This document shows, one piece after another, positions 1 through 51,100 of a stretch of DNA of 51,100 nucleotides (position 1 is the first letter of the stretch; each line of letters starts with the position of its first letter). Below the pieces are notes generated by a model. The model was not told the origin of the DNA and did no database searches. It was given only the letters and a program-made list of their open reading frames with translations. The position numbers and the translations under genes are program-made. The DNA is taken from assembly GCA_024398105.1 (NCBI GenBank), contig JAKSJP010000018.1:1-51100 (forward strand), given 5' to 3'. This DNA comes from Bacteroidales bacterium (lineage in GTDB: Bacteria; Bacteroidota; Bacteroidia; Bacteroidales; UBA932).

Positions 1-27
1 GTAGGGTAAACCGCACCATAGGATAAT

Positions 28-59
28 GCTTAAACTACTGTTAATCAGTGACTTAAGCG
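28..59. other. Imperfect inverted repeat near left edge
   Basis: GCTTAA and TTAAGC arms enclose ACTG/CAGT around a short loop. The right arm contains TCAGTGACTTA, the same 11 bases found near the right end of the palindromic element at 6872-6979, so this may be a decayed relative of that element. No gene is visible in positions 1-94. Confidence 0.25.
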
Positions 60-94
60 ATTCCCTGTGGGACGAACCAGAACAAACCAGAACG

Positions 95-125
95 AAAAAA
101 ACAGGCCACGGGGGCCTGTTTTTTT
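95..125. terminator. Bidirectional intrinsic terminator
   Basis: A run of seven A, the arm CAGGCC, a five-base loop, the arm GGCCTG and seven T form a perfect 13-bp stem. It lies just beyond the stop codon of the minus-strand glycosidase and, being symmetrical, would also stop plus-strand transcription entering from the left edge. Confidence 0.85.
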
Positions 126-147
126 AGGTTGGTTTGAGAAGGAAAGA

Positions 148-2589
148 TTAGAGGATGATGTCGATCTTTGCGGTCTCGTTGGCCTTGAAGGTGTACTGTA
201 CGTGGTCACCGTCCTTTGCGAGCTCCTTGCCATTGACGAGGATGCGGCAGCCTTCGCGACGGTTGCGGAGTGTAAGGGTCTGGGCCTGGTTTGAGGTGAT
301 TGAGGCATGGATGCCCTTCTCGTCCCAGTCCATATGGTTGAGCTTTGCGAAGGTGTAAAGCCATACGCCGTCGATTGCTCCGTGCTGCATGAGGTTGTCA
401 GGCATTGCAGGAAGGAATTCTACTGTTCCTGGCTCGCTGAATACGCTCATCTCTACAAGGAATGCAGGTACTGCACCGGTAAGATCTGGGAACACTCCTC
501 TGTAAGGGAAGTGGCTGGTCTGAAGGGTGCGGCGTACGAAGCCGTGGTTGAGAAGCTGGCTGAGGTTCTGCTCGGTTTCTTCCAGGTCCTTGAGGCGGAT
601 AGCTGAGAATGCACGGTGGATGATGCCATGGGCAGAGTCGTCCTGCTGTGCACGCTTGCGGTTGGAGATCTTGATGGCTTCTGCGAGTGCTGGGTCCTTT
701 TCAGGGGTGACTGCACGACCTGGCCACAAGTCATAGTGGTGAGATACGTGACGGTGGTTGTAGTTCTCCTCGATTGTAGGCCAAGCCCATTCCTTGAGGC
801 CGCCGTCAAGGTCAAGAAGGTAGGTAGGAAGGTCTGCAAGCTGAGCCTCCCAGTGTGGGATGTTCTCCTTCTCGATGCCGAGGGTCTTGCAACCTTCGAT
901 AAGGTTCATGAGGATCTCGCGGCAGATTGCGATATCCATCACAGAGTTGATTCTCGTTGGATTCCTGTCTCGGCTGGTTACTGTCTCGTAGCCAGGGTTA
1001 GGTGTAGGGTTCTCAGGAGAGAATGAAGGGTAGAAGATGACCTTTCCGTCTGGGCCGCGGTCGCATGCATAGTCCTCGTAGAAGAGGGCCATTTCCTTGT
1101 ATGCAGGGATTACGCGGGTGCGGAGGAACTCCTTGTCACCTGAGACGAGGTAGTAGCCCCAAAGCTCGTTGAATACCCAGCCAAGGACGCCTGTGAAGGC
1201 GTAGTGAGGATAGGTGTGTGAGAAGTGGTAGTAAAGACCTGAATCTGGGTCGCAATGGACGCTGGCGAGAAGTCCGCGTGCACCGAAGAGCAGCTGTGCG
1301 TTGGTGCGGAAGTCGTCGAACTTTGTCTCGTAGTACTTGAAGTATACGTCCATCTCGTCGAAGAGACCGGTGTTGTTACCTGCACACACCTGGAGGTTGG
1401 TGTTGATGTTGTGCTGGCCTGTGAAAGGAGGGATGTTCTTACCAGTCTCGTAGATCTGGAAGAAACGGCCCATGTCATAGAGCTTCTCAAGAAGGGTAGG
1501 GTCGAGCTCGTTCTGGCTGTGGGCACGACGGAGAAGTTCCTCGCCTGAAAGAAGGAGGTCTTTGTCAGAGCTGAGATGGATACGTGAACGGTCCATGCGC
1601 TCGCCGATGTACTTCTCGTTGCCCTTGAGCATCTTGTCGAAGTCGACCTTCATTGCCATCAGGCTTTCACGGACAGGCTTTACGTTGTCAAAGCTGAAGT
1701 TGCTCTCGTATCTCACGATCTTCGATACGACCGTCACGCCGTCGGCACCGGAAATCTTCATACCTTTTTCGGTCTTGGCCATGGTTCCACCCTTAGGGAT
1801 GAAGCGGATGACTACACCATAGCCCTTCTGGCCGTACTCTGGGTTGTATGCTGTCGCGAGGGTGATCACTCCGTTCTCGATCTTAAGATCATGGGAGCTG
1901 CCGACCAGTCTTGGAAGCTGCATTTCCACCTCAAGGTCAAGCTGGCCCTTAGGTGCAGTGTAGCGGTTCACTGTGACGTCTCCGTCATATGCGCAGAAGC
2001 TCTCGCTCTTGAAAGAGCCGCGGGCATCTGTCCACATTGAGGTGATCATACCGTTCTGCATGTCGAGGAAACGCAGATAGTCACGGGTATCTGTCTGCTC
2101 TGGAAGACGGAATGTGAGGGTGAATGCTGTATGTCTTGAAGGACCGCCTACAGGGTACAGGATGTTGTTGTCGAAATTCATGTACTTCTCGAAGCCGGCC
2201 TTCTTCTGAGCCTCGTCTACCAGTGCGTTAGCCTCATTGGCCTTGCCCTGGAGCAGAAGCTGGCGCACTTGTGGCATGATTGGGCGAAGGTCTGGTGGAA
2301 GTGGAGTCTCGGCCCACTTTGGCTCATAGAGATCTTCCTGGGTGTAGGTCATCACGTCGTTGTATGGCTGACCGGAAGTCTGCATGCGCAGGGTACCGTT
2401 GCCGGTGATGAAATTGTCTGCAGATTCTGCCGCAGGGGCGATTGAGCAGATGTTGTACTTCGGCAGGATGCTGGCACGATTCTCGACCGGAATATACGGG
2501 ATTGTATAGTCCAGCTTCTTGGTCCCGATCTGAGCATAGCTACCTACCGCAAGGCACAGAAATGCAAGAGATGTAATTAACTTTTTCAT
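148..2589 (-). CDS. Secreted GH95-type glycoside hydrolase
   Basis: This 813-residue protein resembles glycoside hydrolase family 95, whose members are inverting alpha-1,2-L-fucosidases or alpha-L-galactosidases acting on host or plant glycans. The start at 2589 gives a signal peptide (MKKLITS..., cleavage near GSYAQ); a longer reading frame upstream lacks one. The family's key positions can be placed: N394-x-N396 in an HNINTN motif, E526 in SPEN, the HRHVSHHY-x-LWPG motif near 607-619, and D702 in the FPDLTG segment that replaces the more usual Q-D-GNFG. The (alpha/alpha)6 catalytic core is followed by a C-terminal beta domain. Length is normal. No SusC/SusD pair or other glycosidase is adjacent, so substrate cannot be inferred from context. 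It stands alone, ends at a strong terminator, and is divergent from the toxin-antitoxin operon. The family assignment is fairly secure; fucose versus galactose specificity is not. Confidence 0.8.
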   Translation of the reverse strand: MKKLITSLAFLCLAVGSYAQIGTKKLDYTIPYIPVENRASILPKYNICSIAPAAESADNFITGNGTLRMQTSGQPYNDVMTYTQEDLYEPKWAETPLPPDLRPIMPQVRQLLLQGKANEANALVDEAQKKAGFEKYMNFDNNILYPVGGPSRHTAFTLTFRLPEQTDTRDYLRFLDMQNGMITSMWTDARGSFKSESFCAYDGDVTVNRYTAPKGQLDLEVEMQLPRLVGSSHDLKIENGVITLATAYNPEYGQKGYGVVIRFIPKGGTMAKTEKGMKISGADGVTVVSKIVRYESNFSFDNVKPVRESLMAMKVDFDKMLKGNEKYIGERMDRSRIHLSSDKDLLLSGEELLRRAHSQNELDPTLLEKLYDMGRFFQIYETGKNIPPFTGQHNINTNLQVCAGNNTGLFDEMDVYFKYYETKFDDFRTNAQLLFGARGLLASVHCDPDSGLYYHFSHTYPHYAFTGVLGWVFNELWGYYLVSGDKEFLRTRVIPAYKEMALFYEDYACDRGPDGKVIFYPSFSPENPTPNPGYETVTSRDRNPTRINSVMDIAICREILMNLIEGCKTLGIEKENIPHWEAQLADLPTYLLDLDGGLKEWAWPTIEENYNHRHVSHHYDLWPGRAVTPEKDPALAEAIKISNRKRAQQDDSAHGIIHRAFSAIRLKDLEETEQNLSQLLNHGFVRRTLQTSHFPYRGVFPDLTGAVPAFLVEMSVFSEPGTVEFLPAMPDNLMQHGAIDGVWLYTFAKLNHMDWDEKGIHASITSNQAQTLTLRNRREGCRILVNGKELAKDGDHVQYTFKANETAKIDIIL

Positions 2590-2681
2590 GTTTAGTGTAT
2601 TAGTTATGTGTAAAATTACGAATTTTAGTTTTAAAGACAATTATTTTATCGTGAGCTTTTTGTGTTCTGGCGTTTTTTGTT

Positions 2682-2712
2682 TTCTATTATAATAGAATTT
2701 CTATTATATTTG
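2682..2712 (+). promoter_or_regulatory. Toxin-antitoxin promoter with palindromic operator
   Basis: The 16-bp perfect palindrome TTCTATTATAATAGAA (2682-2697) is followed immediately by a repeated half-site TTTCTATTATA (2698-2708) that overlaps the -7 element TATATTTG (2705-2712). The ATG at 2717 is only four bases beyond the -7 element. This layout suggests that the XRE antitoxin binds here and represses its own operon, and that the transcript has almost no leader. Confidence 0.7.
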
Positions 2713-2716
2713 CAAT

Positions 2717-3292
2717 ATGAGTATTGCGACAGAAATAAGAAGACGCGAGACGGCCAGGCAGATTGCAAGGGCGATGGCCTCGGCAGGCGTCTCCAAGGCG
2801 GAATTGGCCCGCAAGTTAGGTAAAAGCCCGTCGGCTGTGACTTCGTGGCTGAGCGGAAACCACAATTTTACCTCTGACCTTCTGGCTGAGATTTCGTCTG
2901 TGCTTGGTACCCAGATTACAGGCGTCGGTACCCTCGAGGATGCGGGTGTCGGTTCCGTAGAAGGTACCATGGACCTTGTCGATGGGTATCGTGGCGTTTC
3001 GAAAGAAGCTGGACTCGAAGACCCGGCCGGTACATGTCTGATTGATGCTATCTGCCTGCAACCCAAGGAGTATGAGGTCCTGTCGCGGAAGGCAGGTTCT
3101 GTCGGCGTTTCTTTGAGGAGCTATGTCGAGTTGATTCTTGGCAGGGAAGCGAGGACTGTCGAGATGTCGGAAGAAAGCCGCACGAAGTCGTTCCTGTCGA
3201 ACTGTCTCGGCGTGTGGTCCGGCAGTGATTTCGATTCTGTCGAAGATGAAATCTATAGGACCCGGACGGTCAGGAAAGTGGAGGAACTGTGA
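2717..3292 (+). CDS. XRE-family antitoxin / transcription regulator
   Basis: A 191-residue protein with an N-terminal helix-turn-helix of the XRE (Cro/C1) type at about residues 13-65, recognisable from the SKAELARKLGKSPSAVTSWL stretch. The C-terminal part (about 110-191) is not recognised but includes a short segment resembling a ribbon/helix dimer region and a charged tail, as expected for a domain that neutralises a toxin. It overlaps the PIN-domain gene by one base (TGATG), so the two are translationally coupled. The upstream palindrome points to autoregulation. The ATG at 2717 is used because the next in-frame ATG would cut into the first helix of the HTH. An XRE protein with a PIN toxin is a less usual pairing than VapB with VapC. 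Role as antitoxin is inferred from context. Confidence 0.75.
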   Translation: MSIATEIRRRETARQIARAMASAGVSKAELARKLGKSPSAVTSWLSGNHNFTSDLLAEISSVLGTQITGVGTLEDAGVGSVEGTMDLVDGYRGVSKEAGLEDPAGTCLIDAICLQPKEYEVLSRKAGSVGVSLRSYVELILGREARTVEMSEESRTKSFLSNCLGVWSGSDFDSVEDEIYRTRTVRKVEEL

Positions 3293-3687
3293 TGAGATAT
3301 CTGCTAGATACAAATGTCCTGATTTCGCTTCTTAGGAACGGGAATCCGGCAGTCGCTTCTAAGATCTTGGCAGTCGGAATCGACAGCTGCTGCATAGCTG
3401 ACGTAACGCTCTATGAGCTCTACTGTGGTGCTGCTTATAGCAGGTTTGCGGAGCGGGAAACCGCCAGGATCGACCTTCTGCGCTCTCAGATTGCCGTTCT
3501 TGACACAAAGTCCTTTGCCAAGGAGGCCGCCAGGCAGAAGGCCCTTCTCAAGGATCATGGTACCCTGATCGAGGATTTCGACATTCTTATCGGGGCCGCC
3601 GCGATTGCAAATGGCTGCACTCTCGTCACCTCGAATGTAAGACACCTTTCCCGCTTGTCCGGGGTCAGGATTGAGAATTGGGGGTGA
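3292..3687 (+). CDS. PIN-domain (VapC-like) ribonuclease toxin
   Basis: A 131-residue single PIN domain. Family members are magnesium-dependent endoribonucleases that cleave tRNA or rRNA and stop growth when the antitoxin is lost. The acidic active-site residues can be seen: D6 in LLDTNV, E42 in YELYCGA, D95/D97 in EDFDILIGAA, and N115 in TSNVRHL, where many VapC proteins also have Asn or Asp. The ending IENW is typical of the family. Length is normal. I start it at the ATG at 3292, which overlaps the antitoxin stop by one base; a GTG one codon earlier is possible. The gene is followed by the 108-bp palindromic element at 3714-3821, which could act as its terminator. Confidence 0.88.
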   Translation: MRYLLDTNVLISLLRNGNPAVASKILAVGIDSCCIADVTLYELYCGAAYSRFAERETARIDLLRSQIAVLDTKSFAKEAARQKALLKDHGTLIEDFDILIGAAAIANGCTLVTSNVRHLSRLSGVRIENWG

Positions 3688-3713
3688 TGGATTCTAATTT
3701 TTTCGCCTTTTTC

Positions 3714-3821
3714 GCTGAAACGTATCTACTTGTCAATTAGTGATTTACGTAAAGTCCCATTGGCTTTTTGACCAATGGGACTTAGTGCAATTGATTGTAT
3801 TTTAGTAATTTACGTTTCAGC
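3714..3821. repeat. 108-bp palindromic element, copy 1
   Basis: The outer arms GCTGAAACGTA and TACGTTTCAGC are perfectly inverted; the pairing extends to 16 bp (3709-3724 with 3811-3826). In the centre, AAGTCCCATTGG (3752-3763) pairs perfectly with CCAATGGGACTT (3772-3783). It has the same length as, and about 80 of 108 identical positions with, the element at 6872-6979. It sits between convergent genes (PIN toxin and fimbrillin-like lipoprotein), so it could terminate both. Confidence 0.8.
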
Positions 3822-3831
3822 GAAAAGTGGG

Positions 3832-5595
3832 CTAGAAGTCGTAAAGTCCTGTTAAAGACCAAATCCTGAGACTGCTGTCGGAGGTGATTGTGTAGTAGGA
3901 CAGGTCAGATGACTCGTCAAAGTCGAAGTAGATGTATGTCAGATAATCCGTCTTTATATTAGAGATATGAAGTTCAACATCCTTACCTCCCGGTGCTGAG
4001 GCCCCATAGACATGGAGGCTTTCTATTGTGGCTTGGTCTGGGTCATTCATCAATATCTTTACTCCTTTCATTTTTTTGTGAGGAATGACCGACCATATCT
4101 TCCATCCGTCACTGCTTGGCTCCATGTCTGGGGCGTAGCCTAGGAAACCATCGTAGTCCAGCATGACATTGCGGAATCCGAGTATTTCGTTGTGCATACC
4201 GTCTGCGTAATAGTAGTCGGTGTTGAAGTCCAGGTCGATATCCCCGAGAAAACGCTTGACGTTGTCGGCATACATTGAACCATAGTCATCGTCAACTCCA
4301 CCATCCAGCAGGTTCGGATAGTTGTTCATTTGCTTGTAGCCGGAATATCTTGGAGTATAATGCCCATCTATGGCTGTCACCTCATAATTGAAGAAGAAGC
4401 TGTTCTCAGGCAGGTTGCTTCTTGGCACTGAGATGGATGCTATTCCGTCATTGACCTGGGCGAGACCTAAATCTATATATTCTGGATAGTTGTCGATATA
4501 GCATTCGTACTCCTTTACGAATTCATTTGCTACCCATGAGAATACGACTGAGTTCCCATCCGGGGTGTTTCGGAATACGATAGCGTCCTGCTCGAAGTTG
4601 ACGTCATCCAGCAGAAAGCCTCCGACAGAGAATTCGGCGAGATGGCCTTCCTTGAATTCAAGTTTCTTGCCCGTTGATTCCAGGTCGACAAATCTGGCAA
4701 ATCGAGTAAGTTTACCATCATTTTCAAGTATAAGCTTTATTTCCATGGACGTGTCTTCCTTGCCTGTGAAGCTTCTTGTCCAAAGGTCGACAGTTCCGTC
4801 TTCTCTGATATAGGTGTCATCAGGGATCAGATTTGTATACTGAGAATCTCCGTCGAACTCGTATGCCTCTGTCTCGCTGCTGTAGACAGCCCAACCGTAG
4901 AGAAGTGTATAATAATCCCATTCGATCCAGACGTTTTCCACTTTACTTCCGACATAATCATCCAACCCCTTCAGAGTAATCTTCATCATTGATCCGATTC
5001 TTGCAAACTGAAACGATTCGACTTCAGAGACAGGATTCTCACGTATGATTTCCTTAGATATAAGCAGGTCAGCGTTCGGATCGAAGCTGACGGCTGTCGG
5101 TCTCTGCTCAGATGGCATGTAAAGCGAGAAATAGTAGCCTTCTTCTTCATCGAAATAGTAGTCGTCATTGAAACTCCAGTCATTTGCTTTCGTCTCGAAT
5201 GAGCACAATATCGGGCCATCGCCACCACCTTCTTCATAGTAATGGGAAGGATATACTGCTATATATCTGTAGACGCTTGCGCTTTCTGCTTCATCGAAGA
5301 TGACTGTGAAATGGGCGATGCCATCGACGATGTCTGACGTCTCAAGCGGCTCGGAGGTATAGACCTTTCCGTTCTCGAACACGTCGATCCGGTCTCCTAC
5401 AGACCAGTCTGACTTGTATCCATCTGTCTTGTTGCCTGAGATGCTGGTCTTGCTCTCAAACATCTCGGTAGTGAATACTACGGTCCTTGAACCAGTACTG
5501 GTGATTTCTTCTTTCTCTACGCTAAGCGGAGTTTTGTTGCAGGACAGCAGTGCTATTGCAGCTGCGGCAACCATGAAGATAGAACACTTTCTCAT
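3832..5595 (-). CDS. Isolated fimbrillin-like surface lipoprotein
   Basis: A 587-residue lipoprotein with a short signal peptide and lipid cysteine (LLSC-NK, C19). The stretch SDWSVGDRIDVF and the preceding ESKTS (Lys49, 30 residues after the cysteine) are typical of the N-terminal part of the fimbrillin (Mfa_like) family, whose members are surface-exposed and often build type V pili. The C-terminal half is not recognised. The start at 5595 is chosen because it gives the lipoprotein signal; the longer frame upstream would read into the micro-ORF. It is co-transcribed with that micro-ORF, whose stop codon is one base upstream. It is far from the large fimbrillin operon and on the other strand. 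Fimbrillin membership is likely; function as structural pilin or carbohydrate-binding adhesin is open. Confidence 0.65.
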   Translation of the reverse strand: MRKCSIFMVAAAAIALLSCNKTPLSVEKEEITSTGSRTVVFTTEMFESKTSISGNKTDGYKSDWSVGDRIDVFENGKVYTSEPLETSDIVDGIAHFTVIFDEAESASVYRYIAVYPSHYYEEGGGDGPILCSFETKANDWSFNDDYYFDEEEGYYFSLYMPSEQRPTAVSFDPNADLLISKEIIRENPVSEVESFQFARIGSMMKITLKGLDDYVGSKVENVWIEWDYYTLLYGWAVYSSETEAYEFDGDSQYTNLIPDDTYIREDGTVDLWTRSFTGKEDTSMEIKLILENDGKLTRFARFVDLESTGKKLEFKEGHLAEFSVGGFLLDDVNFEQDAIVFRNTPDGNSVVFSWVANEFVKEYECYIDNYPEYIDLGLAQVNDGIASISVPRSNLPENSFFFNYEVTAIDGHYTPRYSGYKQMNNYPNLLDGGVDDDYGSMYADNVKRFLGDIDLDFNTDYYYADGMHNEILGFRNVMLDYDGFLGYAPDMEPSSDGWKIWSVIPHKKMKGVKILMNDPDQATIESLHVYGASAPGGKDVELHISNIKTDYLTYIYFDFDESSDLSYYTITSDSSLRIWSLTGLYDF

Positions 5596-5596
5596 A

Positions 5597-5755
5597 CTAC
5601 AGATCTCCATAGTCATCAATGTTGTTGTGGTCATAACCGTTGCCGGCATATCCAGGATCACTGAAAAGTACGTCATTAGGACTCTGGCAGATCAGGCTCT
5701 GAGGGATGAGTTCAAAGACTCTTGCCACTGGGGCTGAATACTCTTTCTTTTTCAT
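5597..5755 (-). CDS. 52-residue micro-protein upstream of lipoprotein
   Basis: This short open frame starts at an ATG at 5755 (MKKKEYSAPVARVFEL...) and ends one base before the lipoprotein start. It encodes a basic N-terminus, a hydrophobic middle (FELIPQSLIC) and an acidic Gly/Asn/Asp-rich tail with no signal peptide. Its layout (MKK, Y-x-x-P-x-V/A, then L-I-C/L-x-S, then a disordered tail) resembles small proteins that often precede surface-lipoprotein genes in Bacteroidales; their function is not known to me. The promoter at 5791-5798 is the nearest start signal, so this frame is the first gene of a two-gene operon. Coding is supported by the perfect fit between promoter, start and next gene, not by homology I can verify. 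Confidence 0.6.
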   Translation of the reverse strand: MKKKEYSAPVARVFELIPQSLICQSPNDVLFSDPGYAGNGYDHNNIDDYGDL

Positions 5756-5790
5756 AATATATTACTAGTTTTTTAGTTGTTCGTGTATTA

Positions 5791-5798
5791 CAAATTTA
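5791..5798 (-). promoter_or_regulatory. -7 element (TAAATTTG) for micro-ORF/lipoprotein operon
   Basis: On the minus strand this reads TAAATTTG, matching the Bacteroidota -7 consensus TAnnTTTG. It is 35 bases upstream of the micro-ORF start, giving an AT-rich leader of about 30 nt. Confidence 0.6.
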
Positions 5799-5888
5799 CC
5801 ATTGGTGCCGCCAAAATCTTTTATCAATTCCTTGAATTGTGGCCTGTGAATTGATAAAAACCGGGAAAAGTGTTCGTTTATTTATGTT

Positions 5889-5896
5889 TATATTTG
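5889..5896 (+). promoter_or_regulatory. -7 element (TATATTTG) for CPBP protease
   Basis: Matches TAnnTTTG and lies 19 bases before the ATG at 5916; divergent from the promoter at 5791-5798. Confidence 0.6.
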
Positions 5897-5915
5897 TGAA
5901 ATCGTGCTTTGAATT

Positions 5916-6824
5916 ATGAAGAAAGCTGTCATATATTCTTTTTGTGTCTGCCTGTTTTCATGGGTGGTGTTCGGGTTGGTATGGCTCACCGTTCTGAAGG
6001 ATCAGCCGTCGGATGGTGTTGGCATGCAGGTTTCCATGAGCTTGTATATGTTCTTCCCTATGATCGTTGCACTGGTGTCGCAATGGTCTCGGAAGGAAAA
6101 ACCGTCTGGAACGGGACTCCTCAGTTTCAAGGTGTCCTGGGGGTGGCTCATTGCGGTTGCCATTCCTTATGCTGTGCTTCTGCTTTCTGTGCTGATCAGT
6201 GCATTGATGCCTGGTGCGCAGTTGCATTATGGTCCTGAGGGTATTATTGCCATGTCGGGACTGGAGGGCGAGACGGCTGATCAGATCGTCGCTCAGTTCA
6301 GCTCGATTCCACCGGCAGCAGTCATCACGGGAACGTTGATCAGTGGCCTCATTGCCGGATGTACCGTCAATGCCGTAGCTGCTTTCGGTGAGGAATATGG
6401 TTGGCGCAACTATATGGTGGACTCACTCAGAGGTGTCCGATTCTGGAAAGCTGCACTTCTCATAGGCTTTGTCTGGGGCATCTGGCATGCTCCGCTCATC
6501 CTTCTCGGACACAATTATCCACAGCACCCTGTTGCAGGTGTAGGAATGATGTGTGTGTTCTGTATCCTGCAGGGAACGCTTGAACTTTGGTTTGTGCTCA
6601 AGACCGGTTCGGTCATTCCTGCCGCGATGATGCACGGAATCGTCAACGCTATTTCCGGAGCTGTGTTGTTTCTGGTCCATGGAGGCAGTGACCTTACAGT
6701 GGGCGTTCCCGGTCTGTCGGGTTTCATCGCTATGTCCATCGTCATCGCAATTATCTGGTTCTATGACCAGAAGCATGACAGGATCATGTCATCGGCGCTG
6801 ATGGGAGGAGACTGCGCTGATTGA
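5916..6824 (+). CDS. CPBP-family intramembrane glutamic protease
   Basis: A 302-residue polytopic membrane protein of the CPBP (CAAX protease and bacteriocin-processing, 'Abi') family. The three defining motifs are visible: EEYGWRN (EExxxR) at about residues 158-164, FVWGIWHAP (FxxxxxH) at about 188-196, and a later HGIVNA. In characterised members the glutamates and histidines form the intramembrane active site; in bacteria they are tied to bacteriocin self-immunity, protein processing or sensor regulation. About eight hydrophobic segments are evident. Length is usual. It is a single-gene unit with its own promoter, followed by the palindromic element at 6872-6979. Substrate is unknown and nothing next to it suggests a bacteriocin cluster. 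Confidence 0.85.
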   Translation: MKKAVIYSFCVCLFSWVVFGLVWLTVLKDQPSDGVGMQVSMSLYMFFPMIVALVSQWSRKEKPSGTGLLSFKVSWGWLIAVAIPYAVLLLSVLISALMPGAQLHYGPEGIIAMSGLEGETADQIVAQFSSIPPAAVITGTLISGLIAGCTVNAVAAFGEEYGWRNYMVDSLRGVRFWKAALLIGFVWGIWHAPLILLGHNYPQHPVAGVGMMCVFCILQGTLELWFVLKTGSVIPAAMMHGIVNAISGAVLFLVHGGSDLTVGVPGLSGFIAMSIVIAIIWFYDQKHDRIMSSALMGGDCAD

Positions 6825-6871
6825 TGACGTCCGTGCAGCTGGATGGTGTGACGGCGCAGCTGGGCCATTTT

Positions 6872-6979
6872 GCTGAAACGTAACTCTCTGACAGTGAGTA
6901 ATATAAATGAAGTCCCATTGGTCGAAAAACCAATGGGACTTTGTGTATCTAATTGTATTTCAGTGACTTATGTTTCAGC
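6872..6979. repeat. 108-bp palindromic element, copy 2
   Basis: Aligns without gaps to the element at 3714-3821. The outer arms GCTGAAACGT and GTTTCAGC and the 12-bp central stem AAGTCCCATTGG/CCAATGGGACTT (6910-6921 with 6930-6941) are identical in both copies, while the eight-base loop differs almost completely. The right arm is repeated once more at 6991-7002 (CTTATGTTTCAG). It lies between convergent genes. Confidence 0.8.
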
Positions 6980-7206
6980 CGCACGTGCAGCTTATGTTTC
7001 AGTCGCAAATGCCGCAAATGCCGGCAGAGGTGTTGAAGGTACAACCGGCGAGAAGTGAGCTGACCAGCGCCTGTTACAATTCTGTTAAACTATCGTAAAT
7101 AGTTCAAAATGTGTGAAAAACGCTGGTTTTTTGCTTAAATCAGCCATTTCATTTCAAAAAATAGCCATTTCACCCATGTGACTGTTTCAAATGGAGCCCT
7201 TTTTTA

Positions 7207-7214
7207 TAACTTTG
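7207..7214 (+). promoter_or_regulatory. -7 element (TAACTTTG) for candidate small RNA
   Basis: Matches TAnnTTTG on the plus strand in a stretch with no plus-strand gene downstream for more than 2 kb; the only thing it could transcribe here is the structured segment ending at 7312. Confidence 0.5.
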
Positions 7215-7219
7215 TGATA

Positions 7220-7312
7220 CTGAAAGATTAAACAAGAGTTGATAATCTATCACGTACCTAAAAACACTATTCACAACTCTACATGGCCGGAGGATTCGTC
7301 CTCCGGTTTTGT
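7220..7312 (+). ncRNA. Candidate ~90-nt small RNA with UUCG terminator
   Basis: Starts a few bases after a good -7 element and ends in an 8-bp hairpin CCGGAGGA-TTCG-TCCTCCGG (7287-7306) followed by TTTT. A 7-bp helix, AGAGTTG (7235-7241) with CAACTCT (7274-7280), would enclose a mostly single-stranded AT-rich segment. The T run is on the plus-strand side only, so the terminator serves a plus-strand transcript and not the minus-strand porin that ends at 7327. I do not recognise the family. The rest of 6980-7206 holds nothing I can identify. Confidence 0.5.
7287..7310 (+). terminator. Intrinsic terminator with UUCG tetraloop
   Basis: Perfect 8-bp GC-rich stem closed by TTCG, followed by four T on the plus strand. 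It lies in the 3' flank of the porin gene but points against it. Confidence 0.75.
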
Positions 7313-7326
7313 ATTTATGGCTGTGT

Positions 7327-8391
7327 CTAGTTGAACTTGACCTGGACCTGGCACATGAGGGCGTGGTTGCCGATCTTGTTGAAGACGGAGCGGTAGTCGG
7401 TGATGGCGCTCTTGTAGACGTACTGCATCTGGAGGCGGCAGCCTTTGAAGAACCAGTACTGGAGACCGAGGACGGCCTTGTGCATGTCGAGGTCGAGACT
7501 GGTGTTGAAGTCGAAGTAGTCGTAGGATGCTATGAGGTCGAGGGCGTTGCCGTTCTTTGTCTTGCACAGTGTCTTGAAGCCTGTGATGTATGCTCCGAGG
7601 CTCTCGACGTCTCTGTCGTAACCACTTACGAACTCGCTATGGATTCCCAGACCGTCGGTCCTGTAGTTGGCACCGATTGAGTATCTGTTGCGACGGTAGT
7701 CCTGGCCGATGACCATCAGAGGGTTGAAGACGGTAGGGCCGACAAGGGCGTTGCCGTAGCCGATCTGGCCGGTAGCGACGATGTTGAGGCCGTTGACAGG
7801 ACGGAACTCGAGACGGCCGATGACGTCCTTGCTGTTGTTGCGGTCCTTGCGGTTTATACCGGTACCGTTGAGGACGTTGAGCTCGTAGCGGAAGAACTTG
7901 TCGTCGGTCTCGCCGAATACTGCAAGGCCAAGGTCACGACCTGCTGAGACGCCATAGAGCGGGTCGCTTCCGCATCCTGCGAGGTAGGTGACACCCTCGG
8001 CACAGAGGTCGATGGTCTCAGCGAGGAAAGGTGCGAGTCCGTTCTCGATAGAGAAGGCGTTCTTGAACTGGCCGAAGCGGACGTTCAGCATATTGTCGTT
8101 GGTCAGTCTGACGTCGGTGAAATACTCCTGGACGGAGCTGCTGAAATCGTGCATGAAACGGAACGACCATCTTGGGGTGATGTCCGCATCCATCCAGACG
8201 ATGGCGCGTTTCATGTCGAAGGAATTGGTCTTGACTCCGTTCTTTTCAGCGAATGTATATCCGCCCTGGATGAAGCCATGGACTGCGATCCTGTCCATAA
8301 GGTCAGGGCCCATGGTCTGTGCCTGGACTGTGTTGCCGAGGCTGAGCATTCCGCATGCAGCGGCGATGAGAGATATGAATGTCCTTGTCAT
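7327..8391 (-). CDS. Outer-membrane porin, OprO/OprP-like
   Basis: A 354-residue protein with a signal peptide (cleaved near TVQAQ) and a beta-barrel pattern of alternating polar and hydrophobic strands ending in the terminal aromatic/hydrophobic pattern QVQVKFN. It resembles the phosphate-selective porin O/P family found widely in Bacteroidota: the early HGFIQGGYTF strand, the R-W-S-F-R-F-M-H-D-F segment and GQFKNAFSIEN are characteristic. Members let anions or other small solutes cross the outer membrane; selectivity here cannot be judged. It follows the Pr6Pr-like gene by 34 bp on the same strand and may be co-transcribed with it. No phosphate-uptake genes are nearby. Confidence 0.78.
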   Translation of the reverse strand: MTRTFISLIAAACGMLSLGNTVQAQTMGPDLMDRIAVHGFIQGGYTFAEKNGVKTNSFDMKRAIVWMDADITPRWSFRFMHDFSSSVQEYFTDVRLTNDNMLNVRFGQFKNAFSIENGLAPFLAETIDLCAEGVTYLAGCGSDPLYGVSAGRDLGLAVFGETDDKFFRYELNVLNGTGINRKDRNNSKDVIGRLEFRPVNGLNIVATGQIGYGNALVGPTVFNPLMVIGQDYRRNRYSIGANYRTDGLGIHSEFVSGYDRDVESLGAYITGFKTLCKTKNGNALDLIASYDYFDFNTSLDLDMHKAVLGLQYWFFKGCRLQMQYVYKSAITDYRSVFNKIGNHALMCQVQVKFN

Positions 8392-8425
8392 GGATTGTCT
8401 TTTAAATTAATTGATTATAAGCATT

Positions 8426-9142
8426 TTAGCAACGCTTTCCGAGCCAGACGTAGAGTCGTCCGACAAGTACGAGGAAGATAAGGAGGGCGAGGACGTACCA
8501 CATTACTCCCATGTAAGGAAGGCCGTCGCAGAAGCCGAAGGCACCGGCAGGGGAGCCCCAGTTCATGAAGAAGTATGGGTAGTTGGTGGACGAACTGAAG
8601 TGCCAGTCGCAGACATAGCCTATGCTGGCGAAGCCGAGGTAGTAGAGCGGTGGCAGGATCACCCACCATGAATCACGGCCGTCAAGCAGGTATCGAGGCT
8701 TGCGGATGCTGAAACGTCCGGACTCAGCGCTTCTTGCGCTCTGGTTCATGGTACCCCAGATCGAGCTTGCTACGAAGAAATCGATGACCGATGCGACAGG
8801 GACGACGACATGGACGAGGTTGCTCTTGAGAGCCCATGCCTCCGGTCCGCCGACAGGCGCGAGAAGGAAGCAGTAGACCATTCCCGTAAGGGTGATCGCG
8901 ACGGTGAAGACGAGCTTCAGGACGGCCATCGTGTGGCTGACGACCGAACGTCGTACCATGGTCACGAGACCCACGAGACATGCGATGCAGATCCAGAGGT
9001 TGGACTGGATGGTGAAGTAGAGCATGGCGGACGGGTTGCCGAAGATCTTGTCAGGGGTGCAGATGTTGAGCCATACGCCCCAGAGGGAACATATCACGAC
9101 GCACAGCTTGAGTGCGACCGATGTGTAGAGTCTGAGTTTCAT
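8426..9142 (-). CDS. Pr6Pr-like integral membrane protein
   Basis: A 238-residue protein with six or seven hydrophobic segments and no signal peptide. The FTIQSNL motif in the second hydrophobic segment, the LVHVVVPVASVIDF segment and the late Y-x-Y-P-Y-F-F-M-N motif fit the Pr6Pr (FAR-17a/AIG1-like) family of membrane proteins; the distantly related eukaryotic AIG1/ADTRP proteins hydrolyse fatty-acid esters of hydroxy fatty acids, but bacterial function is unproven. Its start codon overlaps the stop of the upstream small gene (TAATG), so the two are coupled. The assignment rests on motif memory and spacing, so moderate confidence. Confidence 0.6.
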   Translation of the reverse strand: MKLRLYTSVALKLCVVICSLWGVWLNICTPDKIFGNPSAMLYFTIQSNLWICIACLVGLVTMVRRSVVSHTMAVLKLVFTVAITLTGMVYCFLLAPVGGPEAWALKSNLVHVVVPVASVIDFFVASSIWGTMNQSARSAESGRFSIRKPRYLLDGRDSWWVILPPLYYLGFASIGYVCDWHFSSSTNYPYFFMNWGSPAGAFGFCDGLPYMGVMWYVLALLIFLVLVGRLYVWLGKRC

Positions 9143-9339
9143 TATTCGTCAATCTTGATTGTGTCGTAGGCGAAGTCAGCAACGTTCGTGTCGAGGAATT
9201 TCTCGTCGATGAGTTCCTGGATGTCGCCTTCGGTGAGGTTAAGCTTGCCGGCATTTCTTCTGAGATAGTCTGCCATCTTCTCGACTGTCGAGAATGGATG
9301 GATCTCGCTTCCGACTGAAAGGATTACTATATTTTCCAT
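9142..9339 (-). CDS. 65-residue conserved-looking small protein
   Basis: A soluble, acidic 65-residue protein (MENIVILSVGSEIHPF...), not recognised. It has no signal or membrane segment; the middle (EKMADYLRRNAGKLNLTEGDIQ, split here by position 20-41) looks like two amphipathic helices. It is the first gene of a unit with the downstream Pr6Pr-like gene, which it overlaps by one base, and has its own -7 element on the minus strand. The tight coupling supports it as a real gene. Confidence 0.65.
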   Translation of the reverse strand: MENIVILSVGSEIHPFSTVEKMADYLRRNAGKLNLTEGDIQELIDEKFLDTNVADFAYDTIKIDE

Positions 9340-9364
9340 ATATTGCCAGGTTCTATTGGTTAAG

Positions 9365-9390
9365 CAAAATTAAGAATTTTCTTATATTTG
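9365..9390. promoter_or_regulatory. Divergent -7 elements
   Basis: Minus strand TAATTTTG (9365-9372) faces the small gene starting at 9339; plus strand TATATTTG (9383-9390) faces the alcohol dehydrogenase starting at 9416. They are only 10 bp apart, so the two units may compete for polymerase or share regulation. Confidence 0.6.
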
Positions 9391-9415
9391 CTAAACATGA
9401 TTATACCAGAAACTT

Positions 9416-10591
9416 ATGAATAATTTTTCTTTCTATAGCCCGACTGAGTTCGTTTTCGGCAAGGGAACTGAGGGTCAGGTCGGCGATCTTTGTCTCAAGC
9501 ATGGTGCTTCAAGAGTGATGGTCGTCTATGGCGGCGGCTCTGTTGTGCGTTCAGGACTTCTCGCCAAGGTCGAGGCCAAACTGACTGAGGCAGGCCTTCC
9601 ATATTGCCTTCTCGGAGGTGTCGTTCCGAACCCTGTCGACACCAAGGTCTACGAGGGTCTCGAGATGGCCCGCGAGTTCCAGCCTGACTTCCTTCTTGCT
9701 GTCGGTGGCGGCTCTGTCATCGATACTGCGAAGGCGCTTGCGGTCGGTCTCTGCTACGATGGAGACTTCTGGGATTTCTATATCGGTAAGGCAAAGGCGC
9801 AGAAGGCTATGCCTGTCGGTGTCGTGCTGACTATTCCTGCCGCAGGTAGCGAAGGCTCAGGCAACTCTGTGATTACCAATACGACAACCAAGGTCAAGGC
9901 CGGTCTCAGGCTTCCTATGCTCCTGCGTCCTAAGTTCGCTGTGATGGACCCTGAACTTACCATGACCCTGCCTCTCTATCAGACCGCTGCCGGCATTTCG
10001 GACATGATGGCCCACATCCTCGAGCGTTACCTCAGCAACACTCCGGATGTCCAGATCGGTGATCGCCTCGCTGAGGGAATGCTTCTCGCGATCATGGAGA
10101 CCGCACGGAAGCTTATGGCGGATCCTTCTGACTATCAGGCGCGTGCGAATATTATGTGGTGTGCGACTATCGCCCATAACGATACCTGCTCGCTCGGCCG
10201 TCAGGAAGACTGGAACAGCCATGCGATGGAGCATGAGATCTCTGCTGAGTACGATGTGACCCATGGCGCCGGTCTCGCAGTGATCTTCCCTGCATTCCTT
10301 GCCTATGCGGCTCCGAAGAACCCTGGCAAGATCGCCCAGCTCGGCCACCGTGTGCTCGGAATCTCCGATTCAGGTGATGCTGTCGCAGACGCATTCGCCA
10401 CTGCCGCAGCCCTCAAGGCCTGGTTCAAGGATGTCCTGAAGATGCCTGTCACATTCGCTGAGCTTGGCGTACCATCGCCTGATCTCGAGCTCATGAACGC
10501 CCGCCTCCACCGTCTGAAGGGTGAGGTCATGCAGGGCTATCTCCCGCTCGATGCCGCTGCCACTATGGAAATCTATAAATTGGCGTTGTAG
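9416..10591 (+). CDS. Iron-containing alcohol dehydrogenase (butanol dehydrogenase-like)
   Basis: A 391-residue cytoplasmic enzyme of the iron-dependent (group III) alcohol dehydrogenase family, close in type to NAD(P)H-dependent butanol dehydrogenase/YqhD, which reduce aldehydes to alcohols. Seen: the opening FSFYSPTEFVFGKG, the nucleotide-binding GGGSVIDTAKA near residue 100, and metal-ligand regions DMMAHILERYL (near 195-205) and HAMEHEISAEYDVTHG (near 268-283) supplying Asp and three His. Full normal length. Own promoter at 9383-9390. Its 3' end overlaps the 3' end of the convergent HD gene by 19 bp. Likely role: redox balancing or aldehyde detoxification during fermentation. Confidence 0.9.
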   Translation: MNNFSFYSPTEFVFGKGTEGQVGDLCLKHGASRVMVVYGGGSVVRSGLLAKVEAKLTEAGLPYCLLGGVVPNPVDTKVYEGLEMAREFQPDFLLAVGGGSVIDTAKALAVGLCYDGDFWDFYIGKAKAQKAMPVGVVLTIPAAGSEGSGNSVITNTTTKVKAGLRLPMLLRPKFAVMDPELTMTLPLYQTAAGISDMMAHILERYLSNTPDVQIGDRLAEGMLLAIMETARKLMADPSDYQARANIMWCATIAHNDTCSLGRQEDWNSHAMEHEISAEYDVTHGAGLAVIFPAFLAYAAPKNPGKIAQLGHRVLGISDSGDAVADAFATAAALKAWFKDVLKMPVTFAELGVPSPDLELMNARLHRLKGEVMQGYLPLDAAATMEIYKLAL

Positions 10592-11235
10592 TGGATTTCG
10601 AAGCGGCGGCGTAGCTCGTCGCGGTCGCGGATGATTGCCCGGAGCTCTTCAAGACGCTCAGCGTTAGGCGATTCCGGAATCCAGAGCTTGAGGTAGCCGC
10701 CTTCGGCGTATTTCTCGCCAATGTGCTCGACTGTACGGTTCCAATGGCCTTCGCGGTCCAGCTCGGGGTAGTGGCTGAGACCGTACTGGACTGTCCGTCG
10801 TATGACTGTGTCGGCATCGATCTGGCGGTCGGCCTCTGCTACGATCTTTCCGTAGATGGTCCTTGGCTCATGGTCTGACGATGCGCGATGGTCCTCCGCA
10901 GCCTGGGCGATCAGCTCGATCTGCTCCGGGGTGAACCACTCGGAAAGCGACTGACGGCCCTCCGACGTGTCTGAGGTGCCGGTCGGAGCTGAGAGTTCCT
11001 CGCGGATTATCCTTCCAGAGATCAGGTGATGTGTCTTGCGGTCCTCGCGCAGTCCAAGGTCATGACAGGCGCAGGCTGTGTAGACGATAGCCTCGTCGAC
11101 ATCGTAGAACTGCGAAAGATAAAGGCCCTGCTCGATCACCTTGCGGACATGGTCCTGCTGATGGCCTTTGTCGAAGGCGTCATAGCAGGGAATGATATTG
11201 GTTTCGATGAAAACTGTAAGGCTTTCTGGAATCAT
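10573..11235 (-). CDS. HD-domain phosphohydrolase
   Basis: A 220-residue protein with the HD-domain metal ligands visible: H29 (QQDHVRKV), H58-D59 (CACHDLGL) and H69/H70. HD proteins hydrolyse phosphates, often of nucleotides; substrate here is not evident. I start at the ATG at 11235 because the -7 element TATCTTTG on the minus strand (11253-11260) lies just upstream and the 23 extra residues of a longer frame would lie beyond it. The last 19 bp overlap, tail to tail, with the alcohol dehydrogenase. Divergent from the copper ATPase. Confidence 0.82.
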   Translation of the reverse strand: MIPESLTVFIETNIIPCYDAFDKGHQQDHVRKVIEQGLYLSQFYDVDEAIVYTACACHDLGLREDRKTHHLISGRIIREELSAPTGTSDTSEGRQSLSEWFTPEQIELIAQAAEDHRASSDHEPRTIYGKIVAEADRQIDADTVIRRTVQYGLSHYPELDREGHWNRTVEHIGEKYAEGGYLKLWIPESPNAERLEELRAIIRDRDELRRRFEIHYNANL

Positions 11236-11252
11236 TGTCTTTGTATTTTCTC

Positions 11253-11271
11253 CAAAGATAGCGTAATTTTG
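11253..11271. promoter_or_regulatory. Divergent -7 elements, HD gene and copper ATPase
   Basis: Minus strand TATCTTTG (11253-11260) and plus strand TAATTTTG (11264-11271) both match TAnnTTTG and are separated by three bases. No clear copper-regulator palindrome was recognised. Confidence 0.5.
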
Positions 11272-11302
11272 AATTGCCAATGCGATATTTTGGATTGCCG
11301 AC

Positions 11303-13453
11303 ATGAAAGAACACTACAACATAAAGGGAATGAGCTGCGCGGCATGCGTTGCCAGGATCGAAAAAGCTGTCTCAAAGGTAGATGGCGTCGATGTCGTGAG
11401 TGTCAATCTGCTTACCAACTCGATGACGGTCGAAGGCACTCCTGAGCCGAAGGCTGTCATGAAAGCAGTCACTGGCGCAGGTTACGGAATATCGAAAAGA
11501 CTGGACTCTGAGGACCAGAGCACGATCCAGGACGATACACGTCCGATGCTGACAAGATTCATTGTTTCTCTTCTGGTACTGGCTCCTCTGATGTATCTGA
11601 GCATGGTCAAGATGGCCATGGACCCGACTTCCGGGACGCTCGAGATGCTCCTGTCCCTTGCGATCATGGTTATCAACAGGAAGTTCTTCGTCAGCGGAAT
11701 AAAGGGCGTCCTCCATGGCAGCCCGAACATGGATACTCTGGTTGCACTCGGCGCGTCTGCAGCATGGATTTTCAGCCTCGTCTCGCTTTATATAACTCAT
11801 GACTTCCACAGCCTGTACTTCGAATCTGCAGGCACAATCCTGACTCTGATCACCCTCGGCAAGACTCTCGAGGCCTATTCCAAGGGAAGGACGACCGATG
11901 CGATCAAGGGGCTTCTGAAGCTCACTCCTAAGACGGCGACCGTCATCCGGGACGGTGCCGAGGTGGTGGTCGCTTCTGACCAGATTGCGGTCGGTGAGCT
12001 GTTTGTCGTCAGGCCTGGTGAAAGCATTCCGGCCGACGGAGAGGTCGTCGAAGGCGGAAGCAGCGTCGACGAATCTGCCATGACAGGCGAGAGCATCCCG
12101 TCGGACAAGACTCCGGGATGTCCTGTGAGCGCAGGTACCATAAACCAGACCGGATGGCTTAAGTGCAAGGCCGTCAGGACAGGCTCGGATACCACTATCT
12201 CGCAGATGGTCCGTCTTGTCAGCGAGACGGCTTCGGGCAAGGCGCCTATCTCGAGGATCGCGGACAAGGTCTCAGGAGTGTTCGTCCCGGTGGTGATCGT
12301 CCTTGCGCTTGTCACGACTGCCGCGTGGTGCCTGCTTGGCGCTGAATTCGGTCAGGCCTTGCTCAGAGGCGTCGCAGTGCTTGTCATCAGCTGTCCATGC
12401 GCCCTCGGTCTTGCTACACCTGTAGCTATCATGACCGGCAGCGGCAGAAGCGCCCGTTCGGGCATCCTCTTCAAGAAGGCCCAGGCTCTCGAGATGGCCG
12501 GAAAGGTCAGGACGGTCGTCCTTGACAAGACCGGAACGGTCACAAGCGGCAAGCCGAAGGTGACCATGGTGTGTCCATCTGAAGCTTGTACGGAGGAGGA
12601 ACTCCTTGCCGCGGCTCTCTCGGTCGAGATGCAGAGCAGCCATCCTCTGGCCTCGGCGATAACCGGATATTGTACTTCCAGAGGCATCGTGCCTTTCGAG
12701 ATAACTGATTTCGAGACTGTCCTTGGGAACGGGGTACAGGGCCGGAATCATGGTACCATGATCAAAGGCGGAAACGCTTCCTTCGTCGGCCTTCCTTCGA
12801 ACGCCGCTCTGGAAGTGGCGGCCGCTTGCATGGAAAGAGGCGAGACCCCTCTGTTTTTCAGCCGGGACGATCGTTTCCTTGGCATGGTAAGCGTTGCGGA
12901 TACGATCAAGGATGACAGCGTGGAGGCGGTCAAGAGGCTGAAGGACATGGGAATAGATGTCGTCATGCTGACTGGCGACAACAGGAAGACGGCGGAGTCC
13001 ATCGCGAAGATTGCCGGTATCGGGACGGTCCATGCGGAGGTCCTTCCTGAGGAAAAGGCCGAGATTGTGTGGAAGCTCCAGAAGAAGGGGGCGGTCGCTA
13101 TGGTCGGCGACGGTATCAATGATGCCCTTGCGCTGACCGTCGCGGATGTCGGTATCGCTATCGGAGCGGGAACTGACATCGCGATCGATGCTGCGGATGT
13201 CGTCCTGTCGGGAAGCAGCCTGCTGGATGTCTCAAGGGCTGTGACGATCAGCAGGAAGACTCTGAGGAACATCAAGGAGAACCTTTTCTGGGCGTTCTTC
13301 TACAACGTGACGATGATTCCTCTGGCTGCCGGTGTGCTTTATCCACTGACCGGTTTGAGCCTCAGCCCGATGGTCGCATCTGCCGCGATGAGCCTGTCAA
13401 GCTTCTGTGTCGTAATGAATGCATTGAGACTCAATTTGTTGAAAATTAAATAA
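11303..13453 (+). CDS. copA: Copper-exporting P1B-type ATPase (CopA)
   Basis: A 716-residue membrane ATPase that pumps Cu(I) out of the cytoplasm. Domains in order: one N-terminal heavy-metal-associated domain with GMSCAAC (residues 9-15), eight membrane helices, the actuator TGES near 261, the ion-binding CPCALGLATP near 364, the phosphorylation site DKTGT near 407, SSHPLA in the nucleotide-binding domain, and GDGIND near 601. All catalytic motifs are intact and length is typical for a single-HMA CopA. Eight bases downstream lies a small HMA protein, the likely copper chaperone, so this is a two-gene copper-tolerance unit. Confidence 0.95.
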   Translation: MKEHYNIKGMSCAACVARIEKAVSKVDGVDVVSVNLLTNSMTVEGTPEPKAVMKAVTGAGYGISKRLDSEDQSTIQDDTRPMLTRFIVSLLVLAPLMYLSMVKMAMDPTSGTLEMLLSLAIMVINRKFFVSGIKGVLHGSPNMDTLVALGASAAWIFSLVSLYITHDFHSLYFESAGTILTLITLGKTLEAYSKGRTTDAIKGLLKLTPKTATVIRDGAEVVVASDQIAVGELFVVRPGESIPADGEVVEGGSSVDESAMTGESIPSDKTPGCPVSAGTINQTGWLKCKAVRTGSDTTISQMVRLVSETASGKAPISRIADKVSGVFVPVVIVLALVTTAAWCLLGAEFGQALLRGVAVLVISCPCALGLATPVAIMTGSGRSARSGILFKKAQALEMAGKVRTVVLDKTGTVTSGKPKVTMVCPSEACTEEELLAAALSVEMQSSHPLASAITGYCTSRGIVPFEITDFETVLGNGVQGRNHGTMIKGGNASFVGLPSNAALEVAAACMERGETPLFFSRDDRFLGMVSVADTIKDDSVEAVKRLKDMGIDVVMLTGDNRKTAESIAKIAGIGTVHAEVLPEEKAEIVWKLQKKGAVAMVGDGINDALALTVADVGIAIGAGTDIAIDAADVVLSGSSLLDVSRAVTISRKTLRNIKENLFWAFFYNVTMIPLAAGVLYPLTGLSLSPMVASAAMSLSSFCVVMNALRLNLLKIK
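12747..12762. repeat. 16-bp palindrome, member of the GGTACCATG repeat family
   Basis: ATCATGGTACCATGAT is a perfect palindrome inside the copper ATPase gene that contains the 9-mer GGTACCATG in both directions. The same 9-mer (either strand) occurs at 2963, 3556, 8747, 14847, 16595, 17163, 18580, 18602, 21208, 39895, 41462 and 41467. Most copies extend to GGTACCATGNWCC. Near-misses are at 8952, 12134, 20404 and 30432. Confidence 0.75.
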
Positions 13454-13461
13454 TTCAGAAT

Positions 13462-13701
13462 ATGGGACTTTTCAGTAAGAAGAAAGAGGAGACTCTTGTC
13501 GAGAAGACTTTCAAGGTCAAGGGCATGATGTGCTCCCATTGTGAGATGACAGTCAAGACCAAGCTCATGGCTGTTCCTGGCGTAAAGGACGTGTCTGCCA
13601 GCTCGGTCCTCGGCAAAGTCTGCGTCACCGCGACCCCTGAAGTCACCGACGAGGCGATCAAGGACGCAATTACCGCTACCGGATATACTGTTTTGGCGTA
13701 A
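13462..13701 (+). CDS. HMA-domain copper chaperone (CopZ-like)
   Basis: A 79-residue cytoplasmic protein made of a lysine-rich N-terminal tail (MGLFSKKKEE) and one heavy-metal-associated domain. The metal site is GMMCSHC (C24, C27), with the usual GYTVL-type ending. Such proteins bind Cu(I) and hand it to CopA. It starts eight bases after copA stops and is surely co-transcribed. A palindromic terminator-like structure follows at 13719-13766. Confidence 0.9.
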   Translation: MGLFSKKKEETLVEKTFKVKGMMCSHCEMTVKTKLMAVPGVKDVSASSVLGKVCVTATPEVTDEAIKDAITATGYTVLA

Positions 13702-13718
13702 GGTGCTGATTGTTAAGT

Positions 13719-13766
13719 ACTTACGAATTTACTTTCGGCTGATTAACCGAAAGTAAAATTGTAAGT
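13719..13766. terminator. Long palindrome after copper operon
   Basis: TTTACTTTCGG (13728-13738) pairs perfectly with CCGAAAGTAAA (13747-13757) around an eight-base loop, and ACTTAC (13719-13724) with GTAAGT (13761-13766) extends the stem. It has the nested two-stem design of the elements at 3714 and 6872 but a different sequence. There is no long T run, so its efficiency as an intrinsic terminator is uncertain. Confidence 0.5.
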
Positions 13767-13794
13767 TATTGTTGCATAGATACTTAGGATATCT

Positions 13795-13802
13795 TAAATT
13801 TG
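13795..13802 (+). promoter_or_regulatory. -7 element (TAAATTTG) directly before a start codon
   Basis: Matches TAnnTTTG and is only six bases before the ATG at 13809, so the transcript should be leaderless or nearly so. Confidence 0.55.
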
Positions 13803-13808
13803 TGGGGT

Positions 13809-14813
13809 ATGAGAAAGATTGCTTTATTGATGGCACTGTGTGCCGTGCTTGGCTGCGGAAGTGGCAGGGCGAAGTATCAGCCGGTGACTCCGGCGCAGGC
13901 TCCGACTCCTGATTCGCCGACTGTATATTTTACTTCAGAGATTTCTCCGGAGTCTCTCGTGAGGATTTTCAAGGCGCTCGGCGTCGAGATGGAAGGCAAG
14001 GTCGCCGTAAAGATCTCGACAGGCGAGGGTGGCAACACCCATTATCTCAAGCCTACTCTTATCCGCAATCTCGTGGAGGAGGTGGACGGCAACATCGTTG
14101 AGTGCTGTACCGCTTACGGCGGAACCCGTCAGGACCCTAAGAAGCACTGGGAGACTATCCATGAACACGGATTCGATTCACTTTTCACGGTCGACCTTAT
14201 GGACGAGTCCGGACAGTTCCAGATTCCGGTCAAGGACAAGAAGTTTATCCAGTATGACATTGTAGGTGAGCATCTTAAGAACTATCGTTCGATGGTCAAC
14301 CTCGCGCATTTCAAGGGTCATGCGATGGGCGGTTTCGGCGGAGTCCTCAAGAATGCTTCGATCGGTGTCGCTTCGACTGCCGGCAAGGCTTATATCCATT
14401 CGGCCGGCAAGACTGACAATGCTACCAAGGCATGGCTCCCTGGCAATCTGGCTTCCGGCAAGACTCAGGACGATTTCCTCGAGTCCATGGCAGCCGCAGC
14501 GCAGGCTGTACACGAGTATTTTGAGGGTAGAGTAGTGTATATCAATGTGATGAACAATATGAGTGTTGACTGCGACTGTGACGGTCATCCTGCAAAGCCT
14601 GAGCTTCTTGACATGGGCATCATGGCTTCGCTCGACCCTGTCGCTGTCGATCAGGCTTGTCTCGACAAGGTCTTCAACTATGAAGGAAAGCCAGGCGACG
14701 ACAACCAGCCGCTCATCGAGCGTATCAACCGTCAGCACGGTACCCACATCACCGAGTATGCCGAGCAGATCGGCCTCGGTTCCCGTTCATACAATCTCGT
14801 TGTAATCGACTGA
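13809..14813 (+). CDS. DUF362-domain lipoprotein
   Basis: A 334-residue protein with a lipoprotein-like signal (LCAVLGC-GSG, C16 or so) followed by a Pro-rich linker and a DUF362 domain: KVAVKISTGEGG, the ARxxK-like NLAHFKGHAMGGFGG segment and the closing LDPVAVDQAC are characteristic. DUF362 proteins are often linked to iron-sulfur clusters, but no ferredoxin cysteine motif is present here (only a CDCD segment), so this is the ferredoxin-less type. Biochemical role is unknown. The ATG at 13809 is chosen over an in-frame TTG at 13800 because it gives the better signal and lies downstream of the -7 element. The EamA transporter follows after 47 bp. Confidence 0.82.
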   Translation: MRKIALLMALCAVLGCGSGRAKYQPVTPAQAPTPDSPTVYFTSEISPESLVRIFKALGVEMEGKVAVKISTGEGGNTHYLKPTLIRNLVEEVDGNIVECCTAYGGTRQDPKKHWETIHEHGFDSLFTVDLMDESGQFQIPVKDKKFIQYDIVGEHLKNYRSMVNLAHFKGHAMGGFGGVLKNASIGVASTAGKAYIHSAGKTDNATKAWLPGNLASGKTQDDFLESMAAAAQAVHEYFEGRVVYINVMNNMSVDCDCDGHPAKPELLDMGIMASLDPVAVDQACLDKVFNYEGKPGDDNQPLIERINRQHGTHITEYAEQIGLGSRSYNLVVID

Positions 14814-14860
14814 CGGTGCTGAAATGACGGTCTGGCCGTCGGGCAGGGTACCATGGACCT

Positions 14861-15796
14861 ATGGCAAAATTAGCAAAAGGCAGCAAGGCTCTGGCCTATC
14901 TGGTCGCGCTCCTGACGGTCGTCGTCTGGGGCGAGACTTTTGTGTCCAGCAAGATCCTGCTTTCTCATGGACTGAGACCGGCGGACATTTTCGCTTTCCG
15001 TTTCGCGATCGCGTATGCGGGAATGTGGGTGCTGTCGAACAGGAAGTTCCTCAGCCGCAACTGGAAGGATGAGCTGTATATGCTGCTGCTCGGTATCTTC
15101 GGCGGCTCGCTTTATTTTCTGACTGAGAACAGCGCGCTGGAGTATTCGACCGCTTCGAATGTGGCGATCATTCTCTGTGCGACGCCGCTTGTGACTTCGA
15201 TCCTGATGGCGGCTTTCTACCGCGAGGAGAGGATGAGACGCAGCCAGTTCGCTGGTGCCTTCGTCGCTCTGGTCGGTCTTGCGCTGATCATCTTCAATGG
15301 CGAAGTCATACTGAAACTCAATCCTTTAGGCGATAATCTCGCTTTCGGCGCGGTGCTTTGCTGGGGTGCGTATTCGATGCTGATGAAGAGGGTGGCCGGC
15401 CGTTATGACACGACTTTCGTCACCCGCAAGGTCTTCGGCTACGGCCTCCTGACGATCCTCCCATACTTCGCCTTCTTCGGCTGGCCTTCGGTCCTCGGCG
15501 CTCCTGCCTCCGGCGTGACTGACGGTCTCGGTTCGGGCTTTGCTTCGGGCGTTCTGGCGGACCCGGTTGTATGGGGAAATCTGCTGTATCTGGGCATCGT
15601 GGCGTCGTTGGCCTGCTATCTGGCCTGGAACTGGTCCCTCAAGGTCCTCGGCACCGTCAAGACGACCAACATCCTCTATCTCCAGCCATTCTCGACGATG
15701 GTCATCGGCTCGCTCCTTCTCCACGAGCGCATTACCTGGATGGCCATCCTCGGCGCCGTCATACTCATCGCCGGCGTCTATAAAGTAGTGAAGTAA
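14861..15796 (+). CDS. EamA/DMT-family transporter
   Basis: A 311-residue inner-membrane protein with ten hydrophobic segments in two EamA repeats. The first begins with VVWGETFVSSKILL and the second includes LCWGAYSMLMKRV and ends with the family signature around LGAVILIAGVY. Drug/metabolite transporters export amino acids, metabolites or drugs; substrate is unknown. It follows the DUF362 gene on the same strand by 47 bp, and the gap contains one copy of the GGTACCATG repeat (14847-14855), only six bases before the start codon. Likely co-transcribed with the DUF362 gene. Confidence 0.88.
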   Translation: MAKLAKGSKALAYLVALLTVVVWGETFVSSKILLSHGLRPADIFAFRFAIAYAGMWVLSNRKFLSRNWKDELYMLLLGIFGGSLYFLTENSALEYSTASNVAIILCATPLVTSILMAAFYREERMRRSQFAGAFVALVGLALIIFNGEVILKLNPLGDNLAFGAVLCWGAYSMLMKRVAGRYDTTFVTRKVFGYGLLTILPYFAFFGWPSVLGAPASGVTDGLGSGFASGVLADPVVWGNLLYLGIVASLACYLAWNWSLKVLGTVKTTNILYLQPFSTMVIGSLLLHERITWMAILGAVILIAGVYKVVK

Positions 15797-15840
15797 GGGG
15801 TTGCAATCGGCGACTTGGTGGCCTGGTTGGCAAAATGAAA

Positions 15841-15900
15841 AGTCAGCGGTAGTATGTATAATTAAAGTCAGCGGCAGTATGCAAAATGAATAGTCAGCGG
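15841..15900 (+). repeat. Three tandem AGTCAGCGG half-repeats
   Basis: AGTCAGCGG begins at 15841, 15866 and 15892 (spacing 25 and 26 bp); the first copy reads GGTAG and the others GGCAG. The third runs directly into the 146-bp repeat starting at 15893. They form the outer edge of the RAYT-associated repeat cluster. Nothing else is recognised in 15797-15840. Confidence 0.75.
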
Positions 15901-16038
15901 CAGCGAAAGTGCCATACGTTGCATAGAATGGGTATTACGTGCCGCTGTCCAAAAATGCCATTTTGGTCAGCGGCAGCCAACCCCTGTTCCAGTGCCTTCC
16001 AGCGGCATTCGCCTGCCGCTGTCTTTTCATCGGCGAAC
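15893..16038 (+). repeat. 146-bp REP-like repeat, copy A (flanks RAYT)
   Basis: Differs at three positions from copy B at 17199-17344. Inside it are two inverted pairs: CAGCGGCA with TGCCGCTG (15895 region with 15950 region), and GTCAGCGGCAG with CTGCCGCTGTC toward the end, with a third small hairpin CCAAAA/TTTTGG between them. This structure, next to a RAYT gene, fits a REP/BIME unit. Confidence 0.85.
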
Positions 16039-16053
16039 TTATATCATTGATAT

Positions 16054-16170
16054 ATCACCGTCTGTCTCTTCATCGACGGCCCAAGGCAATCGAATATCAC
16101 CGTCCGTCTCTTCATCAACGGCCCAAAGCAATCGGAAACGACCGTCCGTCACTTGCTCATCGGTCGCCTA
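16054..16170 (+). repeat. Three-unit 42-bp tandem repeat
   Basis: The segment ACCGTCYGTC begins at 16057, 16099 and 16141, exactly 42 bp apart, each followed by a CTTCATCG-like stretch and CGGCCCAA...CAATCG. One further unit follows copy B at 17346-17385. The third unit overlaps the last codons and stop codon of the RAYT gene. Confidence 0.8.
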
Positions 16171-17047
16171 GGACTGCGTCGACTACTGCGTAGTCAAGTT
16201 GCAGGACTCGGACGATGCTTTTCAGCGAATAGCCGAATGACGTTGACCAGATCCGATTGGCGACTGTCAGCTTTTCGTTGAGCGTACAGTCTTGTAATTC
16301 CTTTCCGATTAGAGACTTACGTATTTCCTTGGCTTTCTTTCGAAGTTCTTTCATATTCAGGTCTTCGAGAAGCCGGCTCTGGCAATTCATCTTGATTGAA
16401 GTTGCGACTTCGTTTCTCTGATGCAGGAATGCTAGATACCGGTTGGGCGTTGCATACAGCTGATTGACAAATCTCCAGTCTATCCAGCAATGCGTCATAA
16501 TCATGCCTTTGTCATCGTATTCCCATTCATCCGGTATGTCTATGCGGGTATTCAGGGATTCCAACAGTGCCCGCCGTTTCAGGCGGCCGCATCTGGTACC
16601 ATGGTCAAACTCGGTTTCTGGTGTGAAGAAGATGTTGCCCGCGCCCCATGGGTAGGAAGAGGGGAGGTATGCGTAACCGGCTTTTATGCAGTTGCGCTGT
16701 ACGTACGCGATTGTTGTCATCAGCTGTTCTTCGCTTGTGATCGGATCCATGGAAGTCCTCAGGCTCCTTTTCTCAAGGCTTGTCAAAATGCGTGAAAGTT
16801 GCCTGTGGAAGATGATGCTGAACTTGCGACAGGCTTCGCGCTTGCCTTTTATGACCATATGGAAGTGGTTGGACATCAAGTTGATAGACAATATCTTGAC
16901 TCCGTAAAGGAAAGACAGCACTGCAGCGATGTTCATCGCTTGGACATAGTCGGTCACATCAATGAAAAGCTCCGAGCAGATCGTGCCGTCGGAGTAAAAA
17001 TGATAGCAATCTGTTATCGGGCGGTCAGCCCAGACATTTGTTTCCAT
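16157..17047 (-). CDS. REP-associated tyrosine transposase (RAYT, Y1/HUH family)
   Basis: A 296-residue protein of the IS200-like Y1 transposase superfamily. The HUH metal-binding motif is H61-F-H63 (NLMSNHFHMVI) and the catalytic tyrosine is most likely Y115 in IAYVQRNCIKAGY, the pattern typical of RAYTs rather than of IS200. The protein is longer than IS200 TnpA because of a C-terminal helical extension (about 190-296) with a MarR/HTH-like look. RAYTs cut and join single-stranded REP DNA and are normally single-copy, chromosomal and flanked by REPs. Here near-identical 146-bp repeats lie on both sides. The active-site residues are intact. The stop codon is within a repeat unit, so the repeat supplies the coding end. 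Confidence 0.85.
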   Translation of the reverse strand: METNVWADRPITDCYHFYSDGTICSELFIDVTDYVQAMNIAAVLSFLYGVKILSINLMSNHFHMVIKGKREACRKFSIIFHRQLSRILTSLEKRSLRTSMDPITSEEQLMTTIAYVQRNCIKAGYAYLPSSYPWGAGNIFFTPETEFDHGTRCGRLKRRALLESLNTRIDIPDEWEYDDKGMIMTHCWIDWRFVNQLYATPNRYLAFLHQRNEVATSIKMNCQSRLLEDLNMKELRKKAKEIRKSLIGKELQDCTLNEKLTVANRIWSTSFGYSLKSIVRVLQLDYAVVDAVLGDR

Positions 17048-17198
17048 AATATAGCAAGTTTAAATTTTCTAATTCTTCTCCCGACTTGCTACAGTATGGA
17101 TTCCAATGGCTATTTTAGGGATAATTTGTTGTAAATCAAAGTGCGGTTCGTGTTTTTTTGATCATGGTACCTCGAATTCCGGCCGGCAAGAGTGAAAA

Positions 17199-17344
17199 GT
17201 CAGCGGCAGCGAAAGTGCCATACGTTGCATAGAATGGGTATTACGTGCCGCTGTCCAAAAATGCCATTTTGGTCAGCGGCAGCCAATCCCTGTTCCAGTG
17301 CCTTCCAGTGGCATCCGCCTGCCGCTGTCTTTTCATCGGCGAAC
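17199..17344 (+). repeat. 146-bp REP-like repeat, copy B (flanks RAYT)
   Basis: Same orientation as copy A at 15893-16038 with 143 of 146 identical bases, located upstream of the RAYT start. It is followed by one unit of the 42-bp repeat (to about 17385). The rest of 17048-17198 is AT-rich RAYT promoter region plus one CATGGTACC site (17163-17171). Confidence 0.85.
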
Positions 17345-17402
17345 CAAAACAATCGGAAACGACCGTCCATCACTTCATCGGCGACTGGACGCCGTTCCGG
17401 CA

Positions 17403-17870
17403 CTAATAGATCTCCGGGTTCATTGCGGAGTATTCCTTGAAGAGCTCAAGGCATTCGGCGCGGCCGACTTCGGTGAGGAAGTCGCCGAGCTTCTCGCGGC
17501 CGCTGAAGATCTTGTCGAACTTGTCGTCGCGGAAGCCGATGCTGTCGTTGTCCTTGATGGTGCAGCCGTAGTAGATCTTGTCGATGTTGGCCCACATCAG
17601 GGCGCATAGGCACATGTTGCATGGCTCGCCGGTCGTGTAGATGGTGCAGCCGGTGAGGTCGTAGGTCCCGAGATTATGGCAGGTGTCGCGGATGGCTTCC
17701 ATCTCGCCGTGGCAGGTCGGGTCGTTCTTGAGGAGGACCCGGTTGTGACCTCTTCCTACTATTTCTCCGTCTTTTACGATGATAGATCCGAATGGACCTC
17801 CGTGGCCTTTCTGGATGCCTTCGCGGGCTTCCTGGATGGCCATTTCCATATATTCAAGGTGGCTTGGCAT
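17403..17870 (-). CDS. guaD: Guanine deaminase-like zinc deaminase
   Basis: A 155-residue cytidine-deaminase-fold enzyme. The zinc site is H54-G-E56 (CHGEMEAIR) and C84-x-x-C87 (EPCNMC). Length, the GGPFGSIIVKDG opening, the AIDSIGFRDD-like segment and the aromatic C-terminus (EIY) match bacterial guanine deaminase GuaD (guanine to xanthine plus ammonia) better than tRNA adenosine deaminase TadA. Context agrees: the divergent neighbours are xanthine phosphoribosyltransferase and a xanthine permease, which would handle the product. The start codon is a few bases from a weak -7-like element (17878-17885, minus strand). Confidence 0.8.
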   Translation of the reverse strand: MPSHLEYMEMAIQEAREGIQKGHGGPFGSIIVKDGEIVGRGHNRVLLKNDPTCHGEMEAIRDTCHNLGTYDLTGCTIYTTGEPCNMCLCALMWANIDKIYYGCTIKDNDSIGFRDDKFDKIFSGREKLGDFLTEVGRAECLELFKEYSAMNPEIY

Positions 17871-17919
17871 AATGTTGCTAATTTAGCTTATTTATTTAGA
17901 ATTAATTGAGCATAATGAT

Positions 17920-17927
17920 TATATTTG
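17920..17927 (+). promoter_or_regulatory. -7 element (TATATTTG) for xanthine salvage genes
   Basis: Matches TAnnTTTG, 22 bases before the ATG at 17950. The leader is too short to hold a purine riboswitch, unlike xpt of Firmicutes. Confidence 0.6.
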
Positions 17928-17949
17928 TATTACTAACCCCAATTTCATT

Positions 17950-18570
17950 ATGAATTTCCTCGAAGAAAAGATTCTGCAGGATGGGTCCATCAAAGAGGGC
18001 AACATCCTAAAGGTTGACAGTTTCCTGAACCACCAGATCGATATCGACATCATGCGCCAGATGGCCTACGAGTTCAAACGCAGGTTCCGTGGCGTCGAGG
18101 TCAACAAGATTCTGACAATCGAGGCCAGCGGTATCGCTATCGCGACTCTTCTGGGACATCTCTATGACGTCCCTGTGGTCTTCGCCAAGAAGAGCCAGAC
18201 TGCGAACAGCACAGACGACAAATACGTTTCTGAAGCCTATTCATTCACTCACAAGAAGATGAACAACGTCTTCATCTCGCGTCCTTACCTCCATGCGACT
18301 GACAAGGTCCTCATCGTCGATGACTTCCTCGCTGACGGACAGGCTGCCCATGCTCTGATCGACCTTGTGCATCAGGCAGGCGGTACAGTTGCCGGAATCG
18401 GTATCGCAGTCGAGAAGGGACAGCAGAAGGGTGGTGCCATGCTCCGCGAGGAGGGCTTCAGGGTCGAGTCGATCGCGATCGTCGAATCGATGGACTGGCA
18501 GACTCAGACCATCAAGTTCCGTGACCAGCCGGCTCAGCCGCTCCAGAACCCTAACCTCAAGATCGGTTAA
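17950..18570 (+). CDS. xpt: Xanthine phosphoribosyltransferase
   Basis: A 206-residue cytoplasmic enzyme converting xanthine and PRPP to XMP. It follows the Xpt family nearly end to end: LKVDSFLNHQID near the N-terminus, LTIEASGIAIA, and the PRPP-binding loop VLIVDDFLADGQAA at about 119-132. Length is slightly above the usual 190-195 because of a short C-terminal tail. It heads a probable two-gene unit with the xanthine permease 93 bp downstream; the gap contains an inverted repeat at 18580-18610 that could lower expression of the second gene. Confidence 0.92.
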   Translation: MNFLEEKILQDGSIKEGNILKVDSFLNHQIDIDIMRQMAYEFKRRFRGVEVNKILTIEASGIAIATLLGHLYDVPVVFAKKSQTANSTDDKYVSEAYSFTHKKMNNVFISRPYLHATDKVLIVDDFLADGQAAHALIDLVHQAGGTVAGIGIAVEKGQQKGGAMLREEGFRVESIAIVESMDWQTQTIKFRDQPAQPLQNPNLKIG

Positions 18571-18579
18571 GACTGGGTT

Positions 18580-18610
18580 CATGGTACCGGCCCTCGGGCA
18601 GGGTACCATG
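18580..18610. repeat. Inverted pair of GGTACCATG repeats
   Basis: CATGGTACC (18580-18588) and GGTACCATG (18602-18610) face each other across 13 bp that contain GCCC/GGGC. The 17-mer TCGGGCAGGGTACCATG (18594-18610) occurs again, exactly, at 14839-14855. Placed between xpt and the permease gene it could form a hairpin in the mRNA, but there is no T run. Confidence 0.7.
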
Positions 18611-18663
18611 ATCCTACGACATCCGGAAATACTGACGACAACCAGCAACTAAAACCAATCAAT

Positions 18664-19968
18664 ATGGACAAATCTTCCAGCAACATCTATCAGCTTGACG
18701 GACGTGTACCTGTGCTTCAGGCTGTGCCATTCGGACTCCAGCACGTGCTGGCCATGTTCGTTTCGAACATCACTCCGATCATCATTCTCGCAAACATCGT
18801 CGGCATCTCGCCTGAACTCAGCGCTGCTCTCGTGCAGAACTGTATGGTGATCGCCGGTATCGGTACTCTCGTCCAGCTCTATCCTGTCTGGAGGGTCGGT
18901 TCACGCCTCCCGATCGTCATGGGTATCAGCTTCACCTTCCTTTCGCTTGCGATCTTCATCGGTACGACCCAGGGTATGGGTGTGCTCATGGGAGCTGTAG
19001 TGATAGGTGGTATCTTCGAGGGTCTCCTCGGCCTTTTCGCTAAGCATTGGATCAAGATCATCGCTCCGGTCGTTGCGGCTACAGTCGTCACCGCCATCGG
19101 TTTCTCACTTCTTCCTATCGGTGCGAATTCTTTCGCCGGTGGCCAGGATGCTGCTGATTTCGGTGCTGCCCACAACTGGATCGTCGGTACCGTCACATTG
19201 CTGACCTGCCTTGGCTGCCAGGTGTTCGGAAAGGGCTTCTTCCGCTCGCTTTCAGTGCTCATCGGCCTTATCGTCGGCTATATCCTGTCTGTCTGCATGG
19301 GCATGGTTGATTTCTCAGGACTCAACGGCGTCGGTTTCATCTCGCTTCCAAAGATCCTTCCTTTCAAGCTCGAGTTCGACCTTGGCGCTATCCTTTCTGT
19401 AATCGCAATCTTCTGTGTATCAGCTACTGAGACTATCGGTGACACATCTGCTCTCTGCTCAGGTGCCCTCAAGCGCCTTCCTACAGACCGCGAGCTCGGT
19501 GCATCTATCTCATGCGACGGTTTCGTCAGCTCGATTGCCGGTATCTTCGGATGTACCCCTATTACTTCATTCTCACAGAATGTCGGTCTCGCATCTATCT
19601 CAGGCGTAGTGAACAGATTCGCTATCGCTACCGGTGCCTGCATCATGATCCTTGGCGGTATCTTCCCAGCTGTCGGAACAATCCTTACAACCATCCCTCA
19701 GGCTGTCCTCGGTGGATGTACTATCATGATGTTCGGCTCGATCATGTTCGCCGGCTTCGGAATGCTTGCAAAGTGTGGCTTCAACGACCGCAACATGGTC
19801 ATCGTCGCCCTCTCGCTCAGTATCGGTCTCGGCTTCACCCAGGCCAGCGCGATGTTCAACATCTTCCCTCAGATCATCCGTACAGTCTTTGCTGAGAACT
19901 GCGTCGCAGTAGTATTCCTCCTCGCAGTCATCCTCAACCTTGTACTCCCAAAGTCAAAGGAAGCTTAA
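18664..19968 (+). CDS. pbuX: Xanthine permease (NCS2/NAT family)
   Basis: A 434-residue inner-membrane protein with 12-14 hydrophobic segments. It belongs to the nucleobase-cation symporter 2 family: the opening FGLQHVLAMFVSNITPIII, the ATETIGDTSAL motif (substrate-binding Glu) and TSFSQNVGLASISGVVNR are characteristic of xanthine/uric-acid permeases such as PbuX. It imports xanthine by proton symport for use by Xpt upstream. Full length. A strong intrinsic terminator follows at 19998-20030. Confidence 0.92.
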   Translation: MDKSSSNIYQLDGRVPVLQAVPFGLQHVLAMFVSNITPIIILANIVGISPELSAALVQNCMVIAGIGTLVQLYPVWRVGSRLPIVMGISFTFLSLAIFIGTTQGMGVLMGAVVIGGIFEGLLGLFAKHWIKIIAPVVAATVVTAIGFSLLPIGANSFAGGQDAADFGAAHNWIVGTVTLLTCLGCQVFGKGFFRSLSVLIGLIVGYILSVCMGMVDFSGLNGVGFISLPKILPFKLEFDLGAILSVIAIFCVSATETIGDTSALCSGALKRLPTDRELGASISCDGFVSSIAGIFGCTPITSFSQNVGLASISGVVNRFAIATGACIMILGGIFPAVGTILTTIPQAVLGGCTIMMFGSIMFAGFGMLAKCGFNDRNMVIVALSLSIGLGFTQASAMFNIFPQIIRTVFAENCVAVVFLLAVILNLVLPKSKEA

Positions 19969-19997
19969 TCGCTTGACTTTTAGTATTTTATACATTT

Positions 19998-20030
19998 CCC
20001 TGTAGTGCGTCTTTCACTACAGGGATTTTT
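19998..20030 (+). terminator. Intrinsic terminator after xanthine permease
   Basis: CCCTGTAGTG pairs perfectly with CACTACAGGG around a seven-base loop, followed by A and five T. Confidence 0.9.
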
Positions 20031-20051
20031 GTATAATATCGCAAAATGAAT

Positions 20052-20059
20052 TATATTTG
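20052..20059 (+). promoter_or_regulatory. -7 element (TATATTTG) for LysE gene
   Basis: Matches TAnnTTTG and lies 18 bases before the ATG at 20078. Confidence 0.6.
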
Positions 20060-20077
20060 TGTATAACCGACGATTAT

Positions 20078-20665
20078 ATGCCAATCCATCTTCTTCCTTC
20101 GCTGCTTATCTCGCTTTTTGCGGTGGGATACACTCCTGGCCCTGCGAATATCTTTGCGCTGTCGTGCGCAATGGCGCATGGCAGAAGGAATGCTATGAAG
20201 GCGTGGGTCGGTCTTCTCTGCGGCTTCTGTATCGCAGCGCTGCTGGCTGCGGCCGCGGTCCATCTGGTCGGGATGGCGATAGGACCGTACATCAGCCTGG
20301 TGAAATATCTCGGCGCGGCCTACATCCTCTATCTTGCGTGGAAGACCTATAAGGCAAGCATTACCGACAGGAGCGATGTCGGATGCACGTTCTGGGACGG
20401 GTTCATGGTACAGCTCACCAACGCCAAGATGATACTTTTCGACCTGACTGTCTATTCGACGTTCGTGCTGCCTTATTCGGAAAAGTTCATCGATCTGCTG
20501 CCTGTCGCGGCGCTCCTGCTGATCGCGGGACCTGGTGCGAACCTGCTCTGGCTCGTCGCCGGTTCAGTCCTCAGGCCGTTCGTCGCCAAGAATCAGAGGA
20601 CGGTCGACGTCGTCATGGCTATGGCGCTCGTCGCATGTGCCCTGATGATCCTGCTGCGTAGCTAG
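20078..20665 (+). CDS. LysE/RhtB-family exporter
   Basis: A 195-residue inner-membrane protein with six hydrophobic segments. The family signature TPGPANIFALS near residues 19-29 and the later QLTNAKMILF segment mark it as LysE/RhtB type; such proteins export amino acids or related small molecules by proton exchange. Substrate unknown. The start at 20078 is used because the longer frame would begin before the transcript. Single-gene unit, convergent with the small secreted protein at 20692. Confidence 0.85.
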   Translation: MPIHLLPSLLISLFAVGYTPGPANIFALSCAMAHGRRNAMKAWVGLLCGFCIAALLAAAAVHLVGMAIGPYISLVKYLGAAYILYLAWKTYKASITDRSDVGCTFWDGFMVQLTNAKMILFDLTVYSTFVLPYSEKFIDLLPVAALLLIAGPGANLLWLVAGSVLRPFVAKNQRTVDVVMAMALVACALMILLRS

Positions 20666-20691
20666 CCCACGCCTGATGTCCGCCGTCCTGG

Positions 20692-21210
20692 CTAGTCCCC
20701 GTATTTCGGGTCCTTCAGAGCGGCGATGGTCGTGATAGGCTTGGTCAATGCTTTCTTCTGGAGGAAAGAGTAGTGGTGGGCGCTGGCCCTCTTGTCCAGC
20801 TCGGCTTCTCCCAGGACGAAAGTGAAGCCCTCCAGCCTCTTGCTGAACTCGCTCTTGCAGAATTCCACATCTCCGTCTGAGATGATCATCTTGAAGACAT
20901 CAGCCTTGTAGAAGGTGATGTTGGTCGCGCCTTCCCTGAATGTGACGCTCTCCTTGACCTCGGCCTCCTCGTACCACTCGAGCATCTTCTCCAGCTTGGC
21001 GATCGCAGAAGCCTTGTTCTTGCCAAGGGTGAAGCTCAGGATATGGTTGGTCTCAGTGTCAAGAGAGTTGAAGACAAACGCGGAATCGTTCCATGTGATC
21101 GTGCACCAGTTGTCTTTATAGATACGGTCGGCTTTGCTTTGCTTTGCAGACTGGGCAAATGCGGGCGCAAAAAGGAACAGGACGGAAAGCGTAAGGATAA
21201 GATGTTTCAT
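20692..21210 (-). CDS. Small secreted protein of unknown function
   Basis: A 172-residue protein with a clear signal peptide (MKHLILT..., cleaved near APAFAQ). The mature part is rich in Lys, Glu and aromatic residues and I do not recognise it; the predicted pattern is mixed alpha/beta without repeats. Start chosen at 21210 for the signal peptide. Unusually for this window it has a strong Shine-Dalgarno, AAGGAGGT (21214-21221), and the start codon is the ATG of one GGTACCATG repeat. A -7 element TATATTTG is at 21241-21248 on the minus strand. Confidence 0.75.
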   Translation of the reverse strand: MKHLILTLSVLFLFAPAFAQSAKQSKADRIYKDNWCTITWNDSAFVFNSLDTETNHILSFTLGKNKASAIAKLEKMLEWYEEAEVKESVTFREGATNITFYKADVFKMIISDGDVEFCKSEFSKRLEGFTFVLGEAELDKRASAHHYSFLQKKALTKPITTIAALKDPKYGD

Positions 21211-21240
21211 GGTACCTCCTTGAAATTGATGTGACTTTTG

Positions 21241-21248
21241 CAAATATA
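21241..21248 (-). promoter_or_regulatory. -7 element (TATATTTG), minus strand
   Basis: 31 bases upstream of the secreted-protein start codon and directly after the hairpin at 21254-21282 in the direction of transcription. Confidence 0.6.
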
Positions 21249-21249
21249 G

Positions 21250-21331
21250 CAAAAACCCTGTCGTCCGCAAGGCAACAGGGTTATAGCGTAAAGTAGATAG
21301 TGTGTATAAATTTGTGAATATTTGTTTTTCG
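21250..21331 (-). ncRNA. Candidate ~80-nt small RNA or attenuated leader
   Basis: A minus-strand -7 element TATATTTG (21337-21344) is followed about 75 bases later by an intrinsic terminator: AACCCTGT (21275-21282) pairs with ACAGGGTT (21254-21261) around 13 bases, then five T on the minus strand. No open frame of note lies between. It could be a free-standing small RNA or an attenuator for the secreted-protein gene, which has a second promoter after the hairpin. Confidence 0.45.
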
Positions 21332-21403
21332 TTGTGCAAATATAATATCGTTTAATCGTTTTAACAAAATAAATGTCTTAATATTTTTAATAATATTTGC
21401 CGT

Positions 21404-21946
21404 ATGGAAAGCAATCTTTATATCCGCGACGCGCGACCCTCTGATGCTCAGCTGATTGCGTGGACAATCCTGACCGCGATGGGCCTGGAGGAAGATCTCG
21501 TTCCGCATATGGCCGAGATCACAATCCGCGAGGATACGTTATATTCATGGTGCCGAGCACGGATTGCGGTGCTCGACGGAACGCCTGCGGGTTGCCTGAT
21601 CTCGTATCCGGGAGAGGAGTATATGCAATACAGGAACGCGACATGGCGCATGTTCCGTCCGTTCGAGAATGACGAGCTGGCGGACTTCGACCTTGAGACT
21701 TTTCCGGGGGAGTACTACCTCGACTCGCTGGCCGTCAAGCCTGAATTCAGGGGCCGGGGCCTGGGAAAGGCCTTGCTTCTCGACGGCGTCGCAAAGGCCC
21801 ATTCGATGGGTTACGACAAGGTGACCCTGATTGCCGAGACGGATCATCCTCATCTTCGTGAGTTCTATAACAGCTGCGGTTTCATGGAATTCGGCGACCT
21901 GCTTTTCTTCGGAGATGACTATAAGAGGATGGAGTACATCGGTTAG
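21404..21946 (+). CDS. GNAT-family N-acetyltransferase
   Basis: A 180-residue protein with the GNAT fold. The acetyl-CoA-binding motif A is visible as VKPEFRGRGLGKALL at about residues 109-123, followed by the usual late segment HPHLREFYNSCGF. It transfers an acetyl group to an unknown amine substrate. A TATTTG-type -7 element (21391-21399, with a three-base spacer) ends four bases before the ATG, so the mRNA should be leaderless. Single-gene unit. Confidence 0.85.
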   Translation: MESNLYIRDARPSDAQLIAWTILTAMGLEEDLVPHMAEITIREDTLYSWCRARIAVLDGTPAGCLISYPGEEYMQYRNATWRMFRPFENDELADFDLETFPGEYYLDSLAVKPEFRGRGLGKALLLDGVAKAHSMGYDKVTLIAETDHPHLREFYNSCGFMEFGDLLFFGDDYKRMEYIG

Positions 21947-21991
21947 GCATGGAAATCTATGGCTGACTTTGCACTATTTCAAAATATTGCC

Positions 21992-21999
21992 TAATTTTG
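21992..21999 (+). promoter_or_regulatory. -7 element (TAATTTTG) for aldolase gene
   Basis: Matches TAnnTTTG, 34 bases before the ATG at 22034. Confidence 0.55.
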
Positions 22000-22033
22000 C
22001 AGCCCTCAATAAGATGAATTTAACAGATTGACT

Positions 22034-22981
22034 ATGTTTATCAAAGATATCAAGGTGCTTGACTGCACTATCCGCGACGGCGGTCTGATGAATAAGTGGC
22101 AGTTCAGCAAGGAACTTGTCAAGGCTGTCTATGACGCTGACGTCGCAGCTGGAATCGATGTGATGGAAATCGGCTATATCAGCAGCGAGGACCAGTTCCC
22201 ACGTGGCGAGTACGGCCCATGGAAATTCTGCGCTGAGGATGATCTCCGCGAGATCGTAGGCGACAACAACACGGACATGAAGCTTTCAGTGATGGCTGAC
22301 ATCGGCCGTATCAAGTACGACGACATCCGTCCTAAGTCAGAGAGCGTGGTGGACCTTTTCCGTGTCGCTTGCTACGACTATCAGATCGACAAGGCTATCG
22401 AGCTTGCACATCATGTGATGGACAAGGGCTATGATGCTACTATCAACCTCATGGCTGTCTCAAAGGTCAATGACCGTGCTCTCGACCAGGTACTCGCGGA
22501 CGTCGCTGCATCACGCGTCGGTACATTCTACCTCGTCGACAGCTTCGGAAGCCTCTATTCTGAGGATATGCACAGCCTCGTGGAGAAGTACCAGAAGGCT
22601 CTTCCTGGCAAGACCATCGGTTTCCACGGACACAACAACACCCAGCTTGCGTTCGCCAACACCATCGAGTGCCTCATCAAGGGCGTACGTATGGTCGACG
22701 CAACTATGCTCGGTCTCGGCCGTGGCGCAGGCAACTGTCCTCTCGAGCTTCTTCTTTCGTTCCTCAAGAACCCTAAGTACCACTCGCTTCCTGTCATCAA
22801 GTGTATCCAGGACTATATCAAGCCTCTCCAGAAGGATCTCAGCTGGGGCTACTTCATCCCTTACATGATAACAGGCGCACAGAACGACCACCCACGTTCA
22901 GCAATGGCCTGGATGGCCGGCGAGAACCGCGACGACTATGTCGCTTACTACGAGTCGGTCGTCACCAACAAGGAAGTCTAA
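22034..22981 (+). CDS. HMGL-like aldolase (DRE-TIM metallolyase)
   Basis: A 315-residue cytoplasmic TIM-barrel enzyme. The DRE-TIM signature is present: LDCTIRDGG at residues 8-16 and GFHGHNN in the later metal-binding strand. Relatives include 4-hydroxy-2-oxovalerate aldolase, homocitrate synthase and HMG-CoA lyase; the length and the absence of a C-terminal communication domain suggest an aldolase of the type found alone in many Bacteroidales. The precise substrate is not evident and no acetaldehyde dehydrogenase partner is nearby. The ATG at 22034 is preferred over a TTG at 22028. An intrinsic terminator follows eight bases after the stop. Confidence 0.82.
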   Translation: MFIKDIKVLDCTIRDGGLMNKWQFSKELVKAVYDADVAAGIDVMEIGYISSEDQFPRGEYGPWKFCAEDDLREIVGDNNTDMKLSVMADIGRIKYDDIRPKSESVVDLFRVACYDYQIDKAIELAHHVMDKGYDATINLMAVSKVNDRALDQVLADVAASRVGTFYLVDSFGSLYSEDMHSLVEKYQKALPGKTIGFHGHNNTQLAFANTIECLIKGVRMVDATMLGLGRGAGNCPLELLLSFLKNPKYHSLPVIKCIQDYIKPLQKDLSWGYFIPYMITGAQNDHPRSAMAWMAGENRDDYVAYYESVVTNKEV

Positions 22982-22988
22982 ATAAAGG

Positions 22989-23012
22989 CCGACCCTCTGG
23001 TCGGTCTTTTTT
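22989..23012 (+). terminator. Intrinsic terminator after aldolase
   Basis: CCGACC-CTCT-GGTCGG followed by TCTTTTTT. It is the first of a run of hairpins; the tandem array at 23013-23125 continues the pattern. Confidence 0.88.
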
Positions 23013-23125
23013 ATGTGGCATATCGCCAGGGTGGCGTTTTTATGTAGCATATCGCTAGGGCGGCGTTTTTATGTAGCATATCGCCAAGGTGGCGTTTTTT
23101 ATGTAGCACATCGCCAGGGCGGCAG
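23013..23125 (+). repeat. Four-unit ~29-bp tandem array of hairpin-plus-T-run units
   Basis: Units start at 23013, 23042, 23071 and 23101, each reading ATGTRGCAYATCGC... Each contains a small hairpin (CGCC-NGG-GGCG type) and the first three end in five or six T. Units differ at one to three positions, including paired changes within the stem region. Confidence 0.85.
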
Positions 23126-23170
23126 GCAGTAGCTTTGTATTTGTGTTTGCCGTGGGGCGATAGATTCTGG

Positions 23171-23322
23171 TTTTTGCAAAACGGAGTGCATGGAAAACCA
23201 TGTTCTGTGCACTTGGTGGCACATTGTCATGCACTCCTGGCACTGTCAGGCCTGCGAGTGCACGCGAAACGCTATTACAGGGCCGTAGGATGATGGTCGG
23301 TATGCACTCCGATTTGCAAAAA
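23171..23322. repeat. ~150-bp element bounded by inverted repeats
   Basis: The segment at 23171-23192 (TTTTTGCAAAAC then GGAGTGCATG) is the inverse of 23301-23322 at 20 of 22 positions. Inside, GGAGTGCATG (23183-23192) also faces CATGCACTCC (23228-23237). It looks like a small non-coding mobile element or a relic of one; no gene is inside. Confidence 0.6.
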
Positions 23323-23412
23323 ATAAGTTGACTGACATACCGATTTGCAAAAAAGTTGACTGACATACCGATTAGCAAAAAGTTGACTGACATACCGATT
23401 TGCAAAAAGTAG
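23309..23412 (+). repeat. Four-unit 27-31-bp tandem array
   Basis: CCGATTWGCAAAAA begins at 23309, 23340, 23368 and 23395, separated by variants of GTTGACTGACATA. Spacing 31, 28 and 27 bp. The array starts within the right arm of the element at 23171-23322. Confidence 0.8.
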
Positions 23413-23497
23413 ACAGACGATTGCTTTTTCGCTCTTAAGCGGCCGTGCTTTGTGCCACCAAGTTTGCCTGGCACTTGCCGCAGATGCGGATGGCTGT

Positions 23498-23601
23498 CTC
23501 CTCCGGGACCCATGGCCACCCTCGCCGTGTCAGAGGGAGGGTCCACAAGCGTAGCGCAGTGGGAGGGATGGAGCGCGAAGCGCGGAAGGTCTCCGGAGGA
23601 G
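23498..23601. repeat. Nested GC-rich inverted repeats
   Basis: CTCCTCCGG (23498-23506) faces CCGGAGGAG (23593-23601), with GGACCC/GGGTCC nested inside. A separate 12-bp inverted pair, CTTGGTGGCACA (23212-23223) and TGTGCCACCAAG (23451-23462), ties this stretch to the element to its left. I see no credible gene in 22,982-23,784. Confidence 0.5.
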
Positions 23602-23715
23602 CGCAGCCTGCTTCGCCATGTTGTAGATGATGACGATGTCAATTGTTTGTGTGTGAATATAATAAGATTTTTTAAAACTTTTTAGCTCAATATTGTTTGT
23701 TATTCAAAAAATATC

Positions 23716-23723
23716 TATATTTG
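23716..23723 (+). promoter_or_regulatory. Promoter of the large fimbrillin operon
   Basis: TATATTTG matches TAnnTTTG. It leaves a leader of about 55 nt before the ATG at 23785, which holds a hairpin GGTC-TTCG-GACC (23738-23749). It is the only convincing promoter I find ahead of the 26.8-kb gene run. Confidence 0.6.
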
Positions 23724-23784
23724 TAGAGCTTTCAGTCGGTCTTCGGACCATATTATTTAGGTTGTTTACTTTTAACTCTTGTTT

Positions 23785-25206
23785 ATGCGTCTTTTCAGGT
23801 TTCGTATCTGTAGGATCGTGGTATTCATGGTTCTGCTTTTTTTATACTCTTTCCAGACGCATGCCCAGAGCTACAGAAGCCTTGATGATTATCCATTCAT
23901 AATAATCCTGCGTGCTGAGACACCCCTTGAGGATCTCAACATGACCGATTCCCTTTTCAATTCGATCTCGACTGAGATCCAGTTCGTGGTAAACAAGACT
24001 GATCTCAACTATAAGGCTGATTTCTTCAGACTTTTCGAGAATGAGGTGCTGCCTCTCCTGAAGGACGAGAACGTGTCGATCCAGCAGCTCTTCATCCGCG
24101 GTGCGGCATCTCCAGAAGGTCCGTATCTCAACAACCAGAGACTTGGAAGAGAAAGAACTCAGGTTCTCCTTGATTATATCAGGAAGGCGACATCCAGCGC
24201 CGATGCGGAAAGATCCTTTGAAGTGGCTGCTTCTTCAGTGACAGAAGACTACGCAAGACTTGTGGACCTCATGGAAGAGGCAGGCGACAAGGATGCCAGG
24301 AGAGTACGCGAGCTGTTCGAGTCGTGCGGCTGGGACGAGCTCCAGTGCAAGACTCTTCTCGGTAAGATTGACGGTGGCGCTCTCTGGAACAGGCTTCTCC
24401 ATACTTATTTCCCATGCCTGCGTGCGACAAGAGTCGTGTTCGTGTTCAGAGAGGCAGGCCTTGGCAAGGAACTCGAGAAGGCAGGTCTTCCTCAGGGAGT
24501 CTATGCAGTCACACATTCGGCACCTTCCGGCATCCAGATTCCTGATTTCTCTTCATCAGTCGTCGAGAACGTGACCCCTGACTATAGCAGAAGGCATCTT
24601 CTTGCCGTCAGGACCAATCTCATCAGGGACTTCTTCTATATGCCACGCTTCGGTTTCGCACCGTCGCTTGATGTCCAGCTGGAATACTATCCGCTCGGCG
24701 GCCATTATACTGCAAATGCTTCATTTACATGGAGTAACCATAGACATTGGGACGATCAGAAATTCTTCCAGATCAGGGATGCAAAGCTCGAGCTCAGGCG
24801 ATATTTCAAGGGCGACGGCTCATTCACCGGCCTATACGCCGGAATCTATGGGGAAGGCGCCGTATATGGAATCGGACTCGGACCGGATACCGGTTGGGAA
24901 GGCGAGGCATGGGGCGGCGGCCTTGATCTGGGCTATGTCGTTCCGATCAACAGAAAGGGCAATCTCCGTCTCGAATTCAACGTCTCCGCGGGCTACATAG
25001 GCTCGGTCTACGATCCTTATGTCTATGGCAACCCGGTCACAGGAAGCACGGATGACAGACTCTACTATTATGACTACACTGGCTCGCCAAAGAATTTCGT
25101 CAGAAGGAACAATCTTCTTACATGGTTCGGACCTACGGATCTTGGAGTAAGCCTTACATACGATATCCTTTATAGAAAACCAGTCATGAAAGGAGGTACA
25201 AGATGA
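23785..25206 (+). CDS. DUF3575/OmpA-like outer-membrane protein, first gene of fimbrillin operon
   Basis: A 473-residue exported protein with a hydrophobic signal ending near TFHAQ/THAQ. The middle (about 100-135) holds an OmpA-like peptide, LFIRGAASPEGPYLNNQ, resembling peptidoglycan-binding OmpA C-terminal domains. The last 190 residues match DUF3575: LAVRTNLIRD, PSLDVQLEYYPLGGHY, LRRYFKGDGSFTGLYAGIYGEG, and a beta-barrel-like ending. Genes of this type head fimbrial loci in many Bacteroidales and are thought to be outer-membrane partners of the pilus. Its stop overlaps the start of the DUF5119 gene. The ATG at 23785 is used rather than a TTG at 23779. Name from family recognition; mechanism inferred. 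Confidence 0.82.
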   Translation: MRLFRFRICRIVVFMVLLFLYSFQTHAQSYRSLDDYPFIIILRAETPLEDLNMTDSLFNSISTEIQFVVNKTDLNYKADFFRLFENEVLPLLKDENVSIQQLFIRGAASPEGPYLNNQRLGRERTQVLLDYIRKATSSADAERSFEVAASSVTEDYARLVDLMEEAGDKDARRVRELFESCGWDELQCKTLLGKIDGGALWNRLLHTYFPCLRATRVVFVFREAGLGKELEKAGLPQGVYAVTHSAPSGIQIPDFSSSVVENVTPDYSRRHLLAVRTNLIRDFFYMPRFGFAPSLDVQLEYYPLGGHYTANASFTWSNHRHWDDQKFFQIRDAKLELRRYFKGDGSFTGLYAGIYGEGAVYGIGLGPDTGWEGEAWGGGLDLGYVVPINRKGNLRLEFNVSAGYIGSVYDPYVYGNPVTGSTDDRLYYYDYTGSPKNFVRRNNLLTWFGPTDLGVSLTYDILYRKPVMKGGTR

Positions 25207-26360
25207 AAGCAGTGATCAGAAATATTCTTCTTGCATTGGCGGTTTCGCTTGGCGTCAGTGCTTGCATTGAACCTCCGCTCCATCTTCCTGGAGATGAAGT
25301 TCTTGTGGATATGCCTATGTATCTTACTGACCTTCAGGTCGTATGGGATGTAGACCTCGACTTCGAGAGCGACTGGCACTATGGCTGGGACGAGACCGAC
25401 GTCGAACATTGGGGACCGATCGGATATCCTTATCCGTCCAACTACGAGGTCAGGAGGTACTATCTCGGCAACCAGCGCAAGGATTCCCATGACCAGGTCG
25501 ACGGGTTCACGATCTTCGACACCCAGTTCCGCCGTTACTATAATTTCGGATACTATGATATGCTTGTTTGGAGTAATATTGATTCTGAGGATGGTGCTCA
25601 GGTGCTTGTGGTCGACGAGAAGAACCTCGACGAAGTCAGAGCTACCACTACAGGAACAAAGGGACTTGTAAGTCTCGCGAACCTTGATACCAAGGCTGTG
25701 GCCGCTATCTACAACCAGCCTGAGATATTCTACTCTTCATATATCGAGGACCTCTTTATCTCAAGGAACTTCTCTGACTACGACTACTATGACGAGAAGG
25801 AAGACGTCTGGGTCAAGAAGATCAGCACCACACTTACTCCTCTTGTTTATATATATCTTGTACAGATCATCATCTACAATAATGACGGACGTATCATCGA
25901 TGCCAACGGTGACTGTGCCGTGACCGGTTTCGCTTCTTCGACCAGTGTCAATACGGGACATACAGGAATGTCATCCGGACCTGTCTATTTCCAGAGCCGC
26001 ATGAAGAAGGGGCTTGACGTCAAAGGCCAGAAGGCCGACGTCGTGGGAGGAAAACTGACGACCTTCGGTCTTTGCGACATGGAACCATGGACAGTGACCA
26101 AAGGTCCGGTCTACAAGGGCTCGAGAGCTTCTCTTTCGAACATCCTGTATTTCGACCTGACATTCGTCAACGGCAAGGTCCAGACTCTCTCGGCAGACGT
26201 CACGGAGCAGTGCCAGAGACAGGCCCATGGCGGAATCATCACCATTGAGCTGGATGCCCAGAAGATCAAAGTCCCTGGTGGTGAGGATGATGGATCAGGA
26301 AGCTTGTTCGTCCCTACGGTCGATGACTATGAGGAAGTCGTATGGGACTTTGAGATATAA
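25203..26360 (+). CDS. DUF5119 lipoprotein
   Basis: A 385-residue lipoprotein (signal then VSAC-IEP, C21). The opening of the mature part (LQVVWDVDLDFESDW), the NNDGRI segment and the GGIITIELDAQKIKVP ending fit DUF5119, a family found beside fimbrillins in Bacteroidales; its role may be assembly or anchoring, but this is not established. It overlaps the upstream gene by four bases (ATGA). A perfect Shine-Dalgarno AAAGGAGGT (25189-25197) lies five bases before the start, embedded in the upstream coding sequence. 47 bp separate it from the first fimbrillin. Confidence 0.8.
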   Translation: MKAVIRNILLALAVSLGVSACIEPPLHLPGDEVLVDMPMYLTDLQVVWDVDLDFESDWHYGWDETDVEHWGPIGYPYPSNYEVRRYYLGNQRKDSHDQVDGFTIFDTQFRRYYNFGYYDMLVWSNIDSEDGAQVLVVDEKNLDEVRATTTGTKGLVSLANLDTKAVAAIYNQPEIFYSSYIEDLFISRNFSDYDYYDEKEDVWVKKISTTLTPLVYIYLVQIIIYNNDGRIIDANGDCAVTGFASSTSVNTGHTGMSSGPVYFQSRMKKGLDVKGQKADVVGGKLTTFGLCDMEPWTVTKGPVYKGSRASLSNILYFDLTFVNGKVQTLSADVTEQCQRQAHGGIITIELDAQKIKVPGGEDDGSGSLFVPTVDDYEEVVWDFEI

Positions 26361-26407
26361 CTCCAGATCAGATCTTTCAGTTGTTTAATCTTTCAACAAT
26401 CAATATC

Positions 26408-27709
26408 ATGAAACATTTCGGTTATTTAGTCGCAGCAACACTGGCCTTCGCCAGTTGCTCCAAGACTGAGCTCATCAATGAAAACAAAGGGGTGGACTCA
26501 GTGATCTCTTTCTCGGTAAGTCGTCAGAACGCAACCAAGGTGCAGAAACTCAATGAGACTCAGCATTACAATTTCGGAGTCTTTGCCTACAAGAACACTG
26601 ACGTGGTGAACAACATCATGGAAAACTATCTTGTCGGCTTCATGGACGAGACTGCAAAGAAGGGCTATTATATGACTGACGGAGTCCAGACAACATTCGG
26701 CGATGCCGCAGGTACTGTCGACGGAAAGTCTCTCTGGCAGTATGAGATGCTCGGAAAGACTGAGTATACATATGTAGGCACAGAAGGATACTACACAAAG
26801 GACCAGACCCGGTATATGTCCAATCTTGACAACCAGTATCTCCGTTACTGGGACCTTTCATCCGAGTCTACCTCTTTCTATGCATATGCTCCTTATATCA
26901 ACGGACAGGGCACCGCTACTTTCGACAACTCGACAAAGGTCCTCACTATTCCTGATGGATCTGTAGTCGCTGCGTCAGTCGACGGAAATGACACTCCTGA
27001 GGCTTGTGAGTATATGTACGCTGCTACCAAGGTTTCCAATACAGATTACAAGAAGGACGTCCAGCTCAACTTCAGACGTCTCATCTCCAAGGTGAACATC
27101 AAGTTCTGGGAGGATATCGCAGGCTATGACGTGAAGATCCTTGACCTTACCGCAGACTATGGCGTGTCAGCTGCTCCTTCAGTCAGGACAACCAGCGGCG
27201 ACGATGTGAGCTACTCACAGGGCCAGTATTTCTCCAAGAGCGGCTACGATGTGGACTTTACTGACATCGCAGCACCTGTAGTTTCAGGCAAGACCGGTAC
27301 ATTTACCAGTGCGGCCCTCAACTTCAAGTCTCCTGAGGCTGCTCAGATCGGTACTTCAAGGAATGCCGCATCTGCTTCAGTGACAAGCTACTACGCAATT
27401 CCTAAGAACAATACTACCGGCTTTACCTTCCATGTCTCTTACCTCCTTACCTCAACCACTGGTGAGACTATCAAGGTACAGGATGCAACTGTATTTGTTC
27501 CTGCGGAAAATGCGAACTGGACAGCGAACACCCACTATACCTACATCTTCAAGATCACCAAGGGCAGCTCAGGTACAACCGGCGATCCAGGTACAATCGA
27601 TCCTAACGATCCAAAGGCCGATACAGAGAATGCTCTCTATCCGATCGTCTTCGACAATTGTACAGTCGAGGAGTGGGTTCCTTCAGAGTATGAATATGAA
27701 ATCAATTAA
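26408..27709 (+). CDS. Fimbrillin-family lipoprotein 1 (single domain)
   Basis: A 433-residue lipoprotein (FASC-SKT, C17) of the Mfa_like fimbrillin family. After the lipid anchor comes an acidic linker, SVISFSVSRQ and NATKV with Lys44, 27 residues past the cysteine, the place where related pilins are cut so that a donor strand can be exchanged. The body has the usual YWDLSSESTSFYAYAP and LNFRRLISKVNIKF segments, and the ending HYTYIFKITKG then a Gly/Asp-rich linker and EEWVPSEY. It is a candidate main shaft or base subunit. ATG at 26408 chosen for the signal. Followed by the next gene after 3 bp. Confidence 0.82.
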   Translation: MKHFGYLVAATLAFASCSKTELINENKGVDSVISFSVSRQNATKVQKLNETQHYNFGVFAYKNTDVVNNIMENYLVGFMDETAKKGYYMTDGVQTTFGDAAGTVDGKSLWQYEMLGKTEYTYVGTEGYYTKDQTRYMSNLDNQYLRYWDLSSESTSFYAYAPYINGQGTATFDNSTKVLTIPDGSVVAASVDGNDTPEACEYMYAATKVSNTDYKKDVQLNFRRLISKVNIKFWEDIAGYDVKILDLTADYGVSAAPSVRTTSGDDVSYSQGQYFSKSGYDVDFTDIAAPVVSGKTGTFTSAALNFKSPEAAQIGTSRNAASASVTSYYAIPKNNTTGFTFHVSYLLTSTTGETIKVQDATVFVPAENANWTANTHYTYIFKITKGSSGTTGDPGTIDPNDPKADTENALYPIVFDNCTVEEWVPSEYEYEIN

Positions 27710-27712
27710 TCA

Positions 27713-29000
27713 ATGAACAGCAGATTCATGACATACATGCTGGCAGTGTCTCTTGCCATGGTCGTATCATGTTCCAAGATCGGAACCCGTATCGATGACG
27801 ACCGTTCGACCGAGAGCACGGACCCTATGCGCTTCTCCAGCCCTGATGAGAACCATCAGGCGGAGACCAAGGCGTCGTCGCCGTTGACACAGGGTTTCCT
27901 CGTATCGAGCTGGAAGGCCTTCGGAAAGACCGGCCAGCATGTGGTCATGGATAAGTATGAGGTTCAGTACAGATACGATTCATGGCAGGGCAGCTCGCAT
28001 TGGGGCTATGTCAGCGGCGGTTCTGATACTTTCTATCAGACGCAGTATGAGAGGTATTGGGACTATTCGAACTTTCCGTACCGTTTCTATGCGATCTCTC
28101 CTTGTCCTCCATATTCCGAGATGGGTTCTTTCGTCCTTTCGGACACTGAGCTTGTCCTGCCGGAATCTGTCGTGTTCGAGTCTCAGACATCGGCAGACGG
28201 ACTCGTTTCCGATGCTGCTGAGCCATATATGCCTGCTCAGATACTACGCGACGTGGACGGACATGACTTCGATCTCATCGCAAAGGACCCGAGCGGCGAG
28301 GCAAAGGAAATCAACCATGGTTCGACATTGCTCAACCGTTCGGTCTCACTTCCTTTCCACCATATCACATCAAAGGTGAGGTTCGGATTCTATGTCCAGG
28401 ATTTCGGCGAGGCTGAATCCGGTCCGATCCTTATCCACGACATTGAAGTGAAGGTCGTCTCAGACGGTTTCACGACTTCGGCCAAGGGATATTCTGCAGA
28501 TCTTTCTTCTTCAGATATGCTTGGCGGAGATTTCACTACAAGAACCAAGACAGATTCACATCCGCTCCTGCTTACAGTCCAGGATGACGATGGAACTGCC
28601 AACGATCTCAGGTTCGCCCGCAGCAGAAGCACCGCCTATATGTGCAAGGCTTCTTCGGGTCTCATGCAGATCCCTCAGGACGCTGTCCAGATGAGGGTCT
28701 CATTCAAGGTCTCAGGACAGATGGTCGACACCAAGCTCATCGAGGCCTACTCTGGACAGATACATTACGACAGCACCAGCGACGAGACTGTCTATTCAGA
28801 CCTTCTCATCACGGTCAAGTCTGCTGATGGTCAGAAAACTGATGTCTTCAGCTGGGGAAAGAACACTCTGAACTCCTATTACATAGTCCTGAGCCGTTTC
28901 TACCCGCTTTCAATAGAGTTCACCGCTTCACTTACGTCATGGGAAGACGTCAACGGCGCGCTCGACACTGATCTTGAAAAATAATAATAACTCTTGTATA
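27713..29000 (+). CDS. Fimbrillin-family lipoprotein 2 (single domain)
   Basis: Coding runs from 27713 to the stop at 28984; the 15 bases after it are the gap to the next gene. The 423-residue lipoprotein (VVSC-SKI, C20) has the conserved ETKAS motif with Lys53, 33 residues after the cysteine, then YEVQYRYDSWQG, YWDYSNFPYRFYAISP (the fimbrillin aromatic strand), LPFHHITSKVRFGF and the terminal strand FTASLTSWEDVNG. The domain is single and of normal length. It follows fimbrillin 1 by 3 bp and shares its architecture, so both may be shaft subunits. Fimbrillin membership is clear; position in the fibre is inferred. Confidence 0.8.
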
Positions 29001-31228
29001 TGAAACACAACATTATCCCTTTCCTTGCAATTGGAGCAGCACTTGCTTTCTCCTGCACAAAGGACATCGATCCTATTCCGGACGACCAGAAGACTCCTAT
29101 CGAGTTCTCGGTAAATGGTGATGGTATCACCCAGACCAAGGCCGGCTTCACCGAAGCCGCTACGCGTGTGATCGCTCGTTTCCAGAGCGATGAGAATGGT
29201 ACGACCAACGTCAAGTATGCCAAGGCAGTGCTTACAGCTTCGAAGGATGCTGTCGGTGGTGCTGCCGGATATTCTTCTGTCGACTATGTCTCTTCAGACC
29301 AGAAGAAGTACTGGGACGATGCTTTCGGAAGAAAGGGACAGATCTCAGTCTATGCAGTAGCGATCCCTAACAGCATTGATCAGACAAAGCTTGCTGAGTC
29401 TCTTTTAGCAGGTGGTTCAAGCTGGGCTGCTGAAGCTGCTCCGGACAACACCATCACATGGAGCGTCGCTACTGACCAGTCCGGCAACCCTCTTGCTGCC
29501 GAAGATCTTGTCTACAGCAACAATATCCAGGACGGAGGCTCATACGGACGTTATACATACGATTATACTGCAAACTCATATCCTTCAGCCACAGGTGTAG
29601 CTGCTTCCCATGAGAACGGCAGACTGGTGTTCACACAGGCTCCTGGCGCAGACCCAAGTGATGCAGGTCATTTCGACAAGGGTCACCTTATCTTCAACCA
29701 TTCGCTCTCACGTCTTACAGTTACTCTTGTCGAGGGTGACGGTTTCGATGGCGTAAAGACCAGCGCTGCTGACTTCAATTTCAAGACCGGCACCAATATC
29801 CAGCTCATGGATATGAACACTGCAGGTAAACTTGACCTCAAAGCTGGCTCATGGAGCAACATCAGCAGCTCTGACATCACCAGGATGGCTCCTTCAAGCG
29901 ACCATTTCGGAGCAAACGGTACATATGCCTCACAGATGCTTCCTGACTACAAGTTCTATGAGAACGGTACTGACAATGTGATGCAGTTCGTGATCGATGA
30001 CAATACTTACTATGTGACCCAGAAGCAGGTGTTCGCAGCACTCGAGAGCGAGGCTGCCAATGATGACCTGAAGAAGAGCGACGCTACAGGCAACTACTAT
30101 CAGATGGAGCAGGGCAAGAACTATGTGCTTACCATTACTGTCAAGAAGACCGGTATCGAGAGCCTTTCTGCCACTCTTGCTCCATGGGTCGAGGTCAGCG
30201 GCTCGACATCTGTCAACAATGCGCATCTCTCGTTCTCGATGAGCGCCAGCGGTCAGGCTTGTGACAAGGATATCGACCTCTACAGACTTGCTGATGACAA
30301 TGCAGGTTACGATGCTGACAATTACGATTTCTCATACGAGGGAAAGAACTGGTTCGGCAACTATCTCACCGGCGATGCTTACAAGACCACTCTTCTCCAT
30401 GCTGACCTTGCAGACGGTAAGTGGAGTACACCATGGTACTTCGAGAGCAACAAGACATACTACCATTTCCGTACAGTCAACAAGGGTACAGCAGTGCTTG
30501 CAAATGACGCTGATGCCCCTGACTACTTTGAGATTGCCGGTTCTGCTACGGCTGATCCACATTGGGGAGCTCCGATGAAGCCTAAGGCAGGTGTCGCTTA
30601 TCTCAAGTATGACGAGACAAAGGGCTATGAGGACTTCCTCTATCCAGCAATCGGTGCTACTGAGAGCACGATCGCAATCCAGGAACTCCATATGATGAGC
30701 AACATCAATGTAGTGCTCGAGACCAGCACCGACGACGGTAAGGTCGCATTCGCTGTCGGCGACGACAAGACAATCGTAAAGATCACCAGGATCTCAAAGA
30801 ACGGTACCGTCGAGATGGGACGCGGTGTGGTTGCTGCAGCGACTGGCTCTGCTGACATCGGAGAGCATACAATGGCCACTCCAGCTGATTACTGGGCTAC
30901 CACAAATGTGAAGACCAAGCCTTACACATTCTCGGTAGTTCCTCAGGTACTTGCCAGAGGTACTGATGATGAAGACTATGTAGGTATCTTCATCCAGACT
31001 CCTGACAGCAACCAGTACTATGTAGTGAAGGCTCTCAGCGACATCACAGCTGACACTGTAAGCGACCAGAGGAACCAGACCAAGGACGCCAAGATCCAGC
31101 GCTGGTATCCGGGCCACAGCTATACCTACACCATCAAGGTCACCAAGACCGGTATCCAGGCTATCACTGCTACAGTAGCAGACTGGGTGACAGTCTCAGG
31201 AAGCACAGACATCAATCTTGAGGATTAA
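29000..31228 (+). CDS. Fimbrillin-family lipoprotein 3 (two tandem domains)
   Basis: A 742-residue lipoprotein (FSC-TKD, C19) with Lys47 in QTKAG. It contains two successive fimbrillin-like domains. Domain 1 (about 45-400) ends with a YVLTITVKKTGIESLSATL strand and a Trp signature (W396 in APWVEVSG); domain 2 (about 400-742) ends with YTYTIKVTKTGIQAITATV and W729 in ADWVTVSG, a clear internal copy. Domain 2 also has YYHFRTV and PHWGAPMK segments shared with the next genes. An earlier in-frame TTG at 28994 is not needed. Two-domain fimbrillins could span two positions along the fibre or form a stalk. Gap to the next gene is 2 bp. Confidence 0.82.
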   Translation: MKHNIIPFLAIGAALAFSCTKDIDPIPDDQKTPIEFSVNGDGITQTKAGFTEAATRVIARFQSDENGTTNVKYAKAVLTASKDAVGGAAGYSSVDYVSSDQKKYWDDAFGRKGQISVYAVAIPNSIDQTKLAESLLAGGSSWAAEAAPDNTITWSVATDQSGNPLAAEDLVYSNNIQDGGSYGRYTYDYTANSYPSATGVAASHENGRLVFTQAPGADPSDAGHFDKGHLIFNHSLSRLTVTLVEGDGFDGVKTSAADFNFKTGTNIQLMDMNTAGKLDLKAGSWSNISSSDITRMAPSSDHFGANGTYASQMLPDYKFYENGTDNVMQFVIDDNTYYVTQKQVFAALESEAANDDLKKSDATGNYYQMEQGKNYVLTITVKKTGIESLSATLAPWVEVSGSTSVNNAHLSFSMSASGQACDKDIDLYRLADDNAGYDADNYDFSYEGKNWFGNYLTGDAYKTTLLHADLADGKWSTPWYFESNKTYYHFRTVNKGTAVLANDADAPDYFEIAGSATADPHWGAPMKPKAGVAYLKYDETKGYEDFLYPAIGATESTIAIQELHMMSNINVVLETSTDDGKVAFAVGDDKTIVKITRISKNGTVEMGRGVVAAATGSADIGEHTMATPADYWATTNVKTKPYTFSVVPQVLARGTDDEDYVGIFIQTPDSNQYYVVKALSDITADTVSDQRNQTKDAKIQRWYPGHSYTYTIKVTKTGIQAITATVADWVTVSGSTDINLED

Positions 31229-31230
31229 TC

Positions 31231-33378
31231 ATGAAGTTTCATTCCATTAGAATAGCTTTGGCTTCGTTGATGGCATTGTCAGTCATCAGCTGCAAGGAAG
31301 ACGAGCCGTACGGACAGTCCGACAGGTCACCTGTCGAGCTGTCTGCAGGCTATGCTTCTGACGGCATGATGACAAAGGCGACTGTTACCGATGGAAGCGG
31401 AAAGACTGTGCGCGCATTCACGGGCGATACGCGTCTGTTCTTTATGATGGTTGCTGAGGACGAGACTGTGTCTCCGACTCAGTCCATGATCGGATATAAC
31501 TATGCAAAGGCAGCTGCCGCAGGCTCTGAGGATGCGAAGTCGGACGTCGCTTTCGACGGAAACTACCTCTACTGGGATGATGCGTATGCCCGTGATACAA
31601 AGATCTCAGTATATTCTGTGGCAGCGGCAGGAGCAGAGCTTGACAGTGCTGTGTTCGGTCCGGAAGCGACAGCTCAGACCGTAGGCACTTCAGCCAAGGT
31701 CATCAACTTCTCGTCTGCATCGAACACTCCTGTGGTTTCATGGGAAATCGGCGAGGGAAGTGCTCAGGACAGTTCTTCTTTCAGCCAGGACGACCTTGTC
31801 TTCAGCAACAATATCGTCAAGGTCGACGATTCTCATGACTACAGACTCAGGTATCGTGAGACAGCTGGCGGCCACCATAAGTTCGACAAGGGAGAACTGA
31901 CATACTACCATGCTCTCTCACGTGTCACGGTCAGGATCGTCTGCGGCGACGGTTTCAAGGGAGACGGAACAGACTTCAGTTTCACATCAGTCCCTACAGG
32001 CGCCGACAACAGCTTTGCTGTCAACGGCTTCTATGGAAAGGGTACGTTCGATGTCGCTGAAGGCGAGTTCACACCTGGTTCTGTCGAGGTGAAGGACTTC
32101 TCAAGCATCTGTCTCAGCAGGACCGATGCCCAGAAGGTAGATCCTTACTATACTCTTGAGGCATATCTCGTCCCAGGTACTGATATCGAGAACGGTACTG
32201 TTGAGAATGCATTTACATTCGAGATCGACAACAACAGGTACGACATCTCGATGAAAGAACTGCACGACCTGCTCGAGACTGTGGATGAGTTCCTCGCTGG
32301 AGTCCATTACCAGTTCACTTTCATTGTCTCCAAGACCAAGGTCAGCGGTTTCAGCGCAAAGGTGGTCGACTGGGAGGACGTGACTGCCGATGAGCATAAG
32401 CCTAGCAACGCAAGGATTTCTCTTTCTCTCGAGGACAGGGGAGCGTCAGTGACTTCAGGCGTCGATTTCTATCGTTCGCTGGATCCAGGCAATACATCCG
32501 GTATATTTGATACATACCAGGGTTACCTCTGGAGCACTGGCTATGAGAAGAAGAGTTCTGACTGGTTCTGGCCAGGAAATACGTCTTTCTATCATTTCCG
32601 CGCCGTCGGTGATAAGTCGGATTCTTCTGCTCCGTCTGTCGTCAGCAATGAAGGAGGCGATTACTTCGGAATCTCTGCAGGTGAGACTTACCATGATTAT
32701 ATCTGGGGAGCGCCTTTCAAGGAGATGGACGGCTCGGCGGATGCCCCGGACGATGCGAAGTTCGTATACTCGAATACTCTTGGTTTCGACGGTACCGCAG
32801 CGCATCAGATCAGCTATGCGATCGGACCTACCAAGGATGTCATCAGACTTTTGATGATGCATGTGATGAGCAATGTGACATTCGAACTTGTGACATCCTC
32901 TGACGATGCGGCTGTCTCTTTCGGCGACGGTACCCCAGGCAACATCACGACCATTACTTTGGAGCAGATCCATAAGTCCGGCAAGGTCAATATGGGAAAC
33001 GGCCTGGTCCAGACTACGGATTCGAGGTCTGACTATGAGTTCACGACAGTCCATGCACAGGTCGGCAACAAGATCACATGGTCTGACTATGGTGCTGTGC
33101 CACAGTCGCTTGAAGATGTAGTGCTTGTCATCAAGACCGCGGACAACAACCTCTATACTGTTGATATGGAGAATGTCATGGCTTCGTCAGTGTCGACAAA
33201 GAACATCGTGAATCCTTATGAGCAGGTATCCGGTAAGTACAGGATCGACCGCTGGTATCCTGACTATAATTACAAATATACATTCAAGCTCACCAAGAAG
33301 GGTGCAGAAAGCCTTGAAGCGACCATCCTCGACTGGGAAGATGTGGTTGCCGGTGACGATAATGTACAAATCAAATAG
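31231..33378 (+). CDS. Fimbrillin-family lipoprotein 4 (two tandem domains)
   Basis: A 715-residue lipoprotein (VISC-KED, C21; Lys49 in MTKAT). It has the same two-domain layout as its upstream neighbour: domain 1 ends at VVDWEDVT (W381), domain 2 at ILDWEDVV (W702). Shared details such as YWDDAYARDTKISVYSVAA in domain 1 (compare YWDDAFGRKGQISVYAVA in fimbrillin 3) and FYHFRAV with YIWGAPFKE in domain 2 show that fimbrillins 3 and 4 are tandem paralogs. Surface-exposed fibre component by inference. Confidence 0.82.
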   Translation: MKFHSIRIALASLMALSVISCKEDEPYGQSDRSPVELSAGYASDGMMTKATVTDGSGKTVRAFTGDTRLFFMMVAEDETVSPTQSMIGYNYAKAAAAGSEDAKSDVAFDGNYLYWDDAYARDTKISVYSVAAAGAELDSAVFGPEATAQTVGTSAKVINFSSASNTPVVSWEIGEGSAQDSSSFSQDDLVFSNNIVKVDDSHDYRLRYRETAGGHHKFDKGELTYYHALSRVTVRIVCGDGFKGDGTDFSFTSVPTGADNSFAVNGFYGKGTFDVAEGEFTPGSVEVKDFSSICLSRTDAQKVDPYYTLEAYLVPGTDIENGTVENAFTFEIDNNRYDISMKELHDLLETVDEFLAGVHYQFTFIVSKTKVSGFSAKVVDWEDVTADEHKPSNARISLSLEDRGASVTSGVDFYRSLDPGNTSGIFDTYQGYLWSTGYEKKSSDWFWPGNTSFYHFRAVGDKSDSSAPSVVSNEGGDYFGISAGETYHDYIWGAPFKEMDGSADAPDDAKFVYSNTLGFDGTAAHQISYAIGPTKDVIRLLMMHVMSNVTFELVTSSDDAAVSFGDGTPGNITTITLEQIHKSGKVNMGNGLVQTTDSRSDYEFTTVHAQVGNKITWSDYGAVPQSLEDVVLVIKTADNNLYTVDMENVMASSVSTKNIVNPYEQVSGKYRIDRWYPDYNYKYTFKLTKKGAESLEATILDWEDVVAGDDNVQIK

Positions 33379-33381
33379 CAG

Positions 33382-35484
33382 ATGAAGATTTCAGCATACA
33401 TATATCCTCTGTTCGCCCTGGCTTTGATGGCAGGGTGCAGCAAAGAGACTCCGGTGTATTCTGTGGGAGATGCTGATAATGAGATCCTTGTGAAAGCCGG
33501 CATATCCGAAGGTGCAGACAGGTCTGTAGTCACCAAGGCCGGCTCGGAGGACTCTCATTCAAGCCATGTCGCATTCACTGGCGGAACCAGGCTGTCTCTG
33601 CAGGTGAGCGGAAGGTGGACTGGCCATGATCCTGAGACTGTCGTAAGCACGACAGTCGGAACTGTAGCTACGGCTTCAGGAAGCCATAATGCCGTTTCGA
33701 TCGATCCGGATATCTATTGGGATGACTTCGGAACAGCGGACCCTGCAAATGCTTCGACAGGAAGGGCAGAAGGCCTTTCGATCTATGGTGTCGCTGTCAA
33801 TGGCGTCTCTACCGCAGCTGTAATCAATGATTTCTCGGCTCTTGCATGGAATCTCGCTGCGGACCAGAGCACAGGATGGAGCGCAAAGGATCTTCTTGTC
33901 AGCAACAATGTAAGGCCCGAAGGAGCCGACGGATCCTATAAGTTCAGCCAGAAGAACGACGGAAAGCTTCTCGAGTTCAGACACCAGATGAGCAAGATCA
34001 CTTTCCGACTCATCGCGAATGACGGTTTCGAGACTTCTTCAGCAGTGGGTTCGACTGCAAGGAAGTTCGCTTCAGTTCCTCAGGTAGTACTGACTTCCAA
34101 TGTCGGCACTTCGGCTTCTGTCGACGAGTGGCCTTTCCTCAGCGGAAGCGTCAACGTGACTGACGGATCTGTCAGCGCTCAGGGTGACCGTTCAAAGGTG
34201 ACAATGAGGACCATGTCTACGACCGATGCCACATATACTGTAATAAAGGACGCTCTAGTGGTTCCTGGCTCATGCTTCGGCAGCGCCGACACTGATATCA
34301 TCGCAAGGATCGATGCTGACGGAAATATCTATTATGTCAGCGCTGAGAAGATCCGTGCGAAGATGCTTTCTCTCGACAGCTCGACTGACTTCAGGACCGA
34401 GGCAGGCAAGAACTATGTCATCACTGTCATCGTCAACAAGACCAGGATCGATGTGACTGCCACTGTCCTTGACTGGACCGATGTGGTCGCAGAAGAGGTA
34501 GAACCGGTAATCGATGTCAATGCAAGCTATGGCGATGGTGGTGCTCCTGCTGAGTTCTCTGCCTTCAGCTTCTACAGGAGCATTGCTCTCGACAGCGGAT
34601 ACAGCGCGGACAATACAGGGAATGCCAATGGCTTCTTCGCAGCTGAATCAGTGGTGTCAAATCCATCAGCTCCTGGTGCAGAGTGGGTGTTCAGCCCTGT
34701 GCTTCACTGGCCAAGCCATGACATACATTACCAGATGCGCGGAGTATGGCCTCTTACAGTGACTGACGCGGATGATGTTACTAGCCCGAAGGTCGAGACT
34801 TCAGTCCATGATACAAAGGAATATCAGGTCATCAAGGTCGGTAACGCAATGTATCAGCAAGGAACATTCCCTTCAGACCTGATGGTCGCAAGGCCGGATG
34901 TTGCAGCTGATGTGGAGTGCAGCAACCCTGACCATAGTCATAAGTACCTGTTCTCTGACGGTGTCTGTGCTACGGAGGGAACCGTGAACCTTGAATTCGC
35001 ATATATGATGAGCAAGGTCGAGGTCGTTCTCTCAACGACTGAAGGATCTGACAAGGTCAATCTTTCAGGAGCCAAGGTGGAAGTGACCAATGTCTTCACT
35101 TCTGGCGAGATCAAGTTGGGCGACAGGGCCGCATTCACAAGCGGTAGCGTATCGGATTATATGCTTAATCCTGTCGCAGGAAGCGCTGAGAAGAGACTTG
35201 ACGCAATAGTCCCTCAGGAGTTGACTTACACGACCCCTCGTGCAGAGTCGAACGTGAGATTCAGGATAACGATCTTCAATGCTGACGGCACCAAGGACAT
35301 CTACCATGCCGACGTCGCTCCGATCAGGAAGAACGGATCGACAGAATTGGTTGCTCCGGAGGGCAGATGGGAGAGCGGAGTCCATTACATCTACAATCTC
35401 AAGCTTTCGAAGACAAAGATCGACGCTGTAGCTACGGTCACCGACTGGGTCAAGGCAGTCGCTGACGAAGAAATCTGGTTCTAA
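33382..35484 (+). CDS. Fimbrillin-family lipoprotein 5 (two tandem domains)
   Basis: A 700-residue lipoprotein (MAGC-SKE, C19; Lys52 in VTKAG). Domain 1 ends at VLDWTDVV (W365) and domain 2 at VTDWVKAV (W689). Shares YWDDFGTAD...LSIYGVAVNG with the paralogs, though domain 2 is more diverged (IHYQMRGVWPL replaces YHFRAV). Gaps to both neighbours are short (3 and 12 bp). Its signal and maturation motif are intact, so it should reach the surface like the others. Confidence 0.8.
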   Translation: MKISAYIYPLFALALMAGCSKETPVYSVGDADNEILVKAGISEGADRSVVTKAGSEDSHSSHVAFTGGTRLSLQVSGRWTGHDPETVVSTTVGTVATASGSHNAVSIDPDIYWDDFGTADPANASTGRAEGLSIYGVAVNGVSTAAVINDFSALAWNLAADQSTGWSAKDLLVSNNVRPEGADGSYKFSQKNDGKLLEFRHQMSKITFRLIANDGFETSSAVGSTARKFASVPQVVLTSNVGTSASVDEWPFLSGSVNVTDGSVSAQGDRSKVTMRTMSTTDATYTVIKDALVVPGSCFGSADTDIIARIDADGNIYYVSAEKIRAKMLSLDSSTDFRTEAGKNYVITVIVNKTRIDVTATVLDWTDVVAEEVEPVIDVNASYGDGGAPAEFSAFSFYRSIALDSGYSADNTGNANGFFAAESVVSNPSAPGAEWVFSPVLHWPSHDIHYQMRGVWPLTVTDADDVTSPKVETSVHDTKEYQVIKVGNAMYQQGTFPSDLMVARPDVAADVECSNPDHSHKYLFSDGVCATEGTVNLEFAYMMSKVEVVLSTTEGSDKVNLSGAKVEVTNVFTSGEIKLGDRAAFTSGSVSDYMLNPVAGSAEKRLDAIVPQELTYTTPRAESNVRFRITIFNADGTKDIYHADVAPIRKNGSTELVAPEGRWESGVHYIYNLKLSKTKIDAVATVTDWVKAVADEEIWF

Positions 35485-35496
35485 AGAAAAGAGTTT

Positions 35497-37470
35497 ATGA
35501 AATCATACAAATTCACATACGTCCTGATGATCGCTGCCCTTGCTGCTTCCTGCACCAAGGACCATGGTTACGGTACGCTCAGTCCCGACGGCAGGAAGAC
35601 TCCGCTTCTTGTAGAGGCGACTCTTGGAACAAAGACTGCGACAAAGGCTTCCGACAATTACTTTGACGCTGACGAGCATCTTCTCTCATATGTCAGACAT
35701 GTCAAGGAAGATGGATCTTCATATTCTTCGGTAAGCGCAGACAAGGCTCCTATGCTTGTGGAGTTCGTATATGGCGGCTCTGCAATGACAGCTGTGGATG
35801 CTTCGGTCAACATGACATCGGACCTTTCGGTCGATGGTGGCCTTTACTGGGACGATTTCAGCGATTCTTCCGATCCGGAGACTGACCTGAGGACGCAGGG
35901 ACATGCTCTTCAGAGCTATTATGGCTACGGATACAACGGAGGAACTCCTACGACTGCCCTTGACGAGTCTGCAGGTGTACTCGGATGGACTGCTCCTGCT
36001 GACCAGTCGACTGCCCTCAAGGTACGCAATGCAGACCTGCTCTGGAGTACTACCCAGGCTCCTGTGGCCTACAGCCATTCGAGCGCGAATTCCGGTGGGG
36101 TACATGGCACATTGACAATCCCTTATACACATGCCATGAGCAAGGTGTCTGTGAACATCGTTGCTGGCGACGGCTTCTCTAGCGGAGCATTCGAAGACAC
36201 AGAAGTCAAGCTTCTCGGATTCAATAACAGCGGAGAATTCTCGGCAACTGACGCTGTCGTATCAGACACATCGGCTGAAGACATCCTCATGTATGGCGCA
36301 GATGAGACTCAGACTGTCTCTAAGCCATCGAGACTCTTCTCGGCTATGACTGTCCCTCAGACTGAGCTGACTGTCGGCGATGCTTTCCTCGAGATCAGCG
36401 ATGTCGACGGCAACAATTATTCACTTGCCATCACTGATGCAATCATGGAGGGCTGGGGAAGTCAGCTCGATGCTTCAAAGGCAACAATGTCAGGCGTCCA
36501 TTACTTCATTACAGTAAATGTGTCGAAGGTGAAGGTCTCTGTAGTGGCAACTATCCTTGACTGGACGGCAGTCTCAGCCGAAGGGACAGGAAGCATACTC
36601 TTCGACGCTGACGTCGTCAATTCCGGCAAGACCAATGATGTGACAGCCTCAGGTGCGTCGTTCGACCTTTGGAGACTTGTAAAGGCTGATGGCGACACTC
36701 AGGATATGTCGAACGATGCCTATGGCACCATGGAGACTACATCTTCATTCAACGGATCGTCATGGGTGAATTCCCCTGTGATCTATTGGGCCGATGCTCA
36801 GACAAGTTATTACTTCAGGGCTCTTGCTTCTTTCGGCGGTTCCTCAGTGCTCAGTTCTGTCAACGGTTCTCTTGAAGCTCTTCAGGGAAGAGATATCGTA
36901 TGGGGAACGACCGATGCCCATACAGGCAAGGAGGCAGACGGCACTGAACATCCATATGCTGCAGGACAGGCTATCAATCCAAGGACATCAGAGGTCCCTA
37001 TGGTCTTCGAGCATGTGATGAGCCAGGTGACTGTAAATCTTACCACAGATGCTTCAGCCGTAAACCTCGTAGGAGCTGCCATGAGCATTGCCGGACTTTA
37101 TGACAAGGGCACCGTAAGGCTTGCTGACGGAGATATCGAGGACAAGTCATCGACTGCAGAAGTTACTCTCTCAGGCCTTCTTTCAGGGGATTCAGCTGAG
37201 ACGGGAACGAAATTCTCGAACGTGCTGGTGATGCCTCAGTCACTTGAAGGCAGGACTCTCAGCATCGTCCTTGCCGACGGCACCAGGTATAGCGTCGCAC
37301 TTGACGAATGTCTTGTCAGCGGAACAGATAATCTGATTACGGAGTGGGAGAGAGGCAGGAACTATACATACACCATCGTCCTCTCGAAGGAGAAGGTCCA
37401 GTTCCTTGTCAGAGTCAAGGACTGGGTGGAGACTGAAGGAAGCGGAAACGCAAATCTCGACTGGGATTAA
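35497..37470 (+). CDS. Fimbrillin-family lipoprotein 6 (two tandem domains)
   Basis: A 657-residue lipoprotein (AASC-TKD, C19; Lys50 in ATKAS). Domain 1 ends at ILDWTAVS (W356) and domain 2 at VKDWVETE (W643). It keeps the YWDDFSDSS strand, the Q-S-Y-Y-G-Y-G-Y-N-G pattern and, in domain 2, SYYFRALASFGG. It is the last and shortest of the four two-domain members. The four together occupy 8.5 kb and probably arose by serial duplication followed by divergence. Confidence 0.8.
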   Translation: MKSYKFTYVLMIAALAASCTKDHGYGTLSPDGRKTPLLVEATLGTKTATKASDNYFDADEHLLSYVRHVKEDGSSYSSVSADKAPMLVEFVYGGSAMTAVDASVNMTSDLSVDGGLYWDDFSDSSDPETDLRTQGHALQSYYGYGYNGGTPTTALDESAGVLGWTAPADQSTALKVRNADLLWSTTQAPVAYSHSSANSGGVHGTLTIPYTHAMSKVSVNIVAGDGFSSGAFEDTEVKLLGFNNSGEFSATDAVVSDTSAEDILMYGADETQTVSKPSRLFSAMTVPQTELTVGDAFLEISDVDGNNYSLAITDAIMEGWGSQLDASKATMSGVHYFITVNVSKVKVSVVATILDWTAVSAEGTGSILFDADVVNSGKTNDVTASGASFDLWRLVKADGDTQDMSNDAYGTMETTSSFNGSSWVNSPVIYWADAQTSYYFRALASFGGSSVLSSVNGSLEALQGRDIVWGTTDAHTGKEADGTEHPYAAGQAINPRTSEVPMVFEHVMSQVTVNLTTDASAVNLVGAAMSIAGLYDKGTVRLADGDIEDKSSTAEVTLSGLLSGDSAETGTKFSNVLVMPQSLEGRTLSIVLADGTRYSVALDECLVSGTDNLITEWERGRNYTYTIVLSKEKVQFLVRVKDWVETEGSGNANLDWD

Positions 37471-37485
37471 ACACTTGAATTGTAA

Positions 37486-39384
37486 ATGGTTTCTAGGAAA
37501 TTCATATCATATTGCTCTGCCCTCATGCTCGTGTCGTGCGGCCTCGTCTCATGCAACAAGGACATCGATCCTGTCCAGCTTGGAAACGAAGGCGTGGAGA
37601 AGGGCGAGATGGTGTATTTCTCTGTGGGAAATACATCCAGCACAGAGACGGTGACCAAGGCTATGACTTACTATATGCCTGACAGCTACCGTTTCGTGTG
37701 CCGTATGTACTATAAGTCGGCAACCGGCTCAGACCTGTATGATGTGACCGGAGGTACCGATGTCACCAGCTGGCTCAAGGTCGACGGTCCAGTCGGCAAT
37801 GCCCTGTATTGGAGAGGTACCTTCCCGGAACTTGATCCGACAGACTCGGGGCTCTTCGATTCAGCCGGCAATGACTATGAGGCCAAGTGCTTTTACTGGC
37901 AGAACCGCAAGGAACATGCTTTCCTCGCATGGACGGACCTCAACCATGCCACAGAGCTTACCTACAGCCCGATCAGGGGATCCCAGAGCCTCAAGTTCAA
38001 ACCATATGACCTCGACTACCAGCTGCACACCGGTCAGGAGGCAGAGCAATGGAACATCTCCGGCTACCAGGTCTATGGTGCTCCGGCTGAATTCAGCTCG
38101 TGGTCAAGCCTCAGGAAATATATCGAGGCCGGCAGCAACTATGAGAACAATATCAAGAACCGCGTCCCTGACGGCATCGATCCTGCCGACTTCGCTACAG
38201 CGCAGTATTATTATGCCTATGGCTGGTCATGCAAGTACTCTCTTCTCAAGGCAGAACGTACTATCGTCGACGACGCCCATCAGACTTACGGCTGGGTCCA
38301 GTACAACATGTACTACGACAAGCTCCCATATACCGGCAGCATTGACGGTCTGGTAAGACTGTATGACTCTGAAGGAATACCATCTTTCCTCTATGACAGG
38401 TCAGTCAATGCCTACAGGGCGGAGATCGGTATCCGTTACCTCAAGACAGACAGCGAAGGAAAGGCTCTTGAGCCTGAGCAGATCTATACTCCTTCAGAGA
38501 CCGCATTGGTGGAAAGGACGATGCTTCCTCCAGCACTCGACCAGGTGGAAGACGGTGACTTCATCATTGACGGAGATACCAGTGTCGCAGTAGTTGACTT
38601 TACGTACTACGAGACCGACAACTACGGCAATACCCGTTACGACGAGACCAATCCAAGGTATACTTTCTATTACAAGGAACTTCTCAGCCTGAAGAAGCAG
38701 GAAATCATCAAGACCCTTCCTGCAAACGTGTTCGACCTGACCAGGGGAGACAAGACTTCCATCAAGGATCAGCCGGACATCTGCCAGGCACTGACGATCC
38801 AGGCTCCGCTGGGAGCGACCCAGTCGTCGAACAGAGTCAACCTGTACTTCAAGCACCAGTTCAGCCAGGTGCAGGTAAACATCAAGGCTTCATCCGACCT
38901 GTCAGTTGAAGTGGATCCTGAGAATATCAGGAAGGTCGAGCTTCTCGGCGTAAGTGAGAAGGGATATGTGTTCACCGAGATTGACGAGAACGGAGAAGTC
39001 CAGCCGACCACATATGAGCCTGTCCTTGCTTCCTCATATACGGTCGATCAGCTTAAGGAGAACCAGTTCGGCACTTCGTTCGAGATGTTCGACATGGGCG
39101 AGGAAAACCGCGCCACCGGCTACCTCAAGTCGTTCAACGCCCTTGCCTTCGGACAGCTTCAGGCAATCAGGGTATCATGGGAGGAGAAGGAGACAGGCGT
39201 GATGCATGTGGCTACCTACAGAGTCCCTGAGGACAATCTGAGGAACCTCAAGAGCGCCAACAAGTATATCTGGAACATCGAGATACGACGCGGAACCCTC
39301 GCGATCATCCGAACCGAGATCGCAGACTGGACAGTCCTGAATTCCGCACTTGAGTATAACACAGACGGTACAATCGTCAATTAA
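37486..39384 (+). CDS. Fimbrillin-family lipoprotein 7 (large single domain)
   Basis: A 632-residue lipoprotein. Two possible lipoboxes follow each other (LVSC-G, C18; LVSC-N, C23); the second is the better fit because of NKD after it. Lys58 lies in VTKAM. The body is a single enlarged fimbrillin domain with long insertions rich in Tyr, Asp and Trp (about 100-320), then the typical YFKHQFSQVQVNIKASS strand and a terminal IADWTVLN. Large insertions of this kind are common in tip or accessory pilins that bind ligands, but this is inference. Gaps to neighbours are 15 and 12 bp. Confidence 0.75.
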   Translation: MVSRKFISYCSALMLVSCGLVSCNKDIDPVQLGNEGVEKGEMVYFSVGNTSSTETVTKAMTYYMPDSYRFVCRMYYKSATGSDLYDVTGGTDVTSWLKVDGPVGNALYWRGTFPELDPTDSGLFDSAGNDYEAKCFYWQNRKEHAFLAWTDLNHATELTYSPIRGSQSLKFKPYDLDYQLHTGQEAEQWNISGYQVYGAPAEFSSWSSLRKYIEAGSNYENNIKNRVPDGIDPADFATAQYYYAYGWSCKYSLLKAERTIVDDAHQTYGWVQYNMYYDKLPYTGSIDGLVRLYDSEGIPSFLYDRSVNAYRAEIGIRYLKTDSEGKALEPEQIYTPSETALVERTMLPPALDQVEDGDFIIDGDTSVAVVDFTYYETDNYGNTRYDETNPRYTFYYKELLSLKKQEIIKTLPANVFDLTRGDKTSIKDQPDICQALTIQAPLGATQSSNRVNLYFKHQFSQVQVNIKASSDLSVEVDPENIRKVELLGVSEKGYVFTEIDENGEVQPTTYEPVLASSYTVDQLKENQFGTSFEMFDMGEENRATGYLKSFNALAFGQLQAIRVSWEEKETGVMHVATYRVPEDNLRNLKSANKYIWNIEIRRGTLAIIRTEIADWTVLNSALEYNTDGTIVN

Positions 39385-39396
39385 CTGTAGAAAGAT

Positions 39397-42300
39397 TTGA
39401 AAAAGTTTGCTTACATATCTGCGTTGTCACTTGCAATCCTGAGTGGCTGTACGCCCGATAAGCTTGGCCCAGAAATCGCTGACGAGGAAATCCTTGCCGG
39501 AGATGGCGTGCAGTTCACTGCAATGCTCCCAGGCATAGAGACCAAGTCGGCAAAGAGCGACTGGATGGATGCGCATTCCGCATACAAGCCATCCGTACTT
39601 GGCTACAACTACACGATATCGATGTACCGTGACGGTGTCTCTGAACCGCTTGGTACTTACTCATACATCGCTGACCTTGACGGCGGACAGGAGGATTATG
39701 ACGGAACCCTCGCTCCTGTTTCCGAGTCCGACCTTCTCCGCTGGAATGACAATGTCGCGGAATACGGGTTCATGGCAACTGCCAATGCAGGTGAGCTTTC
39801 AAGTGACCAGGAAACCGAAGAGAAGTGGGTCAGCATGGACTACCTTGAAGGACATTCCTACGTTCCTGTATGGGAAGGCAGTGATGCGGAGGGACATGGT
39901 ACCGATCCGGACCAGATCCAGTACAGGACCAGCAAGGGTTGGTACAATGCAGGCAAGAATTACTACCAGAGCAACGGTATCATGGTAGCTTCAGCCAACC
40001 AGTACAAGAAGGTGCCGCTCTATATGAAGCATAAGAGAGCATGGGTCACTATTATCCTCAAGGCAGGCGAGGGCGTGACACGCGAGGCTCTCAGGTTCGA
40101 GACATCAAAGGATAATATCGACCTTACTGTCAACAGCTATGCACCTGGCTCTTCGACACCGCTGGAGATCAACAGGACATGGTCGTCTGAGATGTTCATC
40201 GACTATGCCAAGGATAAGAACGGAGATGCTCAGAGCCATGTGAGCACCACCAGGTTCGACGCGATCGTCGAGCCTCATAACTATGCGCTTAAGAAGGATG
40301 AGGAGATCATCTCGAAGATAGTCCTTTCTGACCAGAAGTTCTCGTTCTACGCGTCGAACGACAGCCGATATGTCAACGGAAGCGAAGAGGAGAAGGCACA
40401 GGCCGACCTGGCATACAACCTCACTGAGGGAAAGCATCTCACCATCACAGCGACCCTTTCTCGCGACAGCCGCAAGATTCTCATGACAGCGTGGATCGAG
40501 GACTGGACCGACAACGTGACTTCGACAATCTGTGACGACTATGGCCAGAACGGCGATCCTGTTGTCATCAGGAACCGTGCTGAGCTTATCCAGTTCCTCT
40601 CTTCGGACAAGAACAAGCAGGGTAATGTCGCCATCATTCAGCCTGGAGAACTCGATCTCGAGAAGGATGAGGAAGGAAATGATTCACCATGGAGCCCATA
40701 TCCTCTCAATGCGACTCTCAACCTCGCTTGCTGTCAGATATCGACTGCACATCAGATCTTTACGGAGCTTGCATCGACTTCGTCTCTCGTCAACGGTACT
40801 GTCACTGTAGTGGACGGTGCTGAAGTCCCTTACGCTATCGCCCAGACCAACAACGGTACGATCGAGAGAGTGGACGTCCTTGTCGAAGATGAGATGACGA
40901 CTGCAAAGGCGACGGTCGCAGGACTTGTAGGCGTCAACAGAGGTACAATCTATCAGTGCTCATCTGTCCTTCCGGTCTATGGCCCTGACAGCGATGACCT
41001 GACATATGTTGGCGGAATCGCAGCATATAATGAGTCAGACCAGTCACTTGCCGCTGTGATAGATGAGTGTGTGGTCAACGCCTCTGTCAACGGCGGAGTC
41101 AATGTCAGAGGTGGCGGAATCGCCGGGTTCGTCTCAGGACGTATCACGAACAATACCTACGAGTATGGTATGACTGTAGGTCAGTCTCCGGTTTCTTTCA
41201 AGAATATCTTTGCCCAGGCAGGCGGTACGCAGCTGATCGCTACGAACAACGGATGGCCGACGGATGTCACCAATCCGGTCTCTGAGTCTGAACCATACTC
41301 CAACGAGAACAGATATGCCGGAAGCAGATACACCGGCGTGATCGACTGCCAGCAGGATCTCCATAAGGTTATGAGCGAAGGCGCTCTGAATGCAACAGGA
41401 AATATCTTCAGGATCTCGAAGAGCTTCACTGTCGTTTCTTCGGATGACCCTTCTGAGGACTGGTACCATGGTACCGTAGATGCCGACAATCTGAATGCCG
41501 GACCGAACAACGTATCGTTCTCTCTGTACGGCAACGGCAGGACCATCTATCTTGACGGGACAAAGACTGTCAGGACGACTGACGGACATGGCCTGAACAA
41601 CGGCAACGAGACGACTTATGTCACTGCTCCTATGCTGTTCAACCATGTATTCGGACAGATCTCTGACCTGACCGTCCATCTCAGGAAGTCAGTGGTCGCA
41701 AGTCCTGGCCTCAACGAGGATGAATACAATGCATCTGATGCGATCGCCCCTCTTGCTTATTCGGTCTATGGCAGCAATGCAGGCCTGACACGCATCAGGG
41801 TGGTTTCAGATGAAGGTCTTTTCGTCCAGTCATCGACTCCTGCAGGTCTGGTCGCATGGGCCTGGGGCGGAGCGACAGTCTCTGACTGCAAGGTCGATGT
41901 CGATGTCAGGATGTGGCTTCCTTCGACAATGGGCAATGACTCGAAGCATTATGCCGGCGGTATCATAGCCTGTGCTGCGAAGGCGACTGTCACAAGATGC
42001 AGTTACTATGGCGATTCAGAGGACAGCGTAAGAGGTTCTGACTACTCGTCGACAGCTAGGTCCTCTGCTAATTTCTTCTATGGCGGAATCGTCGGAGGCA
42101 CAGCTTCTAAGCGTACTGAGGAACCGCTTCTTCAGATCACGGACTGTGCAAGCTGGCTGATCGCAAGACGTGCCATGCCTACAGATGAGGACAAGAGCTC
42201 GAGAGCGAGCATCATCGCATATACAGCATACGCGACCACAGGTGCGTCAAGTACGGTCGCGAATGGAATGAATCCTGACCGCCCTAGCGAAGGAAACTGG

Positions 42301-42408
42301 TGGCCTGAAAGCTCTATCGGAGCACATACATGGGCTAACGGACTTTCTGAGGAGAAGGTCATCGGAAAGAAGAATTCAGTAAACCCTGACAATGAATCTA
42401 ATTTCTAG
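39397..42408 (+). CDS. Fimbrillin-like giant lipoprotein 8 with beta-helix region
   Basis: At 1003 residues this is the longest protein of the window. It starts with TTG: no ATG is available and the signal peptide and lipobox (LSGC-TPD, C18) need this start. Lys50 lies in ETKSA. Residues about 50-380 form a fimbrillin domain ending at IEDWTDNV (W370). The rest (about 390-1000) has repeated Gly-rich turns: ATVAGLVGVNRGTI, YVGGIAAYNE, RGGGIAGFVSGRI, YAGGIIACAAKAT and YGGIVGGTAS, a pattern of GLUG-type or right-handed beta-helix repeats found in adhesins. I infer a fibre-tip adhesin: fimbrillin domain for insertion, beta-helix for binding. Confidence 0.75.
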   Translation: MKKFAYISALSLAILSGCTPDKLGPEIADEEILAGDGVQFTAMLPGIETKSAKSDWMDAHSAYKPSVLGYNYTISMYRDGVSEPLGTYSYIADLDGGQEDYDGTLAPVSESDLLRWNDNVAEYGFMATANAGELSSDQETEEKWVSMDYLEGHSYVPVWEGSDAEGHGTDPDQIQYRTSKGWYNAGKNYYQSNGIMVASANQYKKVPLYMKHKRAWVTIILKAGEGVTREALRFETSKDNIDLTVNSYAPGSSTPLEINRTWSSEMFIDYAKDKNGDAQSHVSTTRFDAIVEPHNYALKKDEEIISKIVLSDQKFSFYASNDSRYVNGSEEEKAQADLAYNLTEGKHLTITATLSRDSRKILMTAWIEDWTDNVTSTICDDYGQNGDPVVIRNRAELIQFLSSDKNKQGNVAIIQPGELDLEKDEEGNDSPWSPYPLNATLNLACCQISTAHQIFTELASTSSLVNGTVTVVDGAEVPYAIAQTNNGTIERVDVLVEDEMTTAKATVAGLVGVNRGTIYQCSSVLPVYGPDSDDLTYVGGIAAYNESDQSLAAVIDECVVNASVNGGVNVRGGGIAGFVSGRITNNTYEYGMTVGQSPVSFKNIFAQAGGTQLIATNNGWPTDVTNPVSESEPYSNENRYAGSRYTGVIDCQQDLHKVMSEGALNATGNIFRISKSFTVVSSDDPSEDWYHGTVDADNLNAGPNNVSFSLYGNGRTIYLDGTKTVRTTDGHGLNNGNETTYVTAPMLFNHVFGQISDLTVHLRKSVVASPGLNEDEYNASDAIAPLAYSVYGSNAGLTRIRVVSDEGLFVQSSTPAGLVAWAWGGATVSDCKVDVDVRMWLPSTMGNDSKHYAGGIIACAAKATVTRCSYYGDSEDSVRGSDYSSTARSSANFFYGGIVGGTASKRTEEPLLQITDCASWLIARRAMPTDEDKSSRASIIAYTAYATTGASSTVANGMNPDRPSEGNWWPESSIGAHTWANGLSEEKVIGKKNSVNPDNESNF
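41462..41475. repeat. 14-bp palindrome of the GGTACCATG family
   Basis: GGTACCATGGTACC is a perfect palindrome holding the 9-mer in both directions, inside fimbrillin 8. It and the copy at 39895-39903 are the only two loci in the whole 26.8-kb operon, against ten loci in the first 21.3 kb. Confidence 0.7.
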
Positions 42409-42409
42409 T

Positions 42410-44386
42410 ATGAAAAGAACAGACAGATATATACTGGCCGCCTTGGCCGCTGTCGCATTGGTCTCATGCTCAAGGATCAGTGATGAACAGCCTGTCGACC
42501 AGGGCGATGTAATCAATGTCGGAGGAATCTCTTCCGGCAGCCCTCTGACAGGCAGCGTTGTGACCAAGTCCGGCGAGAGGACTGACGCAGAGAAGATCGA
42601 CTGGCTGCTTCCTTCACTCGTCAAAGGTCTTGACATCACTTATGGAAAGGAAGGTGTCACGATGTCGGAGAGAGTTGCCATACTTTCGCTCAGGACAGAT
42701 GCTGAGGGCCAGCCTGAGAGAGTGATCGACGGAGAGAATGACTACGCTGTGTATACCTTCAATTACAGGGAGGACGACGGTACTGCGACTCTTCCTGCAA
42801 GATGGGTCGGTAACGGTGACCATTATTTCAAAGGAGTGCATGTCTCTGACAGGATCAGGTTCGCTTCTGATCCGTCCGAGCTCAAGCAGGACAGGACGGT
42901 GAACAACGTCCAGGTCGATGGAATAATGGATTTCACCACTGATCAGAGCAATGCTGCTGAATCCATGGATCAGAATGCCCTAGGAAACTATACTCTACTT
43001 TCACATTACCTTGCGATGCCTGCCAATACAGTCATCTCTGCTACGGTGGCAAGGATCAGGCTCCCGTTCAGCCATCGTCTCTCAAGGGTAGTCGCATACA
43101 TACTCATCGATCCGGACCTCCATGCCAGGATCAAGGGATACAAGAAGGACGGAGCTGGAAATGACATCGATGTCGAAGACCCTGTGAACAGTGCGATAAA
43201 GTTCTGCAATGTCGATGTCCTTGCAGGTGTACGCGACGAGATCGACCCTCAGACGGGTCTCCATACTCTTACACCAAGTTGGGCTCAGTCAGTCAGGAAA
43301 GTGATTCCTCACTATGTCGGAGAGCAGGATGAAGTAGTCGTCTATGAGAATGAGAACGGCTTCGTGTATGAAGGAAGCAGCTCTTTTGATTCTGTCGAGC
43401 AGCTATATGCCAGCAGAGGTGAAACAAGCGGTTACAGGCGTGTCGTCTATCAGGCCGTCCCTGTATATGATGCCATCGTACGTCCTACATATACTTCTCC
43501 TTCGATGGTGATGTATGATGAAGTAGGCTTTGCACGTGAGTCGGTCGCGTCAAGGAAGAACCAGATAGACTTCGAGGTGAGTCTTGACAACGGCCTTACA
43601 TACGACAAGCATTTCGAGTTCGACCTTGATGCGAACTATGAGACCAAGGTCTATCTCAGGATTACTGCGGAGGGTGTGGACTACAATGAGTCCGGTACCC
43701 AGCTCTGGTCGGAGAACAGCGTCACTGACGGGTTCTACGGAGTGAACAACCAGAACGGGAACACTCTGTCTCTCGCAGGCAGCAGCTGGCAGAGAGCATT
43801 CAGGAATACAAGCGTAGCAGATGACAAGGTGACCGACGGACATAGGTATGATACTGACGACGAGGACCTTGCACAGTATGTAAGCACTTCCGACTGGATC
43901 GAGGCTTTCCTTGAGGCATACGAAGGCGGATCACACCACGGAGACTATTTCATTCTCGAAGAGGACATCACCATCGATTCGTCACTTCTGCCCGCAGACT
44001 TCGTCTTCACTGGCCATCTGGACGGCTTCGGACGCAAGGACAGAAGATATCACTCGATCACTCTGACCGGTGGTGGATCACTCTTCTCCGGTCTTGACGG
44101 AATCTACACGACACGTCAGGAAGAAGAGGAGGCGCTTGGAAATCCGATCTATGGAGCAGGTTGGAAATGGGAAGCCAACGTGCATAAGGAAAGGAATACA
44201 TGGGTGCCTTACAAGGATCCTGTCACAGGTACGGGCTGGAGGGCCGAGGTGCTTGACCTGAAAGTCATAGGCGCCGACATGTTCTCTCCTGGTGCTGTCG
44301 TCACAGGTAACGTGCAGAACTGCAAGGACGGAGTTGATGGCACACATGCAGTCAGCGACCATATCCCAGCTCTTCCAAAGTATTAA
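42410..44386 (+). CDS. Fimbrillin-family lipoprotein 9
   Basis: A 658-residue lipoprotein (LVSC-SRI, C20; Lys53 in VTKSG). The fimbrillin part includes AVYTFNYREDD, LPFSHRLSRVVAYI and YETKVYLRITAEG. The C-terminal 130 residues (from about 525) contain a GHLDGFGRKDRRYHSI segment like the first strand of GLUG/beta-helix repeats, but the region is short and looks like a reduced form of that in its neighbours. The ATG at 42410 is one base after the preceding stop; an ATG at 42392 lies inside the previous gene. Confidence 0.75.
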   Translation: MKRTDRYILAALAAVALVSCSRISDEQPVDQGDVINVGGISSGSPLTGSVVTKSGERTDAEKIDWLLPSLVKGLDITYGKEGVTMSERVAILSLRTDAEGQPERVIDGENDYAVYTFNYREDDGTATLPARWVGNGDHYFKGVHVSDRIRFASDPSELKQDRTVNNVQVDGIMDFTTDQSNAAESMDQNALGNYTLLSHYLAMPANTVISATVARIRLPFSHRLSRVVAYILIDPDLHARIKGYKKDGAGNDIDVEDPVNSAIKFCNVDVLAGVRDEIDPQTGLHTLTPSWAQSVRKVIPHYVGEQDEVVVYENENGFVYEGSSSFDSVEQLYASRGETSGYRRVVYQAVPVYDAIVRPTYTSPSMVMYDEVGFARESVASRKNQIDFEVSLDNGLTYDKHFEFDLDANYETKVYLRITAEGVDYNESGTQLWSENSVTDGFYGVNNQNGNTLSLAGSSWQRAFRNTSVADDKVTDGHRYDTDDEDLAQYVSTSDWIEAFLEAYEGGSHHGDYFILEEDITIDSSLLPADFVFTGHLDGFGRKDRRYHSITLTGGGSLFSGLDGIYTTRQEEEEALGNPIYGAGWKWEANVHKERNTWVPYKDPVTGTGWRAEVLDLKVIGADMFSPGAVVTGNVQNCKDGVDGTHAVSDHIPALPKY

Positions 44387-44398
44387 TTGACAATCGAC

Positions 44399-47149
44399 AT
44401 GAATAAGTTTTCAGGATACATACTTCTTTCAGCAGCTCTCTTCCTCGCATCATGTACGATAGAGGAACCGGTGAGAGATATCATGAGCCCGGGCCAGATG
44501 GACCTGATCGGCACGGCCGTCAATTTCAACGTGTCCGTCGTGGAAGAGTTCCATACAAAGGGATATACCAGCAATGACAACGGTGAATTCAATGAGGAGG
44601 ACCGAATGAGGATTTACCGTAACTACTGGGATGATGATACCAGGAACTGGTCTTCAGTCGAGACTTACAGGACTTATTACCGTAAGGCCGACCGCGTCGC
44701 GGAGATCATCCTTCTTGGCAATGACTGGCTTCCGGAACCGGGCAGGCAAGGCATGGACTACGATGAGTCGACCGGTACCTACAGGACTTTCGTACAGACT
44801 GCAGCCGACTCTCTCACATGGGACAACGGAAAGACCCTTCGTTTCAGGGCGTGGAGCCAGAGCAACTACCACAATGTCCTCAAAGGTTCCACCAGGACTT
44901 ATTTCTATCCTGATTTCTGCATCTCTGACTATGTCACGGCTTCCGGACCTACACTGGGCATTCCGCTTGTGCTCAAGCATATGGGCAGTCGTATCAAGTT
45001 CACCTCGAGGACCAGCGGAAATGAAGTGTCGACTGCCGTGATCAGTACAGACTGGAACGACTACAAGTATCTGGACAATTCAGATATCGCAGAGAATGAC
45101 GCTTCTTCAACTGAAGCAGGAAAGACTGACGAGCAGGCGCAGGCTGAGTGTGCACTCGTTACAGAGATATATAACAAGATGTGCATGCCTGCGGGCGTGG
45201 ACCTGAGCAGAAGCATGCTCCGCGGATTCTTGAATGACAGGTGGAACAGCCTTTCCGATACTCAGGTGAGGAATCTTGAGACCCTGGATTCAGACTGGTT
45301 CTACAATTATGGCTCATTGTCCGCTGAAGAGATCGCTTCCAGCGTGAAGCGTCCTTTCTTCAGCAATGTGAATGGTTCATGCTATATGATCACCATCCCT
45401 TATGACATGAGCAATGACGCGATGACCCAGGGTGAGGTGCTCGTGCTTCCACCATGCACGAGGTTCAGGGTCTATATGAGGGATATAACCGGAGGCGATG
45501 CATTCGGCGTCGGCTCATACGAGGGCAGATATCATATCTTCAGCCTCTCGGACATCTATGAGAGAGACTCGAGCGGAAACATCATCAGGGACGCTGAAGG
45601 CAATCCTGTGCAGATGTTCCCTGAGGGCCTCAAGCTCAAGGCCGGCTCAAGCTATACCTTCAGGGTGGGCTACAAGTATGACGGAGCCTATATCATTGCT
45701 GACAAGGATCTTTCATGGGAGGATGAAGACCTTGGTGACATCGATGCGGATGACCAGGGCCAGGCCGTTCCTGTACCTGCCGCTTCTGACTATCAGTGGT
45801 GGAAGCAGGCCATCAGCGACGCTATTCCTGTCGGAACCGAAGATTTCCGTCCTGTCTTCCATATCAGCAACGAGCATGAATTCATCGAGTTCACAAATCT
45901 TGTCAATGGTACCGCGACTACTGCAGTCTCAGGTCTCTACCGCCTTGTCAAGACCTATAGGAACACCGTCGTAGGCGGTCAGACAGTGACTGTCCCTGAT
46001 ACTTACGGATGGTCTACAAAGAACAGCCAGTACGAACCTGAATGGATCGAGGAAAGCGAGGCTGAGGCGCTCGGATATATCTTCTATGACCATTATTTCG
46101 CAGCCAATGCGGACAGGGCCGCTTACTCTGAGCGTGACTACCTCAAGGGACCATATCCTTTCTTTGACGACAATCTGAGAAGATGCTTCACTGTGGTTCT
46201 CGACGCGGATCTCGACATGAAGGACTGGAGCCTTGAGACCGTCGGCAACTCGGTCGGCAATCCGTTCATGGGAAACTTCGACGGTGGCCTTCATACGATA
46301 AGGAACATCAATCTCAAGGACGAGTATCTTTTCGGCTATGTCAACGGAAAGGGTGACGGCGGTGCCTCAATCACCAATCTCAGGATCGAGTCTCTCCATA
46401 GGACCGCGCTTCTCAACCAGGGTGTCAATCCGATCTACATAGCTGGAATTGCACTGTACGCAGAGAGTACAGCCAACAGCATCGCGGCGTCTCTTACCAT
46501 GGACGAGGGCGTCAACGGAACTTCCTATGTCGTCGGTTGCATACATGTAGGCGATGCGGGCGGAGCCTTGGTAGGAAGGTCAGACCATCTGAACATGTTC
46601 GGATGCATGCAGGCTTCAGCAGGCCTTTCAGCGGCATCAGGTGCGCTTCTCGGAGCATATGCCGATCCGTCAGACAGGTTCTTCGCTCCTCAGATAAGCC
46701 TTGCGGCGCAGCGTGCTTCGCATAATTTCAGTGCCAAGCCTGAGTTCATCAATTTCATGTGCAACTACTACGACAGGGATCTTTCCTCAGCGGCTACTGC
46801 GGTCGGCTCTGTCGCAGACGACTATTCGCTCCTGGAATATATCCGCGGAAGCAAGAGCGAGATCCTCAGGGCAAAGAACGACTATCTTACCGAAAAGGTG
46901 CCGATGGATGTGCTCCTGAGCAGAAGTGATGCCGACACATATTACGGACTTGCTCCATGGCATGCGATGAACTACGCGATCTATAGGTACAATGCTTCTC
47001 TTGGAGCAGACCATCCTTGCAACGCTCATTTCGAGGCCAGCACAACCGGCTACGATAACAGATACCCGACACTCATGAAGACCGATCCTCTGACTGTCTA
47101 CGGTACTTCTGAACTGAACAAGTGGAACCCGCTCAAGCAGCCTAACTGA
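44399..47149 (+). CDS. Fimbrillin-like giant lipoprotein 10 with GLUG-like region
   Basis: A 916-residue lipoprotein (LASC-TIE, C19; Lys54 in HTKGY). The fimbrillin domain ends near W440 (DLSWEDEDL), preceded by SYTFRVGYKYDG. From about 480 on, an EFIEFTNLVNG segment, VVLDADLDMKDW and MGNFDGGLHTIRNINL fit the start of a GLUG-type beta-helix, followed by GYVNGKGDGGASI and several Gly-rich turns. These regions are typical of large Bacteroidales adhesins. Start at 44399 chosen for the signal. Likely another tip or side adhesin. Confidence 0.75.
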   Translation: MNKFSGYILLSAALFLASCTIEEPVRDIMSPGQMDLIGTAVNFNVSVVEEFHTKGYTSNDNGEFNEEDRMRIYRNYWDDDTRNWSSVETYRTYYRKADRVAEIILLGNDWLPEPGRQGMDYDESTGTYRTFVQTAADSLTWDNGKTLRFRAWSQSNYHNVLKGSTRTYFYPDFCISDYVTASGPTLGIPLVLKHMGSRIKFTSRTSGNEVSTAVISTDWNDYKYLDNSDIAENDASSTEAGKTDEQAQAECALVTEIYNKMCMPAGVDLSRSMLRGFLNDRWNSLSDTQVRNLETLDSDWFYNYGSLSAEEIASSVKRPFFSNVNGSCYMITIPYDMSNDAMTQGEVLVLPPCTRFRVYMRDITGGDAFGVGSYEGRYHIFSLSDIYERDSSGNIIRDAEGNPVQMFPEGLKLKAGSSYTFRVGYKYDGAYIIADKDLSWEDEDLGDIDADDQGQAVPVPAASDYQWWKQAISDAIPVGTEDFRPVFHISNEHEFIEFTNLVNGTATTAVSGLYRLVKTYRNTVVGGQTVTVPDTYGWSTKNSQYEPEWIEESEAEALGYIFYDHYFAANADRAAYSERDYLKGPYPFFDDNLRRCFTVVLDADLDMKDWSLETVGNSVGNPFMGNFDGGLHTIRNINLKDEYLFGYVNGKGDGGASITNLRIESLHRTALLNQGVNPIYIAGIALYAESTANSIAASLTMDEGVNGTSYVVGCIHVGDAGGALVGRSDHLNMFGCMQASAGLSAASGALLGAYADPSDRFFAPQISLAAQRASHNFSAKPEFINFMCNYYDRDLSSAATAVGSVADDYSLLEYIRGSKSEILRAKNDYLTEKVPMDVLLSRSDADTYYGLAPWHAMNYAIYRYNASLGADHPCNAHFEASTTGYDNRYPTLMKTDPLTVYGTSELNKWNPLKQPN

Positions 47150-47162
47150 TAATCTGAAGCAT

Positions 47163-48248
47163 ATGAGTCACATCAATATATCGAAACTTACATCATTTGC
47201 AGGTGCTCTCGTGCTTGCTTTCTCGGCCATCACATCATGTGCTGAGAAGATTGAGACTCCTTCTTTCAATCCGTCAACTGTGAGGATCTCTGCGTCTCTC
47301 GAAGGCTTTGAGGACGATATGAAGACAAAGGTCAATGACGATCTCGACGGATTCACAGCCAATGACAGGATCAGGCTTATGATCATCTGTCCGCATTCGA
47401 CCAGCCATGAACTCGGTGAGACATGGGGATCGTACTATACGACATCCTTGAAGGCCGACACGAACGGGGAGTGGTATCTCGACAACAGCGGACTTACGGT
47501 CGGATCATATGAGGCTCAGAAGACTACTTATATCTACAGCGCAGTCTACAGCCCGATGACCAGGAATTTCGTATACAACAATTACAGATACAGCCGTCCA
47601 AGCATCTGTTTCCATGCCGACCAGCGCAAGATCGCGGACTATAAGTCGAGCGACCTTATCTGGGCTCAGTCCGTCATGCAGACAGGAGCTGTCAGCGTCC
47701 ATATGAATTTCAGACACAAGATGGCCAGGCTTGACATCAAAGTCGACGATTCGGCCCTTGATGAAGCTTTCTCGGATTCTGCCATCCTTACTCTGGAGAA
47801 CATGCCGGACATCGATGGGGCAGAGGTCGTGGTCGGAGATTACTACGCAGATGAGAGTTATTCTTCCGATACATGGAACCGTTTCAATTACAGGGAGATG
47901 GCTTCATGCAGCTACGAGAACAACGGCAAGGTGATAGGCATACAGGTGATTGATGACGCAGCTGGAAGGACCAAGGTCTATGGTATGAGCGGAAACCCTT
48001 CTCCTGCGGGAGGAAACTGGAACTCTCAGTACTTCGGAAGTGTTCCCGACACCGGAACCTACACTGCATATCAGGATCCTTCGGACCCTAGGCATTATAT
48101 GCTTCTCGTACCGCCTTGCGTGCTTTCAGATGATGCACCGGCTGTGTTCTGGCTCAGGGATGGATCAAGACGATACAGCGTAACTCTTGATCAGAAGTCC
48201 TTCACAGAAGGTCATAGCTATCATGTAAACCTCAGATTTACCAACTAA
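47163..48248 (+). CDS. Fimbrillin-family lipoprotein 11 (short)
   Basis: A 361-residue lipoprotein (ITSC-AEK, C26) and the smallest fimbrillin of the operon. The maturation-type motif is MKTKV (Lys56, 30 residues after the cysteine). It keeps the MNFRHKMARLDIKVDD strand and a late LVPPCVLS stretch, but lacks the terminal Trp signature, ending instead in HSYHVNLRFTN. The lack of the last strand is reminiscent of subunits that end or anchor a fibre, though I cannot show this. Stop overlaps the next start by one base. Confidence 0.72.
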   Translation: MSHINISKLTSFAGALVLAFSAITSCAEKIETPSFNPSTVRISASLEGFEDDMKTKVNDDLDGFTANDRIRLMIICPHSTSHELGETWGSYYTTSLKADTNGEWYLDNSGLTVGSYEAQKTTYIYSAVYSPMTRNFVYNNYRYSRPSICFHADQRKIADYKSSDLIWAQSVMQTGAVSVHMNFRHKMARLDIKVDDSALDEAFSDSAILTLENMPDIDGAEVVVGDYYADESYSSDTWNRFNYREMASCSYENNGKVIGIQVIDDAAGRTKVYGMSGNPSPAGGNWNSQYFGSVPDTGTYTAYQDPSDPRHYMLLVPPCVLSDDAPAVFWLRDGSRRYSVTLDQKSFTEGHSYHVNLRFTN

Positions 48249-50557
48249 TGAAAGTTACCATGAAAAGATATCTTATATGTTTCGCGGCCCTTGCTGCTGC
48301 GGTTTCATGCAACGACAGGATAGGAGGAGAATATCCTGCAGACTGCGACCCTGTCGAGATGGTCGGAATCGAGGCTGAAGTCGGAACGGATCCTGTCACC
48401 AAGGCGACTGCGCTGGACAAGAACAATCCTGTCGGCCGTTACAAGACATTCGTGGACGGCGACCAGATGGTCCTGAATGTAATCAAGAGAACTGAGAACG
48501 CTATCAATGCTTTCAGTTACTCGGACATTGTCTATAACCATGAACTCGGTGGCTGGACAAGGGACATGGACAGAGGCAGCACCGGTGTCAGCACGGATGC
48601 GCCTGAGAAGATCTACTGGAGCGATGCGGCAGGCAAGCATACCTTTATCGGATACAGCGTTCCGCAACAGGCTGCCGGTCAGGTGTTTGACTGGAACAAC
48701 AAGACTGTGTTCGAAGACGTGGCAGGTGGTGTTGATACATACTATGGCTCTATCGGAGATCCGCTGGACGAGGGTGACATAGACCACACTACAGGAGAGA
48801 AGATCATCTATGACGACCTGCTTCTGACCCATGACCTGGAGAAGGTCGCAGAACCTGGCGGTTCAGTAGCCCTCGTGACATTCCGCCACGCTCTTGCGGA
48901 CGTCAGGGTGATAGTGAACATAGTCGGCTTCTCGGCAAGCAGCGATGCGGCTGATACCCAGACCAAGGTCGAATCGATGCTGCTTAAGGATATGCTTACG
49001 ATGTACAAGTGGCGTCAGCAGAGCAGCGCCGCGCAGAGCCTTGAACCTAGATATGACCAGGCCAGCCTTGATGAGATCTATGGTGACGGTGCAGTCGGAT
49101 ATGACCAGAGAAAGAATGTCAGGATGTGGATACCTGAACCGGAGGGACATGGTGTCGGTGTGGGCAAGACCTTTACTTTCCACGCGCTCGCGGTTCCGTC
49201 CAAGGAACAGGATCTTCAGATCAGTTTCAATGTGAAGTATCCTGATCCTATGAAACCAAGCCAGATGATCGATAAGTCATACACAGCGGTCCTTCCTGGT
49301 ACAGTGGAATTCAGGGCAGGGCATTGTACGACCATAAACATCAATCTCAACCACAGCAACGAGCTGATGACTGTCGGTGCGGAGTATCTTGACTGGCAGT
49401 TCGCGGAGAATCCGGACGAAGGTGAGCTCAGAAAGAATTCTACTTTCCTTCAGACCGTATCCCGTTCTTCAGTGACTACTTCCAATGACGCTGAAGCCAC
49501 TGAAGAGGACGCGACGTGGCTATATGTAGCAGCCGGAGGTGCTGTCAAGGATATCTACGGAAACGTCGGTACCAAGGAGAAGCCATACACCATCTGTACT
49601 GCGGATCAGCTTCTTTCCTTTGCCTATGAGGTCAAGGAAGGCAGGGATTTCAAGGGCCAGTATGTCAAGCTTGACGCGAATATCACAATGCAGCCTACGC
49701 CGTCTACGACTGACGGCGGCACTATCGACTGGATAGAGATAGGCGAGGAGGGAAGGCCTTTCGAGGGATACTTCGATGCAGGAGTCCGTCTGATCACTTG
49801 CCTCAAGGGTGGCTCATTCTTCCATACGATCGGAGAATTCGCCCACATAGAGCAGCTTGTCATTGACTCATCGTCCGGTACGATTACTTCCACCGGCGGC
49901 TTCGCGCAAGTCAATAAGGGCATCATCTGCGCAGGTAAGTTCCAGGGAACCATCGACTGTCCTCTGGCAGGCACGGACAAGTATGTCGGAGGCTTCGTAG
50001 GGGAGAACCGTGGAGTCATCATGGCAAGTTATCATCTGGGCACGATCAATGCCGGATGTAACGTAGGTGGCATCGCCGGCTACAATGTAGGCGAAATCAT
50101 CGCAAGCTATACCGCAGGTGACCAGACAGCAGGAACAGGCTGCAACAACGGTGGTATCACCGGCCATCAGGTAGTCCAGGGTTCTCAGGAATGGATTGAA
50201 AACGAGGGCAACCGTTCTGTGTTCGGATCGAAAGTGGACATGTGCTTCTACGACAGGACCATCCTCACTCCGAACTATGACGATGGCGAGGAATCAATCG
50301 GCCTTACCACGAATGAGATGCAGAAATATACTTTCGTGGGACCTAGACCTAGTGAAGTCCAGTCAATTACAGAATATACTGACGATGACCTCTTCGTCAA
50401 TTCGCTTAACTACTCACTCTACAAGTGGCTCAACAGCGAAGATAACAAGAGGATCATCAGGGAAGCTATGGGTGACGAAATAGGCGCAATGGCGGAAGTC
50501 CATTTCATCAACCGCTATTACGCCTATCAGCCTGCAAATTATCCGTGGGCTTACTAG
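48248..50557 (+). CDS. Fimbrillin-like lipoprotein 12 with GLUG repeats
   Basis: A 769-residue lipoprotein (AVSC-NDR, C21; Lys52 in VTKAT), last gene of the operon. I start it at the ATG at 48248, which overlaps the preceding stop (TAATG); an ATG at 48260 is equally possible. The fimbrillin domain includes LVTFRHALADVRVIV and ends at W383 (YLDWQFAEN). From about 430 the ICTADQLLSFAYEV segment starts a beta-helix domain with textbook GLUG repeats: GGFVGENRGVIMASYHLG (near 580) and GGIAGYNVGEIIASYTAG (near 605). Two bases separate its stop from that of the convergent small gene. Confidence 0.8.
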   Translation: MKVTMKRYLICFAALAAAVSCNDRIGGEYPADCDPVEMVGIEAEVGTDPVTKATALDKNNPVGRYKTFVDGDQMVLNVIKRTENAINAFSYSDIVYNHELGGWTRDMDRGSTGVSTDAPEKIYWSDAAGKHTFIGYSVPQQAAGQVFDWNNKTVFEDVAGGVDTYYGSIGDPLDEGDIDHTTGEKIIYDDLLLTHDLEKVAEPGGSVALVTFRHALADVRVIVNIVGFSASSDAADTQTKVESMLLKDMLTMYKWRQQSSAAQSLEPRYDQASLDEIYGDGAVGYDQRKNVRMWIPEPEGHGVGVGKTFTFHALAVPSKEQDLQISFNVKYPDPMKPSQMIDKSYTAVLPGTVEFRAGHCTTININLNHSNELMTVGAEYLDWQFAENPDEGELRKNSTFLQTVSRSSVTTSNDAEATEEDATWLYVAAGGAVKDIYGNVGTKEKPYTICTADQLLSFAYEVKEGRDFKGQYVKLDANITMQPTPSTTDGGTIDWIEIGEEGRPFEGYFDAGVRLITCLKGGSFFHTIGEFAHIEQLVIDSSSGTITSTGGFAQVNKGIICAGKFQGTIDCPLAGTDKYVGGFVGENRGVIMASYHLGTINAGCNVGGIAGYNVGEIIASYTAGDQTAGTGCNNGGITGHQVVQGSQEWIENEGNRSVFGSKVDMCFYDRTILTPNYDDGEESIGLTTNEMQKYTFVGPRPSEVQSITEYTDDDLFVNSLNYSLYKWLNSEDNKRIIREAMGDEIGAMAEVHFINRYYAYQPANYPWAY

Positions 50558-50559
50558 GC

Positions 50560-50973
50560 CTACTTGCTGATCTTCGCTGTATATCTGATATCGAAGTTGA
50601 AGAGACCTCCGGCCTTTCCGGTCATGCGGACGTCGGCGGCCTCTTTGGTGAGGGTGCCCTTGATGTCCTTGACCTTGCCGGGAGCACCCTTGATGTCAAT
50701 CTTGTCGAATCCGATGATCTCACCTTTCTCGTTGACCTTGACTATGCCGGTGATCGAGATTCCCTTTGTGCCGAGCAGCTCGTAGTCCTTCATCGAGACA
50801 GCCAGGCCAGCGGGAGTCTCCTCGACGTTGAGTACCATGTTCTCGAGGACTTCTTCCTTGCCCATGACCTTTGAGTCGGTCTTGCCCTTATAGCTGTATG
50901 GATTGCCTGCAGATGCGTTGATGCCAAGAATCATGGCAACTGAAAGAGTTGTAATAAGATGCCTGTAGCTCAT
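50560..50973 (-). CDS. Small secreted calycin-like protein
   Basis: A 137-residue protein with a signal peptide (cleaved near INASA-G). The mature part GNPYSYKGKTDSKVMGKE, the VKVNEKGEIIGF strand and the ending FDIRYTAKISK suggest a small beta-barrel of the calycin-like domain family often secreted by Bacteroidales. Function unknown. Its 3' end meets the end of the fimbrillin operon with two bases between the stops. A minus-strand -7 element TATATTTG is at 51016-51023. Confidence 0.65.
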   Translation of the reverse strand: MSYRHLITTLSVAMILGINASAGNPYSYKGKTDSKVMGKEEVLENMVLNVEETPAGLAVSMKDYELLGTKGISITGIVKVNEKGEIIGFDKIDIKGAPGKVKDIKGTLTKEAADVRMTGKAGGLFNFDIRYTAKISK

Positions 50974-51015
50974 TTTATATGATTGTTTACTGTTATTGAC
51001 AATCTAATCTTATGC

Positions 51016-51043
51016 CAAATATAAATAATAATTGATATATTTG
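51016..51043. promoter_or_regulatory. Divergent -7 elements at right edge
   Basis: Minus strand TATATTTG (51016-51023) serves the small secreted protein; plus strand TATATTTG (51036-51043) points out of the window, followed by AT-rich sequence and a small GGCG-CGAA-CGCC hairpin (51085-51096). No plus-strand coding start is visible before the edge. Confidence 0.5.
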
Positions 51044-51100
51044 ATATAACAATAGTTCGTTAATTTTATAAATATTACGCCACGGCGCGAACGCCGTAGA

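Follow-up and report, generated by a model that had tools for sequence, protein, structure and literature searches.

The closest described systems are the type V pili of Porphyromonas gingivalis and of gut Bacteroides. For P. gingivalis, PMC5789003 describes the Mfa1 and FimA fimbriae (mfa1-5, fimA-E) as products of lipoprotein precursors that have an Arg/Lys site after the first strand, with a Trp-led C-terminal tail on the shaft subunit and an uncut anchor. It also reports that, when one of the tip proteins Mfa3-5 is missing, the fibre lacks the others too, and that Mfa4 lacks a flexible tail and Mfa3 has about 105 residues past its Trp (PMC5789003). For the type V pili of gut Bacteroides, PMC12632263 sets out a tip, a stalk and an anchor, with three structural pilins, processing by a surface clostripain, and a tip pilin with a C-terminal ligand domain.

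The locus analysed here, a run of 14 genes (g1-g14), resembles the Mfa1/FimA systems, as predicted from sequence, in having lipoprotein precursors whose first strand is followed by a basic site, Trp-led tails and tail-less tip types; g2 is a candidate for the uncut anchor. It differs in that those systems are described with five subunits, of which one is repeated to make the shaft, whereas twelve distinct subunit-type genes are found here, four of them coding for tandem pilins, behind a DUF3575/DUF5119 head. With the gut Bacteroides pili it shares the three roles, a candidate clostripain for processing and tip-type products with an extra C-terminal domain, all as predicted here; these roles, however, are divided among many conserved subunits rather than three pilins. 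Smaller DUF3575-DUF5119-fimbrillin loci in the genus to which the analysed genome belongs also have the g1 head gene, several with g2 as well, followed by T-K/R lipoproteins and large late genes, but each has 1-9 recognised T-K/R lipoproteins (12 loci, some truncated where a contig stops) rather than twelve. None of the openly licensed papers retrieved names such an operon in its title or abstract opening. We consider it likely (probability about 0.6) that this conserved 14-gene operon encodes a type V pilus made of many different pilin-like lipoproteins, with a predicted position in the fibre for each.

Gene layout and transcription signals

The window, that is, the whole stretch of DNA analysed, is an entire contig (C10) of 51,100 bp that ends 543 bp past g14. 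Its open reading frames reproduced the 14 co-oriented genes of the initial annotation (23785-50557, all on the + strand; Table 1) and the gaps of 47 bp or less. Distances between successive genes are -4, 47, 3, 9, 2, 3 and 12 bp from g1 to g8, and 15, 12, -17, 0, 13 and -1 bp from g8 to g14. The 47-bp gap between g2 and g3 shrinks to 20 bp with an alternative g3 start (TTG, 26381). Overlaps of 1-4 bp had been described, which holds for the -4 and -1 junctions and not for g10/g11, where the overlap may be 17 bp, or the distance about +1 if the second ATG of g11 is the start.

Table 1. Coordinates and assignments of the genes and the candidate promoter (T-K site, predicted cleavage site)
Feature	Coordinates	Strand	Assignment
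Candidate promoter	23696..23723	+	TTTG-N16-TANNTTTG, Bacteroidales pattern match nearest to the operon, 5' of g1
g1	23785..25206	+	Secreted, C-terminal DUF3575
g2	25203..26360	+	DUF5119 lipoprotein without cleavage-site motif; candidate anchor
g3	26408..27709	+	Fimbrillin lipoprotein, T-K site
g4	27713..28984	+	Fimbrillin-like lipoprotein (profile; under Pfam cut-off), T-K site, Trp-led tail
g5	28994..31228	+	Tandem double fimbrillin, T-K site, Trp-led tail
g6	31231..33378	+	Tandem double fimbrillin, T-K site, Trp-led tail
g7	33382..35484	+	Tandem double fimbrillin, T-K site, Trp-led tail
g8	35497..37470	+	Tandem double fimbrillin; two pilin folds in predicted model; alternating invariant donor-type tail
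g9	37486..39384	+	Fimbrillin lipoprotein, T-K site, Trp-led tail
g10	39397..42408	+	N-terminal fimbrillin and GLUG-type C-terminal part; without donor tail; predicted tip type
g11	42392..44386	+	Lipoprotein, T-K site, without donor tail or family match; putative tip type by position and motif only
g12	44387..47149	+	N-terminal fimbrillin fold and C-terminal beta-helix (predicted model); without donor tail; predicted tip type
g13	47163..48248	+	Single fimbrillin, ends without tail; predicted Mfa4-like tip type
g14	48248..50557	+	N-terminal fimbrillin; C-terminal part profile-related to g12 beta-helix; predicted tip type

The run had been said to have one clear promoter, and the pattern search agrees. 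When the whole window was scanned, the Bacteroidales pattern TTTG-N16-21-TANNTTTG matched five times (0.18 expected), once just 5' of g1 and nowhere within the g1-g14 run. The spacer of this candidate, 16, is short; the usual spacer of Bacteroidales promoters is 19-21. Within the gene run, sites for E. coli-type promoters (20 versus 13.8 ± 4.1, and 11 versus 12.2) and terminators (10 versus 9.2, and 10 versus 7.7) are near chance. We also considered an invertible promoter. There are inverted repeats upstream (23166-23463), but they do not bracket the candidate promoter; phase switching is unsupported.

Families, predicted cleavage sites and donor-type tails

Both head genes that had been named, DUF3575 and DUF5119, score above their Pfam cut-offs (g1, 50.7 bits versus 21.1; g2, 27.1 versus 27). 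Among the twelve products that follow, nine pass the Mfa_like_1 cut-off (g3, g5, g6, g7, g8, g9, g10, g13 and g14). The score of g4 is below it (20.9 versus 27), and its relation to fimbrillins reaches 96.3% in profile comparison. No Pfam match was obtained for g11 or g12. By profile, g11 and the N-terminal part of g12 are unrelated to pilins (1.7% and 1.1% to the first half of g8). In the predicted model of g12, the N-terminal part matches Bacteroidales pilin structures. Thus, the description of twelve fimbrillins stands for nine products by Pfam, for g4 by profile and for g12 by predicted fold, and is not supported for g11.

The comparison with FimA and Mfa structures that the initial annotation had proposed covers two products, g12 in its N-terminal part and g8, whose predicted model has a pilin fold in both halves and matches the structures of Mfa2, Mfa3, Mfa4 and FimA. 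These models, the nine Pfam matches and the g4 profile point to a two-sandwich fimbrillin fold in the subunits, g11 excepted. Sequence searches of the PDB with g8, g14 and g1 singly, and with a g1 profile, gave no matches; a g8 profile found three Bacteroides adhesion proteins. In NCBIfam, against which 10 of the 14 proteins were run, none scored above a cut-off.

The twelve lipoprotein signals previously noted were all recovered: g3-g14 each have a recognised lipobox Cys and, 26-39 residues past it, a T-K pair. A T-K/R cleavage-site motif is present in 293 of 309 orthologues of g3-g14, compared to 1 of 18 for g2 and 26 of 64 background frames, a set drawn with a stricter lipobox rule and including some fimbrial-type proteins. 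The motif counts exclude 14 of 323 proteins without a recognised lipobox. Best hits counted as orthologues if they scored at least 80 bits and were no shorter than 75% of the window gene, a filter that removes many shorter g9 orthologues and leaves 12. Such counts are expected if g3-g14 are made as lipoprotein precursors and their first strand is followed by a basic site, where cleavage is predicted. A candidate processing enzyme is a protease of the C11 family (clostripain), which is present in all 13 genomes tested and lies at C23:137186-138307 in the window's own genome.

All twelve window proteins have Lys at the predicted cut, whereas the 30 other loci with at least five sites each show it at 25 of 243. 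Cleavage residues cluster by genome (0 of 10,000 shuffles). Fimbrillin loci of the window's own genus have 44 Lys and 7 Arg, in a tally that takes in at least one g2-type protein. As the closest relative, Horse54, has Lys at all three sites seen, Lys may be inherited rather than host-driven.

Donor-type tails divide the products. A Trp-led tail is found in 109 of 110 orthologues of g4-g9; for g3, 16 of 19 orthologues carry Trp, Tyr or Phe as the tail aromatic, and 3 of 19 have Trp. In g10-g14, a Trp near the end occurs in just 30 of 194. This signature is consistent with stalk subunits that carry a predicted C-terminal donor strand. The tandem pilins g5-g8 are recognisable paralogues, with mutual identities of 22-28% in local alignments. 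In g8, the inner linker is in the same alternating register as the donor tail, a match that amounts to a concrete structural prediction; in g5-g7, the match is confined to the linker start. Three of the five tail-less products have an extra C-terminal part, in some predicted to be beta-helical: g12 has a C-terminal beta-helix in its model, the C-terminal part of g14 is related to it by profile, and that of g10 contains GLUG (Pfam). In these three, the extra C-terminal domain would mark a tip subunit, with putative ligand binding.

DUF3575 of g1 we take to be an outer-membrane barrel. Its N-terminal half has a conserved GAASPEG...N..L...R motif, which presumably resembles OmpA-like domains and has no Pfam match. 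From its position and the absent cleavage motif, g2 is a candidate anchor. It is an uncut-type lipoprotein of DUF5119, not of PF08842 (the FimB/Mfa2 anchor family), and neither profile comparison nor the PDB links it to Mfa2 or to any pilin; a PDB search with its profile gave two weak matches (best E 0.13). PF08842 is matched in the window by the second half of g7 only (22.5 bits versus 21.2), and the window appears to be without a clear member of the Mfa2 anchor family.

Conservation and origin of the operon

The initial annotation had suggested a search for the same gene order in other Bacteroidales. We assembled 65 loci from about 42 such genomes, and best-hit order was kept in all 61 stretches with at least three assigned genes; among the similar g5-g8, assignment was by best hits only. 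Prevotellaceae appear in the titles of 30 of 48 first loci. Because gene order is conserved in other genomes, the operon is, as judged from these loci, a conserved system and not a local expansion or one-off giant. Among 298 sampled genomes of the family, g12 was found in no other, and 150 other genomes of the window's genus had no match to it. Its absence from the family sample suggests horizontal spread. Carriage by plasmids was considered, and g12 had no match in 72,556 plasmid records.

The closest operon is in the horse-faeces MAG Horse54 (g13, 69%; g14, 70%; best segment of g12, 73%), which groups with Minthosoma by rpoB. An rpoB match was obtained for 25 of 28 genomes and not in the window's own, whose kinship is given by its assigned label; in the rpoB tree, the L057 branch is meaningless, as the wrong frame was used (22.8% identity). 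Two genes flanking the operon share 78-90% identity with their counterparts in Horse54, Horse100, Minthosoma equi and Horse49, compared to 24-39%, often over short parts, in matching genus mates. Horse49 groups with the window's genus by rpoB. We asked whether the contig was misbinned. Flank composition has a mean correlation of 0.67 with 17 stretches of its own genome, versus 0.37 for Horse54 (6), 0.50 for Minthosoma (4), 0.57 for Horse49 (5) and 0.48 for genus mates (9). Operon composition gives 0.57 for its own genome and 0.41, 0.37, 0.49 and 0.48 for the others in the same order. GC is 52 and 51% in the window, versus 42-46.5% in Horse54 and Minthosoma. Since composition correlates best with its own genome and GC differs, misbinning from Horse54 or Minthosoma is unlikely. 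The contig may be misbinned from an unsampled organism.

Models for the predicted fibre

The best reading is a type V pilus of many subunits whose tip complex contains many adhesins; for this pilus we infer cleavage, polymerisation and subunit order. In this pilus, g3-g14 would each be lipidated and then carried to the surface, and a clostripain-type protease would cut them at the T-K motif (elsewhere mostly T-R), freeing a groove left by the first strand that the Trp-led tail of another subunit would fill. Uncut, g2 would keep its lipid and hold the fibre in place next to g1, the barrel protein. The stalk would be formed by g3-g9, with two pilins joined in one chain in g5-g8; the tail of the first pilin in g8 appears to pass directly into the first strand of the second. 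Having no tail to donate, g10-g14 would make up an adhesive tip complex, like Porphyromonas Mfa3-5. Fold, motif and role signatures support the large shaft, stalk and tip operon originally proposed, less the fimbrillin assignment of g11 and with g12 included by its predicted model. A fixed-sequence pilus is a more tentative possibility. Each of the twelve subunits would be present once, or in a set number of copies, in an order defined by subunit-specific tails and matching that of the genes. The tandem pilins would be factory-joined pairs, the barrel-lipoprotein pair g1-g2 would be the assembly platform so far missing for type V pili, and five proteins would make up the adhesive tip.

Five of the twelve products are tail-less, which leaves room for readings other than one linear fibre with a single tip; five such subunits would misfit a single-tip chain unless joined as a complex. 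Each type would terminate a chain growing by C-terminal tails, and the operon could instead make several different short fibres on a common anchor, any one of g10-g14 serving as cap and each population displaying mixed adhesins. We think this unlikely, given that Mfa3-5 are interdependent in the Porphyromonas fibre (PMC5789003) and that 36 of the 48 loci have all of g10-g14, most of the remaining 12 being cut off by contig ends; mere alternatives would not need to co-occur. Separate lipid-anchored adhesins, using the pilin fold without polymerisation, would suit products that are all lipoproteins by motif and include g11, unrecognisable as a pilin. However, the conserved cleavage motif would free such proteins from lipid, and the g8 tail, which is conserved and alternating and finds no place in the monomer model, would be pointless without a partner, making this reading improbable. 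The paralogy of g5-g8 and their copy number, which differs between genomes, are what an ordinary local expansion of redundant pilins, such as a surface-variant store, would produce. Such a store would be expected to reshuffle, yet each position keeps its own orthologue (median identity to the window of 36-53% per gene) in the same order, and we regard expansion as very improbable.

The predicted multi-subunit pilus would hold up to twelve different subunits, against the usual three kinds. If true, about twelve subunit types would make type V pili comparable to elaborate heteropolymeric fibres, and a direct test of subunit ordering without a known usher would become possible. A plausible role, in the guts of herbivores, would be attachment to plant fibre or mucosa. 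The operon is testable, since relatives occur in cultured Prevotellaceae, namely Xylanibacter ruminicola, X. brevis, Segatella baroniae and Prevotella communis.

The gene run and its upstream region

The window is the whole of contig C10 (51.1 kb) in a 2.43-Mb draft genome (G000), and its gene run consists of fourteen open reading frames on the + strand: g1 (DUF3575), g2 (DUF5119) and the lipoprotein genes g3–g14. They are spaced by 47 bp or less and overlap at two or three junctions, confirming the co-oriented, closely packed genes described in the initial annotation. The single clear promoter that it had noted is supported at the level of sequence pattern: a pattern scan of the window found a Bacteroidales-type promoter pattern upstream of the run and no copy within it, and scans of the run for E. 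coli-type promoters and terminators returned near-chance numbers only. Mfa_like_1, a fimbrillin Pfam family, has 14 matches in this genome, 13 of them inside the run and one on another contig (C6). The same genome has three more DUF3575 genes, on C46, C17 and C48 (L006–L008), and none of these three contigs has an Mfa_like_1 match.

Features of the gene run and its surroundings
Feature	Coordinates	Location	Description
Permease-family gene	18664-19968	adjoining operon	
HMGL-like gene	22028-22981	adjoining operon	
Tandem array	23008-23129	upstream of promoter	four copies, 29-30 bp unit
Inverted repeat	23171-23191 / 23302-23322	upstream of promoter	21-nt
Tandem array	23322-23408	upstream of promoter	three copies, 27-28 bp unit
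Promoter pattern	23696-23723	upstream of g1	Bacteroidales type
Gene run g1-g14	23785-50557	+ strand	fourteen frames

Conservation of the operon in other genomes

Protein searches with an E cut-off of 0.001 found at least 619 relatives of g8 and at least 255 of g12, a count that includes the proteins of the window itself; among the 120 matches listed for each, most showed 40–59% identity over at least 95% of the query. A scan of named genomes for the g12 profile yielded 48 loci. The record titles of 30 name Prevotellaceae or a genus within it, and many titles point to rumen or horse faeces as the source. Cultured carriers include Xylanibacter ruminicola, X. brevis, Segatella baroniae and Prevotella communis. 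Best hits across these loci were ordered g5/g6, g7, g8 and so on to g14, with a complete g10–g14 set in 36. When g2 was sought in 18 of the g12-carrying genomes, it was present in 17 (42–62% identity), where the upstream half of the operon begins g1-g2-g3-g4 (g3 is missing in one); the tandem pilins, which have two pilin units per chain, come next in 16.

The initial annotation had proposed looking for the gene order in other Bacteroidales genomes, and the order is kept: wherever three or more genes of a stretch could be assigned, they were in non-decreasing order on one strand (61/61 stretches, from 44 of the 48 and all 17 loci, about 42 genomes). Intergenic gaps were ≤100 bp in 350/371 cases, and median per-gene identities to the window were 36–53%. 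By a by-eye reading of gene assignments in the 17 genomes, all fourteen types are present in five, one to three are missing in ten (mostly one tandem pilin), and two are incomplete. Two of these genomes have an extra g3, in two horse MAGs (L085 and L094) g7 and g8 are separated by an additional large gene (925 and 1416 aa), and L093 has four further unassigned frames. A run of this kind could be a local expansion of redundant pilin copies; however, one orthologue is kept per position, which such an expansion is not expected to do. The earlier reading as a type V pilus operon was right in kind but too local: the system recurs in other genomes and is probably a known pilus type in a conserved form of unusual complexity.

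Subunit types and proposed assembly

According to a published study (PMC5789003), type V shaft subunits carry an Arg or Lys in the loop that follows the first strand, and they have a flexible tail that begins with a Trp and whose final residues are required for polymerisation; the anchor subunit stays uncut, the tip Mfa4 is described without a flexible tail, and the tip Mfa3 has about 105 residues after its Trp. A 2025 review (PMC12632263) states that a clostripain at the surface does the cutting and that a C-terminal ligand domain is often present on tips.

In orthologue sets that include the window sequences, [TS][KR] lies 10–55 residues past the lipid Cys in 293/309 g3–g14 proteins, 1/18 g2 proteins and 26/64 background lipoprotein-like frames; for strict T[KR] at 24–41, the counts are 258/309, 0/18 and 12/64. 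Cleavage residues agree within each genome when the window is compared with loci L031–L078: the window has Lys throughout, most other loci have Arg at every or almost every site, and L057 has Lys in 8/9. These residues may follow the specificity of the processing protease in each host. A Trp stands 8–24 residues before the C-terminus in 109/110 g4–g9 sequences, 3/19 for g3, 30/194 for g10–g14 and 0/18 for g2. Set against the published criteria, these counts suggest that g2 is of anchor type, g4–g9 of stalk type and g10–g14 of tip type. g3 is probably of stalk type; an aromatic residue occupies the place of the tail Trp in 16/19, under a pattern that was fitted once the sequence ends were known. 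A clostripain-type protease was found in all 13 genomes tested.

In the proposed assembly, g1 and g2 would form an outer-membrane base, g3–g9 a stalk with a fixed place for each subunit, and g10–g14 a tip complex with beta-helical adhesins. We infer the fixed places from two features: the gene order is conserved, and the tails vary more between genes than between species.

Numbering from the Trp that starts the tail, residues W+5, +7, +9, +11 and +13 of g8 are G, G, A, L and W in 32/32 sequences, while the commonest residue accounts for 44–69% at W+6, +8, +10 and +12 and 97% at W+14. This alternation has the look of a strand buried on one face. The tail has block pLDDT under 40 in the AF2 monomer, as would be expected if its groove sits on another molecule. 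Within g8, the linker that joins the two pilins follows this register as well (W+3 V 94%, +5 A 97%, +7 G 75%, +9 G 91%, +11 I 91%, +13 F 100%), which suggests that the first pilin's tail runs on as the second's first strand, and g8 appears to be a pilin pair joined in advance. The AF2 model of this linker is of low confidence (block pLDDT 40–54). Linkers of g5–g7 start tail-like (V at W+3) and differ in register further along, so the joined-pair reading is best supported for g8.

Distribution and related loci

At E 1e-20, g12 was found in 1/151 genomes of the genus, 1/299 of the family and 1/393 of the order, each time the genome of the window. The three samples share genomes, and that of the order under-represents the Prevotellaceae carriers from the g12 profile scan, none of which it gave. 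A horse MAG (L051) groups with the genus by rpoB and has a different operon version (g12 42%), while the version closest to the window's (L031) belongs to a Minthosoma-like genome. This distribution fits horizontal spread among gut Bacteroidales. Misbinning of the contig from sampled relatives was also considered, and composition argues against it.

The permease-family and HMGL-like genes are 78–90% identical in four horse-associated MAG genomes and 24–39% identical or absent in those sampled genomes that carry the same genus label. At L031:48-2804, the g12 frame is split into parts of 220 and 687 aa, through either an assembly error or a true break. The largest among the smaller DUF3575 loci seen are in two genus relatives: L030 (G054) has nine T-K lipoproteins behind a DUF3575 gene, and L028 (G016) has eight lipoproteins bearing a looser motif, in two blocks.
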